Source: Stentor roeselii
Taxonomy: Eukaryota; Ciliophora; Heterotrichea; Heterotrichida; Stentoridae
DNA: 64,000 bases
Assembly: GCA_006503475.1 (NCBI GenBank)
Contig: RSEH01000018.1
Location: forward strand, 62,001 to 126,000
Direction of reading: 5' to 3'
This document shows, piece by piece, positions 1-64,000 of the stretch. The first letter of the stretch is position 1. Every line of letters starts with the position of its first letter. A program made the position numbers and the translations under genes. A model generated the notes under the pieces. It did not search any database, was not told the origin of the DNA, and saw only the letters and a list, made by a program, of their open reading frames with translations.

Positions 1-287
1 AGATGTGCTCACACCTTTATGATACTTTTTTCGAGAGAGCTTCAAGTGAAAAGTAGGTTTATAGGTTATATATGAGAGATTATTTAAAGATTTTTAAGTA
101 TCAGCTAAAAATTTATTAGTTAGTTATCTCTAAATAACATAGTTTTTTCCTTTTATTAATAATTAAGATTTTTATTTACCCAAACAAATTTCTAAACCTG
201 ATTACTGAAATTACCTGACTAATACCCAAATCAAAATAAGTATTCTCTTACCCAAGTTACTTTAAAGAATAATCTAATTATCTAAAA

Positions 288-747
288 CTAATAACCCCAG
301 TCCTTAAAAACGCATTCAGGGTACTCATCCTTCCACCTGCGTGCATATTTTCCATCATTCACATTATTCGGTTCATCCGCTTCCCTAGCTTCATAGCTTT
401 GATTTTTCAAGTTATAAACATACACTGAATTTCAATCACAGTCTTCTTATCCATACATCCTTCAAAACAATCACGCTCTATTTGGCCAATACCTCTTATT
501 TGTTACTGCCTTGAATAATTTTACTATCTGAATGATTTTTACCTGAATAATTATTACCCACTGAATGTTTTTCACAGTCTTTTTTATTTTACCTTGATAA
601 TCTTCTACAATCTAATTATTTTTCACAAAGAAATAAATAACAGTCATCTTTTGATACTTTAATTTCTTTGAAGTACTGAAGTGCAGAATCATTCCAGTGC
701 TTCAACAGGAGTTCTCGAAATTTCTTGATCTTGTCAGGAATATTCAT
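288..747 (-). pseudogene. Decayed reading frame of unknown origin
   Basis: An ATG at 747 opens a protein-like frame (MNIPDKIKKFRELLLKHWND...) only 11 nt after the stop of the upstream coiled-coil gene. It meets several in-frame TAA/TAG codons. Coding-like text then continues in other frames (ERDCFEGCMDKKTVIEIQ, then YNLKNQSYEAREADEPNN) and ends FKDWGY-stop at 288. Five to six GT...AG strings of exactly 15 nt lie inside, but removing them does not give one continuous frame. I read it as a broken gene or misjoined exons. Family not recognised. Reading TAA and TAG as Gln removes the early stops, but no neighbouring gene supports that code. Confidence 0.3.
510..575 (-). repeat. Back-to-back intron-shaped 15-mers
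   Basis: Read on the minus strand, four GT...AG strings of 15 nt follow one another with 0 to 3 nt between them: 575-561 GTGAAAAACATTCAG, 557-543 GTAATAATTATTCAG, 542-528 GTAAAAATCATTCAG and 524-510 GTAAAATTATTCAAG. The middle two match the local intron pattern perfectly (GTA, A at position 10, CAG). They form a degenerate 15-18 nt tandem repeat. Exons of 0-3 nt are not plausible, so at most one can be spliced in any transcript. Confidence 0.5.
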
Positions 748-758
748 ACTATTCAAAC

Positions 759-1841
759 CTAACTAAATTCACTTTTGCGAGTTTGAAGCCTTTCTTGAAC
801 TTCCTCTTCTTTCTTGATTTCAACAACAGTCTTCACTTCTAATTTCATCCTATTCGTCAACTCCTGGTCGAATGATTCAACTATTTTTCGATACTGAGCA
901 GTTAGAGACTCAACCTTTTCATTGATTTCCTTTCGAAACCTCTCAAATCCAGCAGACTGTTCATTCTCCAACTCAGAAAACTCTTCCCTTTGGTTGATAT
1001 CTCTTTGAGTGTGGTACTCCTCAACTTGATTTCTCAAGTTTTCTTGAAATTTTTTAATTTCAACACCCTGTTTATCTAATTTTTCTGAAATTCGATCCAA
1101 ATTTTTACTTAATCTTTCATCAATACTTTTAGTAAAATCTTTATAATTTTTTTCTTGAATTTTCAAAATCAAGTCTTTTTGATTAGTCCCGTCGATGATG
1201 GAGTCGTACTTCCTGGTGACTTCTTGAATGAAAAAGTCTTGACTCAAAAGAGACTTTTCAATTAAACTAATTCTTTTGTTTAGAGCATCCGTGTTTTTTT
1301 TTCTTGCGAGTTTATTTTTTTTCTTTTTAAAAAATTCTTCTTGTTCCTTGATTTTCATCTGAATTTTTTTTTCAGATTCTTGAGAAGACTTCTCGACTTG
1401 ATCGATTTTTTGAATGATTTTTCCCCTTTCAAGTTTTTCATTATCACAGTTTTCTTTTAAGATTTGAATAAATTCGTTGCTTTCTTGTAAGTGGTTTAAA
1501 ATCTTTGTAATGTCTTCGCTGAAGAGGGAAAAGTCGAGTTTGGATTTTTGATCTTTAGAAAAGTGATCTTGAATCAGTTCGGAGAATTCTTCTTCAGTTC
1601 GGAACTCGATATTTAGATCGCTTAGTCCTTTAAATGACTCGGGTGGGACATTTTCTGAGGATGATAAGGTTGAAGCGATGTCGATGAGCTTTTCTTGTCT
1701 TTCGGTTAGTTCTTGTGTGATCTTGCATAGTTTTTGGCAGATTTGAATGAACATTGACTTCCCGGTGTCCATTAATTTGGTCATTGATGAGGATAAGTTT
1801 TTCATTTCGTCAGCTAGTAACTTTGGAGTTGAAAGTTCCAT
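759..1841 (-). CDS. Coiled-coil protein, function unknown
   Basis: Single frame of 360 residues starting at an AATAAATG context, the start signature shared by many genes here. Almost the whole chain is charged and helical. Lys/Glu-rich heptads run from about residue 140 to the end, with a Lys-rich stretch near 172-185 (FFKKKKNKLARKK) that could be a nuclear or nucleic-acid contact. The N-terminal 70 residues are less charged and may form a helical bundle (SSSMTKLMDTGKSMFIQICQ). No enzymatic motif, signal peptide or membrane segment is visible. It could be a cytoskeletal or basal-body scaffold, but that is inference only. Confidence 0.75.
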   Translation of the reverse strand: MELSTPKLLADEMKNLSSSMTKLMDTGKSMFIQICQKLCKITQELTERQEKLIDIASTLSSSENVPPESFKGLSDLNIEFRTEEEFSELIQDHFSKDQKSKLDFSLFSEDITKILNHLQESNEFIQILKENCDNEKLERGKIIQKIDQVEKSSQESEKKIQMKIKEQEEFFKKKKNKLARKKNTDALNKRISLIEKSLLSQDFFIQEVTRKYDSIIDGTNQKDLILKIQEKNYKDFTKSIDERLSKNLDRISEKLDKQGVEIKKFQENLRNQVEEYHTQRDINQREEFSELENEQSAGFERFRKEINEKVESLTAQYRKIVESFDQELTNRMKLEVKTVVEIKKEEEVQERLQTRKSEFS

Positions 1842-2633
1842 TTATTTGGCTTATGATTTAGGAAAATTAGACTAATCGGTAAATATTTACTATTCTAAAC
1901 TTGATTATACTTCTCAAAGTTTTATCATCTCTTATTATATACAATTATCTTTTATCATATATTAAAGATTCTTATATACTCCAGTTATAATTTTGTAAAT
2001 CTCTTTTATCTTCTAAAATATAATATCTCTATATTTATAATATTCTTTGATTTGATTTAATTTCCTCATATGATATCATTTGATAGTTATATATGATTTT
2101 CGATATTGAAGTATACTTCATCGTAATAAAGACTTAGAATCAAGTGCTTCACTAATGAATTAATTTATACTATATGATTAAACTTATAACCAAATTTTAT
2201 CGGATTTATAAATTTCTTAGTATTTAATAAAAGAAAATTAGGCGTATCTTACTAAATGAATGATAATTCAAACTTCAATAATAAAATTCTGCATCTTCAA
2301 ATTAAAGTAAAAACTTTCTTGATTGGATTTTATCATTTATGTTCAATTTGACACATTTAAAAAAAACAGTTAAAAATCTCTGAAATTCTCAAATCTTCAA
2401 AGTCTAATATCAACCTAATCAAACATCTTAAATTTAAATCCTCCTTTTTTATCAATCTCTTATACAACTGAAATTTTATATCCAACTCAGATCTCTTTAT
2501 ATAAATTTCTTGATATAAAAACATAAAACCTAAAAAGCCTTTTCCAAAATTTCAATAAACGAATTTGAATATCACAGTAAATTTCATATAAAGTCTTAAT
2601 CTTCTCTACCAGATTTATCAAAATTTTATATAA
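1842..2633. other. AT-rich intergenic stretch
   Basis: About 790 nt between two divergently oriented genes, very AT-rich and without a coding-like frame. Its right end runs into the TTTATATAAATG start context of the gene at 2634. I see no repeat, RNA gene or other signal. Confidence 0.6.
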
Positions 2634-3386
2634 ATGGGTTGCACATCATCTAGACACGAGCCCGACGATTCTTCCAACATTCAAATCGAAAATATTGAGA
2701 TTTCTCTTCCATTATCTAAAATTTCTCTATCCTTTGTAGAAGAGATTATCTCTACAACCCCCTACGAGAAAATAATGTCTCGTAATCAATTAGTTTCGAT
2801 ATGTCGTTTTCTGAATCATCCTCTTACCTCAAAAGAAATCTTTATTTTTCATTATATGAAAGACTCTAAAGAAGACGAGCTCTCTACAAGTAAAGTTTTC
2901 ACCCTCATGGCACTTTTAGGAAAGGGAAGCAGAAAAAGAAAGGCAAGAATATTGTTTAAGGTTTATTCGATGAGGTCTCAAAATGTTTTACTTAAAGATG
3001 ATGTCAGAGTGATGGTAAAGAATATTGTTGAAATTTCAAATGAACATCTTGTCAGGTTTTCCATGATTTATGATAAAGGACTTTCTGAATATCTATTTGA
3101 AAATTATTTAAAAAGACTTAATTTAAAGAAAAATTCGATAATTTCTTACTTTTCGGCTTTGATTTGTGATGGAAAAGAAAGAATTGATTTGGATTTTTTT
3201 AAGGATTCTTTACAGAAAATTGAATTGAATGTTTTGATGAAGCCTAGGTTTATTAGAGCACTTTCTCTTAGCCTTCAGGATTCAATAACTATAAAAAATA
3301 ATCAATATGATGATACTCATAATGAGATTAGCACTAGAAATATATCATTGCTTAAGAAACATTCAAGAAGTACTTCAGCTTTATAG
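2634..3386 (+). CDS. Myristoyl-type MGC protein, function unknown
   Basis: 250 residues starting MGCTSSRH, a classic N-myristoylation plus palmitoylation pattern (Gly2, Cys3, Ser/Thr at 4-6), so the protein is probably tethered to a membrane. The body is helical and polar, in a layout reminiscent of calmodulin-like or EF-hand regulators (KVFTLMALLGKGSRKRKARILFKVYSM), but no canonical EF-hand calcium loop is seen. The C-terminus is basic and Ser-rich (LLKKHSRSTSAL). Another protein in this window (57070-58992) also begins MGC and may be a distant relative. The start is supported by a TATATAAATG context. Function not assigned. Confidence 0.75.
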   Translation: MGCTSSRHEPDDSSNIQIENIEISLPLSKISLSFVEEIISTTPYEKIMSRNQLVSICRFLNHPLTSKEIFIFHYMKDSKEDELSTSKVFTLMALLGKGSRKRKARILFKVYSMRSQNVLLKDDVRVMVKNIVEISNEHLVRFSMIYDKGLSEYLFENYLKRLNLKKNSIISYFSALICDGKERIDLDFFKDSLQKIELNVLMKPRFIRALSLSLQDSITIKNNQYDDTHNEISTRNISLLKKHSRSTSAL

Positions 3387-3989
3387 TATAATTTTTAGAA
3401 ATTAATTCATTATGAAGATTCCTAGATTTTTTTTTTTTAAACGATTTATTTGAGATTAATTTTTGAAAAAAGTTGATTTATTTGACAAATGCTTTGGTTT
3501 AAGTTTGAGAGATCTTGAAAAATAAAAGATCTGATGAAAAATACTTAGAGCATGAAAATTTTAATAATTTACATAGATGATGAAATCTAAGAAGCCTTAG
3601 ATTATTGGATTATATTTAATGATTTAAGATGAAACTATTAAACAAGTTAATTTTTTTAATTTTTAATTATCAGGAAATTCATTTAGCTTGTCAATTTATA
3701 ATGCTCTGACTTTCTTCCTGAAATCTTGAGCAGCTTGATTCTGTTTATCACTAATTTAAAAGTTATACAATCAGCACCAAACACAAAATTTACAATATTT
3801 GTATAATCAAAACTTTTTAAAGATACAATACACAATCATCAGCCCTATATGACTGACAACTCACATCCTTTGATGGATAAAGATTTTAGCATCGAAAAAA
3901 GTCTGTATAATCAAAAAAGGTAAAATAGCTCATGATGAAATTTTTCTGTAAAATCTTTGTTAATAATGATGGCTGGATGTTGCTGAAAC
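3387..3989. other. Intergenic, no gene seen
   Basis: About 600 nt, AT-rich, with stops in all frames. It leads into the eroded stretch that begins near 3990. Nothing recognisable was found. Confidence 0.5.
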
Positions 3990-4665
3990 TAACAAACATG
4001 AATTTATTTCTAAATCCGAATCCTGAACATTCTTTATTCAAAAGTAATCACTGGAAAAACCACGAAACAGAGAACTGAAAATGTGACAGTTTGACTATTT
4101 ATGACTTTCCATTCAATTTTATCAATATTTCTGAACTTTTTATATGGCTTCTTGAAGTTTCATTCAGAAGCTGTTGAAGATTCACATTTCCCTAGATATC
4201 TACTTTGAAAATAGTTTCAATCAAGCCTAGATGCATATATTGCATTAGCTATCAGGGTTCCAGTTATCATTATTTTATTAGATTATGTGAAACTTATGCA
4301 AATCGAAAGCCTTGTTGGGTATGAAAGCCATAATGTCCAAAGAAAACTCAAAATAGAAGTGATAAAACAAATAAACATACAAGATCCACCTTCTACCATA
4401 CCAAAGAAACTTGAAGATTATGAGAATCCTGCCCACGATTTTACTGAACTCTTCATGCAGTTCTGGTATTTGTTTTTTTAGGTGCTTTTCTCATCATGCC
4501 TTTCTAGATTTGATCTAATTTATCTTGGAAATCCGTGTTTATACCTAAATCATCTCTAACTTGAATAAAGACCTCATAAGAAGAAAACTTGAATTTTGAA
4601 GTAGAATCATTTGGAAATTTGCTATGCTGGGGCAATCACGAAATTTAGACTTTATGTTTTCAGTT
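3990..4665 (+). pseudogene. Eroded membrane-protein-like relic
   Basis: One plus-strand frame gives protein-like segments separated by several stops: a stretch around VITGKTTKQRTENVTV, a hydrophobic run LFMTFHSILSIFLNFLYGF, then DAYIALAIRVPVIIILLDYVK followed by an open stretch ending at 4481. The apparent start at 4287 is GTG, and the first ATG is at 4296. Order and hydrophobicity weakly recall the region of P4-ATPases before the phosphorylation site, but no DKTGT motif is present. A minus-strand frame near 4490-4625 (SYEVFIQVRDDLGINTDFQD) also looks coding, so even the strand is uncertain. Confidence 0.25.
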
Positions 4666-4674
4666 TAAGACCTT

Positions 4675-4932
4675 TCATGGCTTAAGTTTTCCAAGAGGAG
4701 CTAATATGATTGTATTTGAACATGAATTGCTTGAAATTATAGCTTTTTTATAAGGGATGTAGCCACGGATTAAGGGAAGTTTTTGGGCAAATAGAAGAGT
4801 TTTGGCATGATTCTTGAGCTGGGATGATGATCTTGCACTAGCAGAAAAAATGAATTGTTCTTGTGATGCAAGATTAACCATTAATATCATTTGGATTACC
4901 AATAAAAATGAGATTATGCAGTTTAATCTCAT
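4675..4932 (-). CDS. Small secreted protein, unknown
   Basis: 85-residue frame with an N-terminal signal-peptide shape: Arg and Asn, then a hydrophobic core (CIISFLLVIQMILMVNLAS), with likely cleavage around residue 22-24. The mature part is short and polar, with one Cys (NSCSNTIIL). The start has a TTATTATG context. Coding-like text continues in the same frame further downstream, beyond several stops, so the gene may be the surviving 5' part of a longer one. No family recognised. Confidence 0.4.
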   Translation of the reverse strand: MRLNCIISFLLVIQMILMVNLASQEQFIFSASARSSSQLKNHAKTLLFAQKLPLIRGYIPYKKAIISSNSCSNTIILAPLGKLKP

Positions 4933-5017
4933 AATAATGAATAAATGAAACTTTTATATTCAAATTAATGGACTATATTAATATGTAAACCTACTTATTT
5001 AATATTTTAATATTCTT

Positions 5018-8000
5018 CTAATTTTCAATTATTATCTTTTCAAAACATTCATTCAGGTTCTTGAAATTCATTCGCTGCTCTGGATCATTTTCAATCATTT
5101 TGTTAACTAGAGTTTCCAACCATCCTAATTTTATTTTTTTAAGTTGATTTAAATACTTGATGATATTTTGTTTTAGTTCTTGGATTTTTGTTAGAGTTGC
5201 CAATTGTAGCAATATTAATCCTAATGAATAAAGCTCACATTTTTCTCGATCAAGAGAATTTCTGTTATTTCTTTCTTCTGGAGATAAGTAATTTTCATAA
5301 TTATTTGGTAATGGTTCTGCATGCTGATAAGTTTCCATTTCGAAGGAAGAATAAATAAAATCAGATATCTTGATGTTCAAATTTTCATCAAGTAAAAAAG
5401 AATGTGGGCTTAACTTTATAAAGATATTTTTTTCAGTCATTATTTCAAATGACTTTATTAATAGTTTGGTATTTTTTTCTAATATTTCTCTTGATAGGTT
5501 ATTTTTTTGTTTTTTCTTTAAAGTAGAATTATTTATAAAAGTTGAAAGATCCTGATCAATAAATTTTGTGACTATTGAAAAACTATTTTGTGTCTTCAAG
5601 AATCCATAATAATCATTAAAACTATTCGAATCACTTCTGCAATAATCTAAAATTTCAAAACATTTTGCCTCATTTTTAAACTTATTTTTTAGAGATTCTC
5701 TTGAAAAACTGTTGATTTTTTGATCGAAGACATACTCTTTAATCAGCACTAGTCCGAAAAAGTAAGTTGCTTTCCAATATTTTATTGTAAAATCTTTTTC
5801 AGAAGAGCATCTTATTAGACTTATCTTAGAAATTTCTTCCTTTAAAATTTTCCTTTTTAACTGGAATTTCGAAGAATTTGTAAAATTTTCAGATACTTTG
5901 TTGCTAGAAACTAGTATATTTCTAATATTCACTTTATAATTATTTATAGTATTTTTTAAATTTTCATCAGTAGTTAAGTTGAAAAAATAATCTAATATAG
6001 AAATTTCGTAGATTCCAAAATTCTCAGATATTAATTGATTGGGGTTCATCAGTTCATTGGAAAGAATTTTTAATACTTCTTTAGTTAAAAATCGAACTCT
6101 TAGACCAAGTTTTGCAAATTTTAATAAATATTTTGATAGTTTTAAAGCTAATTTGAAGTTGCCTTCACAAATAAATTTAAGGAAATATTCAGAAACAACA
6201 TAAGTAAACTTTTTTTCTAAAAATTGTAAACTGTTAGCTGAGGATTCATGAAATTTTTTTAGATTAACAGCAATTTCAGCATCTTGATAAATAAATTTAA
6301 TATCATTTCTTTGTTTAATACAATTTTTTAAGTTCTTCTGAAGTCTGAATGATAATTTTTCCCAAAATGATATTTTAATGGTTTGGCAATAGTTCAGAAA
6401 ACCTACACTTTTTATTTCACGATGAATTGTAGTAATAAACAAATATTCACTACCAAAAGTAAGAGAGATTATTGGCACTGATAAAAAATAGTTCAAATGA
6501 ATTTCTTCAGTTTTTTCTTTCAGATTCCAAATGATAATCTCTCCTTTCAAGTACCCAACAACTAAAAAAAATGATTCTCTTGTAAAAGTAAAACATTTTG
6601 CGCAGTTATCTTCAGGATTCTCAATAATCAAATAAACTATTTTTTCATCTAAATTCCAAATAGTCACACTTTTCTTTTTACACCTTGAAGCTAAAAATTT
6701 CTTATTATATGAAAACAATAACAAATCAACTGAAGATGCATTAAATGAAAACTCTTTTCTTCTCTCTTGAATATTCCAAAGTTGGACTGATTGTTCATCA
6801 GAAGAAGCTAAAAGCAAGTCATCTGATGAGAACGTGATAAAAATTATATTGGATGAATGGCCTTTTAAAGAAAATTCTTCTTGTTTTCTTTTACAATTCC
6901 AAATTTTTATCACATTATCCTCGCAACCTGCAGCTAAAAACATTCCATCATGTGAGTAACAAAGGAAGTTAACAGATGATTTTTCACTTAAAGTAAACTC
7001 TTTTCTTCTATTAAGTATTTTCCATACTTTGATTTTTTTGTCTTCAGATGCTATAGCGATATATTTCTCATCATATGAAAAAGCAACACATTTTATTTCC
7101 TCTTCTGAATTATCAAATAGAGTAATTTTTATTTGATCTTCAATAAAATAAATATCAATTGTTTCTTTTTCTTCTGAACAGGCCAAGTACTTCAAATTTG
7201 TAGATATTTTGATATCATCATCAGAACAAAATTCTATGTTTATACAAAAGTGCTCTAAACCTTCTTCCAAATCCCAAATTTTAACAGTATTTACAGTACT
7301 TACTACTAGAAATCTTCCATCTGATATAAACTTAACATAGTTAATTTCATCTTCATTATCTACAAGTTCGTAAAGTTTCCTACCTTCTTTAAAGTTCCAA
7401 ATAGTTATATTGTTGTATATACACTTAAAACGTGAATATTTACCATTAATAGATCCTGTGGCTAGGTATTTTTTATTTTCAGAAAACGAAGTGCAATTAA
7501 TGTAAGTTTGAAGATTTTTGTATTTGAGTACTTTTTCTCTTGAACTTATATTCCAAACAGTTAATTTTTTTAAACCGCTCACTGATGATATGTATTCATT
7601 ATCATCGGAAATTGACAAAGATTTTATATACAAACTATGATCAAATGAATGCTCTTCTTTCTTTTCATGTAGATTCCAGACTTTTATAATATTATCAGAC
7701 CCGTATAATAAATAATGATTGTCTGGTGAAAAAGTGAGGGTATTTATACATGATGATTTATTCATGATGATATTTTTTTGCTTTTTTATTAAATCCCAAA
7801 GTAAAATATGACCGTCTTTATATCCTGAGGCTAAGCATCTACCATCAGCCGAGAACTCAAAGCAAATTAACTCAGCCTTAATTTCTTTATTTTCAATATG
7901 AAAATATTCATTTTTTGTTCTTAAATCCCATATGATTATGCAATCGAATATATCAGAAGTTGCTATAAATTTTTCTTTATGATCAAAACTAAATAATATA

Positions 8001-9163
8001 AAATTGGCAGGCCCTACAATATAAAAATTTTTTTTCTTATCTTTTATAAAGTGAATTTCTATAATGTTGCTTTTAAATATAAAACCAAATATTTTCCCAT
8101 TTGGAGAAAAGCAAATTAGATTTTTCGATGTCAAGTTCAAATCAATGTAAATTTCCTCCTTTTTTTTTAAATTCCAAAATATAAAATCACGTGAAGACAC
8201 GAGAACAATTATGTTAGAATCTGGTGAAAAAGATAAGAGCCTGATGTCTTTATAATTAAATTCAATATCTTTCTTCCATGAGTTTAGTTCAAAAAGCTTT
8301 AAAGGTCCTTGGCTTGCTACTGCTAACCACTTTCCACATTGAGAAAAAGCAAGACAATTTATATCAAAAAACTCTTTTATTTCAATTTCAATTTTTTTAT
8401 CCTTCAGGTTCCAAATAACGACGCCCTCTCTAGAAACAGTTGCAAGATATGTCTCATCAGGTGAAAATGAGAAAAAGTATTTTTTACAAGGCAAGTAAAG
8501 AAAAAAAGATGAATTTTTTTCGAATATGTTCTGAAATTTCAAAGAATTTTCATCAGATATAAAAACTAAATGTTCTCCAGAAGGTGAAAAAGTTAAAAAA
8601 TTTACCTGTGAATCAACTATCATTGAAAAATGTAAATTTCTTGAATAGATTTTCCATAATTTTATAGTAAAATCAGCCGAGCAGCTTGCCAATAATTTTC
8701 CATCAGGTGAGCAAGACAAGCAAAAGACTGTATTTTTATGCGCTTCCAGAGTAAATTCTTCGACTTTTTCTTGTAAGTTCCAAACTTTTATCATTCCATC
8801 ACATGTTCCGGTGGCTAAATTTATACTATTTTGGCAAAATGACAGGCAAGTGAAAGTTGATGAATGAATTTTTAAAGTTACTTCAGAATTGTTACTTATA
8901 TTATAGAGTAATAGTTTAGTTTTATTATGCATTGCAAGAAAACTTCCGCAAGGTGAGAAGAGGATGGATTGAAAGTCAATTTTAGGAACTGATAAGATTT
9001 TTTTTGGCCATGCATCGATTTCGGTAGGGCTTTTATATGCTGAGTAAAGTGAGAAGTGCTCAGAAATATATTTTTGCTTGGAACTTTCTTCTGTTGTGAT
9101 AGGATTATCATCTTTGGTCTGAGATGATGGGGAAATTAGTTTCTTTTGATATGATTGATACAT
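5018..9163 (-). CDS. WD40-repeat protein with C-terminal pseudokinase domain
   Basis: 1381 residues, start context AAATAAATG. Residues 60 to about 960 hold roughly twenty WD40 repeats, visible as recurring IWNL/VWKI/LWNI strands preceded by blocks such as FSPDGKLLASCSAD, enough for almost three propellers. A helical linker follows. Residues about 1132-1381 have the layout of a protein kinase: VLIKEY as the lysine strand, SPE as the APE-like motif, and a helical C-lobe. The catalytic loop reads KLSPHSFLLDENL with no HRD aspartate, and DFG is DFI, so it should be a pseudokinase. WD40 domains are protein-interaction platforms; I infer a scaffold role. The DNA is very AT-rich, with Lys, Asn and Ile abundant. 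Confidence 0.85.
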   Translation of the reverse strand: MYQSYQKKLISPSSQTKDDNPITTEESSKQKYISEHFSLYSAYKSPTEIDAWPKKILSVPKIDFQSILFSPCGSFLAMHNKTKLLLYNISNNSEVTLKIHSSTFTCLSFCQNSINLATGTCDGMIKVWNLQEKVEEFTLEAHKNTVFCLSCSPDGKLLASCSADFTIKLWKIYSRNLHFSMIVDSQVNFLTFSPSGEHLVFISDENSLKFQNIFEKNSSFFLYLPCKKYFFSFSPDETYLATVSREGVVIWNLKDKKIEIEIKEFFDINCLAFSQCGKWLAVASQGPLKLFELNSWKKDIEFNYKDIRLLSFSPDSNIIVLVSSRDFIFWNLKKKEEIYIDLNLTSKNLICFSPNGKIFGFIFKSNIIEIHFIKDKKKNFYIVGPANFILFSFDHKEKFIATSDIFDCIIIWDLRTKNEYFHIENKEIKAELICFEFSADGRCLASGYKDGHILLWDLIKKQKNIIMNKSSCINTLTFSPDNHYLLYGSDNIIKVWNLHEKKEEHSFDHSLYIKSLSISDDNEYISSVSGLKKLTVWNISSREKVLKYKNLQTYINCTSFSENKKYLATGSINGKYSRFKCIYNNITIWNFKEGRKLYELVDNEDEINYVKFISDGRFLVVSTVNTVKIWDLEEGLEHFCINIEFCSDDDIKISTNLKYLACSEEKETIDIYFIEDQIKITLFDNSEEEIKCVAFSYDEKYIAIASEDKKIKVWKILNRRKEFTLSEKSSVNFLCYSHDGMFLAAGCEDNVIKIWNCKRKQEEFSLKGHSSNIIFITFSSDDLLLASSDEQSVQLWNIQERRKEFSFNASSVDLLLFSYNKKFLASRCKKKSVTIWNLDEKIVYLIIENPEDNCAKCFTFTRESFFLVVGYLKGEIIIWNLKEKTEEIHLNYFLSVPIISLTFGSEYLFITTIHREIKSVGFLNYCQTIKISFWEKLSFRLQKNLKNCIKQRNDIKFIYQDAEIAVNLKKFHESSANSLQFLEKKFTYVVSEYFLKFICEGNFKLALKLSKYLLKFAKLGLRVRFLTKEVLKILSNELMNPNQLISENFGIYEISILDYFFNLTTDENLKNTINNYKVNIRNILVSSNKVSENFTNSSKFQLKRKILKEEISKISLIRCSSEKDFTIKYWKATYFFGLVLIKEYVFDQKINSFSRESLKNKFKNEAKCFEILDYCRSDSNSFNDYYGFLKTQNSFSIVTKFIDQDLSTFINNSTLKKKQKNNLSREILEKNTKLLIKSFEIMTEKNIFIKLSPHSFLLDENLNIKISDFIYSSFEMETYQHAEPLPNNYENYLSPEERNNRNSLDREKCELYSLGLILLQLATLTKIQELKQNIIKYLNQLKKIKLGWLETLVNKMIENDPEQRMNFKNLNECFEKIIIEN

Positions 9164-9913
9164 TTATTTAAATTAAGAGTGGGATTATGTTGATCTATAG
9201 AAAATCAAGCAGTAATCGGCAGATATATTTTCAAATACGCTGCAACTTTAATGCAGTTTTAATAGGATGATACCAACATCCATTAATACTTCAGTGGCTT
9301 TCAGAAATTTTGTTGCAAATAGGAAAAATTTTAAATTTAGACTAAAATTTTAAGTTAATCTTATTATTTGGATTCGTTTTAATAATCAAATATTAAAATT
9401 TTGAAGAATTTTATTTTTGTCAACGGTTTGAGATGTTTTTGAAGGGCAATAAAACAGTTTCTTGAGATCATCGATAATATCATCGAAAAATTTAAAAAAT
9501 TTTAATATTTTAATTTTTAAGGTTTATCTTTTAGAAAGCTAAAATACTAAAGTCTTATTTTTATATGAGTAAAAGAATTACTTCTAAAAATTCAATCAAA
9601 TAGACTTTAATATCCTTTAATTTGATCATTCAAGAACCAGCTCCTCATCATTTGAAATCCTTCAATAATCCCATTCCTAAGTAGTATATTTAAGAAATTC
9701 GAAATAGTTGCAAATATTCCACCGATCGATATAATGTTTTAAATTATTAGAAAGCACAAAGTATATACGATTATTAAAAAGTCTCAAATGCAACTAAATA
9801 AAAAACCAAAGAAGAAAACAAACTTCCATATATCATCAGGAAAATTATCAAGAGCATAATTATTCCAAGTGATGAATTGAATACACCTAAAAAAAACTGA
9901 AGAACCTAATAAA
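9164..9913. other. Intergenic with short coding-like remnants
   Basis: About 750 nt between the WD40 gene and bL35m. The minus strand holds two short hydrophobic open stretches. One starts within the bL35m stop region (MDSLLGSSVFF..., ending at 9784). One near 9605-9735 reads ISIGGIFATISNFLNILLRN. No intron of 15-16 nt joins them. They may be leftovers of a small membrane-protein gene. Confidence 0.3.
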
Positions 9914-10174
9914 CTATCCATTATACCTCGCAAAGTTCCAATAAGGCATAAGCACCTTAAGTCTTTTGACATTTCCATAACTAGTCAACTCCTTCGGATT
10001 CTTCTTCCTTTTCAAGTTGCTCCTACTTTTGCATTCATTCAAATGCCGCTTGCCAATAGGATAAAAAAAGAAGTGCTTATCCCAAAGAGTCCCAGTAATT
10101 TTCGCCCTCTTCTTCAGTCCAGAATGTGTCTTCATCTTATAATACGAAGCAAAAGCCCTAAGCAGAGTAGCCAT
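9914..10174 (-). CDS. MRPL35: Mitochondrial ribosomal protein bL35m
   Basis: 86 residues. The core KMKTHSGLKKRAKITG, then GKRHLNECKSR and NVKRLKVLMPY, matches the bL35 family (bacterial rpmI: K-THSG-KKR-K-TG, then GKRH, then the K-L-PY end). The first residues, MATLLRAFASYYK, look like a short mitochondrial targeting sequence, so the protein should sit in the mitochondrial large ribosomal subunit. An in-frame ATG lies five codons upstream (10189). I prefer 10174 because it has a TATAATATG context and gives the better presequence. About ten residues are inserted after ITG (LWDKHFFFYPI) relative to bacterial bL35. Confidence 0.85.
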   Translation of the reverse strand: MATLLRAFASYYKMKTHSGLKKRAKITGTLWDKHFFFYPIGKRHLNECKSRSNLKRKKNPKELTSYGNVKRLKVLMPYWNFARYNG

Positions 10175-10332
10175 ATTATAACTAATCATTTCATCTAATT
10201 TCTAATCAAATTTCAAATGATTCTAAAACAAAACATTCAAACCTCATCAAAATCTTTCCTAAAAAAAATCACTGAAATGTTTAAATACTGAATATTTCCA
10301 AAATCATCAAAAATTTTAAAAGTTTTTAATAA

Positions 10333-12447
10333 ATGCAAGATTCTGCCGAATCATCTGAAAATATCATAACTCGATGGGAACATCAAGATCAAAAAAATGT
10401 TCATAACAAAGTCTTGGAATGCTCTAAGGACTTGATGGGAATCTCTAAAAATCGAGTTTGCACTGACATCTTCTGTTTAAGCGTTTTCATTGTTTTGAAT
10501 GCAGGACTTCTAGGCTTGAGTTATTACATATCTTTAACAGGAGATATAAACCGACTGGGCCATGGAAGTGATTTTCGAGGAGACGTTTGTGGAGTTGAAG
10601 GTTTAAAATCACGTGAATTTACTTATTATCCTGATCCTCTTGACCTACTTATTTCATTATGCTTAAAGAAATGCCCGAAAGACGTCGAAAGTGAGTCAAT
10701 CTGCTACTACGACACAGATCAAAAGACAATAATAAAAACTTACCAATGTTGGGATTCCTACCCAACAACTGAATACGGGTTCTACTGTTTCCCTAAAGAA
10801 AAAGAATCCAGAAAAAGAATAATCGACGAGTTCTTCACAAGTGAAAATTTAATCCGAAGAGCTGGAGGTGACTTAATTTCAGTATTTTTCATTCAGGTCT
10901 GGCCTATAGGTTTATTCGGAGTATTAATCAGCATCTGCTACTCAGTAGCTTTCATCATCAGTCTTCCCTTTCCAAGTACTTGAAAATCAGAGGGTCTTGT
11001 ATCCTTCACAATCTTCTCAATAATCCAAAACGCATGTCTTCTTCCATGCATGGCGCTGTTGATTTACTACAATTCTCTCCAGTTCAAATCAAAACTCTGT
11101 GAAAAAAACAATTCAGTGAATCCTGATTACTGCTACAAAACCCCTGAACTCGGTCTTCGAATATTAACAGGAATTGTGGGCTTTAGTTATTTTATTTACT
11201 TGCTTTATTTGGTCTTTCATAGGAAAATATTTTTTTCAGCTTTAGAGATATTTAAAGTCGTATCAGAACCGATAAACAAAGTAAAAAGACTGGTTTGGAT
11301 TCCGGTGGTCTTGGAAGTGATTGGATTGTGTGTACTTCTGGGACTTTACACCCTGATGCTTTATAGTTTTGGAATTGGATTCGTGAAAAAACATAAAAAT
11401 AATGAGGTCCCTGGTGGGGAAGTGAATAAACTTGAATTTAGAAATTCTGATAGACTTATCATGGGATTTATTATTTTTATGTCATTTTGGTGGCTTAGCT
11501 TTTTGATAGGCATCTGCGAGTTCATCGTTGGAGGGGTGGTAGGCTGTTGGTACTTCACAAAGGAAAAATCAGTGATTTTCCACCCTTTATCCCTATCCTT
11601 GAAATACTGTTTTCGTTATCATCTTGGAAGTATTATTCGAGGTTCTTTTTACAACCTTTTCTTGAAATTTCCTAGTTTTTTCTTAGAAATTTTTTATAAA
11701 TTTTTACTTCGGTTCAATAAAAATACTTGTTCTTTGATTTCGGCTTATTTTTGCTGGATTTGTTTGTCTTGTTATCATTTTGGGTTGAAGTATTCAAGTA
11801 GTTCTAGTTTTATTTACTTGGCAGTCTTTGGACTGCCTTATGCTCAGTCATCTCGAGAATCATTTTATTTAAAAAAGAGGAACCAAAGAAGAAGTCTTGG
11901 GTTTTTAGCTGCTCCTTGGCATTGCATGTTTCAAATGAAAATCGCAATCGCTTTACCTGGGTTTATTGCTGTTTATTCTTTTTTGAATTTGAATCAAGGA
12001 GAATTTTTAGGAATTTCTGGAAAACATTTGAGTAGTTTTTTAGCTCCTGCGGTCTTTGTGCTGGTTTTTTGTGTTTTTTTAGGAGAGGTTGTTACTAGTG
12101 CTTTGTATTCGTCTGTTGAAGCGATGGCTTTGTGTGTGGCTGCTGATGAAGAGATGTTTACTGCGGAACAGAGGTTTGTTAAAGGTCAAGTTCAAGAATT
12201 ACTCGATAGTTCCTACTCTGAAACAAGAAAAGCTGAATTCATCCCGGTCGACACTCAAAAAGCAGGCAGATCATATAGATTACCAGTAAACAAACTCGAT
12301 TTCGACTCAAGTTTCAACGCACGTGTATCTCCAATCCCTAAAGCCTTCAGCCCACTCCCAAGCACCCTAAGCCCGATCCCAACAAAGCCATTTCCCAACC
12401 TACCCAAAAATCTAAACCTTTCACATACCTCAAATCAAGGAAATTAA
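10333..12447 (+). CDS. Choline transporter-like protein (SLC44/CTL family)
   Basis: 699 residues after removal of a 15-nt intron at 10976-10990; without that removal the frame stops at a TGA inside the intron. The layout is typical of CTL proteins: a cytosolic N-terminus, a first membrane span (IFCLSVFIVLNAGLLGLSYY), a large Cys-rich luminal or extracellular loop (CGVEG, LCLKKCP, YCFPK), then about nine further hydrophobic spans and a Ser/Pro-rich cytosolic tail. The family transports choline or ethanolamine, or acts in membrane lipid supply; the substrate here is not known. Start context is AATAAATG. Joining the two exons restores FPKGLVSFTIFSIIQNACLL across the splice, inside a membrane helix. 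Confidence 0.85.
10976..10990 (+). other. 15-nt intron in SLC44-type gene
   Basis: GTACTTGAAAATCAG. It begins GTA, ends CAG, has A at position 10 and contains the in-frame TGA that would end the first exon. Removal keeps frame and joins two halves of one membrane protein. Confidence 0.85.
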
Positions 12448-12455
12448 CCTAATAA

Positions 12456-13403
12456 TTAAATCGAAACGAATTGTTGAGCAGAAACCTTATTCTTGGCATC
12501 TGCCAGTCCAAGAGCGATCTGCTGAGCAAGCTCAGCAGGTGTAAAATCATAAGGAACAACAGTAGAGTTCAAATGTTGCGAAGGGTAAATAACGTAAGGA
12601 ATCTGAATTCCTGGGAAGTCAGTCTGCGCGAACTCGATGCTTCTTTCAAAGAACTCAAAAGCTGCGATTTCAGCATATCTCATTGAGGCCTGTAAAGTTT
12701 TATATGAAGCCGCGTCTACTCCTTTAAGTGCCCTGCCAGCGCCCATGACGGCGTGGACTATTACTTGACTTGTCGAGTAACCTAATGTCTTGCAAGCGTT
12801 CACTGCAGAGCCAAAGTCGATCGGGAACTTTAGACTTCCTGTCACTAGCTGAAGCTTGTTGTAAGTCACAAATGGAAGAATGCCTGGCTCTGTCACACTT
12901 GAGAGAATTCCGGATTGCATGCCGGATAAGGTCTGGCCTGAAGAGTTGAATAATGCGTAGTTACCGGAGATCAGGTCCGTTGCACCTACTGATGTCCATC
13001 TTAAGAACTTTGAAGGGGTAAGCTTTGCGATAGTCTTTTTCAACGGAGCTGAGTCATAAAGACCAGACTCCAAAAGCAGTCCAGTAATCAGTCCTCCAGG
13101 CCAATCAACATAAATCTGACCATAGCTAAAAGAAGTCCAAAAGTTATTCAAGTTGGTAGCTGCAACTGACTCTTGTCCCTGAGCCACCTGTCCAACAATC
13201 GCAGCATTTAAAGCCCCAAGTCCGATACCCGTGACCACATCCCATTCCACCTCATCAGGTGGAAGATTTTGAATAAGGCCCATAATGACTCCAGCTTCAT
13301 ACGCTCCCCGTTCACTTCCCCCTCCTAAGGCGAGTACCCGACAGGCACTGTTGAGTGCCTGTGTTATTGTCAAACTAAGCAAAAGTAATATTTTACTCCA
13401 CAT
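12456..13403 (-). CDS. Secreted patatin-like protein lacking catalytic residues
   Basis: 315 residues with a clear signal peptide (WSKILLLLSLTITQALNS). The patatin fold is marked by the oxyanion loop GGGSERGAYEAG at residues 27-38 and by GIGLGALNAA at 59-68, where lipases have G-x-S-x-G. Here the nucleophile serine is Gly61 (codon GGA). The second half of the dyad, normally DG[GA], reads VTGSLKFPID, so the aspartate is also missing. Family members are phospholipases or acyl hydrolases; this one is probably catalytically dead or uses different chemistry. It is G+C richer than its neighbours, as expected of a highly expressed gene. Start context AATAAATG. Confidence 0.85.
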   Translation of the reverse strand: MWSKILLLLSLTITQALNSACRVLALGGGSERGAYEAGVIMGLIQNLPPDEVEWDVVTGIGLGALNAAIVGQVAQGQESVAATNLNNFWTSFSYGQIYVDWPGGLITGLLLESGLYDSAPLKKTIAKLTPSKFLRWTSVGATDLISGNYALFNSSGQTLSGMQSGILSSVTEPGILPFVTYNKLQLVTGSLKFPIDFGSAVNACKTLGYSTSQVIVHAVMGAGRALKGVDAASYKTLQASMRYAEIAAFEFFERSIEFAQTDFPGIQIPYVIYPSQHLNSTVVPYDFTPAELAQQIALGLADAKNKVSAQQFVSI

Positions 13404-13496
13404 TTATTGTTTACTTTGCAAAGAATGGACACTATAAAGACTTCTTTCATCTTTAGTCCTGAGGTTCTAGATAAGTAGGAAAGTTATTTCATATAA

Positions 13497-14642
13497 ATGG
13501 AAGAAGATATTGTTAAGCAGAACTTGCCAGAAATTTATGAATCTATTGTTAAGACTGAAGAGGATGTTGATTTTGCTTTGGTTAAAGAAGATCTTGAAGA
13601 ACTGGTTTGGCTTAAGTTTGATGAGTTAAAGACTGAAGAAGCTATTGTTGCGGTTTGGAAAGTTGCTGATCGATGGGGAGTCTCAGTATTACAGCAAACC
13701 CCTCGTTTCAAAATCTTAAAACTAACAAAAGTAAAAATTTCCATCACGAACTTCATGTACAATATATCCTCCTCTCCAAAAATCAAGCAAATCTGCCAAG
13801 ATTCCCAAAATAAAATCGACGACATGACCTTCTTCCAATGTGCTAAAAACCTTTTATACGCATCATCAGACGAAGATTTTTCATCTCTAATGCAAAGAAT
13901 AGTAGACACCTACAACGAGTTTAAGTCAAACATTACCTCATTTTTCATCCACTTCGACAAAGTACTGAAAAGCGAGATGAACTGCACCTTGTCAAGTATA
14001 ATGGACTCAGTCTTCAACACAAAAGTCCTGAAGCACTTCAGCGAAAAGATGTCTTCAGATGAGAAACTCAAGAAGATCCTCAGTGAATATTCAGAAAAAA
14101 AAGGAATTTCAGCTTCCTCCGGGTACACCATTACTTACACCCACTACCCAAGCGACCACTCTTCTTGGGCAAGAGAAAACATCTACAAAGGACAGATAAA
14201 TGAAGAAGGAAAAAGAGAAGGCTTCGGAAAAATCAATTATTTTGGAGGAGACTCTTATCAAGGACAATGGAAAAATGATAGACCTGAAGGACTCGGCCTT
14301 TATATCTGGAAACTTGGAGGAAGGTATCTTGGAAACTTCGAAAAAGGACTTCCAAATGGAGAAGGTGAAAGAATTTATAACTCTGGAAATTATTTTAAAG
14401 GAAATTTTCTTGCTGGGAAAAAAAATGGACTTGGTGTCATGTGTTTCAAGAATGGAGATGTTTATGATGGAATGTGGGAAGATGACTTCATGCATGGAGA
14501 AGGAAAATACACCTGGGCAACTGGAGATGTTTTCATTGGGAGATTCGTTAAAGATATCAGGGATGGCCCTGGGTGTCTTAATCTTGTGACCCACGAGTCA
14601 CTTCCTGGCACCTGGAAAGATAACTCGAAAAATAATAGTTAG
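13497..14642 (+). CDS. MORN-repeat protein
   Basis: 381 residues; start context CATATAAATG. The N-terminal 220 residues are helical and acidic with no recognised domain. Residues about 228-370 carry about six MORN repeats (YKGQINEEGKREGFG, YQGQWKNDRPEGLG, YLGNFEKGLPNGEG, FKGNFLAGKKNGLG, YDGMWEDDFMHGEG and FIGRFVKDIRDGPG). MORN repeats bind membranes or act as scaffolds in ciliary and cortical structures of protists. A cortical or ciliary role fits a ciliate but is inferred. The gene is 28 nt upstream of the next gene on the same strand. Confidence 0.9.
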   Translation: MEEDIVKQNLPEIYESIVKTEEDVDFALVKEDLEELVWLKFDELKTEEAIVAVWKVADRWGVSVLQQTPRFKILKLTKVKISITNFMYNISSSPKIKQICQDSQNKIDDMTFFQCAKNLLYASSDEDFSSLMQRIVDTYNEFKSNITSFFIHFDKVLKSEMNCTLSSIMDSVFNTKVLKHFSEKMSSDEKLKKILSEYSEKKGISASSGYTITYTHYPSDHSSWARENIYKGQINEEGKREGFGKINYFGGDSYQGQWKNDRPEGLGLYIWKLGGRYLGNFEKGLPNGEGERIYNSGNYFKGNFLAGKKNGLGVMCFKNGDVYDGMWEDDFMHGEGKYTWATGDVFIGRFVKDIRDGPGCLNLVTHESLPGTWKDNSKNNS

Positions 14643-14670
14643 TTTAAAAAGATCTTGAAATAATCTCACT

Positions 14671-17364
14671 ATGGATCAGTTCTTAGGACTCACAAATGAA
14701 GGAAGTGACCTGAGCTGTTTTTTAAACACGGCTTTTCAAGTCTTTTATCATATGAAGATTTTCAATGCTCGTCTCTGTGAGAAGCGAGGTGAAAATGATG
14801 AAAATCATAAGTGCATCGCTTCAGTCTTATCTGAGTTGCTGGAAAAATATGAAAATGAGTTGAAGGGAAAAAAAGAACCGATGATTACTTTTAACCTTCA
14901 ACTGGAACTTGTCAAGGTCTGGGGTGAAAAAGCTTTTGGGATGAAGCAAATGGCTGATACAATGGAAGTGCTTAATTGCTTATTTCTTAGTATTCATCAT
15001 GCCTTTCGAGGAAATTGTTACTCTTCTCAACCTTTCGATGATGATGACTGTGAATGTCTTGTTCACTCTCATATTTTCATGAACTTTCGAAATGTTCTTA
15101 AGTGTAATGATTGTGGAAAGCAAGAAGAAAACTTAACAAATTTACTTATTAATCCTTTTCATACTAACCCCTTCGCTGGTGACATTGTAGCTTTAAAAGC
15201 GAATGAAAATAGTGAATTTCCTTACACTATGCAACATTTAGACCAGTTTCCACGTTATGCAAAAATTCAAAATGAGTCGAAAATCGCTGGAAATTGTGAA
15301 AACTGTCAAAATCCTCGAACTTTATATCAAGAATTAATTAAATCTCCTCGTTTTTTGATTTTTCAGATGATTTGGAAAGATAACTTTTTTCAGAAACTGA
15401 AAAATTTAGAATTATTCGCATCTTTGAAGTTTTCTTTGAATATCAGAGAACTTTTTGAGACGAGCCTTGATGAAAACTTTAATTTTATTGGGTTTATCAT
15501 TAATGCTCCGAATCATTATTATTATATTGCGTGGTCTTGCTCCACATGGTGGGAAGTGAATGACTCAAAAGTAGAAAAAATTGAAAGTTTTAGTAATGTG
15601 ATGATGAAAATTAATCGATTTAGAAGGAAAATTGTTGGAGTTGTTTTTGAAAAAAATTGTGAACCTGAATATCAAATAATTGATGAGCACATGTTGAAAT
15701 CATCTGAAAAATCAATTATTTTTGACCTGTCCTGCAAGAATTGCTCGGAAATTACTGAAGATAAAAAATGTAAAAATTGTGGATGGTCAAGAGCTAAAAG
15801 TTGGATTAAATGGACTTGTCCCAACTGTTTAACCAACAATCGAAAAGACATATGTATAAAATGCAATGAAAAACGTTTTTTTTACCAGGAAAAATGTTCT
15901 TTCTGCAAAAATCTTAAAGATCACTGCATATGCGAACAAAGATTTCCATTCCACTGCAAAAGCTGCACCTCTGAATTACAAATAGAAAAATTTTGTAGTA
16001 ATTGTGCATCAGAAATCATTTTGAAAGAATTTGAATACTATTGCTGCACTTGCAGGTCAAGAAAAAGTAAAGATGACATGATTTGCTTTAACTGCTCTGT
16101 ATTATATTGGACCTGTTTAAATTGCAACATTAAAACTTCAAATGCAATAAAGTGTCCTCAATGCAATTTAAAAAAACATGAGAATATCTGGTACTGTAAA
16201 ACTTGCAAAATATTCAATAAAAAGCTGAAAGATTGTGAAAAATGTTTAAAAAAAGAAAATGAAATTGAATATTGCAACATTTGTTGCTCTGATAAATTTC
16301 CATTTTGCAAATGTGATATAAAAATTGGATGTGTTTTATGTTCTAATGGAATAAGTGGTCCAAATGATCTGATTTGTTTTAGATGTGGAGATCAAGTTAT
16401 TGATAACTTTTGTAATTCATGCCAAGATTTTATACCTAAGCTTTTTTTTCCATGTCGTAAATGTTTTGATGAGAGGTCTGAAGAGTTACCCTTGAAATTA
16501 AGTCTTTCGAAACCGGATGACTGTTTTGTTTGTAGACTGAAAATTAATGATGAAATTTTCCTTTGTTGGGTTTGTGGGAAACCTTTTTCTGGGGAGTTTG
16601 TTTGTGACTGCAACCCGGATAAATCTGTTTGCCAGGCATGTCTTGAAGAGCTCAAGTACTGCTCTAAGTGTAGAAAGTTCTTTTTAGGTTTATACTGTAA
16701 GGGCTGCAAATCGATGAAAGTAGATTTTTTGATTAATGAACTACCTTATAGCCAGATGTTCGACTCAGACTGGGAGTGTTTTAAATGCAACTCTTTCAAT
16801 CGACAAGAAGTCTTATTCTGTGAATACTGTAATCATCCTCAATTAAGTTCATTTTCTGAAACTTATAAATGCAAATTCTGTTTAACGATCTCTCCATACC
16901 CTCTATGTAAAGACTGTCTCTGGATTAATCGATGTTCCAATTGCTCCAAAAAAATATTCTTCACCCAGAGCTACTCCTGTGGAAACTGCGGTAGTTCCTT
17001 AAAAAACTCATTCTGTCCTTCATGCAAGATAATTATTCCAAAAAGCAGAATCCTTTGCAAAACCTGCACAGTCAACATGTCCCTTTGCCCATGTGGTCGA
17101 AAGAAACACCCAAAAAGTCTCCTTTGCAAATACTGCAAGTTAAAAATAACCTACCAAAAAATCATCTGCACCTACTGCAAAAATCAAAAAAATCTCGATA
17201 TTTGTTATTATTGCACAAATGAAATAATAGAAGAAATCTGCGGAAAGTGCAATCGAGAAAACTCTAAAAAAAATAATTATTTCTGTGGAACATGCTCATT
17301 AATTCATCATAAAAAAAGAAATGAAAACAGAGAAACTGATTTTTCTTACTTTGACCTAGACTAG
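14671..17364 (+). CDS. USP-like ubiquitin hydrolase with very long Cys-rich zinc-ribbon tail
   Basis: 897 residues. The N-terminal 310 residues resemble a ubiquitin-specific protease: the Cys box GLTNEGSDLSCFLNTAFQV (Cys16) is close to the USP53/54 form, one CxxC pair lies near residue 147, and a His box NHYYYIAWSCSTWWEVNDSKV is present, so both catalytic residues can be placed. From about residue 350 to the end the chain is an almost uninterrupted series of CxxC knuckles, about forty pairs by eye (CPNC, CIKC, CSFC, CKTC...), as in zinc ribbons or RanBP2-like fingers. Such a tail could bind ubiquitin, RNA or proteins. I have not seen this combination described, but cannot search. Confidence 0.8.
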   Translation: MDQFLGLTNEGSDLSCFLNTAFQVFYHMKIFNARLCEKRGENDENHKCIASVLSELLEKYENELKGKKEPMITFNLQLELVKVWGEKAFGMKQMADTMEVLNCLFLSIHHAFRGNCYSSQPFDDDDCECLVHSHIFMNFRNVLKCNDCGKQEENLTNLLINPFHTNPFAGDIVALKANENSEFPYTMQHLDQFPRYAKIQNESKIAGNCENCQNPRTLYQELIKSPRFLIFQMIWKDNFFQKLKNLELFASLKFSLNIRELFETSLDENFNFIGFIINAPNHYYYIAWSCSTWWEVNDSKVEKIESFSNVMMKINRFRRKIVGVVFEKNCEPEYQIIDEHMLKSSEKSIIFDLSCKNCSEITEDKKCKNCGWSRAKSWIKWTCPNCLTNNRKDICIKCNEKRFFYQEKCSFCKNLKDHCICEQRFPFHCKSCTSELQIEKFCSNCASEIILKEFEYYCCTCRSRKSKDDMICFNCSVLYWTCLNCNIKTSNAIKCPQCNLKKHENIWYCKTCKIFNKKLKDCEKCLKKENEIEYCNICCSDKFPFCKCDIKIGCVLCSNGISGPNDLICFRCGDQVIDNFCNSCQDFIPKLFFPCRKCFDERSEELPLKLSLSKPDDCFVCRLKINDEIFLCWVCGKPFSGEFVCDCNPDKSVCQACLEELKYCSKCRKFFLGLYCKGCKSMKVDFLINELPYSQMFDSDWECFKCNSFNRQEVLFCEYCNHPQLSSFSETYKCKFCLTISPYPLCKDCLWINRCSNCSKKIFFTQSYSCGNCGSSLKNSFCPSCKIIIPKSRILCKTCTVNMSLCPCGRKKHPKSLLCKYCKLKITYQKIICTYCKNQKNLDICYYCTNEIIEEICGKCNRENSKKNNYFCGTCSLIHHKKRNENRETDFSYFDLD

Positions 17365-17375
17365 TCTAACAAATC

Positions 17376-18011
17376 CTACATAATAATATCTTTTCCAATT
17401 AAATATCCATTCTCATAAACAGCTCGCTCGCCCAGCCACCATCTGACAGGCGAGACTTTATTCCTCGGCGGGTACCTCGTTGTCCTGCTGATTTTTCTAC
17501 CTCGAGCTAAAATCCTCATGACTTGATCATGTTCAAATACCTGAACCTTTACTTTTCTTTTTCTTGTCTTCTGTGTCTGGTCGATTTCCATGAATCCTTC
17601 ATCGAAGTTTTCATTCAGATCTTGAATAACTTCATTACCCTCGAAGGAGTCTTCAAAATCGTAGAGGTTGAATGCAGGACTTTCATTCAAATGGTAACTG
17701 GTCCTTGTGTAAGACGGGTTAATGTAAGGACTTTGAGTACCTTGAGGACTTGAAAATGAGGGAAGGGGTGGATTTGATTGATTTTGGATTTCTGATGAGT
17801 TTATTGATTGTGGGTCTAGAGTTGATTGAGTGTTTTCGGTTGATGATATGAAACTTTCACTGAATCTTGAGTCTTGCATCAGGTTTTCTTCAATTAATTT
17901 CTTTTGGATGTTGTTTCGACTGATTGGGGATTACATCATTTCACTTATTGGGTATACCAATGACATCGTTGACTGGTACCCTCCGCAGAATGGGTTTGTA
18001 TAAGCTGCCAT
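17376..18011 (-). CDS. CENP-C-motif kinetochore protein candidate
   Basis: 206 residues after removing a 15-nt intron at 17920-17934. This adds an N-terminal exon starting at 18011 (MAAYTNPFCGGYQSTMSL...) to the frame whose next ATG is at 17879. The C-terminus carries a CENP-C/Mif2-type signature: RKISRTTRYPP..., then VRWWLGERAVYENG. This fits the pattern of basic and Ser residues, an Arg, a Pro and an aromatic-Trp pair that binds the H2A/H2B surface and CENP-A tail in other eukaryotes. The middle is Ser/Asn-rich and disordered, followed by an acidic patch and a basic KTRKRKVKVQV stretch. The cupin domain of CENP-C is absent. Confidence 0.65.
17920..17934 (-). other. 15-nt intron in CENP-C-motif gene
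   Basis: GTAATCCCCAATCAG on the minus strand: GTA start, A at position 10, CAG end, with an in-frame TAA inside. Removal joins a short N-terminal exon, otherwise an orphan 26-codon frame, to the main frame in phase. Confidence 0.8.
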
Positions 18012-18034
18012 TTAATATTTTTGAATAATCCCTC

Positions 18035-18829
18035 CTATGAATATTCTTTATTAATTAACAGTCTTGAGGTAAACTCGCAGGTTGAGGAAAATGAAAAGTA
18101 GGAAGCTTCTACTTGTTCTTTTGATACCGTATAGAAGTCATCAATATAATCATGAATGCTTACTGGAAGAGGAAGTTTCACTTGGCTCACATTGCTAAAA
18201 TAAGAGCAAAATTCCAGTTCCTTCGAATGAATCATCCAACACCTGCTTATACCTTACTCAAAAGCACTAAAAATTTTAAAAATTCTGTATTTTTCAAAAG
18301 TTGCACAGATTTTTAAGTAGTTAGGAAAGGGGGTAGTCACAAGTTTTAAATATTTTTTTTGAACGATTTGAAATCTCTTCCAAATTTTTAAAGTTTTAAT
18401 CTTTTTGCAAGTCCAAAAACGTTTTGATTGCGATTTAAAATGAAAAAACTGAGAATGAAGCTGTTTTTTGAATATTTTTAAAGAATTTGCAAGTTTTTTT
18501 CGAGATTCCACTGAAATTAAAGATTTTTTTATTAGAGAGATTTTCCCGGTTTGACTAATGTTTCGTCTTTTAGGGTATTTCGGGAGTTTTGAAGGTCTTT
18601 TGCTATCAAGAAACAAACTTCTCATTAAAAAAAACGAGAATTTTGTGAGTTTCGTTGTGTTGGAGTTGAAAACTTTTCGTAAGCTCAAACATAAAATAAT
18701 TCCAGTCAGATGCAAGTCAGGTTGATTGGCGAGGTTATCTTGACTTCCAGAAAGTTCACTAGTGAACCGATGAGATTGTTTTAAGGTTTTCTTGATTCTG
18801 ATGGAATCATGAGACAAATTTTTCCTCAT
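18035..18829 (-). CDS. Basic protein of unknown function
   Basis: 259 residues once the 15-nt intron at 18243-18257 is removed; this fuses a 191-codon and a 66-codon frame (...KIFSAFE + CWMIHSKELEF...). Start context AATAAATG. The first 180 residues are very Lys-, Phe- and Ser-rich (for example KSQSKRFWTCKKIKTLKIWKR), predicting a basic helical, possibly nucleic-acid- or membrane-surface-binding protein. The last 70 residues are acidic and neutral. No known domain is recognised. Confidence 0.65.
18243..18257 (-). other. 15-nt intron in basic-protein gene
   Basis: GTAAGGTATAAGCAG on the minus strand. It has the GTA start, A10 and CAG end, and an in-frame TAA immediately at the donor. Removal joins two adjacent frames in phase. 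Confidence 0.8.
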
Positions 18830-19028
18830 TTATTATGATTATCATAATTATCAAGAATCATCAAACATCTAAAAGTATTCAATCGAAAAGTTTTATAATT
18901 TTGTCCTTTTTGATAATCCTTTATTCTAGAATTAGAAAATTTTTCAGTAAGACTAGAAATATTCACCGTATTTAGAGTTATAAAATATTAATAGTAGATA
19001 ATACTTAAAAATCAAAAGAACTAGTAAA

Positions 19029-19280
19029 TCAAAATAATATACACTTGCAAGTTTTTCCATTAATAACATCTCCTGATTTTTCAGAACTTTCAAAAGTTTT
19101 CATCTTCCTGATGGTGAATAATGAAACCTCAGTCATGTCTGAGTCAGAAGAAGAAATAGTAGAACTCAGACTTTCAGATTCAGAGTTGTTCAAATTAAAG
19201 TTATTCAAAGACATAATGCTATCTCCGAAGGAAGTATGAGTTCTGTAAGAGACTGGAGAAGCGAAGCCATTTCTAAACAT
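19029..19280 (-). CDS. Small Ser-rich protein with CaaX-like end
   Basis: 83 residues, Ser/Asn/Asp-rich in the middle (SESESLSSTISSSDSDM) and ending KTCKCILF. The last four residues, CILF, fit a CaaX prenylation box with Phe favouring geranylgeranylation, and the Cys two positions earlier could be palmitoylated. I infer a peripheral membrane protein. The antisense frame in the same place is Glu-rich and starts without a suitable context, so I prefer this strand. No family recognised. Confidence 0.55.
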   Translation of the reverse strand: MFRNGFASPVSYRTHTSFGDSIMSLNNFNLNNSESESLSSTISSSDSDMTEVSLFTIRKMKTFESSEKSGDVINGKTCKCILF

Positions 19281-19494
19281 CTTGCTTTATTTTATTATCT
19301 GTTTATACCAAATATGAACACTGACCAGTATAAATAAGAAATTCTTTCATTTAAAAATTCTGAACTTTTCTTGATTTCTGCCTTTTTTCCAGATGAGCTT
19401 GAAGTGGACCTTATCAGCTCTTTGAGACTTTCTAATAACTTAAAGAAGTACTAGTCATTTACCTTAAAAAATTCAACTTTCCATCTATATTTAA

Positions 19495-19938
19495 CTAGCT
19501 AATGACTTTAGGGTAATCCCTGAAGTTACCCTGGAAGTACCAGAAATGAGTGCAAAGGACAGCTGCTGTAGCAATAAAATAAGACCTTGACTTGAAGTAC
19601 TTCATCCAATTTTCTGAAGAGTAAACTTTATAGTTGATGAGGATATTTGTGTTGTAGAGGTCCTTACTTTTTAACATTGATTTTGCAAGTACCAAATTCA
19701 CACAAAGCAACCAAAAGGCTCGGTTGTCAAACATAGAAGAATGCTCTTTTCTTTGCTCCTCGGTCCAGTAGACATTCGACTTAAAGAAAGAGTTCATCTG
19801 CTCGCGATAAAGAGGGCTGGATTTTATATGAAATACTTCGAAGTCATCCATGTTTTCAGGTAGGTCTGACTGGTAGTCTTTTTTATCTTGAAGACTTAAG
19901 AACTTGATGTAGGGATACTCATATTTGAGAGAAGCCAT
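19495..19938 (-). CDS. Small protein with possible membrane segments, unknown
   Basis: 147 residues starting MASLKYEYPYIKFLSLQDKKD. Two hydrophobic stretches (AFWLLCVNLVLAKSML and SYFIATAAVLCTHFWYF) could be membrane helices, and aromatic residues are common, as in ciliate mitochondrial inner-membrane subunits, but this is inference. The ATG has a TTATAATCATG context. An alternative model joins this frame to the gene at 19984-20517 through a candidate 15-nt intron at 19973-19987; see findings. I keep two genes because that candidate lacks the A at position 10 seen in all six well-supported introns. Confidence 0.6.
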   Translation of the reverse strand: MASLKYEYPYIKFLSLQDKKDYQSDLPENMDDFEVFHIKSSPLYREQMNSFFKSNVYWTEEQRKEHSSMFDNRAFWLLCVNLVLAKSMLKSKDLYNTNILINYKVYSSENWMKYFKSRSYFIATAAVLCTHFWYFQGNFRDYPKVIS

Positions 19939-19983
19939 GATTATAAACCAAATAACTAGCCATTGTTTGAATCTAATCCAAAT

Positions 19984-20517
19984 TTACATTAAATTTCTCA
20001 CACTATCAAAGAAATCAGATAATTTTGAATCACTTTCCAGTAAAGCTTTGTATAGGGATTGGTCTTGAGATACTTTCAATGGTTTCGAATAACTAGGAAC
20101 TGGGAGATCTATTTCAGAATGAGAATCACTGTCGAATGAGTCTGAATTGGAATCTAAATCCTGAGGTTTTTTGAAGAGTGAGGCGGGAATTATTGACTTT
20201 TTTGTGGGTTTTTCTTGATGTTTTGGATTGGATTCTAGAGAGTCTATTGAGGGGGTCATGAACTCTGTTTCTTTAATGTTTTTAGCTCTCAACTTACTCG
20301 CCGAGATTAACTCTCCAATCAAAGGATCATTAGATTCAGGAGAAGGAGATCTTCTATATTTAACCTTGCTTTTAAACTCACCAGAAGCCTTTTGTCCAAC
20401 TTTTTTCATGAACTGTTTCACATTTTTCTTATGTTTTTCCTTCCGTCTCATTCTTTCAACAGGATTCAGCTCCCTTTTACTTTTCCTTCCAATCCTTAAA
20501 GGAACATGTTTTACCAT
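19984..20517 (-). CDS. Basic Ser-rich, probably nuclear protein
   Basis: 177 residues. The N-terminus (RIGRKSKRELNPVERMRRKEKHKKNVKQ) is strongly basic, and its NPVE-R-RKE-KKN pattern weakly recalls the N-terminus of WBP11-type splicing factors. The rest is low-complexity Ser/Asp (DLDSNSDSFDSDSHSEID) with a short acidic helix at the end (LYKALLESDSKLSDFFDS). It starts only 2 nt after the stop of the RING gene upstream on the same strand. Nuclear localisation is inferred from the basic runs. Confidence 0.6.
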   Translation of the reverse strand: MVKHVPLRIGRKSKRELNPVERMRRKEKHKKNVKQFMKKVGQKASGEFKSKVKYRRSPSPESNDPLIGELISASKLRAKNIKETEFMTPSIDSLESNPKHQEKPTKKSIIPASLFKKPQDLDSNSDSFDSDSHSEIDLPVPSYSKPLKVSQDQSLYKALLESDSKLSDFFDSVRNLM

Positions 20518-20519
20518 AT

Positions 20520-21350
20520 TTACATCAAAAACCTTAAAAATCCATTAGAAGGAACCCTAAACCTTCCCCAATATTCTAAATTTTCAAGAATTTTACTTGA
20601 ATCGACATCCAAACAAGGTAAAATTTTTGCTCTTTCACAAACTTTCTCCATCATCTTCAAATTAACCGTTTTCGAGTGAATAACATTCAAACTCTGGACT
20701 TTTGTTTCAACAGGCATCTGTTTAACTTTTCCAAGTTTTTCAATAATTTCATTATTTTCCCTGATGGCCTTTTCGATTTCACTGAGAAGAATGTCAAGTT
20801 TCGAGAAAATCGGAGTAAAAAGACTGTCAAGTTCATCGAAAAGTTCTTGTTTTCTGTTATTGAGTCTCGTGATGATTGCTGAGTATTCTTGGTTAATAGT
20901 CCTGCTGTATTTTTCGTGTTTTGACTTGAAGGTGTACTTTAACTTTGTTGCTTTGTCAAGGTCTTCATAGAGGGAATTATTTCCTTCGTCGAGATTTGAA
21001 ATTGATTCTGAAATGGTTTCGTTTATGAGGAAAGAAACGCCTGGGTCTGAAAGAGGAAGCAAACCGTGCATGTTGTGTAGTGGCACACATGAAACGCAGA
21101 GAGGAAAAGTGCAACTCGGACAGAATAAAGTTTTTAAGTTGTGGGAACAGGTCTCAACTGGTGATGAAGAAATTTGTAAAAGGATTAGATTTACTGTCGC
21201 TGATGTGAAAAACTCACGGCATAGAGGACATTTTGTCATCTTTCCTGTACAGTCTTTGCAAAAAGTATGTCCACAGTTGATTATTAGAGGAAGGTGTATT
21301 GGCTTGGAGTACTTGCTATAGCAAATTGGACATGTTGTTATAGAATCCAT
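20520..21350 (-). CDS. RING-finger protein with B-box-like region and coiled coil
   Basis: 276 residues. A C3HC4 RING lies at residues 7-45: CPIC, then CGHTFCKDC, then CPLC. A degenerate zinc region follows (ETCSHNLKTLFCPSC...LCVSCVPLHNMH), in the position of a B-box. A coiled coil runs from about 150 to 230. This order (RING, B-box-like, coiled coil) is that of TRIM-like E3 ubiquitin ligases, without a C-terminal SPRY domain. It probably transfers ubiquitin from an E2; the target is unknown. The stop is 2 nt from the ATG of the next gene. Confidence 0.85.
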   Translation of the reverse strand: MDSITTCPICYSKYSKPIHLPLIINCGHTFCKDCTGKMTKCPLCREFFTSATVNLILLQISSSPVETCSHNLKTLFCPSCTFPLCVSCVPLHNMHGLLPLSDPGVSFLINETISESISNLDEGNNSLYEDLDKATKLKYTFKSKHEKYSRTINQEYSAIITRLNNRKQELFDELDSLFTPIFSKLDILLSEIEKAIRENNEIIEKLGKVKQMPVETKVQSLNVIHSKTVNLKMMEKVCERAKILPCLDVDSSKILENLEYWGRFRVPSNGFLRFLM

Positions 21351-21445
21351 TTACAATCATTACCTAAGTTGTTGACTAAATGTTTAGATTATTAGATTCT
21401 TGATAGACAAGAAATTTGCATTTTTGTTTTGGAGTGAATATAAAT

Positions 21446-23275
21446 ATGAATCCTTTTTTCATTTTAATTTTCTCGGCCGCTGCTTATGCTTCATGTTTAT
21501 CTTATCTAGAAGATGATTTCCAGTCAGACCCATCTTTAATGACTCTAATATCCCTAAGCGGAAGGTCACTCAGTGACCCCGGAAAGTACCAAAAGTGTAT
21601 CGATCAAGACCACACAGCATACGCTTTAATATCAGTAAAAGCCTATGAGTCTAAAGCCTATCTAGGACTATGCCTGCCTTCATCTTGTTCAGAAAAAGAC
21701 ATCAAATCAGGAATAAAATCACTTATCTCTAAATACGACAAAGAAAAAATTTTGAAAAAAGATTCAGTAGAAGTAATTAAATCAGAAAAATACAACAAAC
21801 GTAGCTTTTCTATCGGCTTTTATTTAGCTGTGACCGTCTTCGTTCTTTACCTCAGTTTAGTCACTTACGGTTCAATTTTACATCAGCGAAAAAAAAACGA
21901 TGAAAATGTCCAGCTCAGTGGACTTCAGCTGATTTTTACAGAATTCGCTGTTGAGACTAACTTCAAAAAAGTTTTTGAAACAACAGACAGTCCTGATACT
22001 TTGTTGTTCTTTTCAGGGCTCAGGTTTTATTTCGCGAATTTGATTGTTTTCTATCATTTGATGAGTATGACTTTTAAAGGACCTTTTATTAATGTGAACC
22101 AGGCTATTGACTATTCACAAGACTTTTCTCATAAGTTTCTTACTATTGTTACTTATTATGTTGATGGTTTTTTCGTATTTTCTGGAATCTTTTTGGCTTT
22201 CACTCTGGTCCCTGAAGTACAACGCAAACAAGGAAAGTTTAGCTGGAGTTGGTTTATTGTTAAGAGATTTCTCCGATATTCACCTGTTTACTTCACAGTT
22301 ATAACTTTTTACTTCTTTATTTTTTCATATTTGGGAAGTGGACCGATATGGCCGTTAAATTCAAAAATTCTTGGAAATTGTGAAAACTGGTTTTGGAATT
22401 ATTTATATATTCAAAATTTCACAAATGGAGATGAATATAACTGTATGACTTATACCTGGTACATAGCAGCCGAGTTCCAATTCTACGTGATTTCTCCTCT
22501 TTTCATCCTTTTGTATTTAAAGAATAAGAACTGGGGATACTTATCAATGTTTTCAGCTTTACTTGGAAGTTGCATATACTCCGGGATTATCTCAAAAAAT
22601 AATGATTTTACTCCAACTTATCGACATGGATATGGCAGCGAAAAACAATCAGTTCTTCTCAATTTCAACCCCCCTGCCAGAATCAGTACTTTTCTTGTAG
22701 GCATTTCAATTGGGCTTTTATACCGAAAGTTTAAAGACTCAAAATCAAGCCTTATCTCAGATGGAAAAAAAACAAAGCGAATTTCAGAGCAATTCGAAGA
22801 AATTTGCTTGAATTTGATAAGTACTCCAAAAATCCGACACTTATTTTACGTGATAGGTCTAGCATTGATGGCACTAGTTAACTTTTTACCCCATGATCTT
22901 GATAAAAACGGTGAAGACAACTGGAGCCAAGACACAAAAGTGACTTTTTTAGTGTTTTATCGATTTTTATTCGCAGTTGGTTTAGGTTTCTGTTTATTGC
23001 CGTTGATGATGGGCCATGGTTCACAAGTGCGATTTTTCTTATCAATGAAATTCTTCCAAGTATTCGGACGAATTTCTTATTCCCTTTACGTTTCTCACAT
23101 GTTAGTGCTAGTTTTCTTTATCTACAACAGGTCCTCGTCCATGGTAATCGACAATTACTACATCGTCCTCTGCGGTCTTTCAATGATGGTCGTAGCAAAC
23201 ATCATAGCTTTACTCCTTTCATCACTAGTTGAACTTCCATTCATCACAATAGAAAGAAAATACCTTAGAAATTAG
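21446..23275 (+). CDS. NRF-6-like membrane acyltransferase (acyltransferase-3 family)
   Basis: 609 residues from the ATG at 21446, chosen over the one ten codons upstream (21416) because it gives a clean signal peptide (NPFFILIFSAAAYASC) and an ATAAATATG context. The N-terminal NRF domain is marked by YLGLCLPSSCSEKDI. Then come about ten membrane helices with acyltransferase-3 features (FFSGLRFYFANLIVFYHLM, ending VELPFITIERKYL). Nose-resistant-to-fluoxetine proteins move or acylate lipids or hydrophobic compounds in animals. The His of the usual R-x-x-H motif appears as YHLMSM. Substrate unknown. Confidence 0.85.
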   Translation: MNPFFILIFSAAAYASCLSYLEDDFQSDPSLMTLISLSGRSLSDPGKYQKCIDQDHTAYALISVKAYESKAYLGLCLPSSCSEKDIKSGIKSLISKYDKEKILKKDSVEVIKSEKYNKRSFSIGFYLAVTVFVLYLSLVTYGSILHQRKKNDENVQLSGLQLIFTEFAVETNFKKVFETTDSPDTLLFFSGLRFYFANLIVFYHLMSMTFKGPFINVNQAIDYSQDFSHKFLTIVTYYVDGFFVFSGIFLAFTLVPEVQRKQGKFSWSWFIVKRFLRYSPVYFTVITFYFFIFSYLGSGPIWPLNSKILGNCENWFWNYLYIQNFTNGDEYNCMTYTWYIAAEFQFYVISPLFILLYLKNKNWGYLSMFSALLGSCIYSGIISKNNDFTPTYRHGYGSEKQSVLLNFNPPARISTFLVGISIGLLYRKFKDSKSSLISDGKKTKRISEQFEEICLNLISTPKIRHLFYVIGLALMALVNFLPHDLDKNGEDNWSQDTKVTFLVFYRFLFAVGLGFCLLPLMMGHGSQVRFFLSMKFFQVFGRISYSLYVSHMLVLVFFIYNRSSSMVIDNYYIVLCGLSMMVVANIIALLLSSLVELPFITIERKYLRN

Positions 23276-23312
23276 TTAATCATTATCACCTTTCAAATCA
23301 TTATAACTAAAA

Positions 23313-23774
23313 ATGCAGAGTTTTTCAAGAGTTCCTCACTTCACCATCAAAAACATCGAGCCAATCAAAATTCGAAAGGTCAGAGTTTCTTCCAGAAAAA
23401 TCAAGCAAAACTATCAAAACATTGAAAAAACCAGCTCGACTGAATGTCCCAGTTCGACTCAAATGAGTCACAGGTCAGGAAGCAGTCAAAGTGTCAACAG
23501 AGGCAACTTTCATTCAAGTCTTGGAAACAGCATCTCTTCTTCTACTTTTGGAGCTTTTCAAGGTATAAAGGAAATCAAAGAAAATCCTGAAGTTGAAGAA
23601 GATTCTGTCATTCTTGAGTTAAACGAACTTCTCAGTCAGATTCCGAAAGATTCAAGTAAAGGGGGAAAAAAACCTTTTGTTTCACTTAAGATGAAGTTGA
23701 AGGAAAAGATAGTCTCAGCTAAAACTGAGAGAAATATTTCTGGAGCTTCTGGTAGGAAGTTGATATTAAATTAG
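23313..23774 (+). CDS. Unknown Ser-rich basic protein
   Basis: 153 residues. It has a basic N-terminus (IKIRKVRVSSRKIKQNYQN), a Ser/Gly-rich low-complexity centre (SHRSGSSQSVNRGNFHSS) and a short amphipathic acidic helix (EEDSVILELNELLSQI). It looks intrinsically disordered. It lies 37 nt after the acyltransferase gene and 16 nt before the next, all on the same strand. No family recognised. Confidence 0.6.
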   Translation: MQSFSRVPHFTIKNIEPIKIRKVRVSSRKIKQNYQNIEKTSSTECPSSTQMSHRSGSSQSVNRGNFHSSLGNSISSSTFGAFQGIKEIKENPEVEEDSVILELNELLSQIPKDSSKGGKKPFVSLKMKLKEKIVSAKTERNISGASGRKLILN

Positions 23775-23790
23775 AATGAAGTTTGTATAA

Positions 23791-24285
23791 ATGAACTCTT
23801 TGTCTATCAAACTCACGCATGATAAGTTCAGGTTTCATGTCTCGACCATTGAAGTCAATGAGGATTCCTTGAGTATTGGAGGGAATAATTATAAAGTGCA
23901 GGTCAAGGTCAAGTATAGTGGGCAGGTTGATGTTGAAAAAGTTAATAATTCGGTCACTGAAAATTTGTTGCAAATCTGTGAAAGTATTCATCATCGCACT
24001 TTGATACCTGGAGATTCTTTGATGGTTACAGTTTTTAAAACAGATTGCCAAGTTAGTATTGAGAGGAATGCGGGAGGTAGTCACTTTTCTTTTCCAATCT
24101 CATCTGTTTTTATATGCCCTCTTCTTAATACGAAAATTGAGGATCTTTGCAAATATATTGGAGTTCTTCTTCTCGACAAAGTAAAAGAAAAATCCTCTCT
24201 AAGCGAGTCAGTCTCCAGCTTAAAACTAAAACTCTTCCAAAACATCGGTCCCCGTTCAGCGACGATGAAATTCCAAGTAAGCTAA
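23791..24285 (+). CDS. PTPS-fold protein lacking zinc ligands
   Basis: 164 residues, start context GTATAAATG. The order of motifs resembles 6-pyruvoyl-tetrahydropterin synthase: FRFHVS near residue 13-18 where the family has FSAAH, GGNNYKVQVKVKYSG where it has HGHNYKV-V-V, HHRTLIPGD where it has DH-NLD, and a helix before the end (IEDLCKYIGVLLLDKV) where it has TSENLA-YI. Both histidines of HGHNY are replaced (GGNNY), so the catalytic zinc site should be lost. The assignment rests on motif order, not on overall similarity. It could be a non-catalytic T-fold protein. Confidence 0.5.
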   Translation: MNSLSIKLTHDKFRFHVSTIEVNEDSLSIGGNNYKVQVKVKYSGQVDVEKVNNSVTENLLQICESIHHRTLIPGDSLMVTVFKTDCQVSIERNAGGSHFSFPISSVFICPLLNTKIEDLCKYIGVLLLDKVKEKSSLSESVSSLKLKLFQNIGPRSATMKFQVS

Positions 24286-24291
24286 CCCTTA

Positions 24292-24990
24292 TTAATTAAT
24301 GAAGCATTCACAGCAACTAGCTTTGAACTCTTTTTTTAAGTTAATACCCTGAGCCTCCATCCTGATTTTCTCAATTTTCGCCTGCAAATCGGCAGCTTTA
24401 GCCCTAAGCACGATCTGCACATCACTTCTTGCAAGTTCAGCAGTAATAAGAAGACAAAAATCGACTTCAGAATTTTTTCTATTTTCAAAAATCAACAATT
24501 TTTCCGTCAAACTCATCTGCTCGACTGGAAGTCGAGCAAGTCTTTCAATCACCGGAAGGGAAAAAGCAAGTATTTCTTTATCTTTTTCATTGAATAGGGT
24601 GACTGTTATTTCAGGAATAATACTTGAATAGATATCAACTCGTTGATTCTTACCTGAAACTGTTAAAAGTTCAGAAAAACCTGAAATTGAAATGTAAAAA
24701 ATTCCACTTGGACCACATGATTTTAGAAGGTTGAAGGAAAATTTCGATCTTGATGCTGTTCTTTCGCAGGAGATCAGGAAGAACTTTAGAGAAGTGAGTT
24801 GTGATTGAAGATGAATTAAGCGATTTGGGATTTTTTCGAGTTTTTCGATGTAGGCGGTTTCGACACGCTTTCTTGCTTCACTTCGGCTGCTTTGGTAGAG
24901 CTTTTTTAAGGTTGTTATACCTGAGGAGATTTGCTTGTGGTGGTCGGTTAGGTCCAGCTCTTGATCTAAAAGACTTTCTTCGGAGTGCAT
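24292..24990 (-). CDS. Unknown helical protein with a Cys-rich end
   Basis: 232 residues. The N-terminal 75 residues form a basic coiled-coil-like helix (TLKKLYQSSRSEARKRVETAYIEKLEKI). A beta-rich middle (GIFYISISGFSELLTVSG...IIPEITVTLF) and a second long helix near the end (AKAADLQAKIEKIRMEAQGINL) follow. It ends ASCCECFIN; the CCEC cluster could be lipidated or bind metal. The gene converges with the PTPS-fold gene, with only 6 nt between the two stops. No family recognised. Confidence 0.6.
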   Translation of the reverse strand: MHSEESLLDQELDLTDHHKQISSGITTLKKLYQSSRSEARKRVETAYIEKLEKIPNRLIHLQSQLTSLKFFLISCERTASRSKFSFNLLKSCGPSGIFYISISGFSELLTVSGKNQRVDIYSSIIPEITVTLFNEKDKEILAFSLPVIERLARLPVEQMSLTEKLLIFENRKNSEVDFCLLITAELARSDVQIVLRAKAADLQAKIEKIRMEAQGINLKKEFKASCCECFIN

Positions 24991-25143
24991 GGTTTAGGAT
25001 ATTAAAGAAGTATTAAGAAATGATGATTGGAATTATTAGGAGAATTATGAGTTTTTGAGGAGTTTAAAGAAGTAAGAGTTTGGGATGACTTAAATTTTCA
25101 ATATAAAGTTTTTGCATATATTCCTAACTAGGCATCTAACTTA

Positions 25144-27477
25144 TTAAGACTCTTGGTATTTAAAGTCTTGTCCCTTCACAAAGAACTCTTCACCTCCCTT
25201 ACTAGAGTTAAACTCAGCAGTGACCTCATCATTATCATCATTCCAACTTAAAAACTTATTCTGAACTTTCCTCTTTCCCCAGTTGATTCCATGAATAACA
25301 GTAGTTGAAACATCATCAACATAAAGACTAACAACATACATGATTCCAAAAAGTGCATGTTCAATAACAATAAAGTAAAAAATCAATTTCCCAACATCTG
25401 AATGATCAAAAAGCTTCGAGGTAAAGACAATCAAAGCCGAATTCGTGACAGCTCCAACATAAGCGACAGTAACAATAATTTCCTTCCAAACTCCCAGACT
25501 ATTCGCTCGATGAGGATCAGGTCTTTTAGTCAAATTGCAGATTTTCCAGGCATCAACACGAATTTCCAAAGTAATTTCAAGTAAAGCAAGAAAAGCAATG
25601 ATAGGTGAAGTGACTCCAAACAATGCAACATATCCGAATTGAATAATCATTTCCATATAATCATCAGCAGGTGTCTCATAAGCTTCAAGTTTTGAGTCTT
25701 TTTCAACCTGATACAAGTTGGTTCTAAGACTTTGATCTTTTTCTCTGATTTCATCGATTTTCGAGTTTTCTTTGGCCATTCTGACTTTCCACTTAAGCCA
25801 AGGAAGTCCGATTTCCATGACATTCATGCACATATTGGTGATGAAGATAATTGATAACTGGAACCCGAGGTCATACATGCAGTTTTTACATCCAGGTTTA
25901 TACTCAATGCTTTCAGCAGGGCAAACATCAAGAGCCGTATCAGGCAACAAGCATTTTTCAGACGCTTCAAAGTGAACCTTCAAAAATGCCATGTAAAACA
26001 ATGCCGTGTAACTATTCACGAACTTAAATGCAAAGTTCTTCAAAGCCAAATTGTCGTATTGCTGGTTCTCAGTCTCGTGATTTTCCCAGTCATTCAGAGG
26101 TCCGACGACTTTACTGTAAATCATGTTCAGGATTCGGATTTGAAGGGCATTTAAAAATGCTGGAATAGTCTTCGCTAGGGTTGAACGACCACTTGCTACA
26201 AACCACCACCTGATGTAAAAAATGAAACCGACTGCGACGATGACGAGGCACATGAAGAAAAAGATCACAATGTAACTTACGAACTTTTTCATGCACTTGT
26301 TTTCAGCTGGGTCTGGAAGGACTTTAAAAGTTCCTGAAACTTCATCTTTTCCGTATTTTCCTTTGAATTCAGGCCGCTGGTCTTCTTTTTGGTCAAGGTT
26401 TGTTGTTCCCCATCTCCAGGATAAACGGTTTTCTTCTCGGATCCATAGCTGCTCGAAGCTGGATGCCCAGAAAGCTAAGAAAACAGCGTAAAAGATCTGG
26501 AAACTGACGATTATTGGAGAGTCTAAGGATGATCGACCTTCGTCTCCTACTCGCTTCGCGATTTCTAAACCGATGAAAGTGATTAGGCCTACGGACCCTG
26601 CTGTCATCATGAACTTCCAGTAGACGTTTATCCAGGCGAAGTACATCGCGATTTTTTCGGCGAAGTATCCACGGATTCGGTCTAAGGGTTGAGGCTTTAA
26701 AAGGTTTTTCATACTTGCCCAGTTTTCTTTCAGGTAGTTTAGCTGGGTTTCTTCATGAACGCAAAAGTCTTCGATCATCACTCCACTGCCCTTGAGTTGA
26801 TGCAGGTCTATTCTTTGCATTAGAACTTTCATCACTAGTCTTCGTCTGTCTGTGCTGGTGAACATTGAATGGGTTGGGTGTTGGGTTGAGTAGTCGATCT
26901 CTTGTCCTTCAGCATCATAGATCTTGAATAGGTTTTTGTAAGTATACTCTCCATTTTTATCCTTGGATTCCATTACGTGAGCTGAGCAATAAGGGGAGAC
27001 TTCCATAAACCTAAGAACATGAGTATCTTTTCTCTTAAACTGAATTTCATACTCATTAGCCTTCGCATTCCTAACCATCCACTCATCATCAACAAAGATC
27101 TGACAGAAAACCTCATCTTTATCCCTAGACTGAATCAAGCTGCAAGTGAGTCCAAGTTCATGTTTCAATGTAAAAAGAACTGAAGACATGACCGCGACGA
27201 CGAATTCTCCTTTTTTGATCTTCTCAGCCTTTTTTTCTTCACTCAGATCATCAGCCATCCAGGGAAGCGACTTTTCAGCCAGAATTGGAATAATTTGCTT
27301 TTGAGGATTTCCATCAGTGGTCTTGTAAATCTTGAAAAAACTCGCTCGGGCGTCTTTGATGACCATGTCCGCACCCATCGCACCTTTGTTTTGGCTGTCG
27401 AAGGGATTTAAGAACTGCAAAGCATATGCAAGTGATTTGTGAGAGTTCTCTTTGTTGTCTTCTGAATGACTGGACAT
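25144..27477 (-). CDS. Anoctamin/TMEM16 channel or scramblase
   Basis: 777 residues with about ten membrane helices in the second half and a 250-residue cytosolic N-terminus. Family hallmarks are visible: IRGYFAEKIAMYFAWINVYWKF before the first helix, YMEMIIQFGYVALF in TM7 and LEIRVDAWKI in TM8. These hold the acidic residues that coordinate calcium in animal anoctamins; MNVMEIGLPWL fits TM6. I expect calcium-activated chloride conduction or lipid scrambling at a cell membrane. A GTC...TAG 15-mer at 25136-25150 overlaps the stop and could extend the C-terminus by 14 codons to 25090; I did not use it because every well-supported intron begins GTA. Confidence 0.9.
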   Translation of the reverse strand: MSSHSEDNKENSHKSLAYALQFLNPFDSQNKGAMGADMVIKDARASFFKIYKTTDGNPQKQIIPILAEKSLPWMADDLSEEKKAEKIKKGEFVVAVMSSVLFTLKHELGLTCSLIQSRDKDEVFCQIFVDDEWMVRNAKANEYEIQFKRKDTHVLRFMEVSPYCSAHVMESKDKNGEYTYKNLFKIYDAEGQEIDYSTQHPTHSMFTSTDRRRLVMKVLMQRIDLHQLKGSGVMIEDFCVHEETQLNYLKENWASMKNLLKPQPLDRIRGYFAEKIAMYFAWINVYWKFMMTAGSVGLITFIGLEIAKRVGDEGRSSLDSPIIVSFQIFYAVFLAFWASSFEQLWIREENRLSWRWGTTNLDQKEDQRPEFKGKYGKDEVSGTFKVLPDPAENKCMKKFVSYIVIFFFMCLVIVAVGFIFYIRWWFVASGRSTLAKTIPAFLNALQIRILNMIYSKVVGPLNDWENHETENQQYDNLALKNFAFKFVNSYTALFYMAFLKVHFEASEKCLLPDTALDVCPAESIEYKPGCKNCMYDLGFQLSIIFITNMCMNVMEIGLPWLKWKVRMAKENSKIDEIREKDQSLRTNLYQVEKDSKLEAYETPADDYMEMIIQFGYVALFGVTSPIIAFLALLEITLEIRVDAWKICNLTKRPDPHRANSLGVWKEIIVTVAYVGAVTNSALIVFTSKLFDHSDVGKLIFYFIVIEHALFGIMYVVSLYVDDVSTTVIHGINWGKRKVQNKFLSWNDDNDEVTAEFNSSKGGEEFFVKGQDFKYQES

Positions 27478-28101
27478 AATTATTAGGACTTTATGAGAGA
27501 TATTGGAATTCTAACTTGTTGATTTGATGGATTTTAGAGAGGTGGAAGAGGGTGGAGAGGGTCCAATGGGAAGATGAGGGAATTCGATGGAAGATTGAAG
27601 GTTTAGAGGATTTTGGAGAGGTTTAATGGACTGGATTTTGAATGGAAGGTTTAAAGGGGTTTAGGTGAATTTTTTGGAGAGGGTTTTTGGTTGGATTGGT
27701 TTTTTTGGGGTTTTGATGGAGTTTTGGGGGATTTTTTTAGGATGAGGTTTGAATGGGAAGTGGTATTGGAAGTAGGTTTAGTGATTGAAGAGTGTTGGTG
27801 GATTGTGAGGAGTTGGGGTTTTGATGATGGTGAACTCATGAATATACCTGCCTCTAGGAAGGAATTTAGTTGATTATTGTTTTGAGATGAGATTCTAACA
27901 ACATTTCATTAAATCAATCTAAGAATATGGACTTAACTTATTGATTTCTGAGATATAGTAAATCTTATGTAGATATTATAGTTTGTTCCCTATTTTATGT
28001 GATGCATTCAGATGTAAAGAGATCTTCTCTTTTGGGTCATTACTATGATATCAAAAATCTAATTTCCATGTTTAGATTCGATAACAATTAAATTATACAA
28101 T
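27478..28101. other. Strand-biased leader and intergenic stretch
   Basis: The first about 370 nt upstream of the anoctamin start are strongly G+T-rich on the plus strand, hence C+A-rich and nearly G-free on the gene's own strand. A 62-codon Ser/Pro/Lys frame inside it (27651-27839) is probably a by-product of this composition. The remainder to 28101 is plain AT-rich sequence before the next gene. Confidence 0.5.
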
Positions 28102-28305
28102 ATGTCTTTGTTCTGTTCTCTTCAACTTATCAAAGAGGTAAAAACAAGTCTGACCCCAACCCACAAAAGCAGTCGTCAATTATCAGAAATGAGTTCCCAC
28201 ATAAAATTCGTATCTCCGAAGTCTATAACAGAAAGTCACAAACTAGACTTCCATTCAATCCCAAACCGCCTGAAGACGATTTCCAGCTCTTCACCCAACC
28301 TCTAA
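28102..28305 (+). CDS. Micro-protein, first of a paralogous pair
   Basis: 67 residues starting MSLFCSLQLIKEVKTS. The frame at 28648 begins MSLFCSVSLAKQVRDS, so the two share the N-terminal motif MSLFCS-x-x-L-x-K-x-V. The rest is Ser-rich and basic with little similarity. Conservation of the N-terminus between two separate frames is good evidence that both are translated. No signal peptide, membrane span or domain is seen. Function unknown. Confidence 0.6.
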   Translation: MSLFCSLQLIKEVKTSLTPTHKSSRQLSEMSSHIKFVSPKSITESHKLDFHSIPNRLKTISSSSPNL

Positions 28306-28647
28306 CATATAAATAAATTCTCCATATCCTCTAAAACCTTACAAAATATATTCCCAATAATAAATCTCAATTCAAAAATTTCGAAACTCAACAAATTCTC
28401 TGAAACCCAAAAAAAATCCTTAAAAAATCCTTAAAAACCCATAAAAACCCATAAAATCTTCTAAATCTTCAAATTCCACTCTTTTTTCCAGTTTTTTTCA
28501 AATCATGCTAAATCTAGCACTCCTTCCATTCAACAAAAAATAACCCAAAACGAAATCGCTAAAAACTATCAGGTAACTTCGCCAAGTCAACTAGTTACGT
28601 AATCCCCTAAAAGAAAATGGCCATTGATTTATAAATTTATCTGGTAG
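28306..28647. other. C+A-rich spacer with short tandem repeats
   Basis: About 340 nt between the two micro-genes. The first 180 nt contain almost no G and include small tandem repeats (AAATCCTTAA twice, AAACCCAT twice, near 28410-28450). It lies upstream of the second micro-gene on the coding strand and resembles other G-depleted leaders in the window. Confidence 0.5.
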
Positions 28648-28875
28648 ATGTCTTTATTTTGTTCCGTAAGCCTCGCAAAGCAAGTCAGAGATTCAACTAA
28701 AAACCTGAAAAACGAGACATCCAAGGCTGGTGTACAAGTAAAACCGGTACCAACTGAGAAGACAACGGGATTTCCGATAACTTTTAATAGTTACCAGTTT
28801 TCCCACCTGTTCAGACAAGAAGAAAATTCTTCTTCGATGATCAGAAGGCAAGACTTTTTGCACTTTTTACTATAA
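28648..28875 (+). CDS. Micro-protein, second of a paralogous pair
   Basis: 75 residues starting MSLFCSVSLAKQVRDSTKN, related at its N-terminus to the protein at 28102-28305. The middle is polar (KPVPTEKTTGFPITFNSYQF) and the end hydrophobic (RRQDFLHFLL). The pair probably arose by tandem duplication followed by fast divergence outside the first 15 residues. No known family. Confidence 0.6.
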   Translation: MSLFCSVSLAKQVRDSTKNLKNETSKAGVQVKPVPTEKTTGFPITFNSYQFSHLFRQEENSSSMIRRQDFLHFLL

Positions 28876-28940
28876 TCTTACTACTTTTTCTTAATTAGGG
28901 ACTTCTTGGCGGATTTTTAGTTGATTTTTCGGTTTTGTCA

Positions 28941-29237
28941 TTATTCACCGCGTAGTGTCACTTGGGACAGGTTGATTAAGCCTTCTTGGGTGAGAATGGG
29001 TTGAAAGAATGAAAAGAACTGCTGTTGGAAAAAATTTAAGACAGTTAGGAAACTCTTTTGATGAAAACCTGAACTTGAATGAAGATTTTCCAGAAGTTTT
29101 TTAATTATTTTTCTCTTAAAAATTCGGGTTTTATAGAATTTTGCGTTTTGGAAGGAATTCAGAGATTTTTCTGAAGGACTTTGGAGTTTGATTTGAATGG
29201 CTTTAGAAAGATTAGAAGATATAATGGCAGCCTGCAA
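28941..29237 (-). CDS. Doubtful small frame without ATG
   Basis: About 98 codons open, with a protein-like C-terminal half (KIIKKLLENLHSSSG..., then PILTQEGLINLSQVTLRGE). No in-frame ATG exists between the upstream stop and the frame; the nearest ATG upstream (about 29288) is in another phase and no 15-16 nt intron links them. It could be the 3' part of a broken gene. No family recognised. Confidence 0.25.
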   Translation of the reverse strand: MQAAIISSNLSKAIQIKLQSPSEKSLNSFQNAKFYKTRIFKRKIIKKLLENLHSSSGFHQKSFLTVLNFFQQQFFSFFQPILTQEGLINLSQVTLRGE

Positions 29238-29384
29238 GAATCTAAATCTTGAAGAAAAGTCTTAATTAATTTTAAAAGAAATCTCATAAAACTGAAAAAT
29301 TTGATAGTTAAGAGTATGAAAATTTGATTCCTTAACTCGAAAATCCCTTCAAACCCTAACTAAAATTTCTAATTCTAATAAACC

Positions 29385-31088
29385 TTACTTCTTACTCTTC
29401 ATCTTCTGGTTAATCACGACAAATTCATCAGTAAGTCCTTTTTCAAGTCCCTTCTCCAACTGCAAGTCAATATTACTTTCAAGTACTTCCAAATCCTCTA
29501 AAAACTCTTTATTTTTCTCAAGTACCTCTCCAGCGATGACCTCTCTCCAAGCCAAGGACTCTTTCTTAGCCTCTTCCAGTTTTCCTTCCTCAACCAGCTT
29601 AACAGCAGCTCTTCTTCCAGCCCTCATCAAGACTTCGGGATTAACATCATTTAAATCCAAGTCCTTATCAAAAACCACATTTTGCACTTTAGTAATAACC
29701 TTCAAATACCTTCTTCCATCAGGTCCTTTAAATCGAAAAGTCGCTTGAATCGGAATTTGCTTTATTTCCTGTTTAACAATTCCCAGTCTTTCCAACTGTT
29801 CATCACTCTTCAAAGTATACTGAAAAGAAAAAGAAGTTGCATTATTCGCATTTCCAATAAACTTCTTCAAGGTAGACCCGTCATTAGACAAATATTTCGG
29901 TTTTTCATTATGAAATTGAATGGACCTATGCAGAAAAATCTCAACAGCGACATTCGTAGCGATGACCTCTTGCGACATGATTTCAGCGAATTGCCCTACA
30001 AGTGCCTCAGGGGCGACTTTGACGATATCGCCTTGAGTTTCAAAAGTGACAAAGTTAAGAGCTTCTAGTTTACAGTCCTGCCCTTCAATAGTGATGACTG
30101 AGACACTAACACCCAGTTCTTTCGCGATACTTCCAACTTCTTTATAAAAATCATCTTGAGGCACCTCTGCAGTCAAGTCGCCTACACCAATATTCGCAAG
30201 TCCATCAGTGCAAATCACGACTTGTGAACCAGGACCCGCTTCTGAAGCTAAAACAATTGAAAAAAGCAAGGCCGGGCCTAGAGCTGTTCCACCTTTCGCT
30301 CCTAATGACATGATTTTAGACCGAAGACTGTCAAATGACTGACGAATTGGAAGATTTATAAACTTTCCACGTTGATTCTGAGAAAAATCCATCAAATCTG
30401 AGAAGTTTTCAGCAACTGGTCGAGGAATCGACTCACTTAAAGACCCGTCGCCGATGATTTGGACGATGTTGTTGAAGGAAACGAGACCTACACGTTTATT
30501 TGGGAATTTTTCATGAATTGTTTTGAGTTGGTTGTCAACTGCAGCTTGCATGCATTGAAGACGAGAGATTTTATTGAATTTTCCGAGGGATGTACCTGGT
30601 AAGTTGATGGTTATGTCTTGTTGGATTTGCTTTTTCAAGCACATTGATCCTGAAATGTCGATGCAAAATATTACAGATGAGGATTCTAGATTACTGATGT
30701 TTTCTGAAGTCACTTGGGAAGGTTGACTTATGTCTTCTAGTAAGTAATTCTGCTCGATTTGCTCTGGAAACTCTCCCAGGTCAAGGGTTATCTGGTTTTG
30801 ATGGCTGCAGAAATCGCATGTCCAGATTTTAACTGAGTCAATTTCTTGAAGTGAACTGGAACTGCTTAAGAAAGAACCGCAGATTAAGCAACTTGTTGGG
30901 TCACCTGTTGAAAGGTTTGGAATTAACTTTAGACAGTTTAGGTTTAGCTCGAAAAAATTGGTGTCTATCCATTTCTTTTCCGGAACTGGAGCTGGAATTG
31001 ATGAGGGTGTAGATGATGGAACTGATGACGTCGTCGGGATGGTTGGTCTTGATGATGTGAATCGGGAGTATGAGCTGATGCACTCCAT
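29385..31088 (-). CDS. vWA-domain protein with C4 zinc finger
   Basis: 567 residues, start context AATAAATG. A Ser/Thr/Pro-rich N-terminus is followed by a zinc finger (CLICG near residue 67 and CDFCS near 90, Sec23/24-like). A von Willebrand A domain follows from about 140, with a complete MIDAS metal site: DISGS, the Thr of GGTALG and the Asp of CTDGLAN. A beta-sandwich-like region and a helical, acidic C-terminus complete it. The order zinc finger, vWA and trailing helices resembles a family of intracellular vWA proteins known from amoebae and ciliates. It probably binds partner proteins through the metal site. Partner unknown. Confidence 0.8.
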   Translation of the reverse strand: MECISSYSRFTSSRPTIPTTSSVPSSTPSSIPAPVPEKKWIDTNFFELNLNCLKLIPNLSTGDPTSCLICGSFLSSSSSLQEIDSVKIWTCDFCSHQNQITLDLGEFPEQIEQNYLLEDISQPSQVTSENISNLESSSVIFCIDISGSMCLKKQIQQDITINLPGTSLGKFNKISRLQCMQAAVDNQLKTIHEKFPNKRVGLVSFNNIVQIIGDGSLSESIPRPVAENFSDLMDFSQNQRGKFINLPIRQSFDSLRSKIMSLGAKGGTALGPALLFSIVLASEAGPGSQVVICTDGLANIGVGDLTAEVPQDDFYKEVGSIAKELGVSVSVITIEGQDCKLEALNFVTFETQGDIVKVAPEALVGQFAEIMSQEVIATNVAVEIFLHRSIQFHNEKPKYLSNDGSTLKKFIGNANNATSFSFQYTLKSDEQLERLGIVKQEIKQIPIQATFRFKGPDGRRYLKVITKVQNVVFDKDLDLNDVNPEVLMRAGRRAAVKLVEEGKLEEAKKESLAWREVIAGEVLEKNKEFLEDLEVLESNIDLQLEKGLEKGLTDEFVVINQKMKSKK

Positions 31089-31362
31089 TTATTTGGCCTT
31101 ATTTATATAAAAAATTTATGAACACCCCCAAATTCCATGACAGAATAAATCAGATCTAAGCATCAACAAAAGTTCTAAACTAGGAAAAATTTAATCCAAG
31201 AGCCATTAATCAATCAATTCATCTTTAATATAATGAAATCACTTCCACCTGATGTAAACTGATATAAATCCAACCCATTCCTTAAAACCAATCATTCAAA
31301 TCATCAAGTCAACCCCATCCAACTTTCACCAAAAAAAAAACAATAAACTTAAACCCTTCAAC

Positions 31363-32040
31363 TTAAGCTTTATCATCTACTTTCTCCTCCGCCTCATCCC
31401 CTTTCCTACTTTTAACCACTCCATCCCTAAAGTACAAAGCAAAGGCAAAAATCATTCCAAACCCAAGATAAAGAAAAGCAGTTAAAGTGGCTAAAGCAGG
31501 TCCATTAGTAGAGCAGATCTTCGTGGAATGAACAGCCAAGCAATTAACTTCAAACCCTGCCTTAGTGACCCCTGCCCAAATAGCAATAGCAAGAATATGA
31601 CAAAGCAAAGAAATCCCAGGCCACAGAAGTCCAAGCCACCATCGATTGACCGGTTTTTCAAAGAGCATCCAAACAACAAACCCGATCCAAACCATGACAA
31701 AAATGAGTGCCATTAACTCGAAAAACAAATAAGCAGCTCCCGCATCATACAACCTTTTAAAAACAGTGCAAAGTTCATCATAACCGTCTAAATCACAGAC
31801 CTTATCCTTGACATCATCATAATTATCGTTCTTCCATTTCTTGCTGCTTCCAGTCACACTGATAAGTCCTCCTTCCCACTCAGTCTCGTCCTGTCCTTTC
31901 CTGACCCACCTTCTCGTCCCAACACATCCGAAAAGAAAAACAATTAAAACATACTGAAAGAAAAGTGTTAAATAAAGCCAGTATCTCAGTTGCATGCACA
32001 GGACTCTTTTTGAAACTTTAAAGATATTCTGGGTTTCCAT
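31363..32040 (-). CDS. Four-helix membrane protein, tetraspan type
   Basis: 225 residues, start context TTATAAATG. Four hydrophobic helices are visible (LYLTLFFQYVLIVFLFGCVG, ELMALIFVMVWIGFVVWML, LLWPGISLLCHILAIAIWAG and ALATLTAFLYLGFGMIFAF). The first extracellular loop carries a GGLISVTG segment and two Cys (KVCDLDGYDELCTVF), the second loop two more (VNCLAVHSTKICS). This claudin/tetraspan-like layout is shared by many unrelated families. The cytosolic tail is charged. Function unknown. Confidence 0.75.
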   Translation of the reverse strand: METQNIFKVSKRVLCMQLRYWLYLTLFFQYVLIVFLFGCVGTRRWVRKGQDETEWEGGLISVTGSSKKWKNDNYDDVKDKVCDLDGYDELCTVFKRLYDAGAAYLFFELMALIFVMVWIGFVVWMLFEKPVNRWWLGLLWPGISLLCHILAIAIWAGVTKAGFEVNCLAVHSTKICSTNGPALATLTAFLYLGFGMIFAFALYFRDGVVKSRKGDEAEEKVDDKA

Positions 32041-32051
32041 TTATAAGTGAA

Positions 32052-32462
32052 TTAAACTTTTTCATTCTTAGCGCTTAAACGCTTCACTGCTTCGAATTCG
32101 TTTTTAAGATTTTCGATTTCAGTTGATTCAGGTCCGAAAAGTTGTCGATTTTTCACCCATTCTTCTTCTCGATCAGCTAACTCGTGAGTTCTTTGAATCA
32201 CGGATAAACGCATTTCGATCTTCTCGTCGTCTGTGTCGTCTTGGGAAAGTTTTATTAGGTGGTCGATTATTTTTTCCTGGCTGAATTTTATACTTTGTTT
32301 TGATGGGTTTATTTTTAGGTCGACCTTTTCGAATGGACGGAATAATTTTGATCGGAGGTCTTGGAATAGAGAATCTGGAGAGAAGTAGATTAGAGGGAAA
32401 CCTAGCGAGTAACCGAGAAGGAAGGAGGAGGATACTGGAGCTTTTGAGAAGAATTGGCCCAT
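32052..32462 (-). CDS. Small myristoyl-type protein, unknown
   Basis: 136 residues starting MGQFFSKAP: Gly2 with Ser6 and Lys7 is an N-myristoylation pattern. A short hydrophobic part (FLLGYSLGFPLIYF) is followed by charged helices (SIKFSQEKIIDHLIKLSQ..., RTHELADREEEWVKNRQLFG). The ATG follows AATAAA... within a G-poor leader. It ends 11 nt before the start of the tetraspan gene on the same strand. No family recognised. Confidence 0.65.
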   Translation of the reverse strand: MGQFFSKAPVSSSFLLGYSLGFPLIYFSPDSLFQDLRSKLFRPFEKVDLKINPSKQSIKFSQEKIIDHLIKLSQDDTDDEKIEMRLSVIQRTHELADREEEWVKNRQLFGPESTEIENLKNEFEAVKRLSAKNEKV

Positions 32463-32556
32463 TTTATTAGATTGGAAATAATGAGTGAGTTTTGGCTGGA
32501 TGGATTTGGGGTTTAATGTTTTTTTAAGGATTATTTGAGAGGATTGAGTATTTATA

Positions 32557-32675
32557 GAAGAAAATCAGAATTTTTTGTAGAAGAAAATCAGAATTTTATT
32601 GAAGAAAATCAGAATTTTATTGAAGAAAATCAGAATTTTATTGGAGAAAATCAGAATTTTATTGAATGAAATCAG
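32557..32675 (+). repeat. 21-nt tandem repeat, about 5.6 copies
   Basis: Units start at 32557, 32580, 32601, 32622, 32643 and 32664 (partial). Each contains GAAAATCAGAATTTTATT or a close variant; units two to four are identical and the first is 23 nt. The array sits in the gap between the divergent genes at 32462 (minus) and 32714 (plus). Confidence 0.9.
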
Positions 32676-32713
32676 TCTTTTTCTTTAACAGAATAATTTT
32701 ACTAAGAAATATT

Positions 32714-33826
32714 ATGGCAGTACTTTTACAAACTTCTTTAGGTGATATAGTTATAGACCTCTACACAAGCCATAGTCCTAAAACATGCAAGAACTTTTTA
32801 AAGCTCTGCAAGATAAAACATTATAACAACTCGTTGTTTTCTCCTATTCAAAAAGACTTTGTTGTATCAATCGTGCCTCCTGGTCGTGATGTTTCGATAT
32901 TTGGGTATTTTATAGATAGTCTTCTTGAAGGTCCTGATCAGAATTTCTTTGAAGATGAACTTTCGAGCGAGTTGCGTCATGATAGACCTGGAATAGTTTC
33001 AATGTCTAACCGAGGTCCAGATATGAATGCTTCAAGTGTACTTTTCAAATAGTTTTTCATCACGCTTTCTCATTCTCTTGACTCTCTGAACAAGAAACAC
33101 TCAATATTTGGGATTGTTGAGGAAGGTCTTCATATATTAACTTCAATCAATTCAGCTATTTGTGACTCTTCAGGACGGCCTTACCGAGACATCCGCATTA
33201 AACACACTTATATACTTGATGACCCTTTCGAAGACTTACCTGGCTTGGTTGTTCCTCCTTCGCCTGAGGTTCTCAGAGAAAGTGAAAGGCTCTTAGACGA
33301 CGAACAGATCGACGACCAGGTCACTGAAGAAATGGTTCAGGAAAAGATTAAAGAACATGAAGCAAAGATCAGGGCTGTTACTTTAGAATTGATTGGAGAC
33401 ATTCCTGATGCTGATGTCAAACCACCTGAAAATGTGGCTTTTGTTTGCAAGTTGCACCCTGTCACTAATGATCAGGACTTGTTTTTGTTGTTTTCAAGGT
33501 TTGGACCTATCAACTCTTGTCAGGTCATTCGAGACTTTAAGACTGGACAGAGCTTGCAGTATGCTTTTATTGAGTTTCAGAATGTTAGGGACTGCGAAGA
33601 AGCGGTACTTAAAATGGATGGTGTCCTGGTTGACAGAAAACGGATAAAAGTAGATTTTTCTCAATCAGTCTCTAAAATCTGGAACAAACACCGACAAGGC
33701 CGAAGACATTTAGAGTCGAAACAAGGTATCGAAATAAAAAAAACCTTATACGGAGCCAAATCCGAACAAGACAGACACAAGCTAGTCTTCGAGTTCCAAG
33801 ACCTTCCAAAAAAACGAGGAACTTAA
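32714..33826 (+). CDS. PPIL4: Cyclophilin-RRM protein, PPIL4 orthologue
   Basis: 365 residues after removal of a 15-nt intron at 33038-33052. The start at 32714 (MAVLLQTSLGDIVIDLYTSHSPK) matches the conserved beginning of PPIL4; an ATG at 32666 lies in the last copy of the upstream tandem repeat and would add 16 unlikely residues. Cyclophilin domain about 1-165 (RPGIVSMSNRGPDMNASS, joined by splicing to FFITLSHSLDSL). The linker DDPFEDLPGL is diagnostic of PPIL4. The RRM has RNP2 (VAFVCKL) and RNP1 (YAFIEF). A spliceosome-associated peptidyl-prolyl isomerase of the nucleus is expected. The catalytic Arg region is diverged (VPPGRDVSIFGYF), so isomerase activity is uncertain. Confidence 0.92.
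33038..33052 (+). other. 15-nt intron in PPIL4
   Basis: GTACTTTTCAAATAG: GTA start, A at position 10, TAG end (also the in-frame stop). Removal restores the conserved cyclophilin core NASSFFITLSHSLDSLN, the strongest single proof of 15-nt introns in this window. Confidence 0.95.
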
Positions 33827-34227
33827 GAATATTTGGTTTTTTTAACTAATCTCCCAACAACAGGATAATTTTTCTTGATTTTGTAAAAATTCTTCCATTC
33901 TTTCAATGTTTCCTGTTCTTTTGCTGTCAAAATGTCTTCTTTGTTGAGGTCGCATTCATTAAGACTCATTCTTGCAAGTGCGACTGTCGCGTCTTTTCCT
34001 GCGAAGACTGAGTAGCTTCCATTAGGTTTGTAAAAATCACTTGAAGAGACATCAAAGACAAGAGTATCGACCCCAACATAGGTTTTTCCAGAGGAACCAT
34101 TGAATTTGGCGAGTTCTTGTAAATTGAATTCTGGCAAGGATGAATAGGGATCACGTACAAAGAACAAGTAATAGACTAATAGTAGTGGCAAAGCAATAAC
34201 TATGATCAAGAAGATAAAGTCTGGCAT
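33823..34227 (-). CDS. MAPR/PGRMC-type haem-binding protein
   Basis: 134 residues, start context TTATAAATG. One N-terminal membrane anchor (FIFLIIVIALPLLLVYYLFF) and a cytochrome-b5-like domain: FNLQELAKFNG, YVGVDTLVFDVSSSDFYKPNGSYSVFAGKDATVALAR. This is the membrane-associated progesterone receptor signature, with the haem-ligand Tyr of the F-Y-x-P-x-G-x-Y segment in place. The family sits in the ER and supports P450 and sterol metabolism. Its stop codon overlaps the PPIL4 stop on the opposite strand (shared TTAA). Confidence 0.9.
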   Translation of the reverse strand: MPDFIFLIIVIALPLLLVYYLFFVRDPYSSLPEFNLQELAKFNGSSGKTYVGVDTLVFDVSSSDFYKPNGSYSVFAGKDATVALARMSLNECDLNKEDILTAKEQETLKEWKNFYKIKKNYPVVGRLVKKTKYS

Positions 34228-34386
34228 TTATAAAAAGATTAAAAAGTAGACTTTTAATACTGGCGATGAATACTCTGAGATAAATATGCTTAGATTTTTA
34301 CATGATTATGAAAGAATCTAATTGAAAGATAACATACCAATTAATTTGACTTAATCATCATATTAAATGAGTAATTTTAAGTTAAT

Positions 34387-36558
34387 TCAACATATGCAAA
34401 CTTTTTCTTGCCCAGTCTGTACCGGACATTGATTCATATCTATTCTTCGATATCTTTCAACATAAATTTGATACCCCCTTAGGTACTCCTCAAAGATAGT
34501 TCTCTGAATCTTTCCATCCAAATTAATCTTGAGCCTTTTATACTCACTAGCCTGAGCAGCATAAAACGATATCTCAATCACAGCCGTACTTTTTTCACTA
34601 ACATCAACATTCATCCTAAATAAAGTATTCCCGCCATCCTCTTCTCTCTTCATTACAAACTCCTCAACTTTCAAAGTCTTTCCAAAACTAATTGTCTGAC
34701 ATTCTTTACTATTTCTAAATGTGTTGATTTTTTCAAAGACGTTCATCGCCATTTTTTCCAAAACATTGATGACAAAAGTTGAATCTTTATCAATTTCTTC
34801 GAAGTCTCTGCAAAGGCAATACAAGTTTTGAATTTTCATATCATTGCAAGTTCGATCATCAGGAATTTCTTCTAAAAAAAGTGAAACAGCTGTTGAAACA
34901 GGTAAAGAAGATTTTAATGACTGGTAAATTTGAGATGAAGGATCCATGCTGCCATATGGAAAAGTTGCTAAATGAAGGAAAGATAAATACCAGTCAAATC
35001 GACTTATTAGTCTTTCTGTGTTGTGGGTTAGAATAGAATGAGTGTTTTTGCCAAGTTGTTGGATTAGTGATTGTTTTGTGATGATTAAATGGAATGGGTG
35101 CTTGTTTTCGTAGAAACCTTCGATTGATCTGTCCCATTCCATCACTCTTCGGCCGTGGTCACCTGCAAGGACTATCAAAAAATCTTCTTTGGTTTCTTTG
35201 TAGGAATTGATTAACCATTCTAGACCTTCTTTTAAGTCATCATCAAGAGTTTTAACTATTGTTCCTGTGTTTTCATGAGCTATTGAGGTGTGCATATATG
35301 TGAATTTATTGATACCCTTATAATTCCTTACAAAACTTCTCAAATACTCAAACAAGAACCAATGTCCATTTTTATTTCCAAAGCATCTCGGTTTTTGTAC
35401 AAAATCCGTATAAGCAAAAACATTCTTCGCAGCATTCCAAAAGTTCAAAAGTTTAGCATCAGTATAAACTTTTCTTCCAATATCATCACAAAAGAAGTTC
35501 CAAACAGTATCATATTCAAAAAGAGTAACAAATCCCATCCTTTCATAATGTTTCCACAAAGACGTATTTTGAATAGCCTGATACTTAGTATCAAAAGCAT
35601 CTTCATTGTTATTAAATCCTTTAATCTCCGCAACATGCTCTTGAAAATTTTTCCCAAGTAAAAGACTGACAAGATTAGGCCGCGTATTTTCTCCATGAGC
35701 GTTATTATTAAGAAAATCATAAACGACGTAATCTTTCGAGTTGACCAGTTGATTATTCAAGTAATTTATCGTTGTTTTCAAATTCCTGTAAAAGTGACTC
35801 CTCGACATCGAATCTAAGATAATCATATGCAAGTTAAAAGGAGTGAATGAAGAAAGTCCAAGTGACTTAATCAAAGAAGACGTGATTGACTTCGCACGAT
35901 TCGCGGCTTCACTGTTGAAATGGTTTCGAACGTAAGCCGCTTTTAACATGTTTGAACATTTGACCATCAAAAACTCGCGGTCTGACATTTCAACTCTTTT
36001 AATTCCTTGAAAACCTGCCCAGTTCGCTTTGTACTCAACTCGACCGAAACGTTCTTTATCTGAAGGAAGACTCGTAAAATACATACCTGAGGAACTTGGA
36101 CATTCAATAGAAATTGTGTTGTTTTCGACTGATTTCACTACTTCTACCTTCGTCGAATCCTTACAGCGAGTGAAGGACTTTTGAGGGAAGTAAATTGATG
36201 CTTGCTCATCACTGTAACCTGTTGATTTTGGAGAGCATTTTATTGAAGGATTGATTTTTCGATCTTTTTCAAGTTTTGCAGTTGTAAGGAGTGTGTTTTC
36301 AGCATTTTCTGAAAAAGTTTCGTTTGGGTTTGATGAAGGGTTAAATCGTTGAGAAGAGAGTTTCCATGTTGAGTTCAAGTCTTCTGCGGTTATTAGTTTT
36401 TGGGACTTTTGGGAAGAACTTGAATCGGGGGAAAGAATGAGGAAGGTTTGATTTAGTTCAGATGAGTAGTGATAAAAGAGAAGGGGTAGGATGCTTAGAA
36501 AAGATACAATGATAATTAGAAGAAGGATCTTTGTTTCAATTCTACTTAACAGAGCCAT
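34387..36558 (-). CDS. DUF229 membrane ectoenzyme-like protein
   Basis: 723 residues, start context AATAAATG. Type II membrane topology: a short cytosolic part, one span (ILLLIIIVSFLSILPLLFYHY), then a large luminal or extracellular domain. The DUF229 (sulfatase/alkaline-phosphatase-superfamily) core is marked by LHMIILDSMSRSHFYRNL, NAHGENTRPNLVSLLLG and FLIVLAGDHGRRV, which carry the Asp, Ser and His-type metal ligands of that fold. Several Cys pairs suggest disulphides (ending MNQCPVQTGQEKVCIC). The substrate is unknown; proteins of this family are widespread and abundant in nematodes and ciliates. Confidence 0.85.
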   Translation of the reverse strand: MALLSRIETKILLLIIIVSFLSILPLLFYHYSSELNQTFLILSPDSSSSQKSQKLITAEDLNSTWKLSSQRFNPSSNPNETFSENAENTLLTTAKLEKDRKINPSIKCSPKSTGYSDEQASIYFPQKSFTRCKDSTKVEVVKSVENNTISIECPSSSGMYFTSLPSDKERFGRVEYKANWAGFQGIKRVEMSDREFLMVKCSNMLKAAYVRNHFNSEAANRAKSITSSLIKSLGLSSFTPFNLHMIILDSMSRSHFYRNLKTTINYLNNQLVNSKDYVVYDFLNNNAHGENTRPNLVSLLLGKNFQEHVAEIKGFNNNEDAFDTKYQAIQNTSLWKHYERMGFVTLFEYDTVWNFFCDDIGRKVYTDAKLLNFWNAAKNVFAYTDFVQKPRCFGNKNGHWFLFEYLRSFVRNYKGINKFTYMHTSIAHENTGTIVKTLDDDLKEGLEWLINSYKETKEDFLIVLAGDHGRRVMEWDRSIEGFYENKHPFHLIITKQSLIQQLGKNTHSILTHNTERLISRFDWYLSFLHLATFPYGSMDPSSQIYQSLKSSLPVSTAVSLFLEEIPDDRTCNDMKIQNLYCLCRDFEEIDKDSTFVINVLEKMAMNVFEKINTFRNSKECQTISFGKTLKVEEFVMKREEDGGNTLFRMNVDVSEKSTAVIEISFYAAQASEYKRLKINLDGKIQRTIFEEYLRGYQIYVERYRRIDMNQCPVQTGQEKVCIC

Positions 36559-36609
36559 TTATTGATAATGAGATGGAAGTTTAGGAAGTAGGGGTTAGGT
36601 TTTAGATTT

Positions 36610-37443
36610 TCAGGGCTTTCCTAAGTGAACTTGGAAAACTGTTGCGTTGCTTCCGCATTTGGGGCAGATGTCGTCGTTTTTGCATCTTTCGCATACTGTG
36701 TGTGAGCAAGGGATGTTTATAAATAACATCTCACCCTCCTGACAAGAAACACATCTTATATATTTTTTATATTCCTCAATACTTTGATTAAGTTTCGGAA
36801 TCTGTCCAGCTTTAATATCCTTATCTTTATCCTTAGCACTGATTTCTTTAAGTAATTTTTGAGTCCTTTCATGTAAGACCATAAGATCCTTATCCCTAAT
36901 AAGGCTAGCATCAATTTTTCTCTCATATTTCGGATCCCCAGGTGTCGGTAACTTGAGGTCTTTTTTAATAGAAACCATGACAGGCATTTTAGGATTCACA
37001 TAATATTTCAATTCATTTTCAGTATGGCAAAACCCGCATCCATTGCCCTTAGAACAAACATTCGGATCAAGCCATTCATTATTGTGAGTGAAAACATTGA
37101 AACAAGGTTTAGATTCATAAATATAAAGACACTTATCAAAAGCTCTTCTTCTTTCCTTAGGACAATGATAATAAAAACACCCTTGTCTTTTACAGTTCAT
37201 TTTTTTACAGGGATGTGTAAATTTCTCAACAGGTTCATAATCAAGTTGCGGAATGACGATTTTAAGCTGTTGTCTATTAAAGTTATTCTGAGCTAAATTG
37301 AAACTATTCTCATTTTCCAAGATCATTAAAACCTCATCAGTCGACTTGTTCATCGTTGATCCAAGTAACTCAATCAGGCGATTTTCTGAAATATTAGGAA
37401 ACATTGATGAGTAGAACTGAAAAGCATTCAATCCAGGATCCAT
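36610..37443 (-). CDS. CCCH zinc-finger plus RING protein (Unkempt-like)
   Basis: 277 residues. A short N-terminal helical region (residues 1-50) resembles a ubiquitin-binding CUE-type fold. Two CCCH fingers follow: CKKMNCKRQGCFYYHC, then CLYIYESKPCFNV... and CSKGNGCGFCH, in the spacing seen in Unkempt and plant TZF RNA-binding proteins. The C-terminus has a RING (CVSC, CSHTVCERC, CPKCG). RNA binding plus ubiquitin ligation is the usual inferred combination. The start ATG is followed by DPGLNAFQFYSSMFP. Confidence 0.8.
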   Translation of the reverse strand: MDPGLNAFQFYSSMFPNISENRLIELLGSTMNKSTDEVLMILENENSFNLAQNNFNRQQLKIVIPQLDYEPVEKFTHPCKKMNCKRQGCFYYHCPKERRRAFDKCLYIYESKPCFNVFTHNNEWLDPNVCSKGNGCGFCHTENELKYYVNPKMPVMVSIKKDLKLPTPGDPKYERKIDASLIRDKDLMVLHERTQKLLKEISAKDKDKDIKAGQIPKLNQSIEEYKKYIRCVSCQEGEMLFINIPCSHTVCERCKNDDICPKCGSNATVFQVHLGKP

Positions 37444-37463
37444 ATTCTACTTAAATTATTATT

Positions 37464-39389
37464 TTAATCAAATTTCCGAACTTTCTTTATCAAACTTTCA
37501 ATTATACCAGTGTATCGATTTTCCAGGTTTTTTCTTCTTAGCTTTAAAGTAGGAGAAATCATTTCTTCTGAAATCCAAGATTCTGCCTCCAAATGAATCG
37601 CTTTTACTTTTTCGATTTCTGTTAAACCTGCCAGGATCATTTTTTCGTTGATATCGGAAAAAACTGCTGAAATCACTGAAGGCGACTGGCAGAGTTCTTG
37701 AAATGCGACATCGAATGGAGCGAGTTTTTCTCTTAACAGTCGCTCATTCGGTACTATGACTGCAACGACTAAGTCCTCTCTGATAGTAGCGAAGATAGAC
37801 TCTACAAATCTGCTATCTCTACAAACCAATTCAATCTTTTGAATAGAAATCGCTTTCTGATTGTTTAAAATGAACAAAGAATGCAAGCAATCAATAAAGG
37901 TAAATGAAAGATTCGATTTATTCAAAAGAAAAACATCTCCAGTCGCATACCATCCATCAAAATCAACAGGTCTCAATTCTTTATAATACCCTGAAAAGAG
38001 TTTCTGACTTTTCACATAAAGTTCTCCATAGACCTTGCCTTCCAATCCTAAAATTTCAAATTCCTTGATTTTTCTCAATTTAAAAGAATACCCTGCAAGA
38101 GGTCCTCCTAAGTGAAAGGCCGAGTTATCTCCAGGTTCAGAGCACATGCAAGTGACAAGAGTTTCAATCGATCCATACCCTTGAAGAATCTCGCAAGACA
38201 AGACGAGTCTAAGGTACTCGATGACGTCTTTTCGATATAAAGTCGATCCAGATATCATGAGTCTCATTTTCCCTCCAAGTGTCTGACGCACTTTTTTAAA
38301 GACCAGTTTATCATAAACCATACTTTTCAAATTTCCTGACTTTTGATAAGAACTTCTCTTTGACTGAAGAGCTTTATTAAATAGAGCTTTTGAAGTTTTA
38401 GAATTTTTTAATAACTTTTCTTGGACCCCGTCGTAGATTTTTTCAAGAAGCTTGGAAATGCCTAGAGTGAGAGTTGGTTTAAAGGACTTGATATCGTCGA
38501 TGAACTCGATTGAATTTATATCTGTGAAAGCGATTGAAGCTCCTGAGACGAGAATTTTATATAAAATTGCACGTTCCCACATTAAGGCGAGAGGAACATA
38601 TGACAAGTAAATATCTCGAGTTGCCAGGTTTAACCCAGGAATATCCGCTCCAAGAATAGAAGAAAGAAAACTCTTATTTGAAATGATGCAGATTTTTATA
38701 TCACCCGTCACACCACTGGTCAATGACAAGGTAAACACTTCGGAGTACCTATTCGAGTTTTCCTTTCTGTGACTCTTGCTGCAGTAGTAGTCTAATTTCA
38801 CCTTTGCCTGCTCAGCTTGATGAAGTTCTTGAAAGTCAGGCTTTTGCATTAAAAAGACTTGAGAAAGATGAGTTTTTCTTTCTTTGTTTAAAGTTAGTAA
38901 CTTTAAAAGATTTGCTCGATCACAGCAGATAAATTCTACTTCAAGTCTTCGAATCATCTCAGCTAAGTTGTCAGAAGAACTGTTTTCAACCAAGCCGACT
39001 GAAGTGATTCCTAGTTTCGAGCACGCGATGTCAAATATAAGCCATTCTGGCTTGTTTTTAGAAAGAATTCCACAAAGGACTAAACCTTGACTGTTAGGTT
39101 TCAATCTTTGACTCATGAGGAAAGATGAACATTTCTCTACTTTTTTCATCACTGAGCGAAAAGTAAGCCATCTGTGTCCTTCGTTTAAATAATGTGTCTT
39201 GCTCATTATTTTTTTTGTTGGGATTTCTTCAGAGACGGACCTGAGTGATTTTTACTTTATTAGAGAGTAAAGAGTTTCATGCGTTATTTGAGGGATTTCT
39301 TGAGGACTTTTGAAAATACTGGAAAAGTCTTCGGTTTCTGAGTTTTCTACTTCTGTTGAGTAAATGTGTTTGCTTTTGTGTCCTCCCAT
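37464..39389 (-). CDS. Diverged long-chain acyl-CoA synthetase with myristoyl-type N-terminus
   Basis: 636 residues after removing a 15-nt intron at 39241-39255, which adds the first exon from 39389 (MGGHKSKHIYS...). MGGHKS is a good N-myristoylation site. Adenylate-forming family motifs: the P-loop LTSGVTGDIKI (TSGTTG-PKG in the family), LQGYGSIET, GWYATGDVF, and near the end PTLKLRRKNLENRY, which carries the catalytic Lys region of ACSLs. The normally strict IDRKK motif reads IDCLHSLF, so a nucleotide-contacting Arg is missing. Expected role: activation of long-chain fatty acids; activity is doubtful. The join gives a normal ACSL N-terminus (ETLYSLIKSVSEEIP...). Confidence 0.85.
39241..39255 (-). 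other. 15-nt intron in acyl-CoA synthetase gene
   Basis: GTAAAAATCACTCAG on the minus strand. GTA start, A at position 10, CAG end, in-frame TAA inside. Removal adds a 46-codon N-terminal exon in phase. Confidence 0.85.
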
Positions 39390-39537
39390 TTTTCAACAAG
39401 TTTTTAAGAGAGAAGAATTTTTTATGTATTTTTTTTTGGTTATGGTTTTGGAATGTTCGATTTTTTTTTGAGGGATTTTTTTTTTTGAGGTTTAAAAAGT
39501 TGTGATTTTGGATTTTTTATGATTAGATAATATTTTT

Positions 39538-40271
39538 ATGATTTATCAAAACTTTGTCAATGCTTATCAAGAGACTTTTGAAAAGTATAGCATTGTTTTG
39601 GCCAGGACTGTACTTGGATTGGCTCGGGTCTATCAGCGTGGTAGGGTTCTTGATGCTGGATGTGGAAATGGATGTGTTTCTGAAATTTTAGATGAAAGAC
39701 TTTTGGAGGTTTATGGAATTGACTTGTCACCTTCGATGATTGCAAGAGCTTGTATGAGAAATTTAAAGAGTTGTGTTTTTCAGCAGGGCGATTGTCTTTC
39801 GCTACCGTTCGCAGATAGTTTTTTGATTTTTACTTCGGTAATCTCATAATCAACAACGTCAAGCGCCCTGAAAAACTGATACAAGAAGCATTTCGAGTCT
39901 TAAAACAAGGAGGAAAAATCATGATCACCTACCCATTACACAAAAGTCCAAATGACATCATTAAAATAATGAAAACCTCTCTACGAGAATCAAAAATTGG
40001 AAGCAAATCACAAAAGCCTGCAAGTTTCCATCATTTCCTAGAATCCTCACAATTTCAAAAAATTCAAACATCAACAACATCAATCGGGTTGAACCTGAAG
40101 TCCGGTTCAGAAGCCTGCGATTTTTTATCTCCAATAAAAGAAATCAAGCAACTTGAAAAAGTGAAAAAAAAACAAGAAGTTTTGGAAAACATTGAAAAAA
40201 AAATCGATTTTTTATTAAGTCAAGGAATTTGTTTGATATTTGAAGTTTTTCTGATTACAGCGGAAAAGTGA
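39538..40271 (+). pseudogene. SAM-dependent methyltransferase gene with one frameshift
   Basis: The first frame (to 39849) has a class I methyltransferase motif I (RVLDAGCGNGCVSEIL), motif II (YGIDLSPSMI) and CLSLPFADS. The rest of the domain, FFDFYFGNLIINNV then FRVLKQGGKIMITYPL, lies in another phase up to 40271. The break falls in a run of six T at 39819-39824; one more T would restore the family reading ADSFFDF. No 15-16 nt intron explains it. It could be a recent pseudogene or an assembly or homopolymer error, since the downstream part is well preserved. Similar to UbiE/ALKBH8-type small methyltransferases; substrate unknown. Confidence 0.75.
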
Positions 40272-40357
40272 ATAGATATAAAATGAAAATGATTAAATAT
40301 TGAGTTTATTTGGGATTAGGATAGTATGGATAGTTTAAAATTGTTCTATGTAATATT

Positions 40358-40684
40358 ATGAAAAACTCTAGGAATAATAGCGGAAGTGACTTCACCAAAA
40401 CGTGCGAAACTGAACAATATGATACTACTGATCGGAGGGACTTTCTGAATACTGTTTATTATAAACCTGGGGTTTTACCTTCTTTTAAACATGATGGGTT
40501 CATTCAAAAGATACTTCAAAACAGTAACTCTAGACCTTTAAATACCAATTCTTCAGATGAGGAGGATGTGATGTGTAAGAATTGGCTACCTGAACCCTGT
40601 TTTGTTCACTTTGATTCAATGGATTATCCTACACCGAAGATATCATTTTTGCCAAATAAGCCTTTTTATTCATGGAATAGTTAA
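40358..40684 (+). CDS. Small unknown protein
   Basis: 108 residues, polar and without a signal peptide or membrane span. Features visible are an acidic Ser patch (NTNSSDEEDVMCKNW) and an aromatic-Pro-rich end (DSMDYPTPKISFLPNKPFYSWNS). It is flanked by short AT-rich gaps. No family recognised. The single ATG at 40358 follows an ATATTATG context. Confidence 0.55.
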   Translation: MKNSRNNSGSDFTKTCETEQYDTTDRRDFLNTVYYKPGVLPSFKHDGFIQKILQNSNSRPLNTNSSDEEDVMCKNWLPEPCFVHFDSMDYPTPKISFLPNKPFYSWNS

Positions 40685-40897
40685 AGATAAAATCTCTAAT
40701 TTATAAGATAAAGATTAGGATTCTTTGCAGATGTTGAGATTTTATCACGGTTTCAGTATTTGGAACTTTTTGTTGTTTTCAGTGCTCCTGGTCTTATAAT
40801 AATAGAAAATATTTTAGTTTGAAGCGAAATTTTATAAGTATATGTCTTGAGGTATTAAGCTTTATTTTATTCATTAGTATATGGGTTAATAATTGTA

Positions 40898-41293
40898 ATG
40901 CTTAGAAGATTTTTCACAGATCTTAAGCTAATACAAGAACGGAAACGATTCAAAATTTACAAAATACCAAATAAAACTCATAAACAAGATTTTCTTAAAG
41001 TAGAAGACTACAAAGAAAACCCAGAGCCAGTTTCTCCAGCGAAAATGCCTTTTATATTCAAAAATCCTAAAGTAGGAGATAAAAAATACTTTTGGTGTGC
41101 CTGCGGAATGAGTAAAAAGCAGCCATTTTGCGATTCATCTCATATGCAGTCATCATTCAAACCATTGAGTTTTATCATCCAGCAAGAAGTGAAAGAAGTT
41201 GCATTATGTCTCTGCAAAAAGACATCAAACGCTCCATACTGCGACTACAAAGCCTGTGGATATCTAGAAGCAAACAAGGATAAAACTAGTTAG
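40898..41293 (+). CDS. CDGSH iron-sulphur protein, CISD3-like
   Basis: 131 residues with a mitochondrial-type basic N-terminus (MLRRFFTDLKLIQERKRF). Two CDGSH-type segments in tandem, as in CISD3. The first, CACGMSKKQPFCDSSH, keeps the three Cys and one His that bind a 2Fe-2S cluster. The second, CLCKKTSNAPYCDYKACGYL, keeps three Cys but has Ala where the His ligand should be. I expect a mitochondrial matrix 2Fe-2S protein with one normal and one altered centre. A GTTAGTTTAGATAAG 15-mer overlaps the stop but lacks A10, so I keep the stop at 41293. Confidence 0.85.
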   Translation: MLRRFFTDLKLIQERKRFKIYKIPNKTHKQDFLKVEDYKENPEPVSPAKMPFIFKNPKVGDKKYFWCACGMSKKQPFCDSSHMQSSFKPLSFIIQQEVKEVALCLCKKTSNAPYCDYKACGYLEANKDKTS

Positions 41294-41372
41294 TTTAGAT
41301 AAGAAATCCCTAAACCTCTATTTTAACATTCACTTCCAAAAGCCATCCCTCTAAACCCAATCCCTCTTTCAA

Positions 41373-41400
41373 CCTTAACACCCTAACACCCTAACACCCA
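41373..41400 (+). repeat. Short CCCTAACA tandem repeat (telomere-like)
   Basis: CCTTAACA, CCCTAACA, CCCTAACA, CCCA in a row: two perfect 8-nt units flanked by a one-mismatch unit and a partial. It lies in the C-rich leader about 50 nt before the coiled-coil gene at 41451. I recall CCCTAACA being reported as the Stentor telomere repeat, but cannot verify it here. Confidence 0.7.
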
Positions 41401-41450
41401 GTTCGACTTCATACCAGATCCATTTTCATAAATTCAAATAAGAAATTTAA

Positions 41451-43139
41451 ATGTCACTCTTAAAAATTATCGAACTAGAAGGACTTCCTTACAAGACCAG
41501 CGAACTAGGAGTCTTCCTTCACCACAACAACATATTACAAGACATAATCACCCAGATCCCAAGTGAAAACCCGATAATCCTCCCCGCAGACGGCGAAGTA
41601 AAACTTCAAATCAAGCCAATGTCAGAAGGGAGTCAAGTGCTCTGTTCAGCGACATTCGCTCTTAACACCCTGAAAAGTGAAGATCTTTGGATTGACCTGT
41701 TAAGTGAAAGTTCCGACATCGACTTAAAATCTCGCCTTCTGATCCAATTCGAACTTAACGACCAGTCCTGTGATCTAAGCCAAGAAGACACTTCAATAAT
41801 GGGCCAAGAAGAAGAAGTTGAATTTCCAAGACTAAGACTTCAGCTAAAAATGCAAACTTTTTCTATTCAAGAAATGAGTCTCGAGCTTCAGTCAACGAAA
41901 CAAAAACTCGAATGTGAGACAAAAAATCGTGAAAACTCTGAAGTTAAACTGCAAGAAACTCTTAAGGAATATAGTCAATTTGTTCATATGGCTCAAAGTA
42001 GGGAAAAGTCAATGCTCAAGCTTTTAGAACAGAAAGATATTGAAATTGCTGAAAATATTAATCAAACACTTAAGTTGCAGGGATATCTTGATAGACTTTT
42101 AGAGGATAAAAGACATGTTGAAGAAAAATTGGCTTGCTTGAAAACTGTTGTTTCTAATGATGAAACTGAAGTACTTAGGCAACAGGTCTCACAACTTAAG
42201 GCTCAGATCGGACAAGAGGATAAGAGAAGGCAGGAACTTCAGGAAATGCTTTTGCAGATTGGAAAAGAATGGCGTGAAACTGAAGATCAACATAAAATCA
42301 ACTCGGAAAATAGACTTATTAAAGCGGAACAGGAACTTTTGCGCAGTCATGCTCTTATTCAGGATTTGCAATTGGATATACAGAAATTTCAAAATTCGGA
42401 GGAAAAAACTGCCATTGAAGTTCAAATCTTAAAACAAGAACTCGAAAGAACCCTTCATGAAAAAGCTGTAACCCACCAAGAAATCTCGGAACTTTCCGAA
42501 AAAACCCAAAAAACAATAGAAAAAAATTCAGAACTTTCATTAGAAATCTCAAATTTAAACCAAAAACTCCTTATAAAGCAAGAAGAAATCAATAAATTAT
42601 CAGAAACCTATCAAAAACAACAAGAAGAAATCAATCATCTCGAAAAAACCCTAAAAGATTCAACCTCAACAATCTTCGAAGAACACGAAAAATCCGTAAA
42701 ACTTCTCGAAAAGCTTCAAGAAGAAAAAATTTACAACAACCGACTAAACGAGCAGATCCTTCAAGAGCGCCTGTCAACTGAGAAGTCAAAACAAGAGACA
42801 CAAGGTCCAGACCTGGACACTTTAATAGATGAAACATTTAGAAGTTTAAAGTTGGAGAACTCGATATTGAAAGTAGGAGACTTGTATTTCTATAATGGTT
42901 CTGAAGTGGCTTTATCAAAACGAGTAGATTATTGGGTGGAAGCAAGACCGACAGGCTCGAAAGAACCTCCATCAACTTTATCTACTTTTTTATTATCACC
43001 TAAGCTTTTAGACATCAGTATTCAGTCGATATGCTCGAAGAATAACCCGAAAAAGGTTTTAACGACGAAAACACCTTTGAGAGAAAGGAACTCTCGTGTT
43101 GGGTCAACTAGTGCCATGAGAAAACGCCCTTTTAAATAG
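41451..43139 (+). CDS. Long coiled-coil protein
   Basis: 562 residues. The N-terminal 110 residues are beta-rich (KIIELEGLPYKTSELGVFLHHN...), possibly a C2-like module. Residues about 125-460 are continuous coiled coil with Glu/Gln/Lys/Leu heptads. After that comes a short folded part (LKVGDLYFYNGSEVALSKRVDYWVEAR) and a basic tail with TKTPLRERN and SAMRKRPFK. This suits a centrosomal, basal-body or cortical scaffold, by analogy only. The gene converges with the next one (8 nt between stops). Confidence 0.7.
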   Translation: MSLLKIIELEGLPYKTSELGVFLHHNNILQDIITQIPSENPIILPADGEVKLQIKPMSEGSQVLCSATFALNTLKSEDLWIDLLSESSDIDLKSRLLIQFELNDQSCDLSQEDTSIMGQEEEVEFPRLRLQLKMQTFSIQEMSLELQSTKQKLECETKNRENSEVKLQETLKEYSQFVHMAQSREKSMLKLLEQKDIEIAENINQTLKLQGYLDRLLEDKRHVEEKLACLKTVVSNDETEVLRQQVSQLKAQIGQEDKRRQELQEMLLQIGKEWRETEDQHKINSENRLIKAEQELLRSHALIQDLQLDIQKFQNSEEKTAIEVQILKQELERTLHEKAVTHQEISELSEKTQKTIEKNSELSLEISNLNQKLLIKQEEINKLSETYQKQQEEINHLEKTLKDSTSTIFEEHEKSVKLLEKLQEEKIYNNRLNEQILQERLSTEKSKQETQGPDLDTLIDETFRSLKLENSILKVGDLYFYNGSEVALSKRVDYWVEARPTGSKEPPSTLSTFLLSPKLLDISIQSICSKNNPKKVLTTKTPLRERNSRVGSTSAMRKRPFK

Positions 43140-43147
43140 TGAATTAT

Positions 43148-44989
43148 TTAATATCTTTGTGTTGAATGTGTTAATAGTGATCCTTTTATTGATCCGATAC
43201 TTCTGGTAGCGGAAAAAAAACCGGATGAGGTTCGACTTAAGCTTACTTCTGGAGTTACTGTTCTTGATGCTGCTTTGGCAAGTTCTATGTCGAGAAAAGC
43301 GTCTTTTTGTTTAGAGATGACCGAGGCCTTTCTACTACTGTTAAACCCTGGACTCTCAGAACTACTTCGAACTACCAAATTTGCCATAGATTGATTTACT
43401 GCAGACATTTTTCGTCTCTTTAAAGCCTTCGATTCAAACTTTCTTGTAAGGCGATTGGGATCTGAAGGACAGTCTTTCGCTGAATGTCCACCTTTCCGAC
43501 AACAAGCGCAAAACCAGACTTCAACAGCTTCTTCATTTTTAAGAACTTCTGCTTCTTCTTCTTCGGTTTTTGCTTCATGTTTACGTTTTTGACAGCCTGT
43601 TGATTGTTTGGACTTGGCTCCACAGCACCAGTACATCTCTCCTGAGAACTCTGAAGTATGTGAAGTGCAGCTCCAGTTAAAATTGTTTTCTTCAATGAAT
43701 TCTTTGTTGCATCTTTTGCATATCAGTTCTTGATACTTTCGGTTAGTTCTTTGATACTCAGTAAGTATACCTTGAGTCATCCTATAATCATCAATAAATT
43801 TTTCAAATTCTTTTTCCCTTTCCTCAAGTTCCTCTCTAATCTTTTCCTTATGAACACTATTAACTTTTATAATAGCTCCAAGATTATCAATATAAGACAA
43901 AACCGCTGTCTTGACAGATCGAATATCCTTAAACACCTCTTTCCGATTTTTCAAAACAAAACCCGATTTCTTAATAAATCTTTCCTTATCCGAAAAAACA
44001 ACAGAAAAAACTCCAAAACTTGATTCATTTTTTTCCACCTTTTCTTGAAAACTCTTAGAAAGTTGTTTAAAAATTCTTAAAATTTTTATCTCAGTATCTT
44101 CAGACGATTTCAGAGTACTAAGCGAATAAAAAGCTCCTCTTAAAGCCTCTCCAGAGATCTGATTAATCATATAAAACTCGTTATAATAAAAAGAAGCCTG
44201 AGTAGCAAGTGAGTTCAATTTCTCATTATTCTGCTTTTCAAGAGAGTAAGTCTTTTGCAGAATCAAATTTTCAGTACTGACTCGAAAGAACTCCAACTTT
44301 TCCGAATGACTCGAAATCCCTGAAACTAAAACCTGCCCTCCTGAAGCCTTTTTCAACCTTAAAAGGTTTTTGTAAAGTGGAATCCTTGACTTCAAATGAT
44401 GAATAATCTCAGCGAAAGCCAGGGTGTTAACTTGAAATCTTTGCACCTTGTCCTTATAATCCCCAAGTTCTTTTTTCAAGGAATCAACTGACGATATAAC
44501 TTTTTCATGTTTTAATTTCAATGATTCCAACTCATTTTGAGTCTTTTTTAGAATTTTTGCAAGAATTTCACTAAGAGGCTGGTAAAGTTGCTTCGGGTTT
44601 TTTTTACTGCTTCCATAGCTGAAGTACCTGAGTTTGTCGGTGTCTAGTTTATGCTGTTCTTGGAAAAAAGGCAAAAAGTAAAGCTTTAGCACGGAATGAG
44701 CAAGAAGAGGAGACGGTCGAACCTCGGAAAAGTCTTTTCGACTTCGAAGGGACTCTAAAAGTTTAGACTTTTTAGAGATTTGCACAAGGGTCACTGGGAC
44801 TCCACCTCTCGGCGTTTTTGTAAGAGGAGACCTTTGAAGTCGCTCGTAACAGCTCAGGTTTGTAGGAGAGATATCTCTTTTGCTCGATAAGAAAATAGGA
44901 CTTCGCGATGTGCCGGGACTACGAGTGTTTGTTGGTGTACGGATTCGGTAGTTTGAAATAATTTTTTTGCTGGGTTTTGAGTTTTGCAT
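43148..44989 (-). CDS. Coiled-coil protein with CHORD-like and CCHC zinc motifs
   Basis: 613 residues. The N-terminus is basic and Ser/Arg/Thr-Pro-rich (RTPTNTRSPGTSRSPIF, LTKTPRGGVP), a likely phospho-regulated tail. The middle has coiled coils (about 140-200 and 365-420). A Cys/His-rich zone from about 430 reads CKRCNKEF...WSCTSHTSEFSGEMYWCCGAKSKQSTGCQKRKH, in the order of CHORD-like zinc modules. A zinc knuckle C-x2-C-x4-H-x4-C (CACCRKGGHSAKDC) follows. The end is basic and Ser-rich. Zinc knuckles usually bind single-stranded nucleic acid. Function unknown. Confidence 0.75.
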   Translation of the reverse strand: MQNSKPSKKIISNYRIRTPTNTRSPGTSRSPIFLSSKRDISPTNLSCYERLQRSPLTKTPRGGVPVTLVQISKKSKLLESLRSRKDFSEVRPSPLLAHSVLKLYFLPFFQEQHKLDTDKLRYFSYGSSKKNPKQLYQPLSEILAKILKKTQNELESLKLKHEKVISSVDSLKKELGDYKDKVQRFQVNTLAFAEIIHHLKSRIPLYKNLLRLKKASGGQVLVSGISSHSEKLEFFRVSTENLILQKTYSLEKQNNEKLNSLATQASFYYNEFYMINQISGEALRGAFYSLSTLKSSEDTEIKILRIFKQLSKSFQEKVEKNESSFGVFSVVFSDKERFIKKSGFVLKNRKEVFKDIRSVKTAVLSYIDNLGAIIKVNSVHKEKIREELEEREKEFEKFIDDYRMTQGILTEYQRTNRKYQELICKRCNKEFIEENNFNWSCTSHTSEFSGEMYWCCGAKSKQSTGCQKRKHEAKTEEEEAEVLKNEEAVEVWFCACCRKGGHSAKDCPSDPNRLTRKFESKALKRRKMSAVNQSMANLVVRSSSESPGFNSSRKASVISKQKDAFLDIELAKAASRTVTPEVSLSRTSSGFFSATRSIGSIKGSLLTHSTQRY

Positions 44990-45212
44990 TTTGATTATAA
45001 GAATTAAAGTTTATGGAGAAGATGATTTTTATTTTTAGGGAGTTTGGAAGGATTTTTTAGTTTTTTTGAGATTTGGTTGGTTTGGATGAGGTTAGTTTTA
45101 GTTGTTTTGAAGATTTAAATGATTTCAATCATTACTCAAAAATATTTCAGGAACTTTTAAGTATTATTTTTTAGGATAAGAAGTAAAATATTAACTCATT
45201 TACAACGCCTAC

Positions 45213-47753
45213 TCAGAAATAAGTATCCCATTCAAGTTCATCAATAAAATCACTGACCTTAGTCCCAGTCGTTTCCCTTCTCGTCAACCTCCTCCACGAG
45301 TACCTTTCACAATTAACAAAAGGTTTCCCAGTTCCAACCAATCCAACTAAAGGCGATTCAACCATCTGCAAATTAACTTCCTTCAAAAAGTAAGGCTTTA
45401 CCCATTCCGAAGAAGCAACTTGACTTAAAGTAATCCTTTTCTTGTAGTTTTCATCTAAAAGTTTTAAAATCAACTCTTTATCACATTCCTCAACATTATC
45501 CGGAATCTTCAACGAGTTATTCAACACCTTCTCAGTCATAACAACAACACTATCACTATTTTCAATATCAAAAGGCAATTTTCCTGTCAACAACTCAAAC
45601 AGCAAGACCCCAACACTCCAAGCTTCAGAAGCCTGAAGATATCCATTTCCCATTAAAGTCTCTTTCGCCTTATACGCCGGGCAAGTATCTAAAATAGTAA
45701 AAGACCTTCCCTTACACTGTTTGCAAAATTTGAACCCAACAAGTTTAACGAATCCTTTAACATCAAAAGCGACGTTTCCAGGTTGAACATTCCGATGCAT
45801 AATATTTTTTCCATGCAAGTAACTTAACACCCCAGCAAGACTCGCGATGATAAATTTTGCCTGCATTGGATTTATCTGAGTTTTAAACCAGTCCAAAGTA
45901 ACGAATTCGAGGTACTCATAAACGAAAATCACCTGCACTGGACTTGAAACAGTTCTCAAAAAACGCAGAAGTCCCGAGTGGGTCATTTGAGCCAAAGCGC
46001 ATTTTTGCTCAACGATAAGAAAAAAAGACTCGTTGTCCCGAACCCCTTTCTTGTTGACTACTTCTAAAAAGTAACGATTTTTTCCATCTGCACTTGTCCC
46101 GATGCAGTAATCACGGCTTTTGGCAGTCGCTAAAGGCGACTGCAGGATCAAGTCATCAATTTCTAATGGTCTGTAGTAATAAAGACTCCTGTCAACGTAT
46201 TTTAGAACTTTTTCGTTTATGGACTGAAGAATGTGGATTTTTGGGAACTCGTAACAAACTACTATTGTTAAAGCTTTTGAGGAATTTTCACGAATCACGC
46301 TTTTTAAGCAGGTCTCGCCGAAGATGCAGCCTGTGTCGAAGCGAAAAAGAAATTCTTCTTTTTCGTAAAGACCGACTGAGCCTTGAGTTATGCAGAAGAG
46401 GGAAGTTGCCTGATCACCTTCTTTAAAAATAAAAGAGTTTTTTTCGTATTTTTTTAGAGATGCTCTTTTTATTAGGTCGTTTAAGTACTTTTTATTAAAA
46501 CAGCTGAGAAAAGGGATTTTTGATAACTCGACTTGTAATGCGATTTCATTTACGTATTCTTCATAAGAACTTTTTACAAGTTTTTCTAGTTCACTTGTTG
46601 AAAGTTCAGCGAAAAGTGAATCTGTAACACAAAAAAACTTTTGGTTTCCAACAGTTAAATAATTTTTGTTGAAAAAACCGAAAAGTTGAGGAGCTTGAAA
46701 AGTTTTCTGAGATGCGGAAATTATTCCATGTAAAAGAATCAAAATCTTTTTTCCTAAAGCTTTATTGCCATTAATAGCACATTTTCCTTGTGGAATATTG
46801 ACAAATTTAAAGCTATCAACAAGTTTTTTAAGAATGTGTTCAGGCATTTCTTGAGTGTATTCATCAGATGTCAGGGTGTTAAAGACAAGTCTTCTCAAAA
46901 ATTTTTCTTGAAAGTCCTTTCCAAGAACGTCTATCATCATTTCAAGTCTCATCACAAAAGCTCCGACTTGACTCACGGCTTGAACACGAGGACTTGCAGA
47001 GTTCATCATAAAAAAAGAGAAATTTCCAAAAACTTGTCCTTCATTTAAAACCTGTTCTATTTTTCCATGATCAACAAGTACAGTTCCTTGAACCACTACA
47101 AAAACATAAAGATTTTCTTGATTTTCCTTTAAAATCACATCATTTTCCTGGTAAAATACCGGAAATGCGATTTTTATCAACTCGACCTTTAAAAAATCAG
47201 AGAAACCTGAAAAAAGTTCAGACTTTACCAGAGCTTTTTTCAGTTTTTCCAGATGTTGATTTTTAAGTGAAAGGAAAAGTGTTGAGCAGACACTTCGGTC
47301 GATGGTCCAAAGTGTGCATCGAGTGATTGTTTTAATCCCCAGAGGTCTTTTGCAGTTTAGCAAGAAGTCGAGTTCTGATATGAAAGAGGTCCTTGAACAT
47401 GGACCGACTATTTTACCGTTATAAACAAAAGAAGCTTGCCCAGAGCTGATTATAAATAAGGCTCCGAGTGAAGCGTCTTGCTTTTGGATGTCTTTGTCTT
47501 TTTCTATTATTAGTAGCTTGAATTGTTTTACCAGGTCATTGTAGGTTTCCATTGGCATACCTCGGAAGAGGCAGGAGGACTCGAGAACTTTTAGTAATAG
47601 GGACCTGGAAGAGGTTGATAGAGGAATGCTTACTAGTTGAGAAAGCTTTGGACTTGCTTCGACTGACTCGCTATCGATGTTTGAACAGGTCTTTAGGCTG
47701 TATTGATTTTCTTTGCGGGAACCTGGAAAACATTTTGACCAGCATTTTTTCAT
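45213..47753 (-). CDS. PKG-like pseudokinase with four cyclic-nucleotide-binding-type domains
   Basis: 846 residues. Residues about 60-545 hold four CNB-type folds in series (for example LFSGFSDFLKVELIKIAF...VFGNFSFF and LSCFNKKYLNDLIKRASLKKY...FGETCL). The phosphate-binding cassettes are degenerate: FGNFSFF lacks the Glu, and the Arg of RAA is lost or misplaced. Residues about 548-782 form a kinase domain with a Lys strand (FLEVVNKKGV) and an intact C-lobe (ASEAWSVGVLLFELLTGKLPF). The catalytic loop is HRNVQPGN (Asp replaced by Asn, near 654) and DFG is GFK, so no catalysis is expected. The layout is that of ciliate/apicomplexan cGMP-dependent kinases. A regulatory or decoy role is inferred. 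Confidence 0.85.
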   Translation of the reverse strand: MKKCWSKCFPGSRKENQYSLKTCSNIDSESVEASPKLSQLVSIPLSTSSRSLLLKVLESSCLFRGMPMETYNDLVKQFKLLIIEKDKDIQKQDASLGALFIISSGQASFVYNGKIVGPCSRTSFISELDFLLNCKRPLGIKTITRCTLWTIDRSVCSTLFLSLKNQHLEKLKKALVKSELFSGFSDFLKVELIKIAFPVFYQENDVILKENQENLYVFVVVQGTVLVDHGKIEQVLNEGQVFGNFSFFMMNSASPRVQAVSQVGAFVMRLEMMIDVLGKDFQEKFLRRLVFNTLTSDEYTQEMPEHILKKLVDSFKFVNIPQGKCAINGNKALGKKILILLHGIISASQKTFQAPQLFGFFNKNYLTVGNQKFFCVTDSLFAELSTSELEKLVKSSYEEYVNEIALQVELSKIPFLSCFNKKYLNDLIKRASLKKYEKNSFIFKEGDQATSLFCITQGSVGLYEKEEFLFRFDTGCIFGETCLKSVIRENSSKALTIVVCYEFPKIHILQSINEKVLKYVDRSLYYYRPLEIDDLILQSPLATAKSRDYCIGTSADGKNRYFLEVVNKKGVRDNESFFLIVEQKCALAQMTHSGLLRFLRTVSSPVQVIFVYEYLEFVTLDWFKTQINPMQAKFIIASLAGVLSYLHGKNIMHRNVQPGNVAFDVKGFVKLVGFKFCKQCKGRSFTILDTCPAYKAKETLMGNGYLQASEAWSVGVLLFELLTGKLPFDIENSDSVVVMTEKVLNNSLKIPDNVEECDKELILKLLDENYKKRITLSQVASSEWVKPYFLKEVNLQMVESPLVGLVGTGKPFVNCERYSWRRLTRRETTGTKVSDFIDELEWDTYF

Positions 47754-48058
47754 TTTTTATTCATTGATCTGCTTGAAATCTCCAGGGTTTGAGGTTTTAA
47801 GGAATGATGATTAATAAATTATTAAAAATTTATTCATATGGCTCAGGAAATTTTCTTTTTTTAGAAACAGGGTCTTGATGAGTTAAGAGTAGATTAATCG
47901 AAAGGCAGTTTTTACTGTTATACAATCAAAAAATCAAAGAATTTTTAAGACTCTTTTAAGATTTTCTAAGAAAATTTAATAGAACCACTTTATAATCACT
48001 GAGTGTCTTAAGGCACTTAAAAGTCTCTTATTTCCAGTAATAATCTTATCTAATCCTA
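47754..48058. other. Intergenic, nothing seen
   Basis: About 300 nt, AT-rich, between two minus-strand genes. No frame, repeat or RNA gene recognised. Confidence 0.5.
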
Positions 48059-49972
48059 TCAAATTTCAGTCAGGAGTTCATAAGCATTCTGATCCTTGCC
48101 ATTAGTCATCAAATCAATAGCCTCAACAATTTTCTTGATATCCGTTTCATACATCTTCTGCAACTTTTCAATCTCCTTGGCCTGACTTTTAATCTTCATC
48201 AAGAGCATCTCCTTTTCTTCTGGGGTGCATCCAGTGGGTTCAGGTTCTTTAATTCTTTCAAGTAAAACATGAAACTCTTCCTCTTCCTCAGTAGTTAAAC
48301 TATCACTAAAGACCTCTTCTTCCACAACAATTTCATCATTTTCATTAGTTCCATTCACAGGTTGATGGTAAGTTTTATTGAATTCTTTATGAAAGTAAAG
48401 ATTTCTTTTGAATGAAAGCAAAGCAAAGTCATAATATCTGAACTCGCATTTACGGATCCAGGTCTTGAACTCGCTGATTGATAGGAAGAAGATGCTGGTG
48501 ATCCCTTGAGATGTGAAGTCGAAGTCGTAGGGAACTTTGAATAAACTGTACTCTCCGAAGTAACTTCCACTGAGCAATTGGGTCACGAAGCCGATTTCTC
48601 TTTTACCAACCATGACACTTCCTGAATTAATGAAAAAGATATTGACAGACTTTTGCCCTTTATGAATAATAGGTTCGAAACTTTTCATTTCCTTATGTTT
48701 CATGATGCTAGCCAACGAGTACTTCAGATGTTTCGACATACCTTCAAAGAAAATCGCAAACTTTTCAACAATATCAGAAAACAGGAACTTTTTCAGTTCT
48801 TCTCTCAACGAATAAGGTAGTTTTAACATAAAATCATTAGAACAAATATAAGAGTTATCCTTAGACCAGCATCCATGAAAGAACTCGCGAATCTTATTAG
48901 TAAGAGTAACCGGCATAGTCTTATCATGTCTAAACCCATCAAGCATAAGAAGCCATTTTTCCAAATCTCTTTCACGTTCATTCGCAGTTTCATCAGACAA
49001 CTGAAAGTTAGACAAATAATTCGAGACATTTCCCATCAAGTAAGCAAAAAACATGATTCCTACAAATTCAATAATCATCGCATAGATATACTCTCCATTA
49101 TTCTTAGGAGTGATGTCTCCATATCCGACACTAGAAAAAGTAACAGCAGTCCAATAAAGTGCCCTGACATAAACATCAGTAGTTTCATATTCAACGCCGA
49201 GCAGCCAAGTCTTTTCAGGCTCGTCAAAGTCAAGGGTGGTGATGTAGTACCAGATGCAAGCAATGCAATGACAGGTGATAAGCACGGCTTGCACAAAATA
49301 AAGCAACTTGAAAAACAGGTCTTTCGTGTACTGGTCCTTTAAAAGGGTGTCGTTTATAAAGTTCTTCGTCAAGGCTGAGTTTTCAATCCACCTTAAAAAA
49401 AGATTGACTCTTAAAACTCGAGAAATCTTTAACCAGTACAAGTTCTCATTCAGGAGGTAAAAAGGAAAAATCGCGATGAAGTCCAATAAAAAACGATTTA
49501 AAAGGAACTTCTTCGCAATTTGCTTCAAGGAATAAATAAGCACTGAGTTCTCGTAGTAAGCACAAAAGAATGTAAGGATTATATCTAATAATAAAATCGC
49601 GTCGAAAAAGATCTCATGCGGAATGATCTTCTCGTTCGCATCTTTTGAGTAAAAACCGATTCGAAAAGGGATCACGAAGGCGAAATAAAGGTAAAGTAAA
49701 GATACCAGAAGGTCAAATATCGCCTTTATCTTACTGTCTGGAGTTATTATGTACCATGGAAGCTGCAACTCGTCGTTTTGGTTTATTTGAGAAAAAAAGT
49801 TTGAATTGAAACGAGAGATGTTTCGCTCTTCAGCAGCTTGATGCGCCACGTCGATTATGAACTCTAGGTTTTTTAAGTTTCTTATTTTGTTCCAACGGTA
49901 CTTCGCGATTGCTTCTCGTGATAACTTGTTGAGCTCACCAACTTTTTTCATTGTTGTCGCCCTCTCTACCAT
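48059..49972 (-). CDS. Potassium channel of the cyclic-nucleotide-domain (EAG/HCN/CNG) type
   Basis: 637 residues. Six membrane helices from about residue 80 to 320. S4 is weakly charged (ISRVLRVNLFLRW). The pore loop has the potassium selectivity filter SVGYGD at 281-286, followed by S6 (IIEFVGIMFFAYLMGNV). A C-linker helical bundle and a CNB-type domain (IIHKGQKSVNIFFINSGSVMV..., SYFGEYSLF) follow, then an acidic tail (VVEEEVFSDSLTTEEEEEF) and a short coiled coil. Ciliates have large families of such channels, which control membrane potential and ciliary beating. Whether it binds cyclic nucleotides is uncertain, since the Arg after FGEYSLF is not obvious. Confidence 0.88.
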   Translation of the reverse strand: MVERATTMKKVGELNKLSREAIAKYRWNKIRNLKNLEFIIDVAHQAAEERNISRFNSNFFSQINQNDELQLPWYIITPDSKIKAIFDLLVSLLYLYFAFVIPFRIGFYSKDANEKIIPHEIFFDAILLLDIILTFFCAYYENSVLIYSLKQIAKKFLLNRFLLDFIAIFPFYLLNENLYWLKISRVLRVNLFLRWIENSALTKNFINDTLLKDQYTKDLFFKLLYFVQAVLITCHCIACIWYYITTLDFDEPEKTWLLGVEYETTDVYVRALYWTAVTFSSVGYGDITPKNNGEYIYAMIIEFVGIMFFAYLMGNVSNYLSNFQLSDETANERERDLEKWLLMLDGFRHDKTMPVTLTNKIREFFHGCWSKDNSYICSNDFMLKLPYSLREELKKFLFSDIVEKFAIFFEGMSKHLKYSLASIMKHKEMKSFEPIIHKGQKSVNIFFINSGSVMVGKREIGFVTQLLSGSYFGEYSLFKVPYDFDFTSQGITSIFFLSISEFKTWIRKCEFRYYDFALLSFKRNLYFHKEFNKTYHQPVNGTNENDEIVVEEEVFSDSLTTEEEEEFHVLLERIKEPEPTGCTPEEKEMLLMKIKSQAKEIEKLQKMYETDIKKIVEAIDLMTNGKDQNAYELLTEI

Positions 49973-50026
49973 TTAATATTAGGAGGTTTGAATAACAGTT
50001 TCGAGTTTATTATTTTAGTGGAGGGA

Positions 50027-51106
50027 TTAGGATTTATAACGGGATTTTATCTGGTCTCGAGCGGATTGGAAACAAAATTCTGACTGTTTATTAACCCTAA
50101 CAACTTTCCCAGATTCAGTATCAATAAAACTGATCCAAAATCCAAAAAGTTCTTGAATTTCTCTCAAATCATTTTCAATATTTTTCGGGTCTTCCAAGTT
50201 CCATTTTTCCTTCTGTATATTTTTAACAAGTGACTTTAAAAACAAGCTAGGAGTTTGAGTATCATTAAAAATTTTAATAATCATTCTGCACAAAACAATT
50301 AATCTAGTAGCCCTAAGTTGTTTTCCAATTTCACTTTTACTTCTATTTTCCGTTTCATTTTTCTCAGGTAAAGGTGCAGAGGGAACATCAGGAACATTAT
50401 GAAGATTAAAACTTGAATGCCAAGTTTTTGATGCATCAGGATCAAACTTTATTTTCTGTGAATTTAAAAAGGCTGAGTGAATCACTTTGACCCTTTCGAG
50501 AAGTTCTTGCTTAAGCCTCGAGTACCGGCTGTGAATGATAAACTTTGGAAGATGGCCTGATTCAGGCAGGTCGATTTGAAGACTTTCATTAGACCAGGAT
50601 AATGAAAAAAAGTTTGGAATCAAGAAATTGATCTTTTGGATTTCGTCTAGTTCGATACTTTGACTGTGAGTCATCCAGATCACTTGCTTGAGTTTTTGGA
50701 AATTTAGAGAAATTTTGTAGAGACGTGAGTTGTTTATTGTGTGGTCTATCAGTTTTAAGGATTTTAGAAGTTTTTTGTATTTGTAGGGAAGGGTTAAAGA
50801 CTTGGTTGAAGATTTTAGTAGGTCTTGGTATTTCTCTCGAGCAGAAATTCCATTTAAAATCGAATCAGCTTCTAAATCAAATCTAGTAACATTTTCACAG
50901 TCCAAACTTTGAATTAACCTCAAAGTTTTCTGAGATAAGCAATAAGAACTCTCTAAAACTCTACTAAAATTCAGTGACTTCTGAAGAGATCCAACTGAGT
51001 GACCATAAGAACGTTTGATAGTCTCCCCAATTTTACATTTCAACAAGTTTCCTTCATTTTCAATTTTCACCTGAGCGAAATGCTCTGAAATTAAAGACTG
51101 CCTCAT
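50027..51106 (-). CDS. Unknown helical protein
   Basis: 359 residues from the ATG at 51106 (MRQSLISEHFAQVKIEN). An in-frame ATG at 51172 would add 22 hydrophobic residues and bring the gene within 30 nt of the divergent MFS gene; I prefer the inner start because the added DNA looks like promoter sequence, but a signal-anchor form is possible. The chain is helical and basic with no membrane spans. A polar Glu/Ser segment (LPEKNETENRSKSE) separates two helical halves, and the end is FWISFIDTESGKVVRVNKQ. No family recognised. Confidence 0.6.
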   Translation of the reverse strand: MRQSLISEHFAQVKIENEGNLLKCKIGETIKRSYGHSVGSLQKSLNFSRVLESSYCLSQKTLRLIQSLDCENVTRFDLEADSILNGISAREKYQDLLKSSTKSLTLPYKYKKLLKSLKLIDHTINNSRLYKISLNFQKLKQVIWMTHSQSIELDEIQKINFLIPNFFSLSWSNESLQIDLPESGHLPKFIIHSRYSRLKQELLERVKVIHSAFLNSQKIKFDPDASKTWHSSFNLHNVPDVPSAPLPEKNETENRSKSEIGKQLRATRLIVLCRMIIKIFNDTQTPSLFLKSLVKNIQKEKWNLEDPKNIENDLREIQELFGFWISFIDTESGKVVRVNKQSEFCFQSARDQIKSRYKS

Positions 51107-51202
51107 TGCGGGAAAATAATTATAGTAAAAATTTACGCTCTTTACTAAAATTAATAATAGTGCAGCAATCAAAAATCCAACTTTCAGTTCTCATGATAAA
51201 AA

Positions 51203-52396
51203 ATGCGCAAATGGTTAATCCTAGCGTCTTATTCAGCTTCATCTTTTTTAAGTGGAGCGGCTTGGGCGACATTGATTCCGATTCCATCTGTGGGAATGTC
51301 TTACTTTGGAATAACTGACTGGGAACTAACTCTTTATAGTTACTCGTTTTTCTTGGCGTGTGTTCCTCTTTCTTTGCCTTCGAACTGGATGGTGGCGAGG
51401 TCTTTGCATTTCTCGCTTCACTTGATCTGGGCAACGTCTTTGGTTGGGTGCTGGGTTCGGGTCTTGGCAGGAAGGAATTTCTGGATTTCTTTTGCTGGAC
51501 AATTGGTTTTGGCTTCAGGATGCATGCTTATGCTTACAGCTTGCTCGACTACTGCTTCTATTTGGTTTCCTTCTAAACAGGCTTTGATGGCAACGTCGGT
51601 GGGCGCATCTGCTAACTTCGTAGGGATCGGCTTCAGTTATCTCTTGATGAGTTTATGGCCTGACATCCGCCTGGCCCTTTGGGGCCAGGCCTTATTCGCA
51701 AGTTTCTTCTGGGTATTCAACTTCTCTATAATCAAGTCAGACCCGATCCAAGTCGATCGAAACTTTCAAAGATTCAAAGATGACTGGATGATTTGTTTAA
51801 AAAATAAAGACCTGATGATATTAGCAAGTTTATCAGCATGTGGACTAGCAACAAACTACGCAATAGCCTCAGTGATCGGTTTTTTACTAATTCAACAAGG
51901 TTTCAGCACTGCTGAGTCAGGCATCGTTGGATTCATTTACGCGATTTCCGGACTTCTCGGAGGACTTGCTGCAAGTTTCGTCGCTGAAGGACAAGGACAG
52001 GTAAAAAAGATTTTATTTTTTATCTTAATTTCTGCAATTACATCAAGTGCAATTTTTAGTGCTTTGATTAAGTTTAAATTTGCAAGTTTTGTACTTGCTG
52101 CTGTTTTCGGAGCTAGTATCACAGGAAGTTTACCTCTTTGCATCAGGATCTGCATTGAAAGTGAGAAGAGAATCAATGAAAGTATTCCTACTAATTTGAT
52201 TTATTTCATTGCTCAGGTCTTTTCTTGTGTTTTTGTTTATCCGATACAGTTCTGGCAAGATTGGACTGGATTGACTGGCATGTGGGCTGGTTGTGTGTTG
52301 ATTGTCTGTAGTTTTTCAATGATTATTTTCTTGTTGAAGAAAAGAAATGATGTGAAGAATGACAGTGAATTGTTCCAAGTATTGAGGAAAGAATAA
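51203..52396 (+). CDS. MFS transporter, SLC49/FLVCR-like, copy 1
   Basis: 397 residues with 12 predicted membrane helices. It begins MRKWLILASYSASSFLSGAAW, shares the block VFGASITGSLPL-IR-CIES with three neighbours on the opposite strand, and is the most divergent of the four. The sequence pattern (Arg-Trp start, WF, N-GT-like segment NFVGIGFSY) resembles the SLC49/FLVCR branch of the major facilitator superfamily. Animal members move haem, choline or ethanolamine; the substrate here is unknown. It has a shorter tail than copies 2-4. Divergent to the unknown gene at 51106. Confidence 0.85.
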   Translation: MRKWLILASYSASSFLSGAAWATLIPIPSVGMSYFGITDWELTLYSYSFFLACVPLSLPSNWMVARSLHFSLHLIWATSLVGCWVRVLAGRNFWISFAGQLVLASGCMLMLTACSTTASIWFPSKQALMATSVGASANFVGIGFSYLLMSLWPDIRLALWGQALFASFFWVFNFSIIKSDPIQVDRNFQRFKDDWMICLKNKDLMILASLSACGLATNYAIASVIGFLLIQQGFSTAESGIVGFIYAISGLLGGLAASFVAEGQGQVKKILFFILISAITSSAIFSALIKFKFASFVLAAVFGASITGSLPLCIRICIESEKRINESIPTNLIYFIAQVFSCVFVYPIQFWQDWTGLTGMWAGCVLIVCSFSMIIFLLKKRNDVKNDSELFQVLRKE

Positions 52397-52498
52397 AGTT
52401 TAGTTGTATAAATTTTTTTGGAAAGATTTTTAGGTGAGATAAATTTCTCATGTTTATCGATGAAGCCTATTTAAGTATTAACTAGTTATCCATTAGGA

Positions 52499-53740
52499 TC
52501 ACATCAACTGCTGACCAATGCTTGGACTTCCCCAATTTTTTTCATTATTTCCTAAGTCCTTATTGTGCGAGTTGAACCCTTCCTTGCCAAACCCACTTCC
52601 CCTGACCTTCCTGGTGAAAATAAGCAAAAATGAGTAACTCAAAAGAATAAAAAGCGACGCAATCCAAAGTCCAGACTGTCCAGAAACCAAAAAAAAGTAC
52701 TGAATAGGATACGTCAAGAAACTTCCAAAAATCTGCCCAAAAAGGTAAATCAAGTTTGTCGGGATACTTTCATGAACATCATTCATAAACTCAATGCACG
52801 CCCTGATGCCCAAAGGAAGACTTCCAGTGATACTCGCTCCAAACACAGCAGAGGCCAAATAATTAACATACTGCACATGAAGCAAAGCACTAAAAGCGAT
52901 ACTAGACAAAATCGACAAAACCATAAAAACCCGAAAAGAACTCTTCGTCGATTTCCTTACTTCAGCAAGATAAGTTGCAAAAAGTCCTCCAATAAGTCCA
53001 GAAATCGTGATAACAAAACCCATAAGTCCAGTTTCAAACAGTCCAAACCCTTGTTGCTCTAAAAGTATTCCGATAATCGAGGTGATTCCATAATTCGCGG
53101 ATAAAACAATTGATATACTGATAACCAATGCCATTAATGTGGAATTTTTCATTGATTTCACAAGTTCTTGTTTAAATTCAATCTTCTCTCCACTTGTTTT
53201 TTCCTTCTTTCCGACAACGAGATTGAAAATGAAAAAAATTGAAGAGAGAATTGCCTGTGCCCATAAAACTCGAGGAATGTCAGGGATTAAAGCCATTACG
53301 ATGAAAGTGACTCCAACTCCGACGAAGTTCCCAGCGGCTCCGATTGAAGTCACGAGGATCCACTGGCTCTCTGGGAACCATTTTAATGCGGTAGTCGAAC
53401 AAGCTGTTAGAACTGGCATGTTGGCGAAGGCGATTATCACTTGTCCTACGCAAGAAATCCAGAAATTACGACCTGCGATTACTCTCACCCAACAACCTAT
53501 CATCGTTGTCGTCCAGATAAAGTGGAATGACCAGTATAAGGACTTTGCTACCATCCAGTTTGAGATTTGAGCGAAAAATACACTGATTATTGTGAAGATG
53601 TAAGCGTAGAGAGTTAGCTCTGCCTCGTTTATGTTGTAGTATGAGGTGCCTTCATCGGGGATTGGGATTAAAACTGCCCAGGTAGCTCCGCTTAGAAAGG
53701 CAGCTACCGAATATGATGTAAGAATCAACCATTTCCGCAT
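52499..53740 (-). CDS. MFS transporter, SLC49/FLVCR-like, copy 2
   Basis: 413 residues, 12 membrane helices. MRKWLILTSYSVAAFLSGATW start, GTSYYNINEAELTLYAY, RVIAGRNFW and VFGASITGSLPLGIRACIE mark it as a close relative of copies 3 and 4. The central loop is basic (VVGKKEKTSGEKIEFKQEL), as usual in MFS. The C-terminal tail (FNSHNKDLGNNEKNWG...) is cytosolic and polar. DNA of the VFGASITGSLPLGIRA block is nearly identical to copy 3. Complete and apparently functional. Confidence 0.9.
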   Translation of the reverse strand: MRKWLILTSYSVAAFLSGATWAVLIPIPDEGTSYYNINEAELTLYAYIFTIISVFFAQISNWMVAKSLYWSFHFIWTTTMIGCWVRVIAGRNFWISCVGQVIIAFANMPVLTACSTTALKWFPESQWILVTSIGAAGNFVGVGVTFIVMALIPDIPRVLWAQAILSSIFFIFNLVVGKKEKTSGEKIEFKQELVKSMKNSTLMALVISISIVLSANYGITSIIGILLEQQGFGLFETGLMGFVITISGLIGGLFATYLAEVRKSTKSSFRVFMVLSILSSIAFSALLHVQYVNYLASAVFGASITGSLPLGIRACIEFMNDVHESIPTNLIYLFGQIFGSFLTYPIQYFFLVSGQSGLWIASLFILLSYSFLLIFTRKVRGSGFGKEGFNSHNKDLGNNEKNWGSPSIGQQLM

Positions 53741-54296
53741 TTAGCAGCTGGAGAAAAATTAAAAGTGGAAGAAATGTTAGAAATAATTTTTTATGTAAAA
53801 GATGTTTTCAGGGTTTTATAAAGCGATGAATTAGAAACTAGTGTTCTATTATATTTTCAAGAATGAGACAAAATTATAAAGGACTTAAATAAATATGAAG
53901 AACTACCTCGAGACAAGAACTAATTATTAAAACTTTTAAACTATTAAGTTAAACCTATTATCATTTTCTACTAATCATCCAATTTATGCTAAATCAGAAA
54001 ATTCTTGAACTAAGCTAAACTGATCTAGAACCCTCAAAAATTTGATTCAAAAGAAAGAAACTTCTCTCAAATATAAATAAATATAAATATCAAAGACATT
54101 TATCACAATTTATATCATTAACAAAGGCAGAATGATAAATCGATTAACTAAAGCAATTTATGAGATTAATTTAATTATATATGATAACTAAATTGTAATT
54201 TATGATTGTTAAAGTTAATATAAAAATTCATATGGATTATAATTCGTAGATTGAATGCAACTAATTGAATTTTCTAAATTATCCTAAACCCATTCT
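53741..54296. other. AT-rich spacer between MFS copies
   Basis: About 555 nt, very AT-rich, between copies 2 and 3 of the transporter array. No coding-like frame. A possible site of the recombination that made the array, but no boundary repeat is visible by eye. Confidence 0.5.
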
Positions 54297-55519
54297 CTAG
54301 TTCCAATCCTCATCATGTTCAACTTTATTCTCCACAAGTTCCTTTCCACTCAAGAAGCTTTCCTTATAAAACCCTTTTCCCTGAAACCTTCTAGTAAACA
54401 AAAGCAAATAAGCGTAACTAACAAGTATAAAAAACGACCCTACCCACAGTCCAGACAGTCCAGAGACAAAATAAAAGTACTGTATGGGATACGTAAGAAT
54501 CGTGCTAAACACTTGTGAAAACAAATAAATCAAGTTAGTCGGTACACTTTCATTCACATCCGCCATAAACTCAATGCAAGCCCTGATGCCCAAAGGAAGA
54601 CTTCCAGTGATACTAGCTCCAAACACCGCAGAGGCGATATAATTCAAATAATCCACATGAATTAACGCACTTAAAGCAATAGACGACAAAATAGTCAAAA
54701 CCATAAAAACCCTCAAAGAGCTTTTTGTAGACTTTTTCACATCAGCTAAATAAGTAGCAGGTATCGCTCCAATCATGCCAGAACCCGTCACCACAAAGCC
54801 CATCAGCCCAGTAGTAAACTCCCCGAAGCCCTGCTGTTCAAGAAGTATTCCAATAATCGATCCATAAGCAAAATAAACAGACATAGGTATTGACACAAAA
54901 ACAACAAGTATCATTAAAGTTTTATTTTTTAAAGATTTTTTCATTTCTTCCTTTAATTCAATTTTTTCTCCGCTGGTTTTTTCTTTTTTCCCGATAATCA
55001 GATTAAAAATGAAAAAGACTGAAGAAACAACGGCCTGATAAAGAAAAGCGAGAGGGACATCTTGAGCGAAGCACATGAATAAAAAACTAAACCCGGTGCC
55101 TACGAAGTTAGAAGCAGCTGCGATTGAAGTGACGAGAATTACTTGACTCGGTGGGAACCACCGAGTGGCGACACTGGAGCAACCAATGAGAACAGGCATG
55201 TTGCTTAGGGAGACGATGAATTGCCCGATGAAGGAAATCCAGAAATTTCGACCTGCGAGGACTCTGACTATGCAACCGATTGTAAGATTTATCCAATGAA
55301 GTGCATTGACCAGTAAAGGGACTTCGCTATCATCCAGTTCGCAACTGGTGCTAGAGACACGCTGACTACCAGGAAAATGTAAGAGTATAGGGTTAGCTCT
55401 GCCTCGTTTATTCTGAAATAAGAGGTTCCCAGTTCTGGAATTGGGATTAATGTTGCACAGGCTGCACCGACGATGAAGGAGGATACTGAATATGATGTAA
55501 GAATCAGCCATTTTCTCAT
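54297..55519 (-). pseudogene. MFS transporter copy 3 with one frameshift
   Basis: The start at 55519 (MRKWLILTSYSVSSFIVGAA) and the rest from about 55293 (INLTIGCIVRVLAGRNFW... to FTRRFQGKGFYKES) are in different phases. Copies 2 and 4 read MHFIW or FHFIW here; copy 3 reads ATTGG where ATTTGG is expected, so one T is missing around 55293-55297. The remainder is intact and close to copies 2 and 4. It is either a young pseudogene or a sequence error. About 407 residues if read as the family. Confidence 0.8.
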
Positions 55520-55763
55520 TTTATTGAATGGATTTATTAGTTTGTAATAAACAATGGAATGTGGATTGAATGGGCTATTAAAAGTATGAGAAGGACTAAA
55601 TAATAATTTAATTTTTTTCAATTAAATTAAAAAAAATTTGTTAGAGATTTCATGGGAAGATAAAGTTTTGATTTATTAGATTCTCTTTAGTGAAATTTAT
55701 TCTTTGAAATAGATCATCATTTGAATTTAATCTAATCATTAATTTTATATAAGCTAGAAGAGC

Positions 55764-57032
55764 TTATGAATGAATTTCAAATGATTCTTCGATAAACCGA
55801 TCTCGGGTTCCAGTAACATCATCATCATATGCTTCTTTATTTTCTACAAGTTCTTTTCCATTAAAAAAACTTTCTTTGTTAAACCCATCTCCCTGCACTC
55901 TTCTTGTAAAATAAAGTAAGTAAGCGTAGCTCAAAAGTACGAAAAAAGACCCAACCCACAGTCCAGACTGCCCAGAAACAATAAAAAAGTACTGTATCGG
56001 GTAAGTCAAAATACTGCTGAAAACCTGCGCACACAAATAAATCAAGTTCGTCGGGATACTTTCATGCACATCATCCATAAACTCGATACAAGCTCTAATC
56101 CCCAAAGGCAGACTACCAGTGATACTTGCTCCAAAAAGTGCAGAAACAATATAATTAACATAATCCACATGCAGCAATGCACTAAAAGCAATAGACGATA
56201 AAATAGTAAAAACCATAAAAATCCTAAAAGAACTCTTTGTAGACTTCCTCACCTCAGCCAAATAAGTCGCAAAAATAGCTCCAATCATTCCAGAACCCGT
56301 GATAACAAATCCCATAAGTCCAGTGCTGAAAACTCCAAAACCCTGCTGTTCTAAAAGAATGCCAATAATGGAAGTAACCGCATAATTAACCGACAAAACC
56401 ATTGAAACACTGACAACAAGTATCATAAGTGTTTTATTTTTCAAAGAAAAAATCAATTCCTCTTTAAAATCAATGATCTCTCCTCCACTCTCATCTTTTT
56501 TCCCAACAATCAAATTAAAAAAGAAAAAAACAGAAGCGATAATCGCCTGAGTGATCAAAGCAAGTGGAACATCAGGTAAAAAGCTCATAAAAATAAAACT
56601 AAACCCGATTCCTACAAAGTTAGCAGCGGCTCCAATAGAAGTAGCGAGAACCAACTGACGAGAAGGAAACCACTGAGCAGCAACGCAAGAGCAAGCAGTA
56701 AGAACAGGCATGTTGCTGAATGAAACAACTACTTGCCCTGCAAAGGAAATCCAGAAGTTTTGACCTGCGACGACTCTTATCCAACAGCCGATTATTATCG
56801 TTAACCAGATAAAGTGCATCGACTTGTAAAGAGACTTCGCAACCATCCAGTTAGAGACTTGTCCGAAAAATACGCTGATTATGGCGAAGGTGTAAGAATA
56901 AAGAGTAAGTTCTGCCTCGTTTATGTTGTAATATGATGTTCCTTCTTCTGGAATCACTATCAATGTCGCCCAAGCTGCTCCACCTAGAAAGGATGCTACT
57001 GAATATGAGGTAAGAATCAGCCATTTTCGCAT
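55764..57032 (-). CDS. MFS transporter, SLC49/FLVCR-like, copy 4
   Basis: 422 residues, 12 membrane helices, start MRKWLILTSYSVASFLGGAAW. Shares the same blocks as copies 2 and 3 (INEAELTLYSY, VAGQNFWISFAG, SALFGASITGSLPLGIRACIE). The tail is acidic (GKELVENKEAYDDDVTGTRDRF), like that of copy 3 (GKELVENKVEHDED), suggesting copies 3 and 4 are sisters. The substrate of this local expansion is unknown. The upstream gene ends 37 nt away. Confidence 0.9.
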   Translation of the reverse strand: MRKWLILTSYSVASFLGGAAWATLIVIPEEGTSYYNINEAELTLYSYTFAIISVFFGQVSNWMVAKSLYKSMHFIWLTIIIGCWIRVVAGQNFWISFAGQVVVSFSNMPVLTACSCVAAQWFPSRQLVLATSIGAAANFVGIGFSFIFMSFLPDVPLALITQAIIASVFFFFNLIVGKKDESGGEIIDFKEELIFSLKNKTLMILVVSVSMVLSVNYAVTSIIGILLEQQGFGVFSTGLMGFVITGSGMIGAIFATYLAEVRKSTKSSFRIFMVFTILSSIAFSALLHVDYVNYIVSALFGASITGSLPLGIRACIEFMDDVHESIPTNLIYLCAQVFSSILTYPIQYFFIVSGQSGLWVGSFFVLLSYAYLLYFTRRVQGDGFNKESFFNGKELVENKEAYDDDVTGTRDRFIEESFEIHS

Positions 57033-57069
57033 TTAGTTTTAAAAGTTTCGAGGAATTTTAGATTATTAA

Positions 57070-58992
57070 CTAGTCTAATGTTATCTCGTCGCTTGTTTGA
57101 TCGAAACTCTTGAAATCGCTTAGGTCTTTTGAATCTAGATCTGAATATTTTGGACTTAAGGAGGCTGGAGCTAGTCCTGACATCCCTGCAGGGTCTGATT
57201 AAGAATTACGGAAATATTTCATATAGCCGACTCCGCTGGAAATCAATAATTCTATGACCCACTCTGATTTAACCCCTCGTAAACTATCATCCTGCATCTC
57301 AAATAACTGACTAGCCTGAATTTGATCAACACCCGAATCACATTCCGAAACAACTTCCCAAAACTCTTCAAAGTTCAAAGTATCCCTATTTTGTAAAAGT
57401 TGAGCAATGGCAGCAACAGTCAAATCTCTAAACTTTTCATAAGCTTCTAAAATAACAGACAAAAAAGTTGATTTATCAATTCTGAACTTACAAAGCTGAA
57501 TATTATCTGCATGAGTAGTCAAAGAAAGCATGGACTTAAGGTAATTTCTTGAAGAATTTGCTAAAAAGCTATTCAAATCCGAATCTTGTTCTGAAGTGAC
57601 TGAAAAATCAATAAAGTTCAAGATAGTTGAATGATAGTCTCTATTTGGCAGTTTAAAAATATTGCATCCTATTTTTTTTGACTTGTAAACAGAGTAAAAC
57701 ATTAGAAATTCGTTGAATGAGAGAGAAGATGGGCAAAGCTTTGGCAAAATGAAAGATGTCAGAACTGGGTCTTTGAAACGTTTGTGAATGTATTCGAAGA
57801 TTTGGATTAATGTAGCTTTTTTATCGAAGTTTACTTGGAATGATTGCTTTGATGGTGTCACTGATCTGATTGGACTTTGACTTAAATTTGAGCTTCTTGT
57901 TGGGGTTAGTGATCTTATTGGACTTTTACTTGATTTGGTTATTTGCTGAAGCTTTTCGTAGTTTTTTAGCATCTTTTCTGTGTTTTTTAAAAGTTTGTCG
58001 AAGTAGCTGAATAGTTTGCAGAAATATATTGAGAATGGGAGGGTGAGGTAACCGCTATCTGAGAGTCCTAAAAGTTTTTTCATTATGTCGATGGTTTGGT
58101 TGCTTTTTAATTGATATATCACTTGTATCAAGTCTTTTATTTGATGCTGTCCAAGTTTATCATTCACGAACTCAATGAAAAATTCACTAAATTCTTTTGG
58201 TTTTTTATATTCTTTAACATCTTGTTGGTCAATTTTTGTCTTGACTTGCATCATTTCTTCAAAGAGATCAATAATTTCATTCAACTCGAAATGTCTTGCT
58301 GCAAACTGTGGCAAGTCTTCTCTATTGATGGGGTCCAGATCAAGTAAAAATATTTGAAAGCGATTTTGACTCATTTTTTTGAACTTCTCTATAACTGAAG
58401 CACTTTGAAGTGATGGAGATTTATCCTTCAAAATTTCATCTAACTTTCCATTTCGGGTAGCTGAATTTTTTTCTTTTATTGATAGTAAAGGTTTGACTGG
58501 GCAAATAGTAACTGACTTTTTGAAGTTCTTTCTTCGAAAAGTTAGAAACTGAGGACGTAAAACTGGTTTAAAAGTAAGACTCCAAGATTCAGAACTGATT
58601 ATCAGTGGTTCATTCAAATCAAGTAATTTTTTCACCTCGAAATCTTGATTATCATGAAGTTCAAAAGTTTGACTGACAATAACCCCATCACTAAAATCAT
58701 TTTCCATGATAACCCTTGCATTAACCTCTTCGACCACCTTCAAAGACTTTTGATTTTCTACCCATTTTCCTTCTAAACCTTTCAAAATAAAGAAGCATGA
58801 TCTCAAATCAACAATCTTCCCCTTCTTACAAGTCTTCAAAAAAACATTTTCTAAACTTTTCAAATCCTTTTCTTTAACCTTCCAGTTACTTTTCTTCCAA
58901 TCCAAATAATTTTCACTTCCAGAATTCAAAACCTTACAATTTCCAGGTTTCTTATTAAAAACATTACTTTCCTGAGATTTACAGCAGCCCAT
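57070..58992 (-). CDS. Second MGC myristoyl-type protein, helical
   Basis: 635 residues after removal of a 15-nt intron at 57195-57209, which replaces the end YFRNS with YFHPAGMSGLAPASLSPKYSD... and adds 38 codons. It starts MGCCKSQES, a strong myristoylation and dual-palmitoylation pattern, in a TTATAAATG context. A beta-rich part (about 90-160) is followed by a basic linker and a long helical domain (PSLSFNEFLMFYSVYK, DTLNFEEFWEVVSECDSG) whose NFEEF-type helices resemble degenerate EF-hands. A Ser-Pro-Arg linker repeats SPIRSLTPTRSS/SPIRSVTPSKQS, likely phosphorylation sites. Possible membrane-bound calcium-type regulator; inference only. Confidence 0.75.
57195..57209 (-). other. 15-nt intron near the end of the MGC gene
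   Basis: GTAATTCTTAATCAG on the minus strand: GTA, A at position 10, CAG, in-frame TAA inside. Removal joins the main frame to an otherwise orphan 37-codon frame in phase. Confidence 0.8.
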
Positions 58993-59057
58993 TTATAAGA
59001 CATAATGATTTCTACAGTCTTGCCTCTCAATTTCCATTCAAGTTAAATTAAAACAAT

Positions 59058-59477
59058 CTAGGTCTTAAACGCGGAGAATTTGATTTTATACAATCTTTGC
59101 AAGACAAGCATTTCATCATCAACAGAAAAAGAAGAAAGGCTTTCATTGCACAAGATTTTGACTTGGCTCTGATGACGAGAAGAAGGCCTGACCTTCTTCT
59201 GATGGTCCCAGTTCCATTTATAAACTTGTGTCTGTGTCAGTCCTGTGCTTTCTGATAGTTTTAAGATCTGGTCTTTCGACCATTGAGGGTTTTCCTCGAA
59301 AGCTTCTGTAAGGACTTTCATTTGTGATGAATCTTTTCGCTTTCTTTTTTTCACTTTTGAGGAAAAACTTAAGTCTGATTGAGTCAATGTTGAGGAGATA
59401 CTTTGAATACCGTCACTTTTGCCACAGTCGAAATTTCCCTCCATTTGGAGGCAAGTTTGGGACTTTTTGGCTTTCAT
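59058..59477 (-). CDS. Homeodomain-like protein with altered recognition helix
   Basis: 139 residues. After a basic arm (KVKKRKRKDSS), a three-helix homeodomain-like fold runs from about 47 to 100: SQMKVLTEAFEENPQWSKDQILKLSESTGLTQTQVYKWNWDHQKK split over helices 1-3. The Leu, Phe and Trp core positions fit. The recognition helix reads KWNWDHQKK instead of W-F-x-N-R-R; the near-invariant Asn51 is Asp. I recall similar W-WD helices in other ciliates but cannot confirm. Expected to be a nuclear DNA-binding protein. The short acidic C-terminal part has no known domain. Confidence 0.7.
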   Translation of the reverse strand: MKAKKSQTCLQMEGNFDCGKSDGIQSISSTLTQSDLSFSSKVKKRKRKDSSQMKVLTEAFEENPQWSKDQILKLSESTGLTQTQVYKWNWDHQKKVRPSSRHQSQVKILCNESLSSFSVDDEMLVLQRLYKIKFSAFKT

Positions 59478-59729
59478 TTTTAGTAAAGTGCGAAAAAATT
59501 GTTGGGGTTTTTAGGAGATTTGAAGGATTTTGGAGTTTTTAGGGTTTTAATGGGTTTAGGTGAGGTTTGGGTTTGTGGATTGGAAAATTTTAGGAAAATT
59601 GAGGAATGTTGTCATGAATTGATTAATGGTTACTGTTTGTTTTTAGGTATTTTGATTTTAGTTTAAGGAAATTTCTTGTTTATTGAATTTGGATTATTAT
59701 TTAAATAAAAATTAGGTGTTAAAAAGTCT

Positions 59730-59872
59730 ATCATTCAGGAAACTATAAAATAACCAGTTTCCATAAACATTAATAACTTTCCATACCCAAATATTCCAAA
59801 TATCATTCAGGAACTATAAAATAACCAGTTTCCATAAACATCAATAACTTTCCATACCCAAATACTCCAAAT
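59730..59872 (+). repeat. 71-72 bp tandem duplication
   Basis: Copy 1 spans 59730-59801 and copy 2 59802-59872, both starting ATCATTCAGGA and ending CCAAAT. They differ by one missing A and two T/C changes, so the duplication is recent. It lies 160 nt upstream of the P4-ATPase start, next to its G-free leader. Confidence 0.9.
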
Positions 59873-59880
59873 TTCCACTC

Positions 59881-60033
59881 ATCAAATCCCAGACCTTCTC
59901 ACAATCAAAAAAACTTCCTTTTCCCCCAATCAAAAACCCATCCTTAAAAAATTTCATTAAATCCTCATAATCACCTCCAACTATTTTCCCTCCAACTAAT
60001 CAAACACTCCACATCTTTCCGATTCTAATAAAT
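59881..60033 (+). promoter_or_regulatory. G-depleted leader of the P4-ATPase gene
   Basis: Only two G residues in about 150 nt; the rest is C, A and T. The tract ends at the CTAATAAATATG start. Similar strand-asymmetric tracts precede several other genes in the window. Role unknown; it could hold promoter elements or an unstructured 5' leader. Confidence 0.5.
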
Positions 60034-63000
60034 ATGCAAGAAAGTCTTCTCACAAATCCCCGAGATTCAACACTAATATTCGAAGAGCGCAAACTTTCAA
60101 TTCCAATCACAAATCCATCATCTTACAAATCCAACAAAATATCAACCTGCAAGTACAACGTCTTGACCTTCCTACCAAAAAATCTTTTCATTCAATTCCA
60201 AAAGTTGGCAAATATCTACTTTTTATTGATCGCATTTCTTCAGATGATTCCAGAAATTTCGAATACTGATGGAATTCCAAGCATTTTACTTCCTTTGAGT
60301 GTGGTTTTAACAGTTTCTGCAGTAAGAGACCTCTTTGAAGACCATAAAAGACGTAAGTCAGATAATGAAGAAAATACTAGAAAATGTTTGAAGTTCGTAC
60401 AAGGACAGTGGCTTTCTGTTAAGTGGTCTGAGGTTCGAGTTGGTGATCTGATCAAAGTCCTAAAAGACGAGTTTTTTCCTGCAGACCTAGTCCTATGTTC
60501 CAGTTCAGACATAAAAGGTGTGAGCTACGTCGAGACCAAAAGCATCGACGGTGAAACCAACTTAAAACAAAAAGTGGCAAACAAAGACCTACAAATATAC
60601 TTCAACGATTGCCTTCAACATGAATTCCGATGTGAGTTAAGATGTGAAGAACCCAACCCAATAATCTACAAGTTCTCAGGAATAATGTCAATCGATTCCT
60701 TAGTAGTTCCCTTAAGCGAGCAGCAGCTGTTAATAAGAGCGAGTTCCTTAAAAAACACGAACTGGGTGACAGGGCTGGTGGTTTACACAGGCCACGAGTC
60801 AAAAATCATGTTAAACTCCTCAAAAACCAAGTCAAAATTCAGTTCTGCTGAGAAGTTAATGAACAAACAAGTAATCATCATCTTTTTAACTCAGATCTCT
60901 CTATGCATCTTCTGCGGGGTGTACTACACAGTTTGGTTTAAAGACAATCAACACTCAGCGAATTACTTGATGTTAAACGTGGGACCTACTAACTTATTAG
61001 GTCAGTTCAGTTTTCAGTTTTTCACATGGATGTTGAATTTCAGCAACTTTGTCCCGATTAGTCTTTTAGTCACTTTAGAAGTCGTCAAGTACAGCCAGGC
61101 TCTTTTCATTATGCTTGACCTTCAGATTTATCATGCACCCACTGATACCCCTGCAAAAGTACAGAGTTGTAGCTTGAATGAAGAACTAGGGCAGATTAAT
61201 TATGTTTTTTCTGATAAGACTGGAACTCTTACTTGTAACATGATGGAATTTAGGAAGTTGTCTGTTAATGGAAAAGTCTTTGGAACTGATAGGAGGACTG
61301 AATTTAAGAAAAAAGTGGAAAATGTTGATTTTGTTGATAAGGAATTTGAACCTATGAAGTTTCAGGATTTTGTTTTGCATTTAGCTTGTTGTCACTCTGT
61401 TATTGTTGAGGATCAGGAGTATCGTGCTGCTTCTCCTGATGAACTTGCACTTGTTAATGCTGCTAAGTTCTTTGGGTGTACTTTTTTGGGAAGGGATCAG
61501 GATCAGAATTTGGAATTGTCACTTTGGGGGAATTTGGTTAAGGTTAAGGTACTTGCTTCTGTTGAGTTTTCTAGTGAACGGAAAAGGATGACTGTTGTGG
61601 TTCAGATGCCTGATGGGCAGATAAAAGTTCTCTGTAAAGGTGCAGACAACGTGATCCTATCCCGTTTATGTTCAAATCCCTGCGAATCCTTCCCTCTCCA
61701 AGACACCCTTGACCACATTTCCTGTTTTTCCAAAGAAGGTCTACGAACGCTAGTCCTATCATCCAAAACTCTACCCTCATCCTTTGCCTCAAACTGGTTA
61801 TCACGTTACAACTCAGCCTTAATAACAATCCACCAACGTTCCGAGTTAATAAACTCGCTATCCGAAGAACTAGAAAAAGACCTAACCCTAACCGGGGTGA
61901 CTGCAATAGAAGACAAACTTCAAGATTTCGTTCCCGAAACAATCCAAGAGTTAAAAACTGCAGGAATAATAGTCTGGGTGTTAACAGGTGACAAAATCGA
62001 AACCGCCGTTTCAATCGGCTTTTCTTGCAGTCTTCTCACAAGTCAAATGACTTTAATCGAAGTGACTGGAATAAAAAAGCGAGAAATTCAAGACCAGATA
62101 ACAAAAGGTCTCGAAGTCGCTTCTTCAGAAAAGGCTTTGGTCATCAGTGGCGACGCTTTACTTAAAGCAACTCATCCAAGTCTCACGAAAGATTTGATGA
62201 AACTCGCTGATTCTTGCATTGTTGTCTTAGCATGTCGTGTAAGTCCTCAACAAAAAGCGGAAATCGTGAAACTTGTTAGAGAATTTCGACCGAATATGAG
62301 AACTTTAAGCATTGGAGATGGAGCAAATGATGTTAATATGATCACTGCTGCTCATGTAGGTGTTGGAATATCTGGACTTGAAGGGAGTCAAGCTGCTCGA
62401 GCTTCTGATTACGCGATTTCTCAATTTAGTTATTTGAAAAGGCTTCTTTTTGTGCATGGTCGAGAGTGCTATAGAAGAAATACTACCTTGATTTGCTTTA
62501 ATTTCTATAAAAATGTGCTTCTTGTGACACCGATTTTCTTTTATGGATTTTTTTCTGTTTTTTCAGGACAGTTGATTTTTAATACTTGGACTTACCAGTT
62601 GTTTAATGTGACTTATGCTGCTTTGCCTATTTGTGTTTATGCAGTTTTTGATAGGGATGGGGATTTGGATAGACTTGATGCAAGTCATTATGGAATTGGC
62701 CAACAGGATTCACTTTTTACTACTGGGATCTTTTGGAAGTGGATTTTTGAAGCGGCGCTTCAAGCTTTACTTGTTTGTGTTGTTCCGTTGTTTGCTTTGT
62801 GTCAATGCTCAGGGTACCAGGAGACTGGCCATATGAATAATGTTTTTGTTGCTGGCACTTTGATGTATGGACTTGTCGTGATTTTGGTCAATGTCAAGAT
62901 CTTGTTGTTTAGTTTGGCGTTTTATTGGTTTAATGTTGGACTTATTTTTTTTAGCATTGTTTTTTACTTTTGGTCTACTCTTGTACTTGACTCGGCTTTG

Positions 63001-63213
63001 CCTATTAATGATTGGCTTGATAATTATGAAATGAGGTTTTCTATTTATCAGATCATGAAGAACCCTAACTCTTGGGTTGTGATTTTGGTTGTGCCTTTTG
63101 CAAGCTTTTTTATTCAGCCGTTCTTTCAGGTCTTTTTAGAATACTTGCAACTTAGACCTGTTAGAAAAAGTTTGGAAAATGAAGGGAAAAATGTTTCTTT
63201 GGAAAGCATTTGA
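60034..63213 (+). CDS. P4-ATPase phospholipid flippase
   Basis: 1059 residues in one frame, close to the family's usual 1000-1200. It starts with NKISTCKYNVLTFLPKNLFIQFQKLANIYFLL split over the conserved N-terminal region, then the actuator loop with SIDGETNLK, the phosphorylation site SDKTGT (Asp394), the nucleotide domain (FSSERKRMTVVV, CKGADNVI), the hinge GDGANDVNM and ten membrane helices. This is a complete flippase that moves aminophospholipids from the outer to the cytosolic leaflet, normally with a CDC50 partner not seen in this window. It ends 28 nt before the myosin start. Confidence 0.95.
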   Translation: MQESLLTNPRDSTLIFEERKLSIPITNPSSYKSNKISTCKYNVLTFLPKNLFIQFQKLANIYFLLIAFLQMIPEISNTDGIPSILLPLSVVLTVSAVRDLFEDHKRRKSDNEENTRKCLKFVQGQWLSVKWSEVRVGDLIKVLKDEFFPADLVLCSSSDIKGVSYVETKSIDGETNLKQKVANKDLQIYFNDCLQHEFRCELRCEEPNPIIYKFSGIMSIDSLVVPLSEQQLLIRASSLKNTNWVTGLVVYTGHESKIMLNSSKTKSKFSSAEKLMNKQVIIIFLTQISLCIFCGVYYTVWFKDNQHSANYLMLNVGPTNLLGQFSFQFFTWMLNFSNFVPISLLVTLEVVKYSQALFIMLDLQIYHAPTDTPAKVQSCSLNEELGQINYVFSDKTGTLTCNMMEFRKLSVNGKVFGTDRRTEFKKKVENVDFVDKEFEPMKFQDFVLHLACCHSVIVEDQEYRAASPDELALVNAAKFFGCTFLGRDQDQNLELSLWGNLVKVKVLASVEFSSERKRMTVVVQMPDGQIKVLCKGADNVILSRLCSNPCESFPLQDTLDHISCFSKEGLRTLVLSSKTLPSSFASNWLSRYNSALITIHQRSELINSLSEELEKDLTLTGVTAIEDKLQDFVPETIQELKTAGIIVWVLTGDKIETAVSIGFSCSLLTSQMTLIEVTGIKKREIQDQITKGLEVASSEKALVISGDALLKATHPSLTKDLMKLADSCIVVLACRVSPQQKAEIVKLVREFRPNMRTLSIGDGANDVNMITAAHVGVGISGLEGSQAARASDYAISQFSYLKRLLFVHGRECYRRNTTLICFNFYKNVLLVTPIFFYGFFSVFSGQLIFNTWTYQLFNVTYAALPICVYAVFDRDGDLDRLDASHYGIGQQDSLFTTGIFWKWIFEAALQALLVCVVPLFALCQCSGYQETGHMNNVFVAGTLMYGLVVILVNVKILLFSLAFYWFNVGLIFFSIVFYFWSTLVLDSALPINDWLDNYEMRFSIYQIMKNPNSWVVILVVPFASFFIQPFFQVFLEYLQLRPVRKSLENEGKNVSLESI

Positions 63214-63241
63214 AAGTTTAAATACAACTTAATAGAATATC

Positions 63242-64000
63242 ATGGAATTCGTTTTAGGTGATTTAATCTGGATCTACCCTCACGACGAGCTCTCCTGGTG
63301 TCCAGGGACCATCGCGAAGGTAGAAGACGACTCCTATCTAGTAACAAGTGCCCAAGGCGACGACGACTCAGTCTACCGTGTCAACAAGCCCGACGCTCTG
63401 CCAGTCCACCCGTCATGTCTGAGCAAAGAGTCCGACCTTCTCTCTTTAGGAGAGTTCAACGAAGGCGCCTTGTTGCACACAATCCGAGAAAGGTACTTGG
63501 AAAACGAGATCTACACATCAGTAGGAACTCCAATCCTCTTATCTTTAAACCCTTATCAAAAACTACAGATTTATTCTTCTAAAACAGCAGAAAACTTCCG
63601 AAAGACAAAGACAGGAAAACCTCATCTTTTCTTAATGGCTGAAAAAGCTTATTCTGCTCTTAGAGAAGGAAATCAGTCAATTATTATTTCTGGAGAAAGT
63701 GGAGCTGGAAAGACTGAAGCAGCGAAAATTATTTTAAGTTATTTGGCAGGAAGTTCTAGTGATAGCAAAAGTGACCTGGCTAAACAGGTACTTGACTCGA
63801 ATCCGATTTTAGAGGCGTTTGGAAATGCGAAGACTTTGAGAAATGATAATTCTTCCAGATTTGGAAAGTTTATTGAAATACATTTTGATAGTGTTGGGTT
63901 AAAATTGCTGTCTGCTAGGATTCAGAATTATTTGTTGGAGAAGTCGAGGATAGTCGGTCAGCAGGAAGGAGAAAGAAACTATCATTTTTTCTATCAACTT
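63242..64000 (+). CDS. Myosin heavy chain, N-terminal part (cut by window end)
   Basis: 253 codons open to the window edge with no stop. It begins MEFVLGDLIWIYPHDELSWCPG, an SH3-like N-terminal subdomain, followed by the motor domain: the P-loop GESGAGKTEAAKI at residues 151-163 and switch I NPILEAFGNAKTLRNDNSSRFGKF around 188-211. All ATP-contacting residues visible are normal, so it should be an active motor. Class cannot be set from this part. It lies 28 nt after the P4-ATPase stop. Confidence 0.95.
   Translation, partial: MEFVLGDLIWIYPHDELSWCPGTIAKVEDDSYLVTSAQGDDDSVYRVNKPDALPVHPSCLSKESDLLSLGEFNEGALLHTIRERYLENEIYTSVGTPILLSLNPYQKLQIYSSKTAENFRKTKTGKPHLFLMAEKAYSALREGNQSIIISGESGAGKTEAAKIILSYLAGSSSDSKSDLAKQVLDSNPILEAFGNAKTLRNDNSSRFGKFIEIHFDSVGLKLLSARIQNYLLEKSRIVGQQEGERNYHFFYQL

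Follow-up and report, generated by a model that had tools for sequence, protein, structure and literature searches.

Six genes in the 64-kb stretch of DNA analysed here (the window) each carry one stop codon in a frame that is otherwise open, which raises the question of whether the 15 nucleotides around each stop are an intron. Since this length is divisible by three, each of them takes the form of a lone in-frame stop within a continuous frame, and stop read-through therefore needed testing as a rival to splicing. Direct reading of the window sequence places all six 15-mers at the coordinates and on the strands given for them in an earlier note, and agrees with its description of their letters, with a GTA start and an A at position 10 (A10) in 6/6 and a 3′ end of CAG in five and TAG in one. 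The same note held that removal restores or extends a protein, and in all six the frames upstream and downstream are open and the only unspliced stop lies within the 15-mer. Judging from their sequence and context, we regard these elements as almost certainly spliceosomal introns of the U2 type, with the constant 15-nt length of the heterotrich (Stentor) kind. This is the interpretation already offered for a Stentor-like host, and it is supported by frame rescue, homology, the snRNA set, standard stops and a codon composition near that of Stentor roeselii.

On the forward strand, GTACTTGAAAATCAG (10976-10990, phase 1, in-frame TGA) interrupts a choline-transporter-like gene (10333-12447; exons 10333-10975 and 10991-12447) with PF04515 in exon 2 and a match to CTL1 (7wwb_A). 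Also on the forward strand, GTACTTTTCAAATAG (33038-33052, phase 0), in which the TAG of the 3′ splice site is itself the in-frame stop, lies in a PPIL4 gene encoding cyclophilin and RRM domains (32666-33826), whose start may instead be 32714, where the human PPIL4 match begins. The remaining four are on the reverse strand and each contains an in-frame TAA. GTAATCCCCAATCAG (17920-17934, phase 2) and GTAAGGTATAAGCAG (18243-18257, phase 2) belong to two genes without an assigned family, at 17376-18011 (exons 18011-17935 and 17919-17376, no Pfam match) and 18035-18829 (exons 18829-18258 and 18242-18035, exon 1 without a Pfam match). GTAAAAATCACTCAG (39241-39255, phase 2) interrupts a gene for an AMP-binding enzyme (37464-39389; exons 39389-39256 and 39240-37464) with PF00501 in exon 2, and GTAATTCTTAATCAG (57195-57209, phase 1) a further gene without an assigned family (57070-58992; exons 58992-57210 and 57194-57070, exon 1 without a Pfam match). 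The site at 57195 is the least certain of the six, since its second exon has just 40 codons and there is no homologue.

Homologous proteins demand the exact removal of 15 nt in the three genes compared, PPIL4 and genes for a dual-specificity phosphatase and ALG11 on contig C391 of the same genome. The human PPIL4 match scores 352.9 bits with 33038-33052 removed and 343.1 bits when the segment is read through as VLFKX, a five-residue insertion relative to human PPIL4 that aligns to nothing. PF00160 responds likewise (118.6 bits spliced at 33038, 109.0 read through). In the phosphatase gene the intron at C391:7633-7647 (GTGAGTTTTAGATAG), which has G at position 3 but retains A10, splits the cysteine codon of HCFAGKSRS, the HC-x5-R motif, and the DSPc score is 100.3 bits spliced against 81.9 unspliced. 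The ALG11 intron at C391:109961-109975 also splits a cysteine codon, that of HPYCNAGGGG (250.3 against 235.8 bits). In a sliding-deletion test on the genes for PPIL4 and the phosphatase, every stretch of 3-24 nt (multiples of three) was cut in turn and the product rescored against the human protein; 15 was the best length in both, with the best positions falling within a few bases of the predicted introns. The exact GT-AG window lies 1 point under the best of the local plateau in PPIL4 (857 against 858) and 5 under the best in the phosphatase (256 against 261), where the reference chain has Ser instead of Cys. In the choline transporter and in the AMP-binding gene the domain match is confined to exon 2, which places both junctions outside the reach of the homology test.

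The host genetic code is standard: among the 96 ORFs with 250 or more amino acids, 44 end in TAA, 36 in TAG and 16 in TGA. Stop read-through or reassignment has been reported for other heterotrichs, and frame-preserving 15-nt introns, each noted case of which resembles a single in-frame stop, are what a reading of the 15-mers as ordinary codons would also lead one to expect. However, TAA, TAG and TGA are all found inside the 15-mers and all three also end genes, the rescue of frames is specific to 15-mers with the GTA-A10-YAG pattern, and read-through would insert five residues absent from homologues and destroy the phosphatase cysteine codon. We judge read-through very improbable. GC at codon positions 1, 2 and 3 of the sampled ORFs is 43.3, 32.3 and 35.5%, and the values published in PMC10384029 are 44.3, 33.3 and 34.2 for S. 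roeselii and 42.8, 32.8 and 22.7 for S. coeruleus. The host was earlier called Stentor-like; on codon composition, the one ground used here for the species, it is putatively a Stentor near S. roeselii, whose values it resembles, and it differs from S. coeruleus at the third position.

A slightly less probable alternative again is that the 15-mers are DNA segments left in the assembly, as germline eliminated sequences or assembly errors, and are removed at the DNA level. Ciliates do cut DNA out of genes and length alone does not discriminate between the two processes, yet the segments have GT-AG boundaries and A10, their printed flanks have no shared terminal repeat, and their length and motif equal those of the Stentor spliceosomal introns described in PMC9505925.

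The frame rescue on which the spliceosomal reading draws was quantified in 264 kb, made up of the 64-kb window and C391:1-200000, in which 6895 in-frame stops, each with at least 20 open codons upstream, were examined. A rescue was defined by a GTA-A(L-5)-YAG L-mer over the stop whose removal leaves at least 25 open codons, with the coding score positive to either side. There were 16 rescues at L=15 against 0, 0, 0, 0, 1, 1 and 0 at L=9, 12, 18, 21, 24, 27 and 30. All six noted sites fall within the 16, which include one weak member, C391:142606 (27 and 33 codons). Requiring GT-AG alone yields 28 rescues at L=15, and 9, 10, 13, 15, 13, 22 and 17 at the same control lengths. A gene finder run for each single length from 9 to 33, with GT-AG ends required and the motif not imposed, gave 15 introns at 15 nt, 11 of which have both A3 and A10, against 7/94 for the 24 other lengths (Fisher p = 8.6e-8); A10 taken singly is present in 13/15. 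Fixed at 15 nt, the gene finder recovered five of the six sites and missed 57195. Among the tallied 15-nt introns, position 3 is A in 12/14 and G in 2/14.

Less selective searches were less informative. The bare motif stripped of frame context is mildly raised at L=15 (48 occurrences, z 2.2, against a mean of 31.1 and s.d. of 7.8 over other lengths, 16 excluded), and splitting motif counts into sense and antisense gave no clean contrast, codon structure dominating there as in the bare counts. A crude frame scan with 90-nt flanks was too noisy and listed none of the six. Left free in length, the gene finder returned mixed lengths, with 15 nt in 5/20 introns; of the six sites it kept 15 nt at 17920 only, proposed 57 nt in the gene of 33038 and 48 nt in that of 10976, and left the sites at 18243, 39241 and 57195 unreported. 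A genome-wide pattern built from the commonest S. coeruleus intron, too AT-rich to judge, had 11 matches, six of 15 nt, and of five fetched 15-nt matches one lies clearly in a coding frame. Chance, by which stops would have fallen fortuitously inside a GTA-A10-YAG 15-mer, is already refuted for the set by 16 rescues in coding context against 0-1 per control length and by A3 and A10 in 11/15 against 7/94, and is the least credible of the three alternatives, even if the bare-motif excess is mild and individual sites may yet prove fortuitous, 57195 before the others.

The earlier count of six stands for the sites that it covered and falls short as a list, as 32905-32919 on the forward strand (GTATTTTATAGATAG, phase 2) is probably a seventh 15-nt intron, again in the PPIL4 gene. 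This segment has no in-frame stop, which makes it invisible to frame reading. It is the second peak of the sliding deletion in PPIL4 and one of eight GT-AG 15-mers there; with it removed, the score against human PPIL4 climbs from 352.9 to 359.8 bits and SIFG aligns with SIFG, while PF00160 gains just 0.5 bit (120.5 to 121.0). As a class, stop-free introns leave no excess over control lengths: 24 in-ORF 15-mers carry the motif, and the corresponding counts for seven control lengths, all multiples of three, are 35, 32, 15, 25, 36, 26 and 28. Several of the 24 we take by eye to be plainly coding (HRDLKPEN, the kinesin VRCRPLS, the patatin GAYEAG and an IQ motif). Were phases uniform and stops unselected, about 18 extra would be expected (P = 0.0002 under a Poisson model, 0.003 with the observed spread), an estimate that rests on 14 introns, namely the gene-finder picks and the sixth site of the earlier note. 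The deficit is a hint only, as all 14 needed a stop to be seen.

A search of the genome (44,391,514 bases in 522 contigs) for snRNA genes gave single genes for U6 (97.1 bits), U2 (142.6), U1 (84.9), U5 (79.1) and U4 (76.9), and the recognition sequences of these major snRNAs are canonical (ACTTACCT, GTAGTA, GCCTTTTAC and ACAGAGA). We infer that the 15-mers are removed in RNA, with A10 as the branch point. In such a mechanism the 5′ GUA would be recognised by U1 and by the ACAGAGA box of U6, the branch adenosine would be position 10 with the 3′ YAG five nucleotides further on, and two-step splicing would yield a lariat with a loop of some 10 nt and a 5-nt tail. Ordinary two-step splicing with a small lariat is also what PMC9505925 proposes for S. 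coeruleus introns.

Introns of this kind are already published from S. coeruleus, where PMC9505925 gives 8173 of 8806 introns as 15 nt and A10 in 8005. The likeness to the elements described here extends to the 15-nt length, GU-AG ends, conserved GUA, A10, the standard code and all five major snRNAs. Differences are seen in GC3 (35.5% here, 22.7% in S. coeruleus and 34.2% in S. roeselii; PMC10384029), in introns of 16 nt, which make up 7% in S. coeruleus and are represented here by three candidates, one with the motif, and in intron AU content, which is 142/210 letters (68%) in the 14 tallied introns against 75.6% (both S. coeruleus intron values from PMC9505925). Blepharisma stoltei is likewise a heterotrich with mostly 15 and 16 bp introns, according to PMC9942806; there UGA encodes tryptophan, whereas here TGA ends 16/96 long ORFs and stops the frame of the 10976 intron. 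Paramecium shares very short spliceosomal introns, with translatable introns under surveillance, but in PMC11334263 their mean is 23-28 bp and multiples of three are depleted, in contrast to the dominant length here, which is a multiple of three. No paper on S. roeselii introns was found in the literature searched, a body with most subscription journals outside it. The published size-limit case for spliceosomal introns is upheld in a genome with codon composition unlike that of S. coeruleus, and the checked junctions, two of which split cysteine codons, can serve as controls for gene prediction.

The same genome search returned candidates for minor (U12-type) snRNAs, each as one full-length match to its Rfam model. 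The U6atac candidate scores 37.7 bits, over the cut-off of 33 (E = 1.7e-6 for the genome), the U11 candidate 38.3 bits, just under the cut-off of 39 (E = 3.5e-4), and the U12 candidate 36.4 bits, well under the cut-off of 53 (E = 2.3e-4). U4atac had no match in the genome search, in which no control gave any signal either. In the U12 candidate 26 of the 30 leading consensus positions are conserved, AUGAGUAAGGAAAAUA among them, and there is an AUUUUUG Sm-like site; the fit of its 3′ half to the model is poor. Folding gives the U11 candidate a 5′ domain with several branches, followed by AAUUUUUGA in unpaired form and by a hairpin at the 3′ end (z -2.2); folding of the U12 candidate gives z -1.8, and that of U6atac, at -0.5, is no better than shuffles. 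An upstream CCCATAT lies 49-58 bases before U1, U2, U6, U6atac, U11 and U12 (6/8 snRNA genes), with CCCATACC at this element in U4 and only CCCTTAAA in U5; its background is 10 occurrences in 264 kb, both strands. Contamination is disfavoured for U11 because its contig, C391, carries 15-nt introns. The U12 and U6atac candidates are flanked by ordinary coding frames, the U6atac flank having 41% GC against 35% in the sample.

Taken as a whole, the host probably has two spliceosomes, a major one acting on the 15-nt introns and a minor U12-type one represented by the candidate U11, U12 and U6atac, with a shifted 5′ splice site predicted for the latter. With their GUA-YAG ends, the introns of 15 nt are not the work of the U12-type machinery. 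Candidates for three minor snRNAs here stand in contrast to S. coeruleus, for which PMC9505925 records none of the four as found, and to Alveolata at large, where minor introns were not found according to PMC10639083. If the candidates are true, minor splicing has been kept in a lineage listed as without it, and the minimum size of a U12-type intron beside major introns of 15 nt becomes a question that can be asked. Under strict criteria there were 0 U12-type introns in about 340 kb and 0 in the control, which is weak evidence either way.

The U11 and U6atac candidates have in common an A-to-C change adjoining GG (CAAUCGGG for AAAAAGGG in U11, CAACGGAGAGA for GAAAGGAGAGA in U6atac). The GG of both snRNAs pairs with the U12-type 5′ splice site, and the common change predicts that this site would be shifted to RUAUCCG from RUAUCCU. 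The corresponding predicted pattern for U12-type introns is RTATCCG...TTCCTTAAC.

The genome to which the window belongs contains candidate genes for the minor-spliceosome snRNAs U6atac (contig C206, 178445-178552, + strand), U12 (C513, 33061-33189, - strand) and U11 (C391, 24585-24697, - strand), whereas PMC9505925 reports minor snRNAs as not found in S. coeruleus. All three candidates have CCCATAT 51-55 bases upstream, an element common to the major U1, U2 and U6 genes of the same genome. The minor snRNA search of this genome gave no match for U4atac. The GG of U11 and U6atac is the expected pairing partner of the 5' splice site. Given that the U6atac and U11 candidates have in common an A-to-C change beside this GG, U12-type introns here would be predicted from sequence to start RUAUCCG.

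In the window plus C391:1-200000 (264 kb), 15-mers with the GTA...A10...YAG pattern of Stentor-type introns that carry a stop exceed their counterparts at seven other multiples of three (9-30 nt), whereas stop-free ones within ORFs do not (24 versus 15-36), which hints that a 15-nt intron, read in its own phase, contains an in-frame stop. On the list of stop-covering 15-mers, 6/6 phase-0 introns end in TAG, a count from a scan able to detect solely introns with a stop.

A stop-free 15-mer at window 32905-32919 (+) is probably a seventh 15-nt intron, within the gene for PPIL4, a spliceosome-associated protein. A 21-nt tandem repeat (32551-32675, 5.9 copies) extends into the PPIL4 start region. 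On C391, 15-nt introns split Cys codons in the HC-x5-R motif of a dual-specificity phosphatase (7633-7647, -) and in HPYCNAGGGG of ALG11 (109961-109975, +). The intron-like 15-mers GTAATAATTATTCAG and GTAAAAATCATTCAG lie head to tail at window 528-557 (-) with no long frame around them, and a 71-nt tandem repeat (two copies, 95% alike) occupies 59729-59872.
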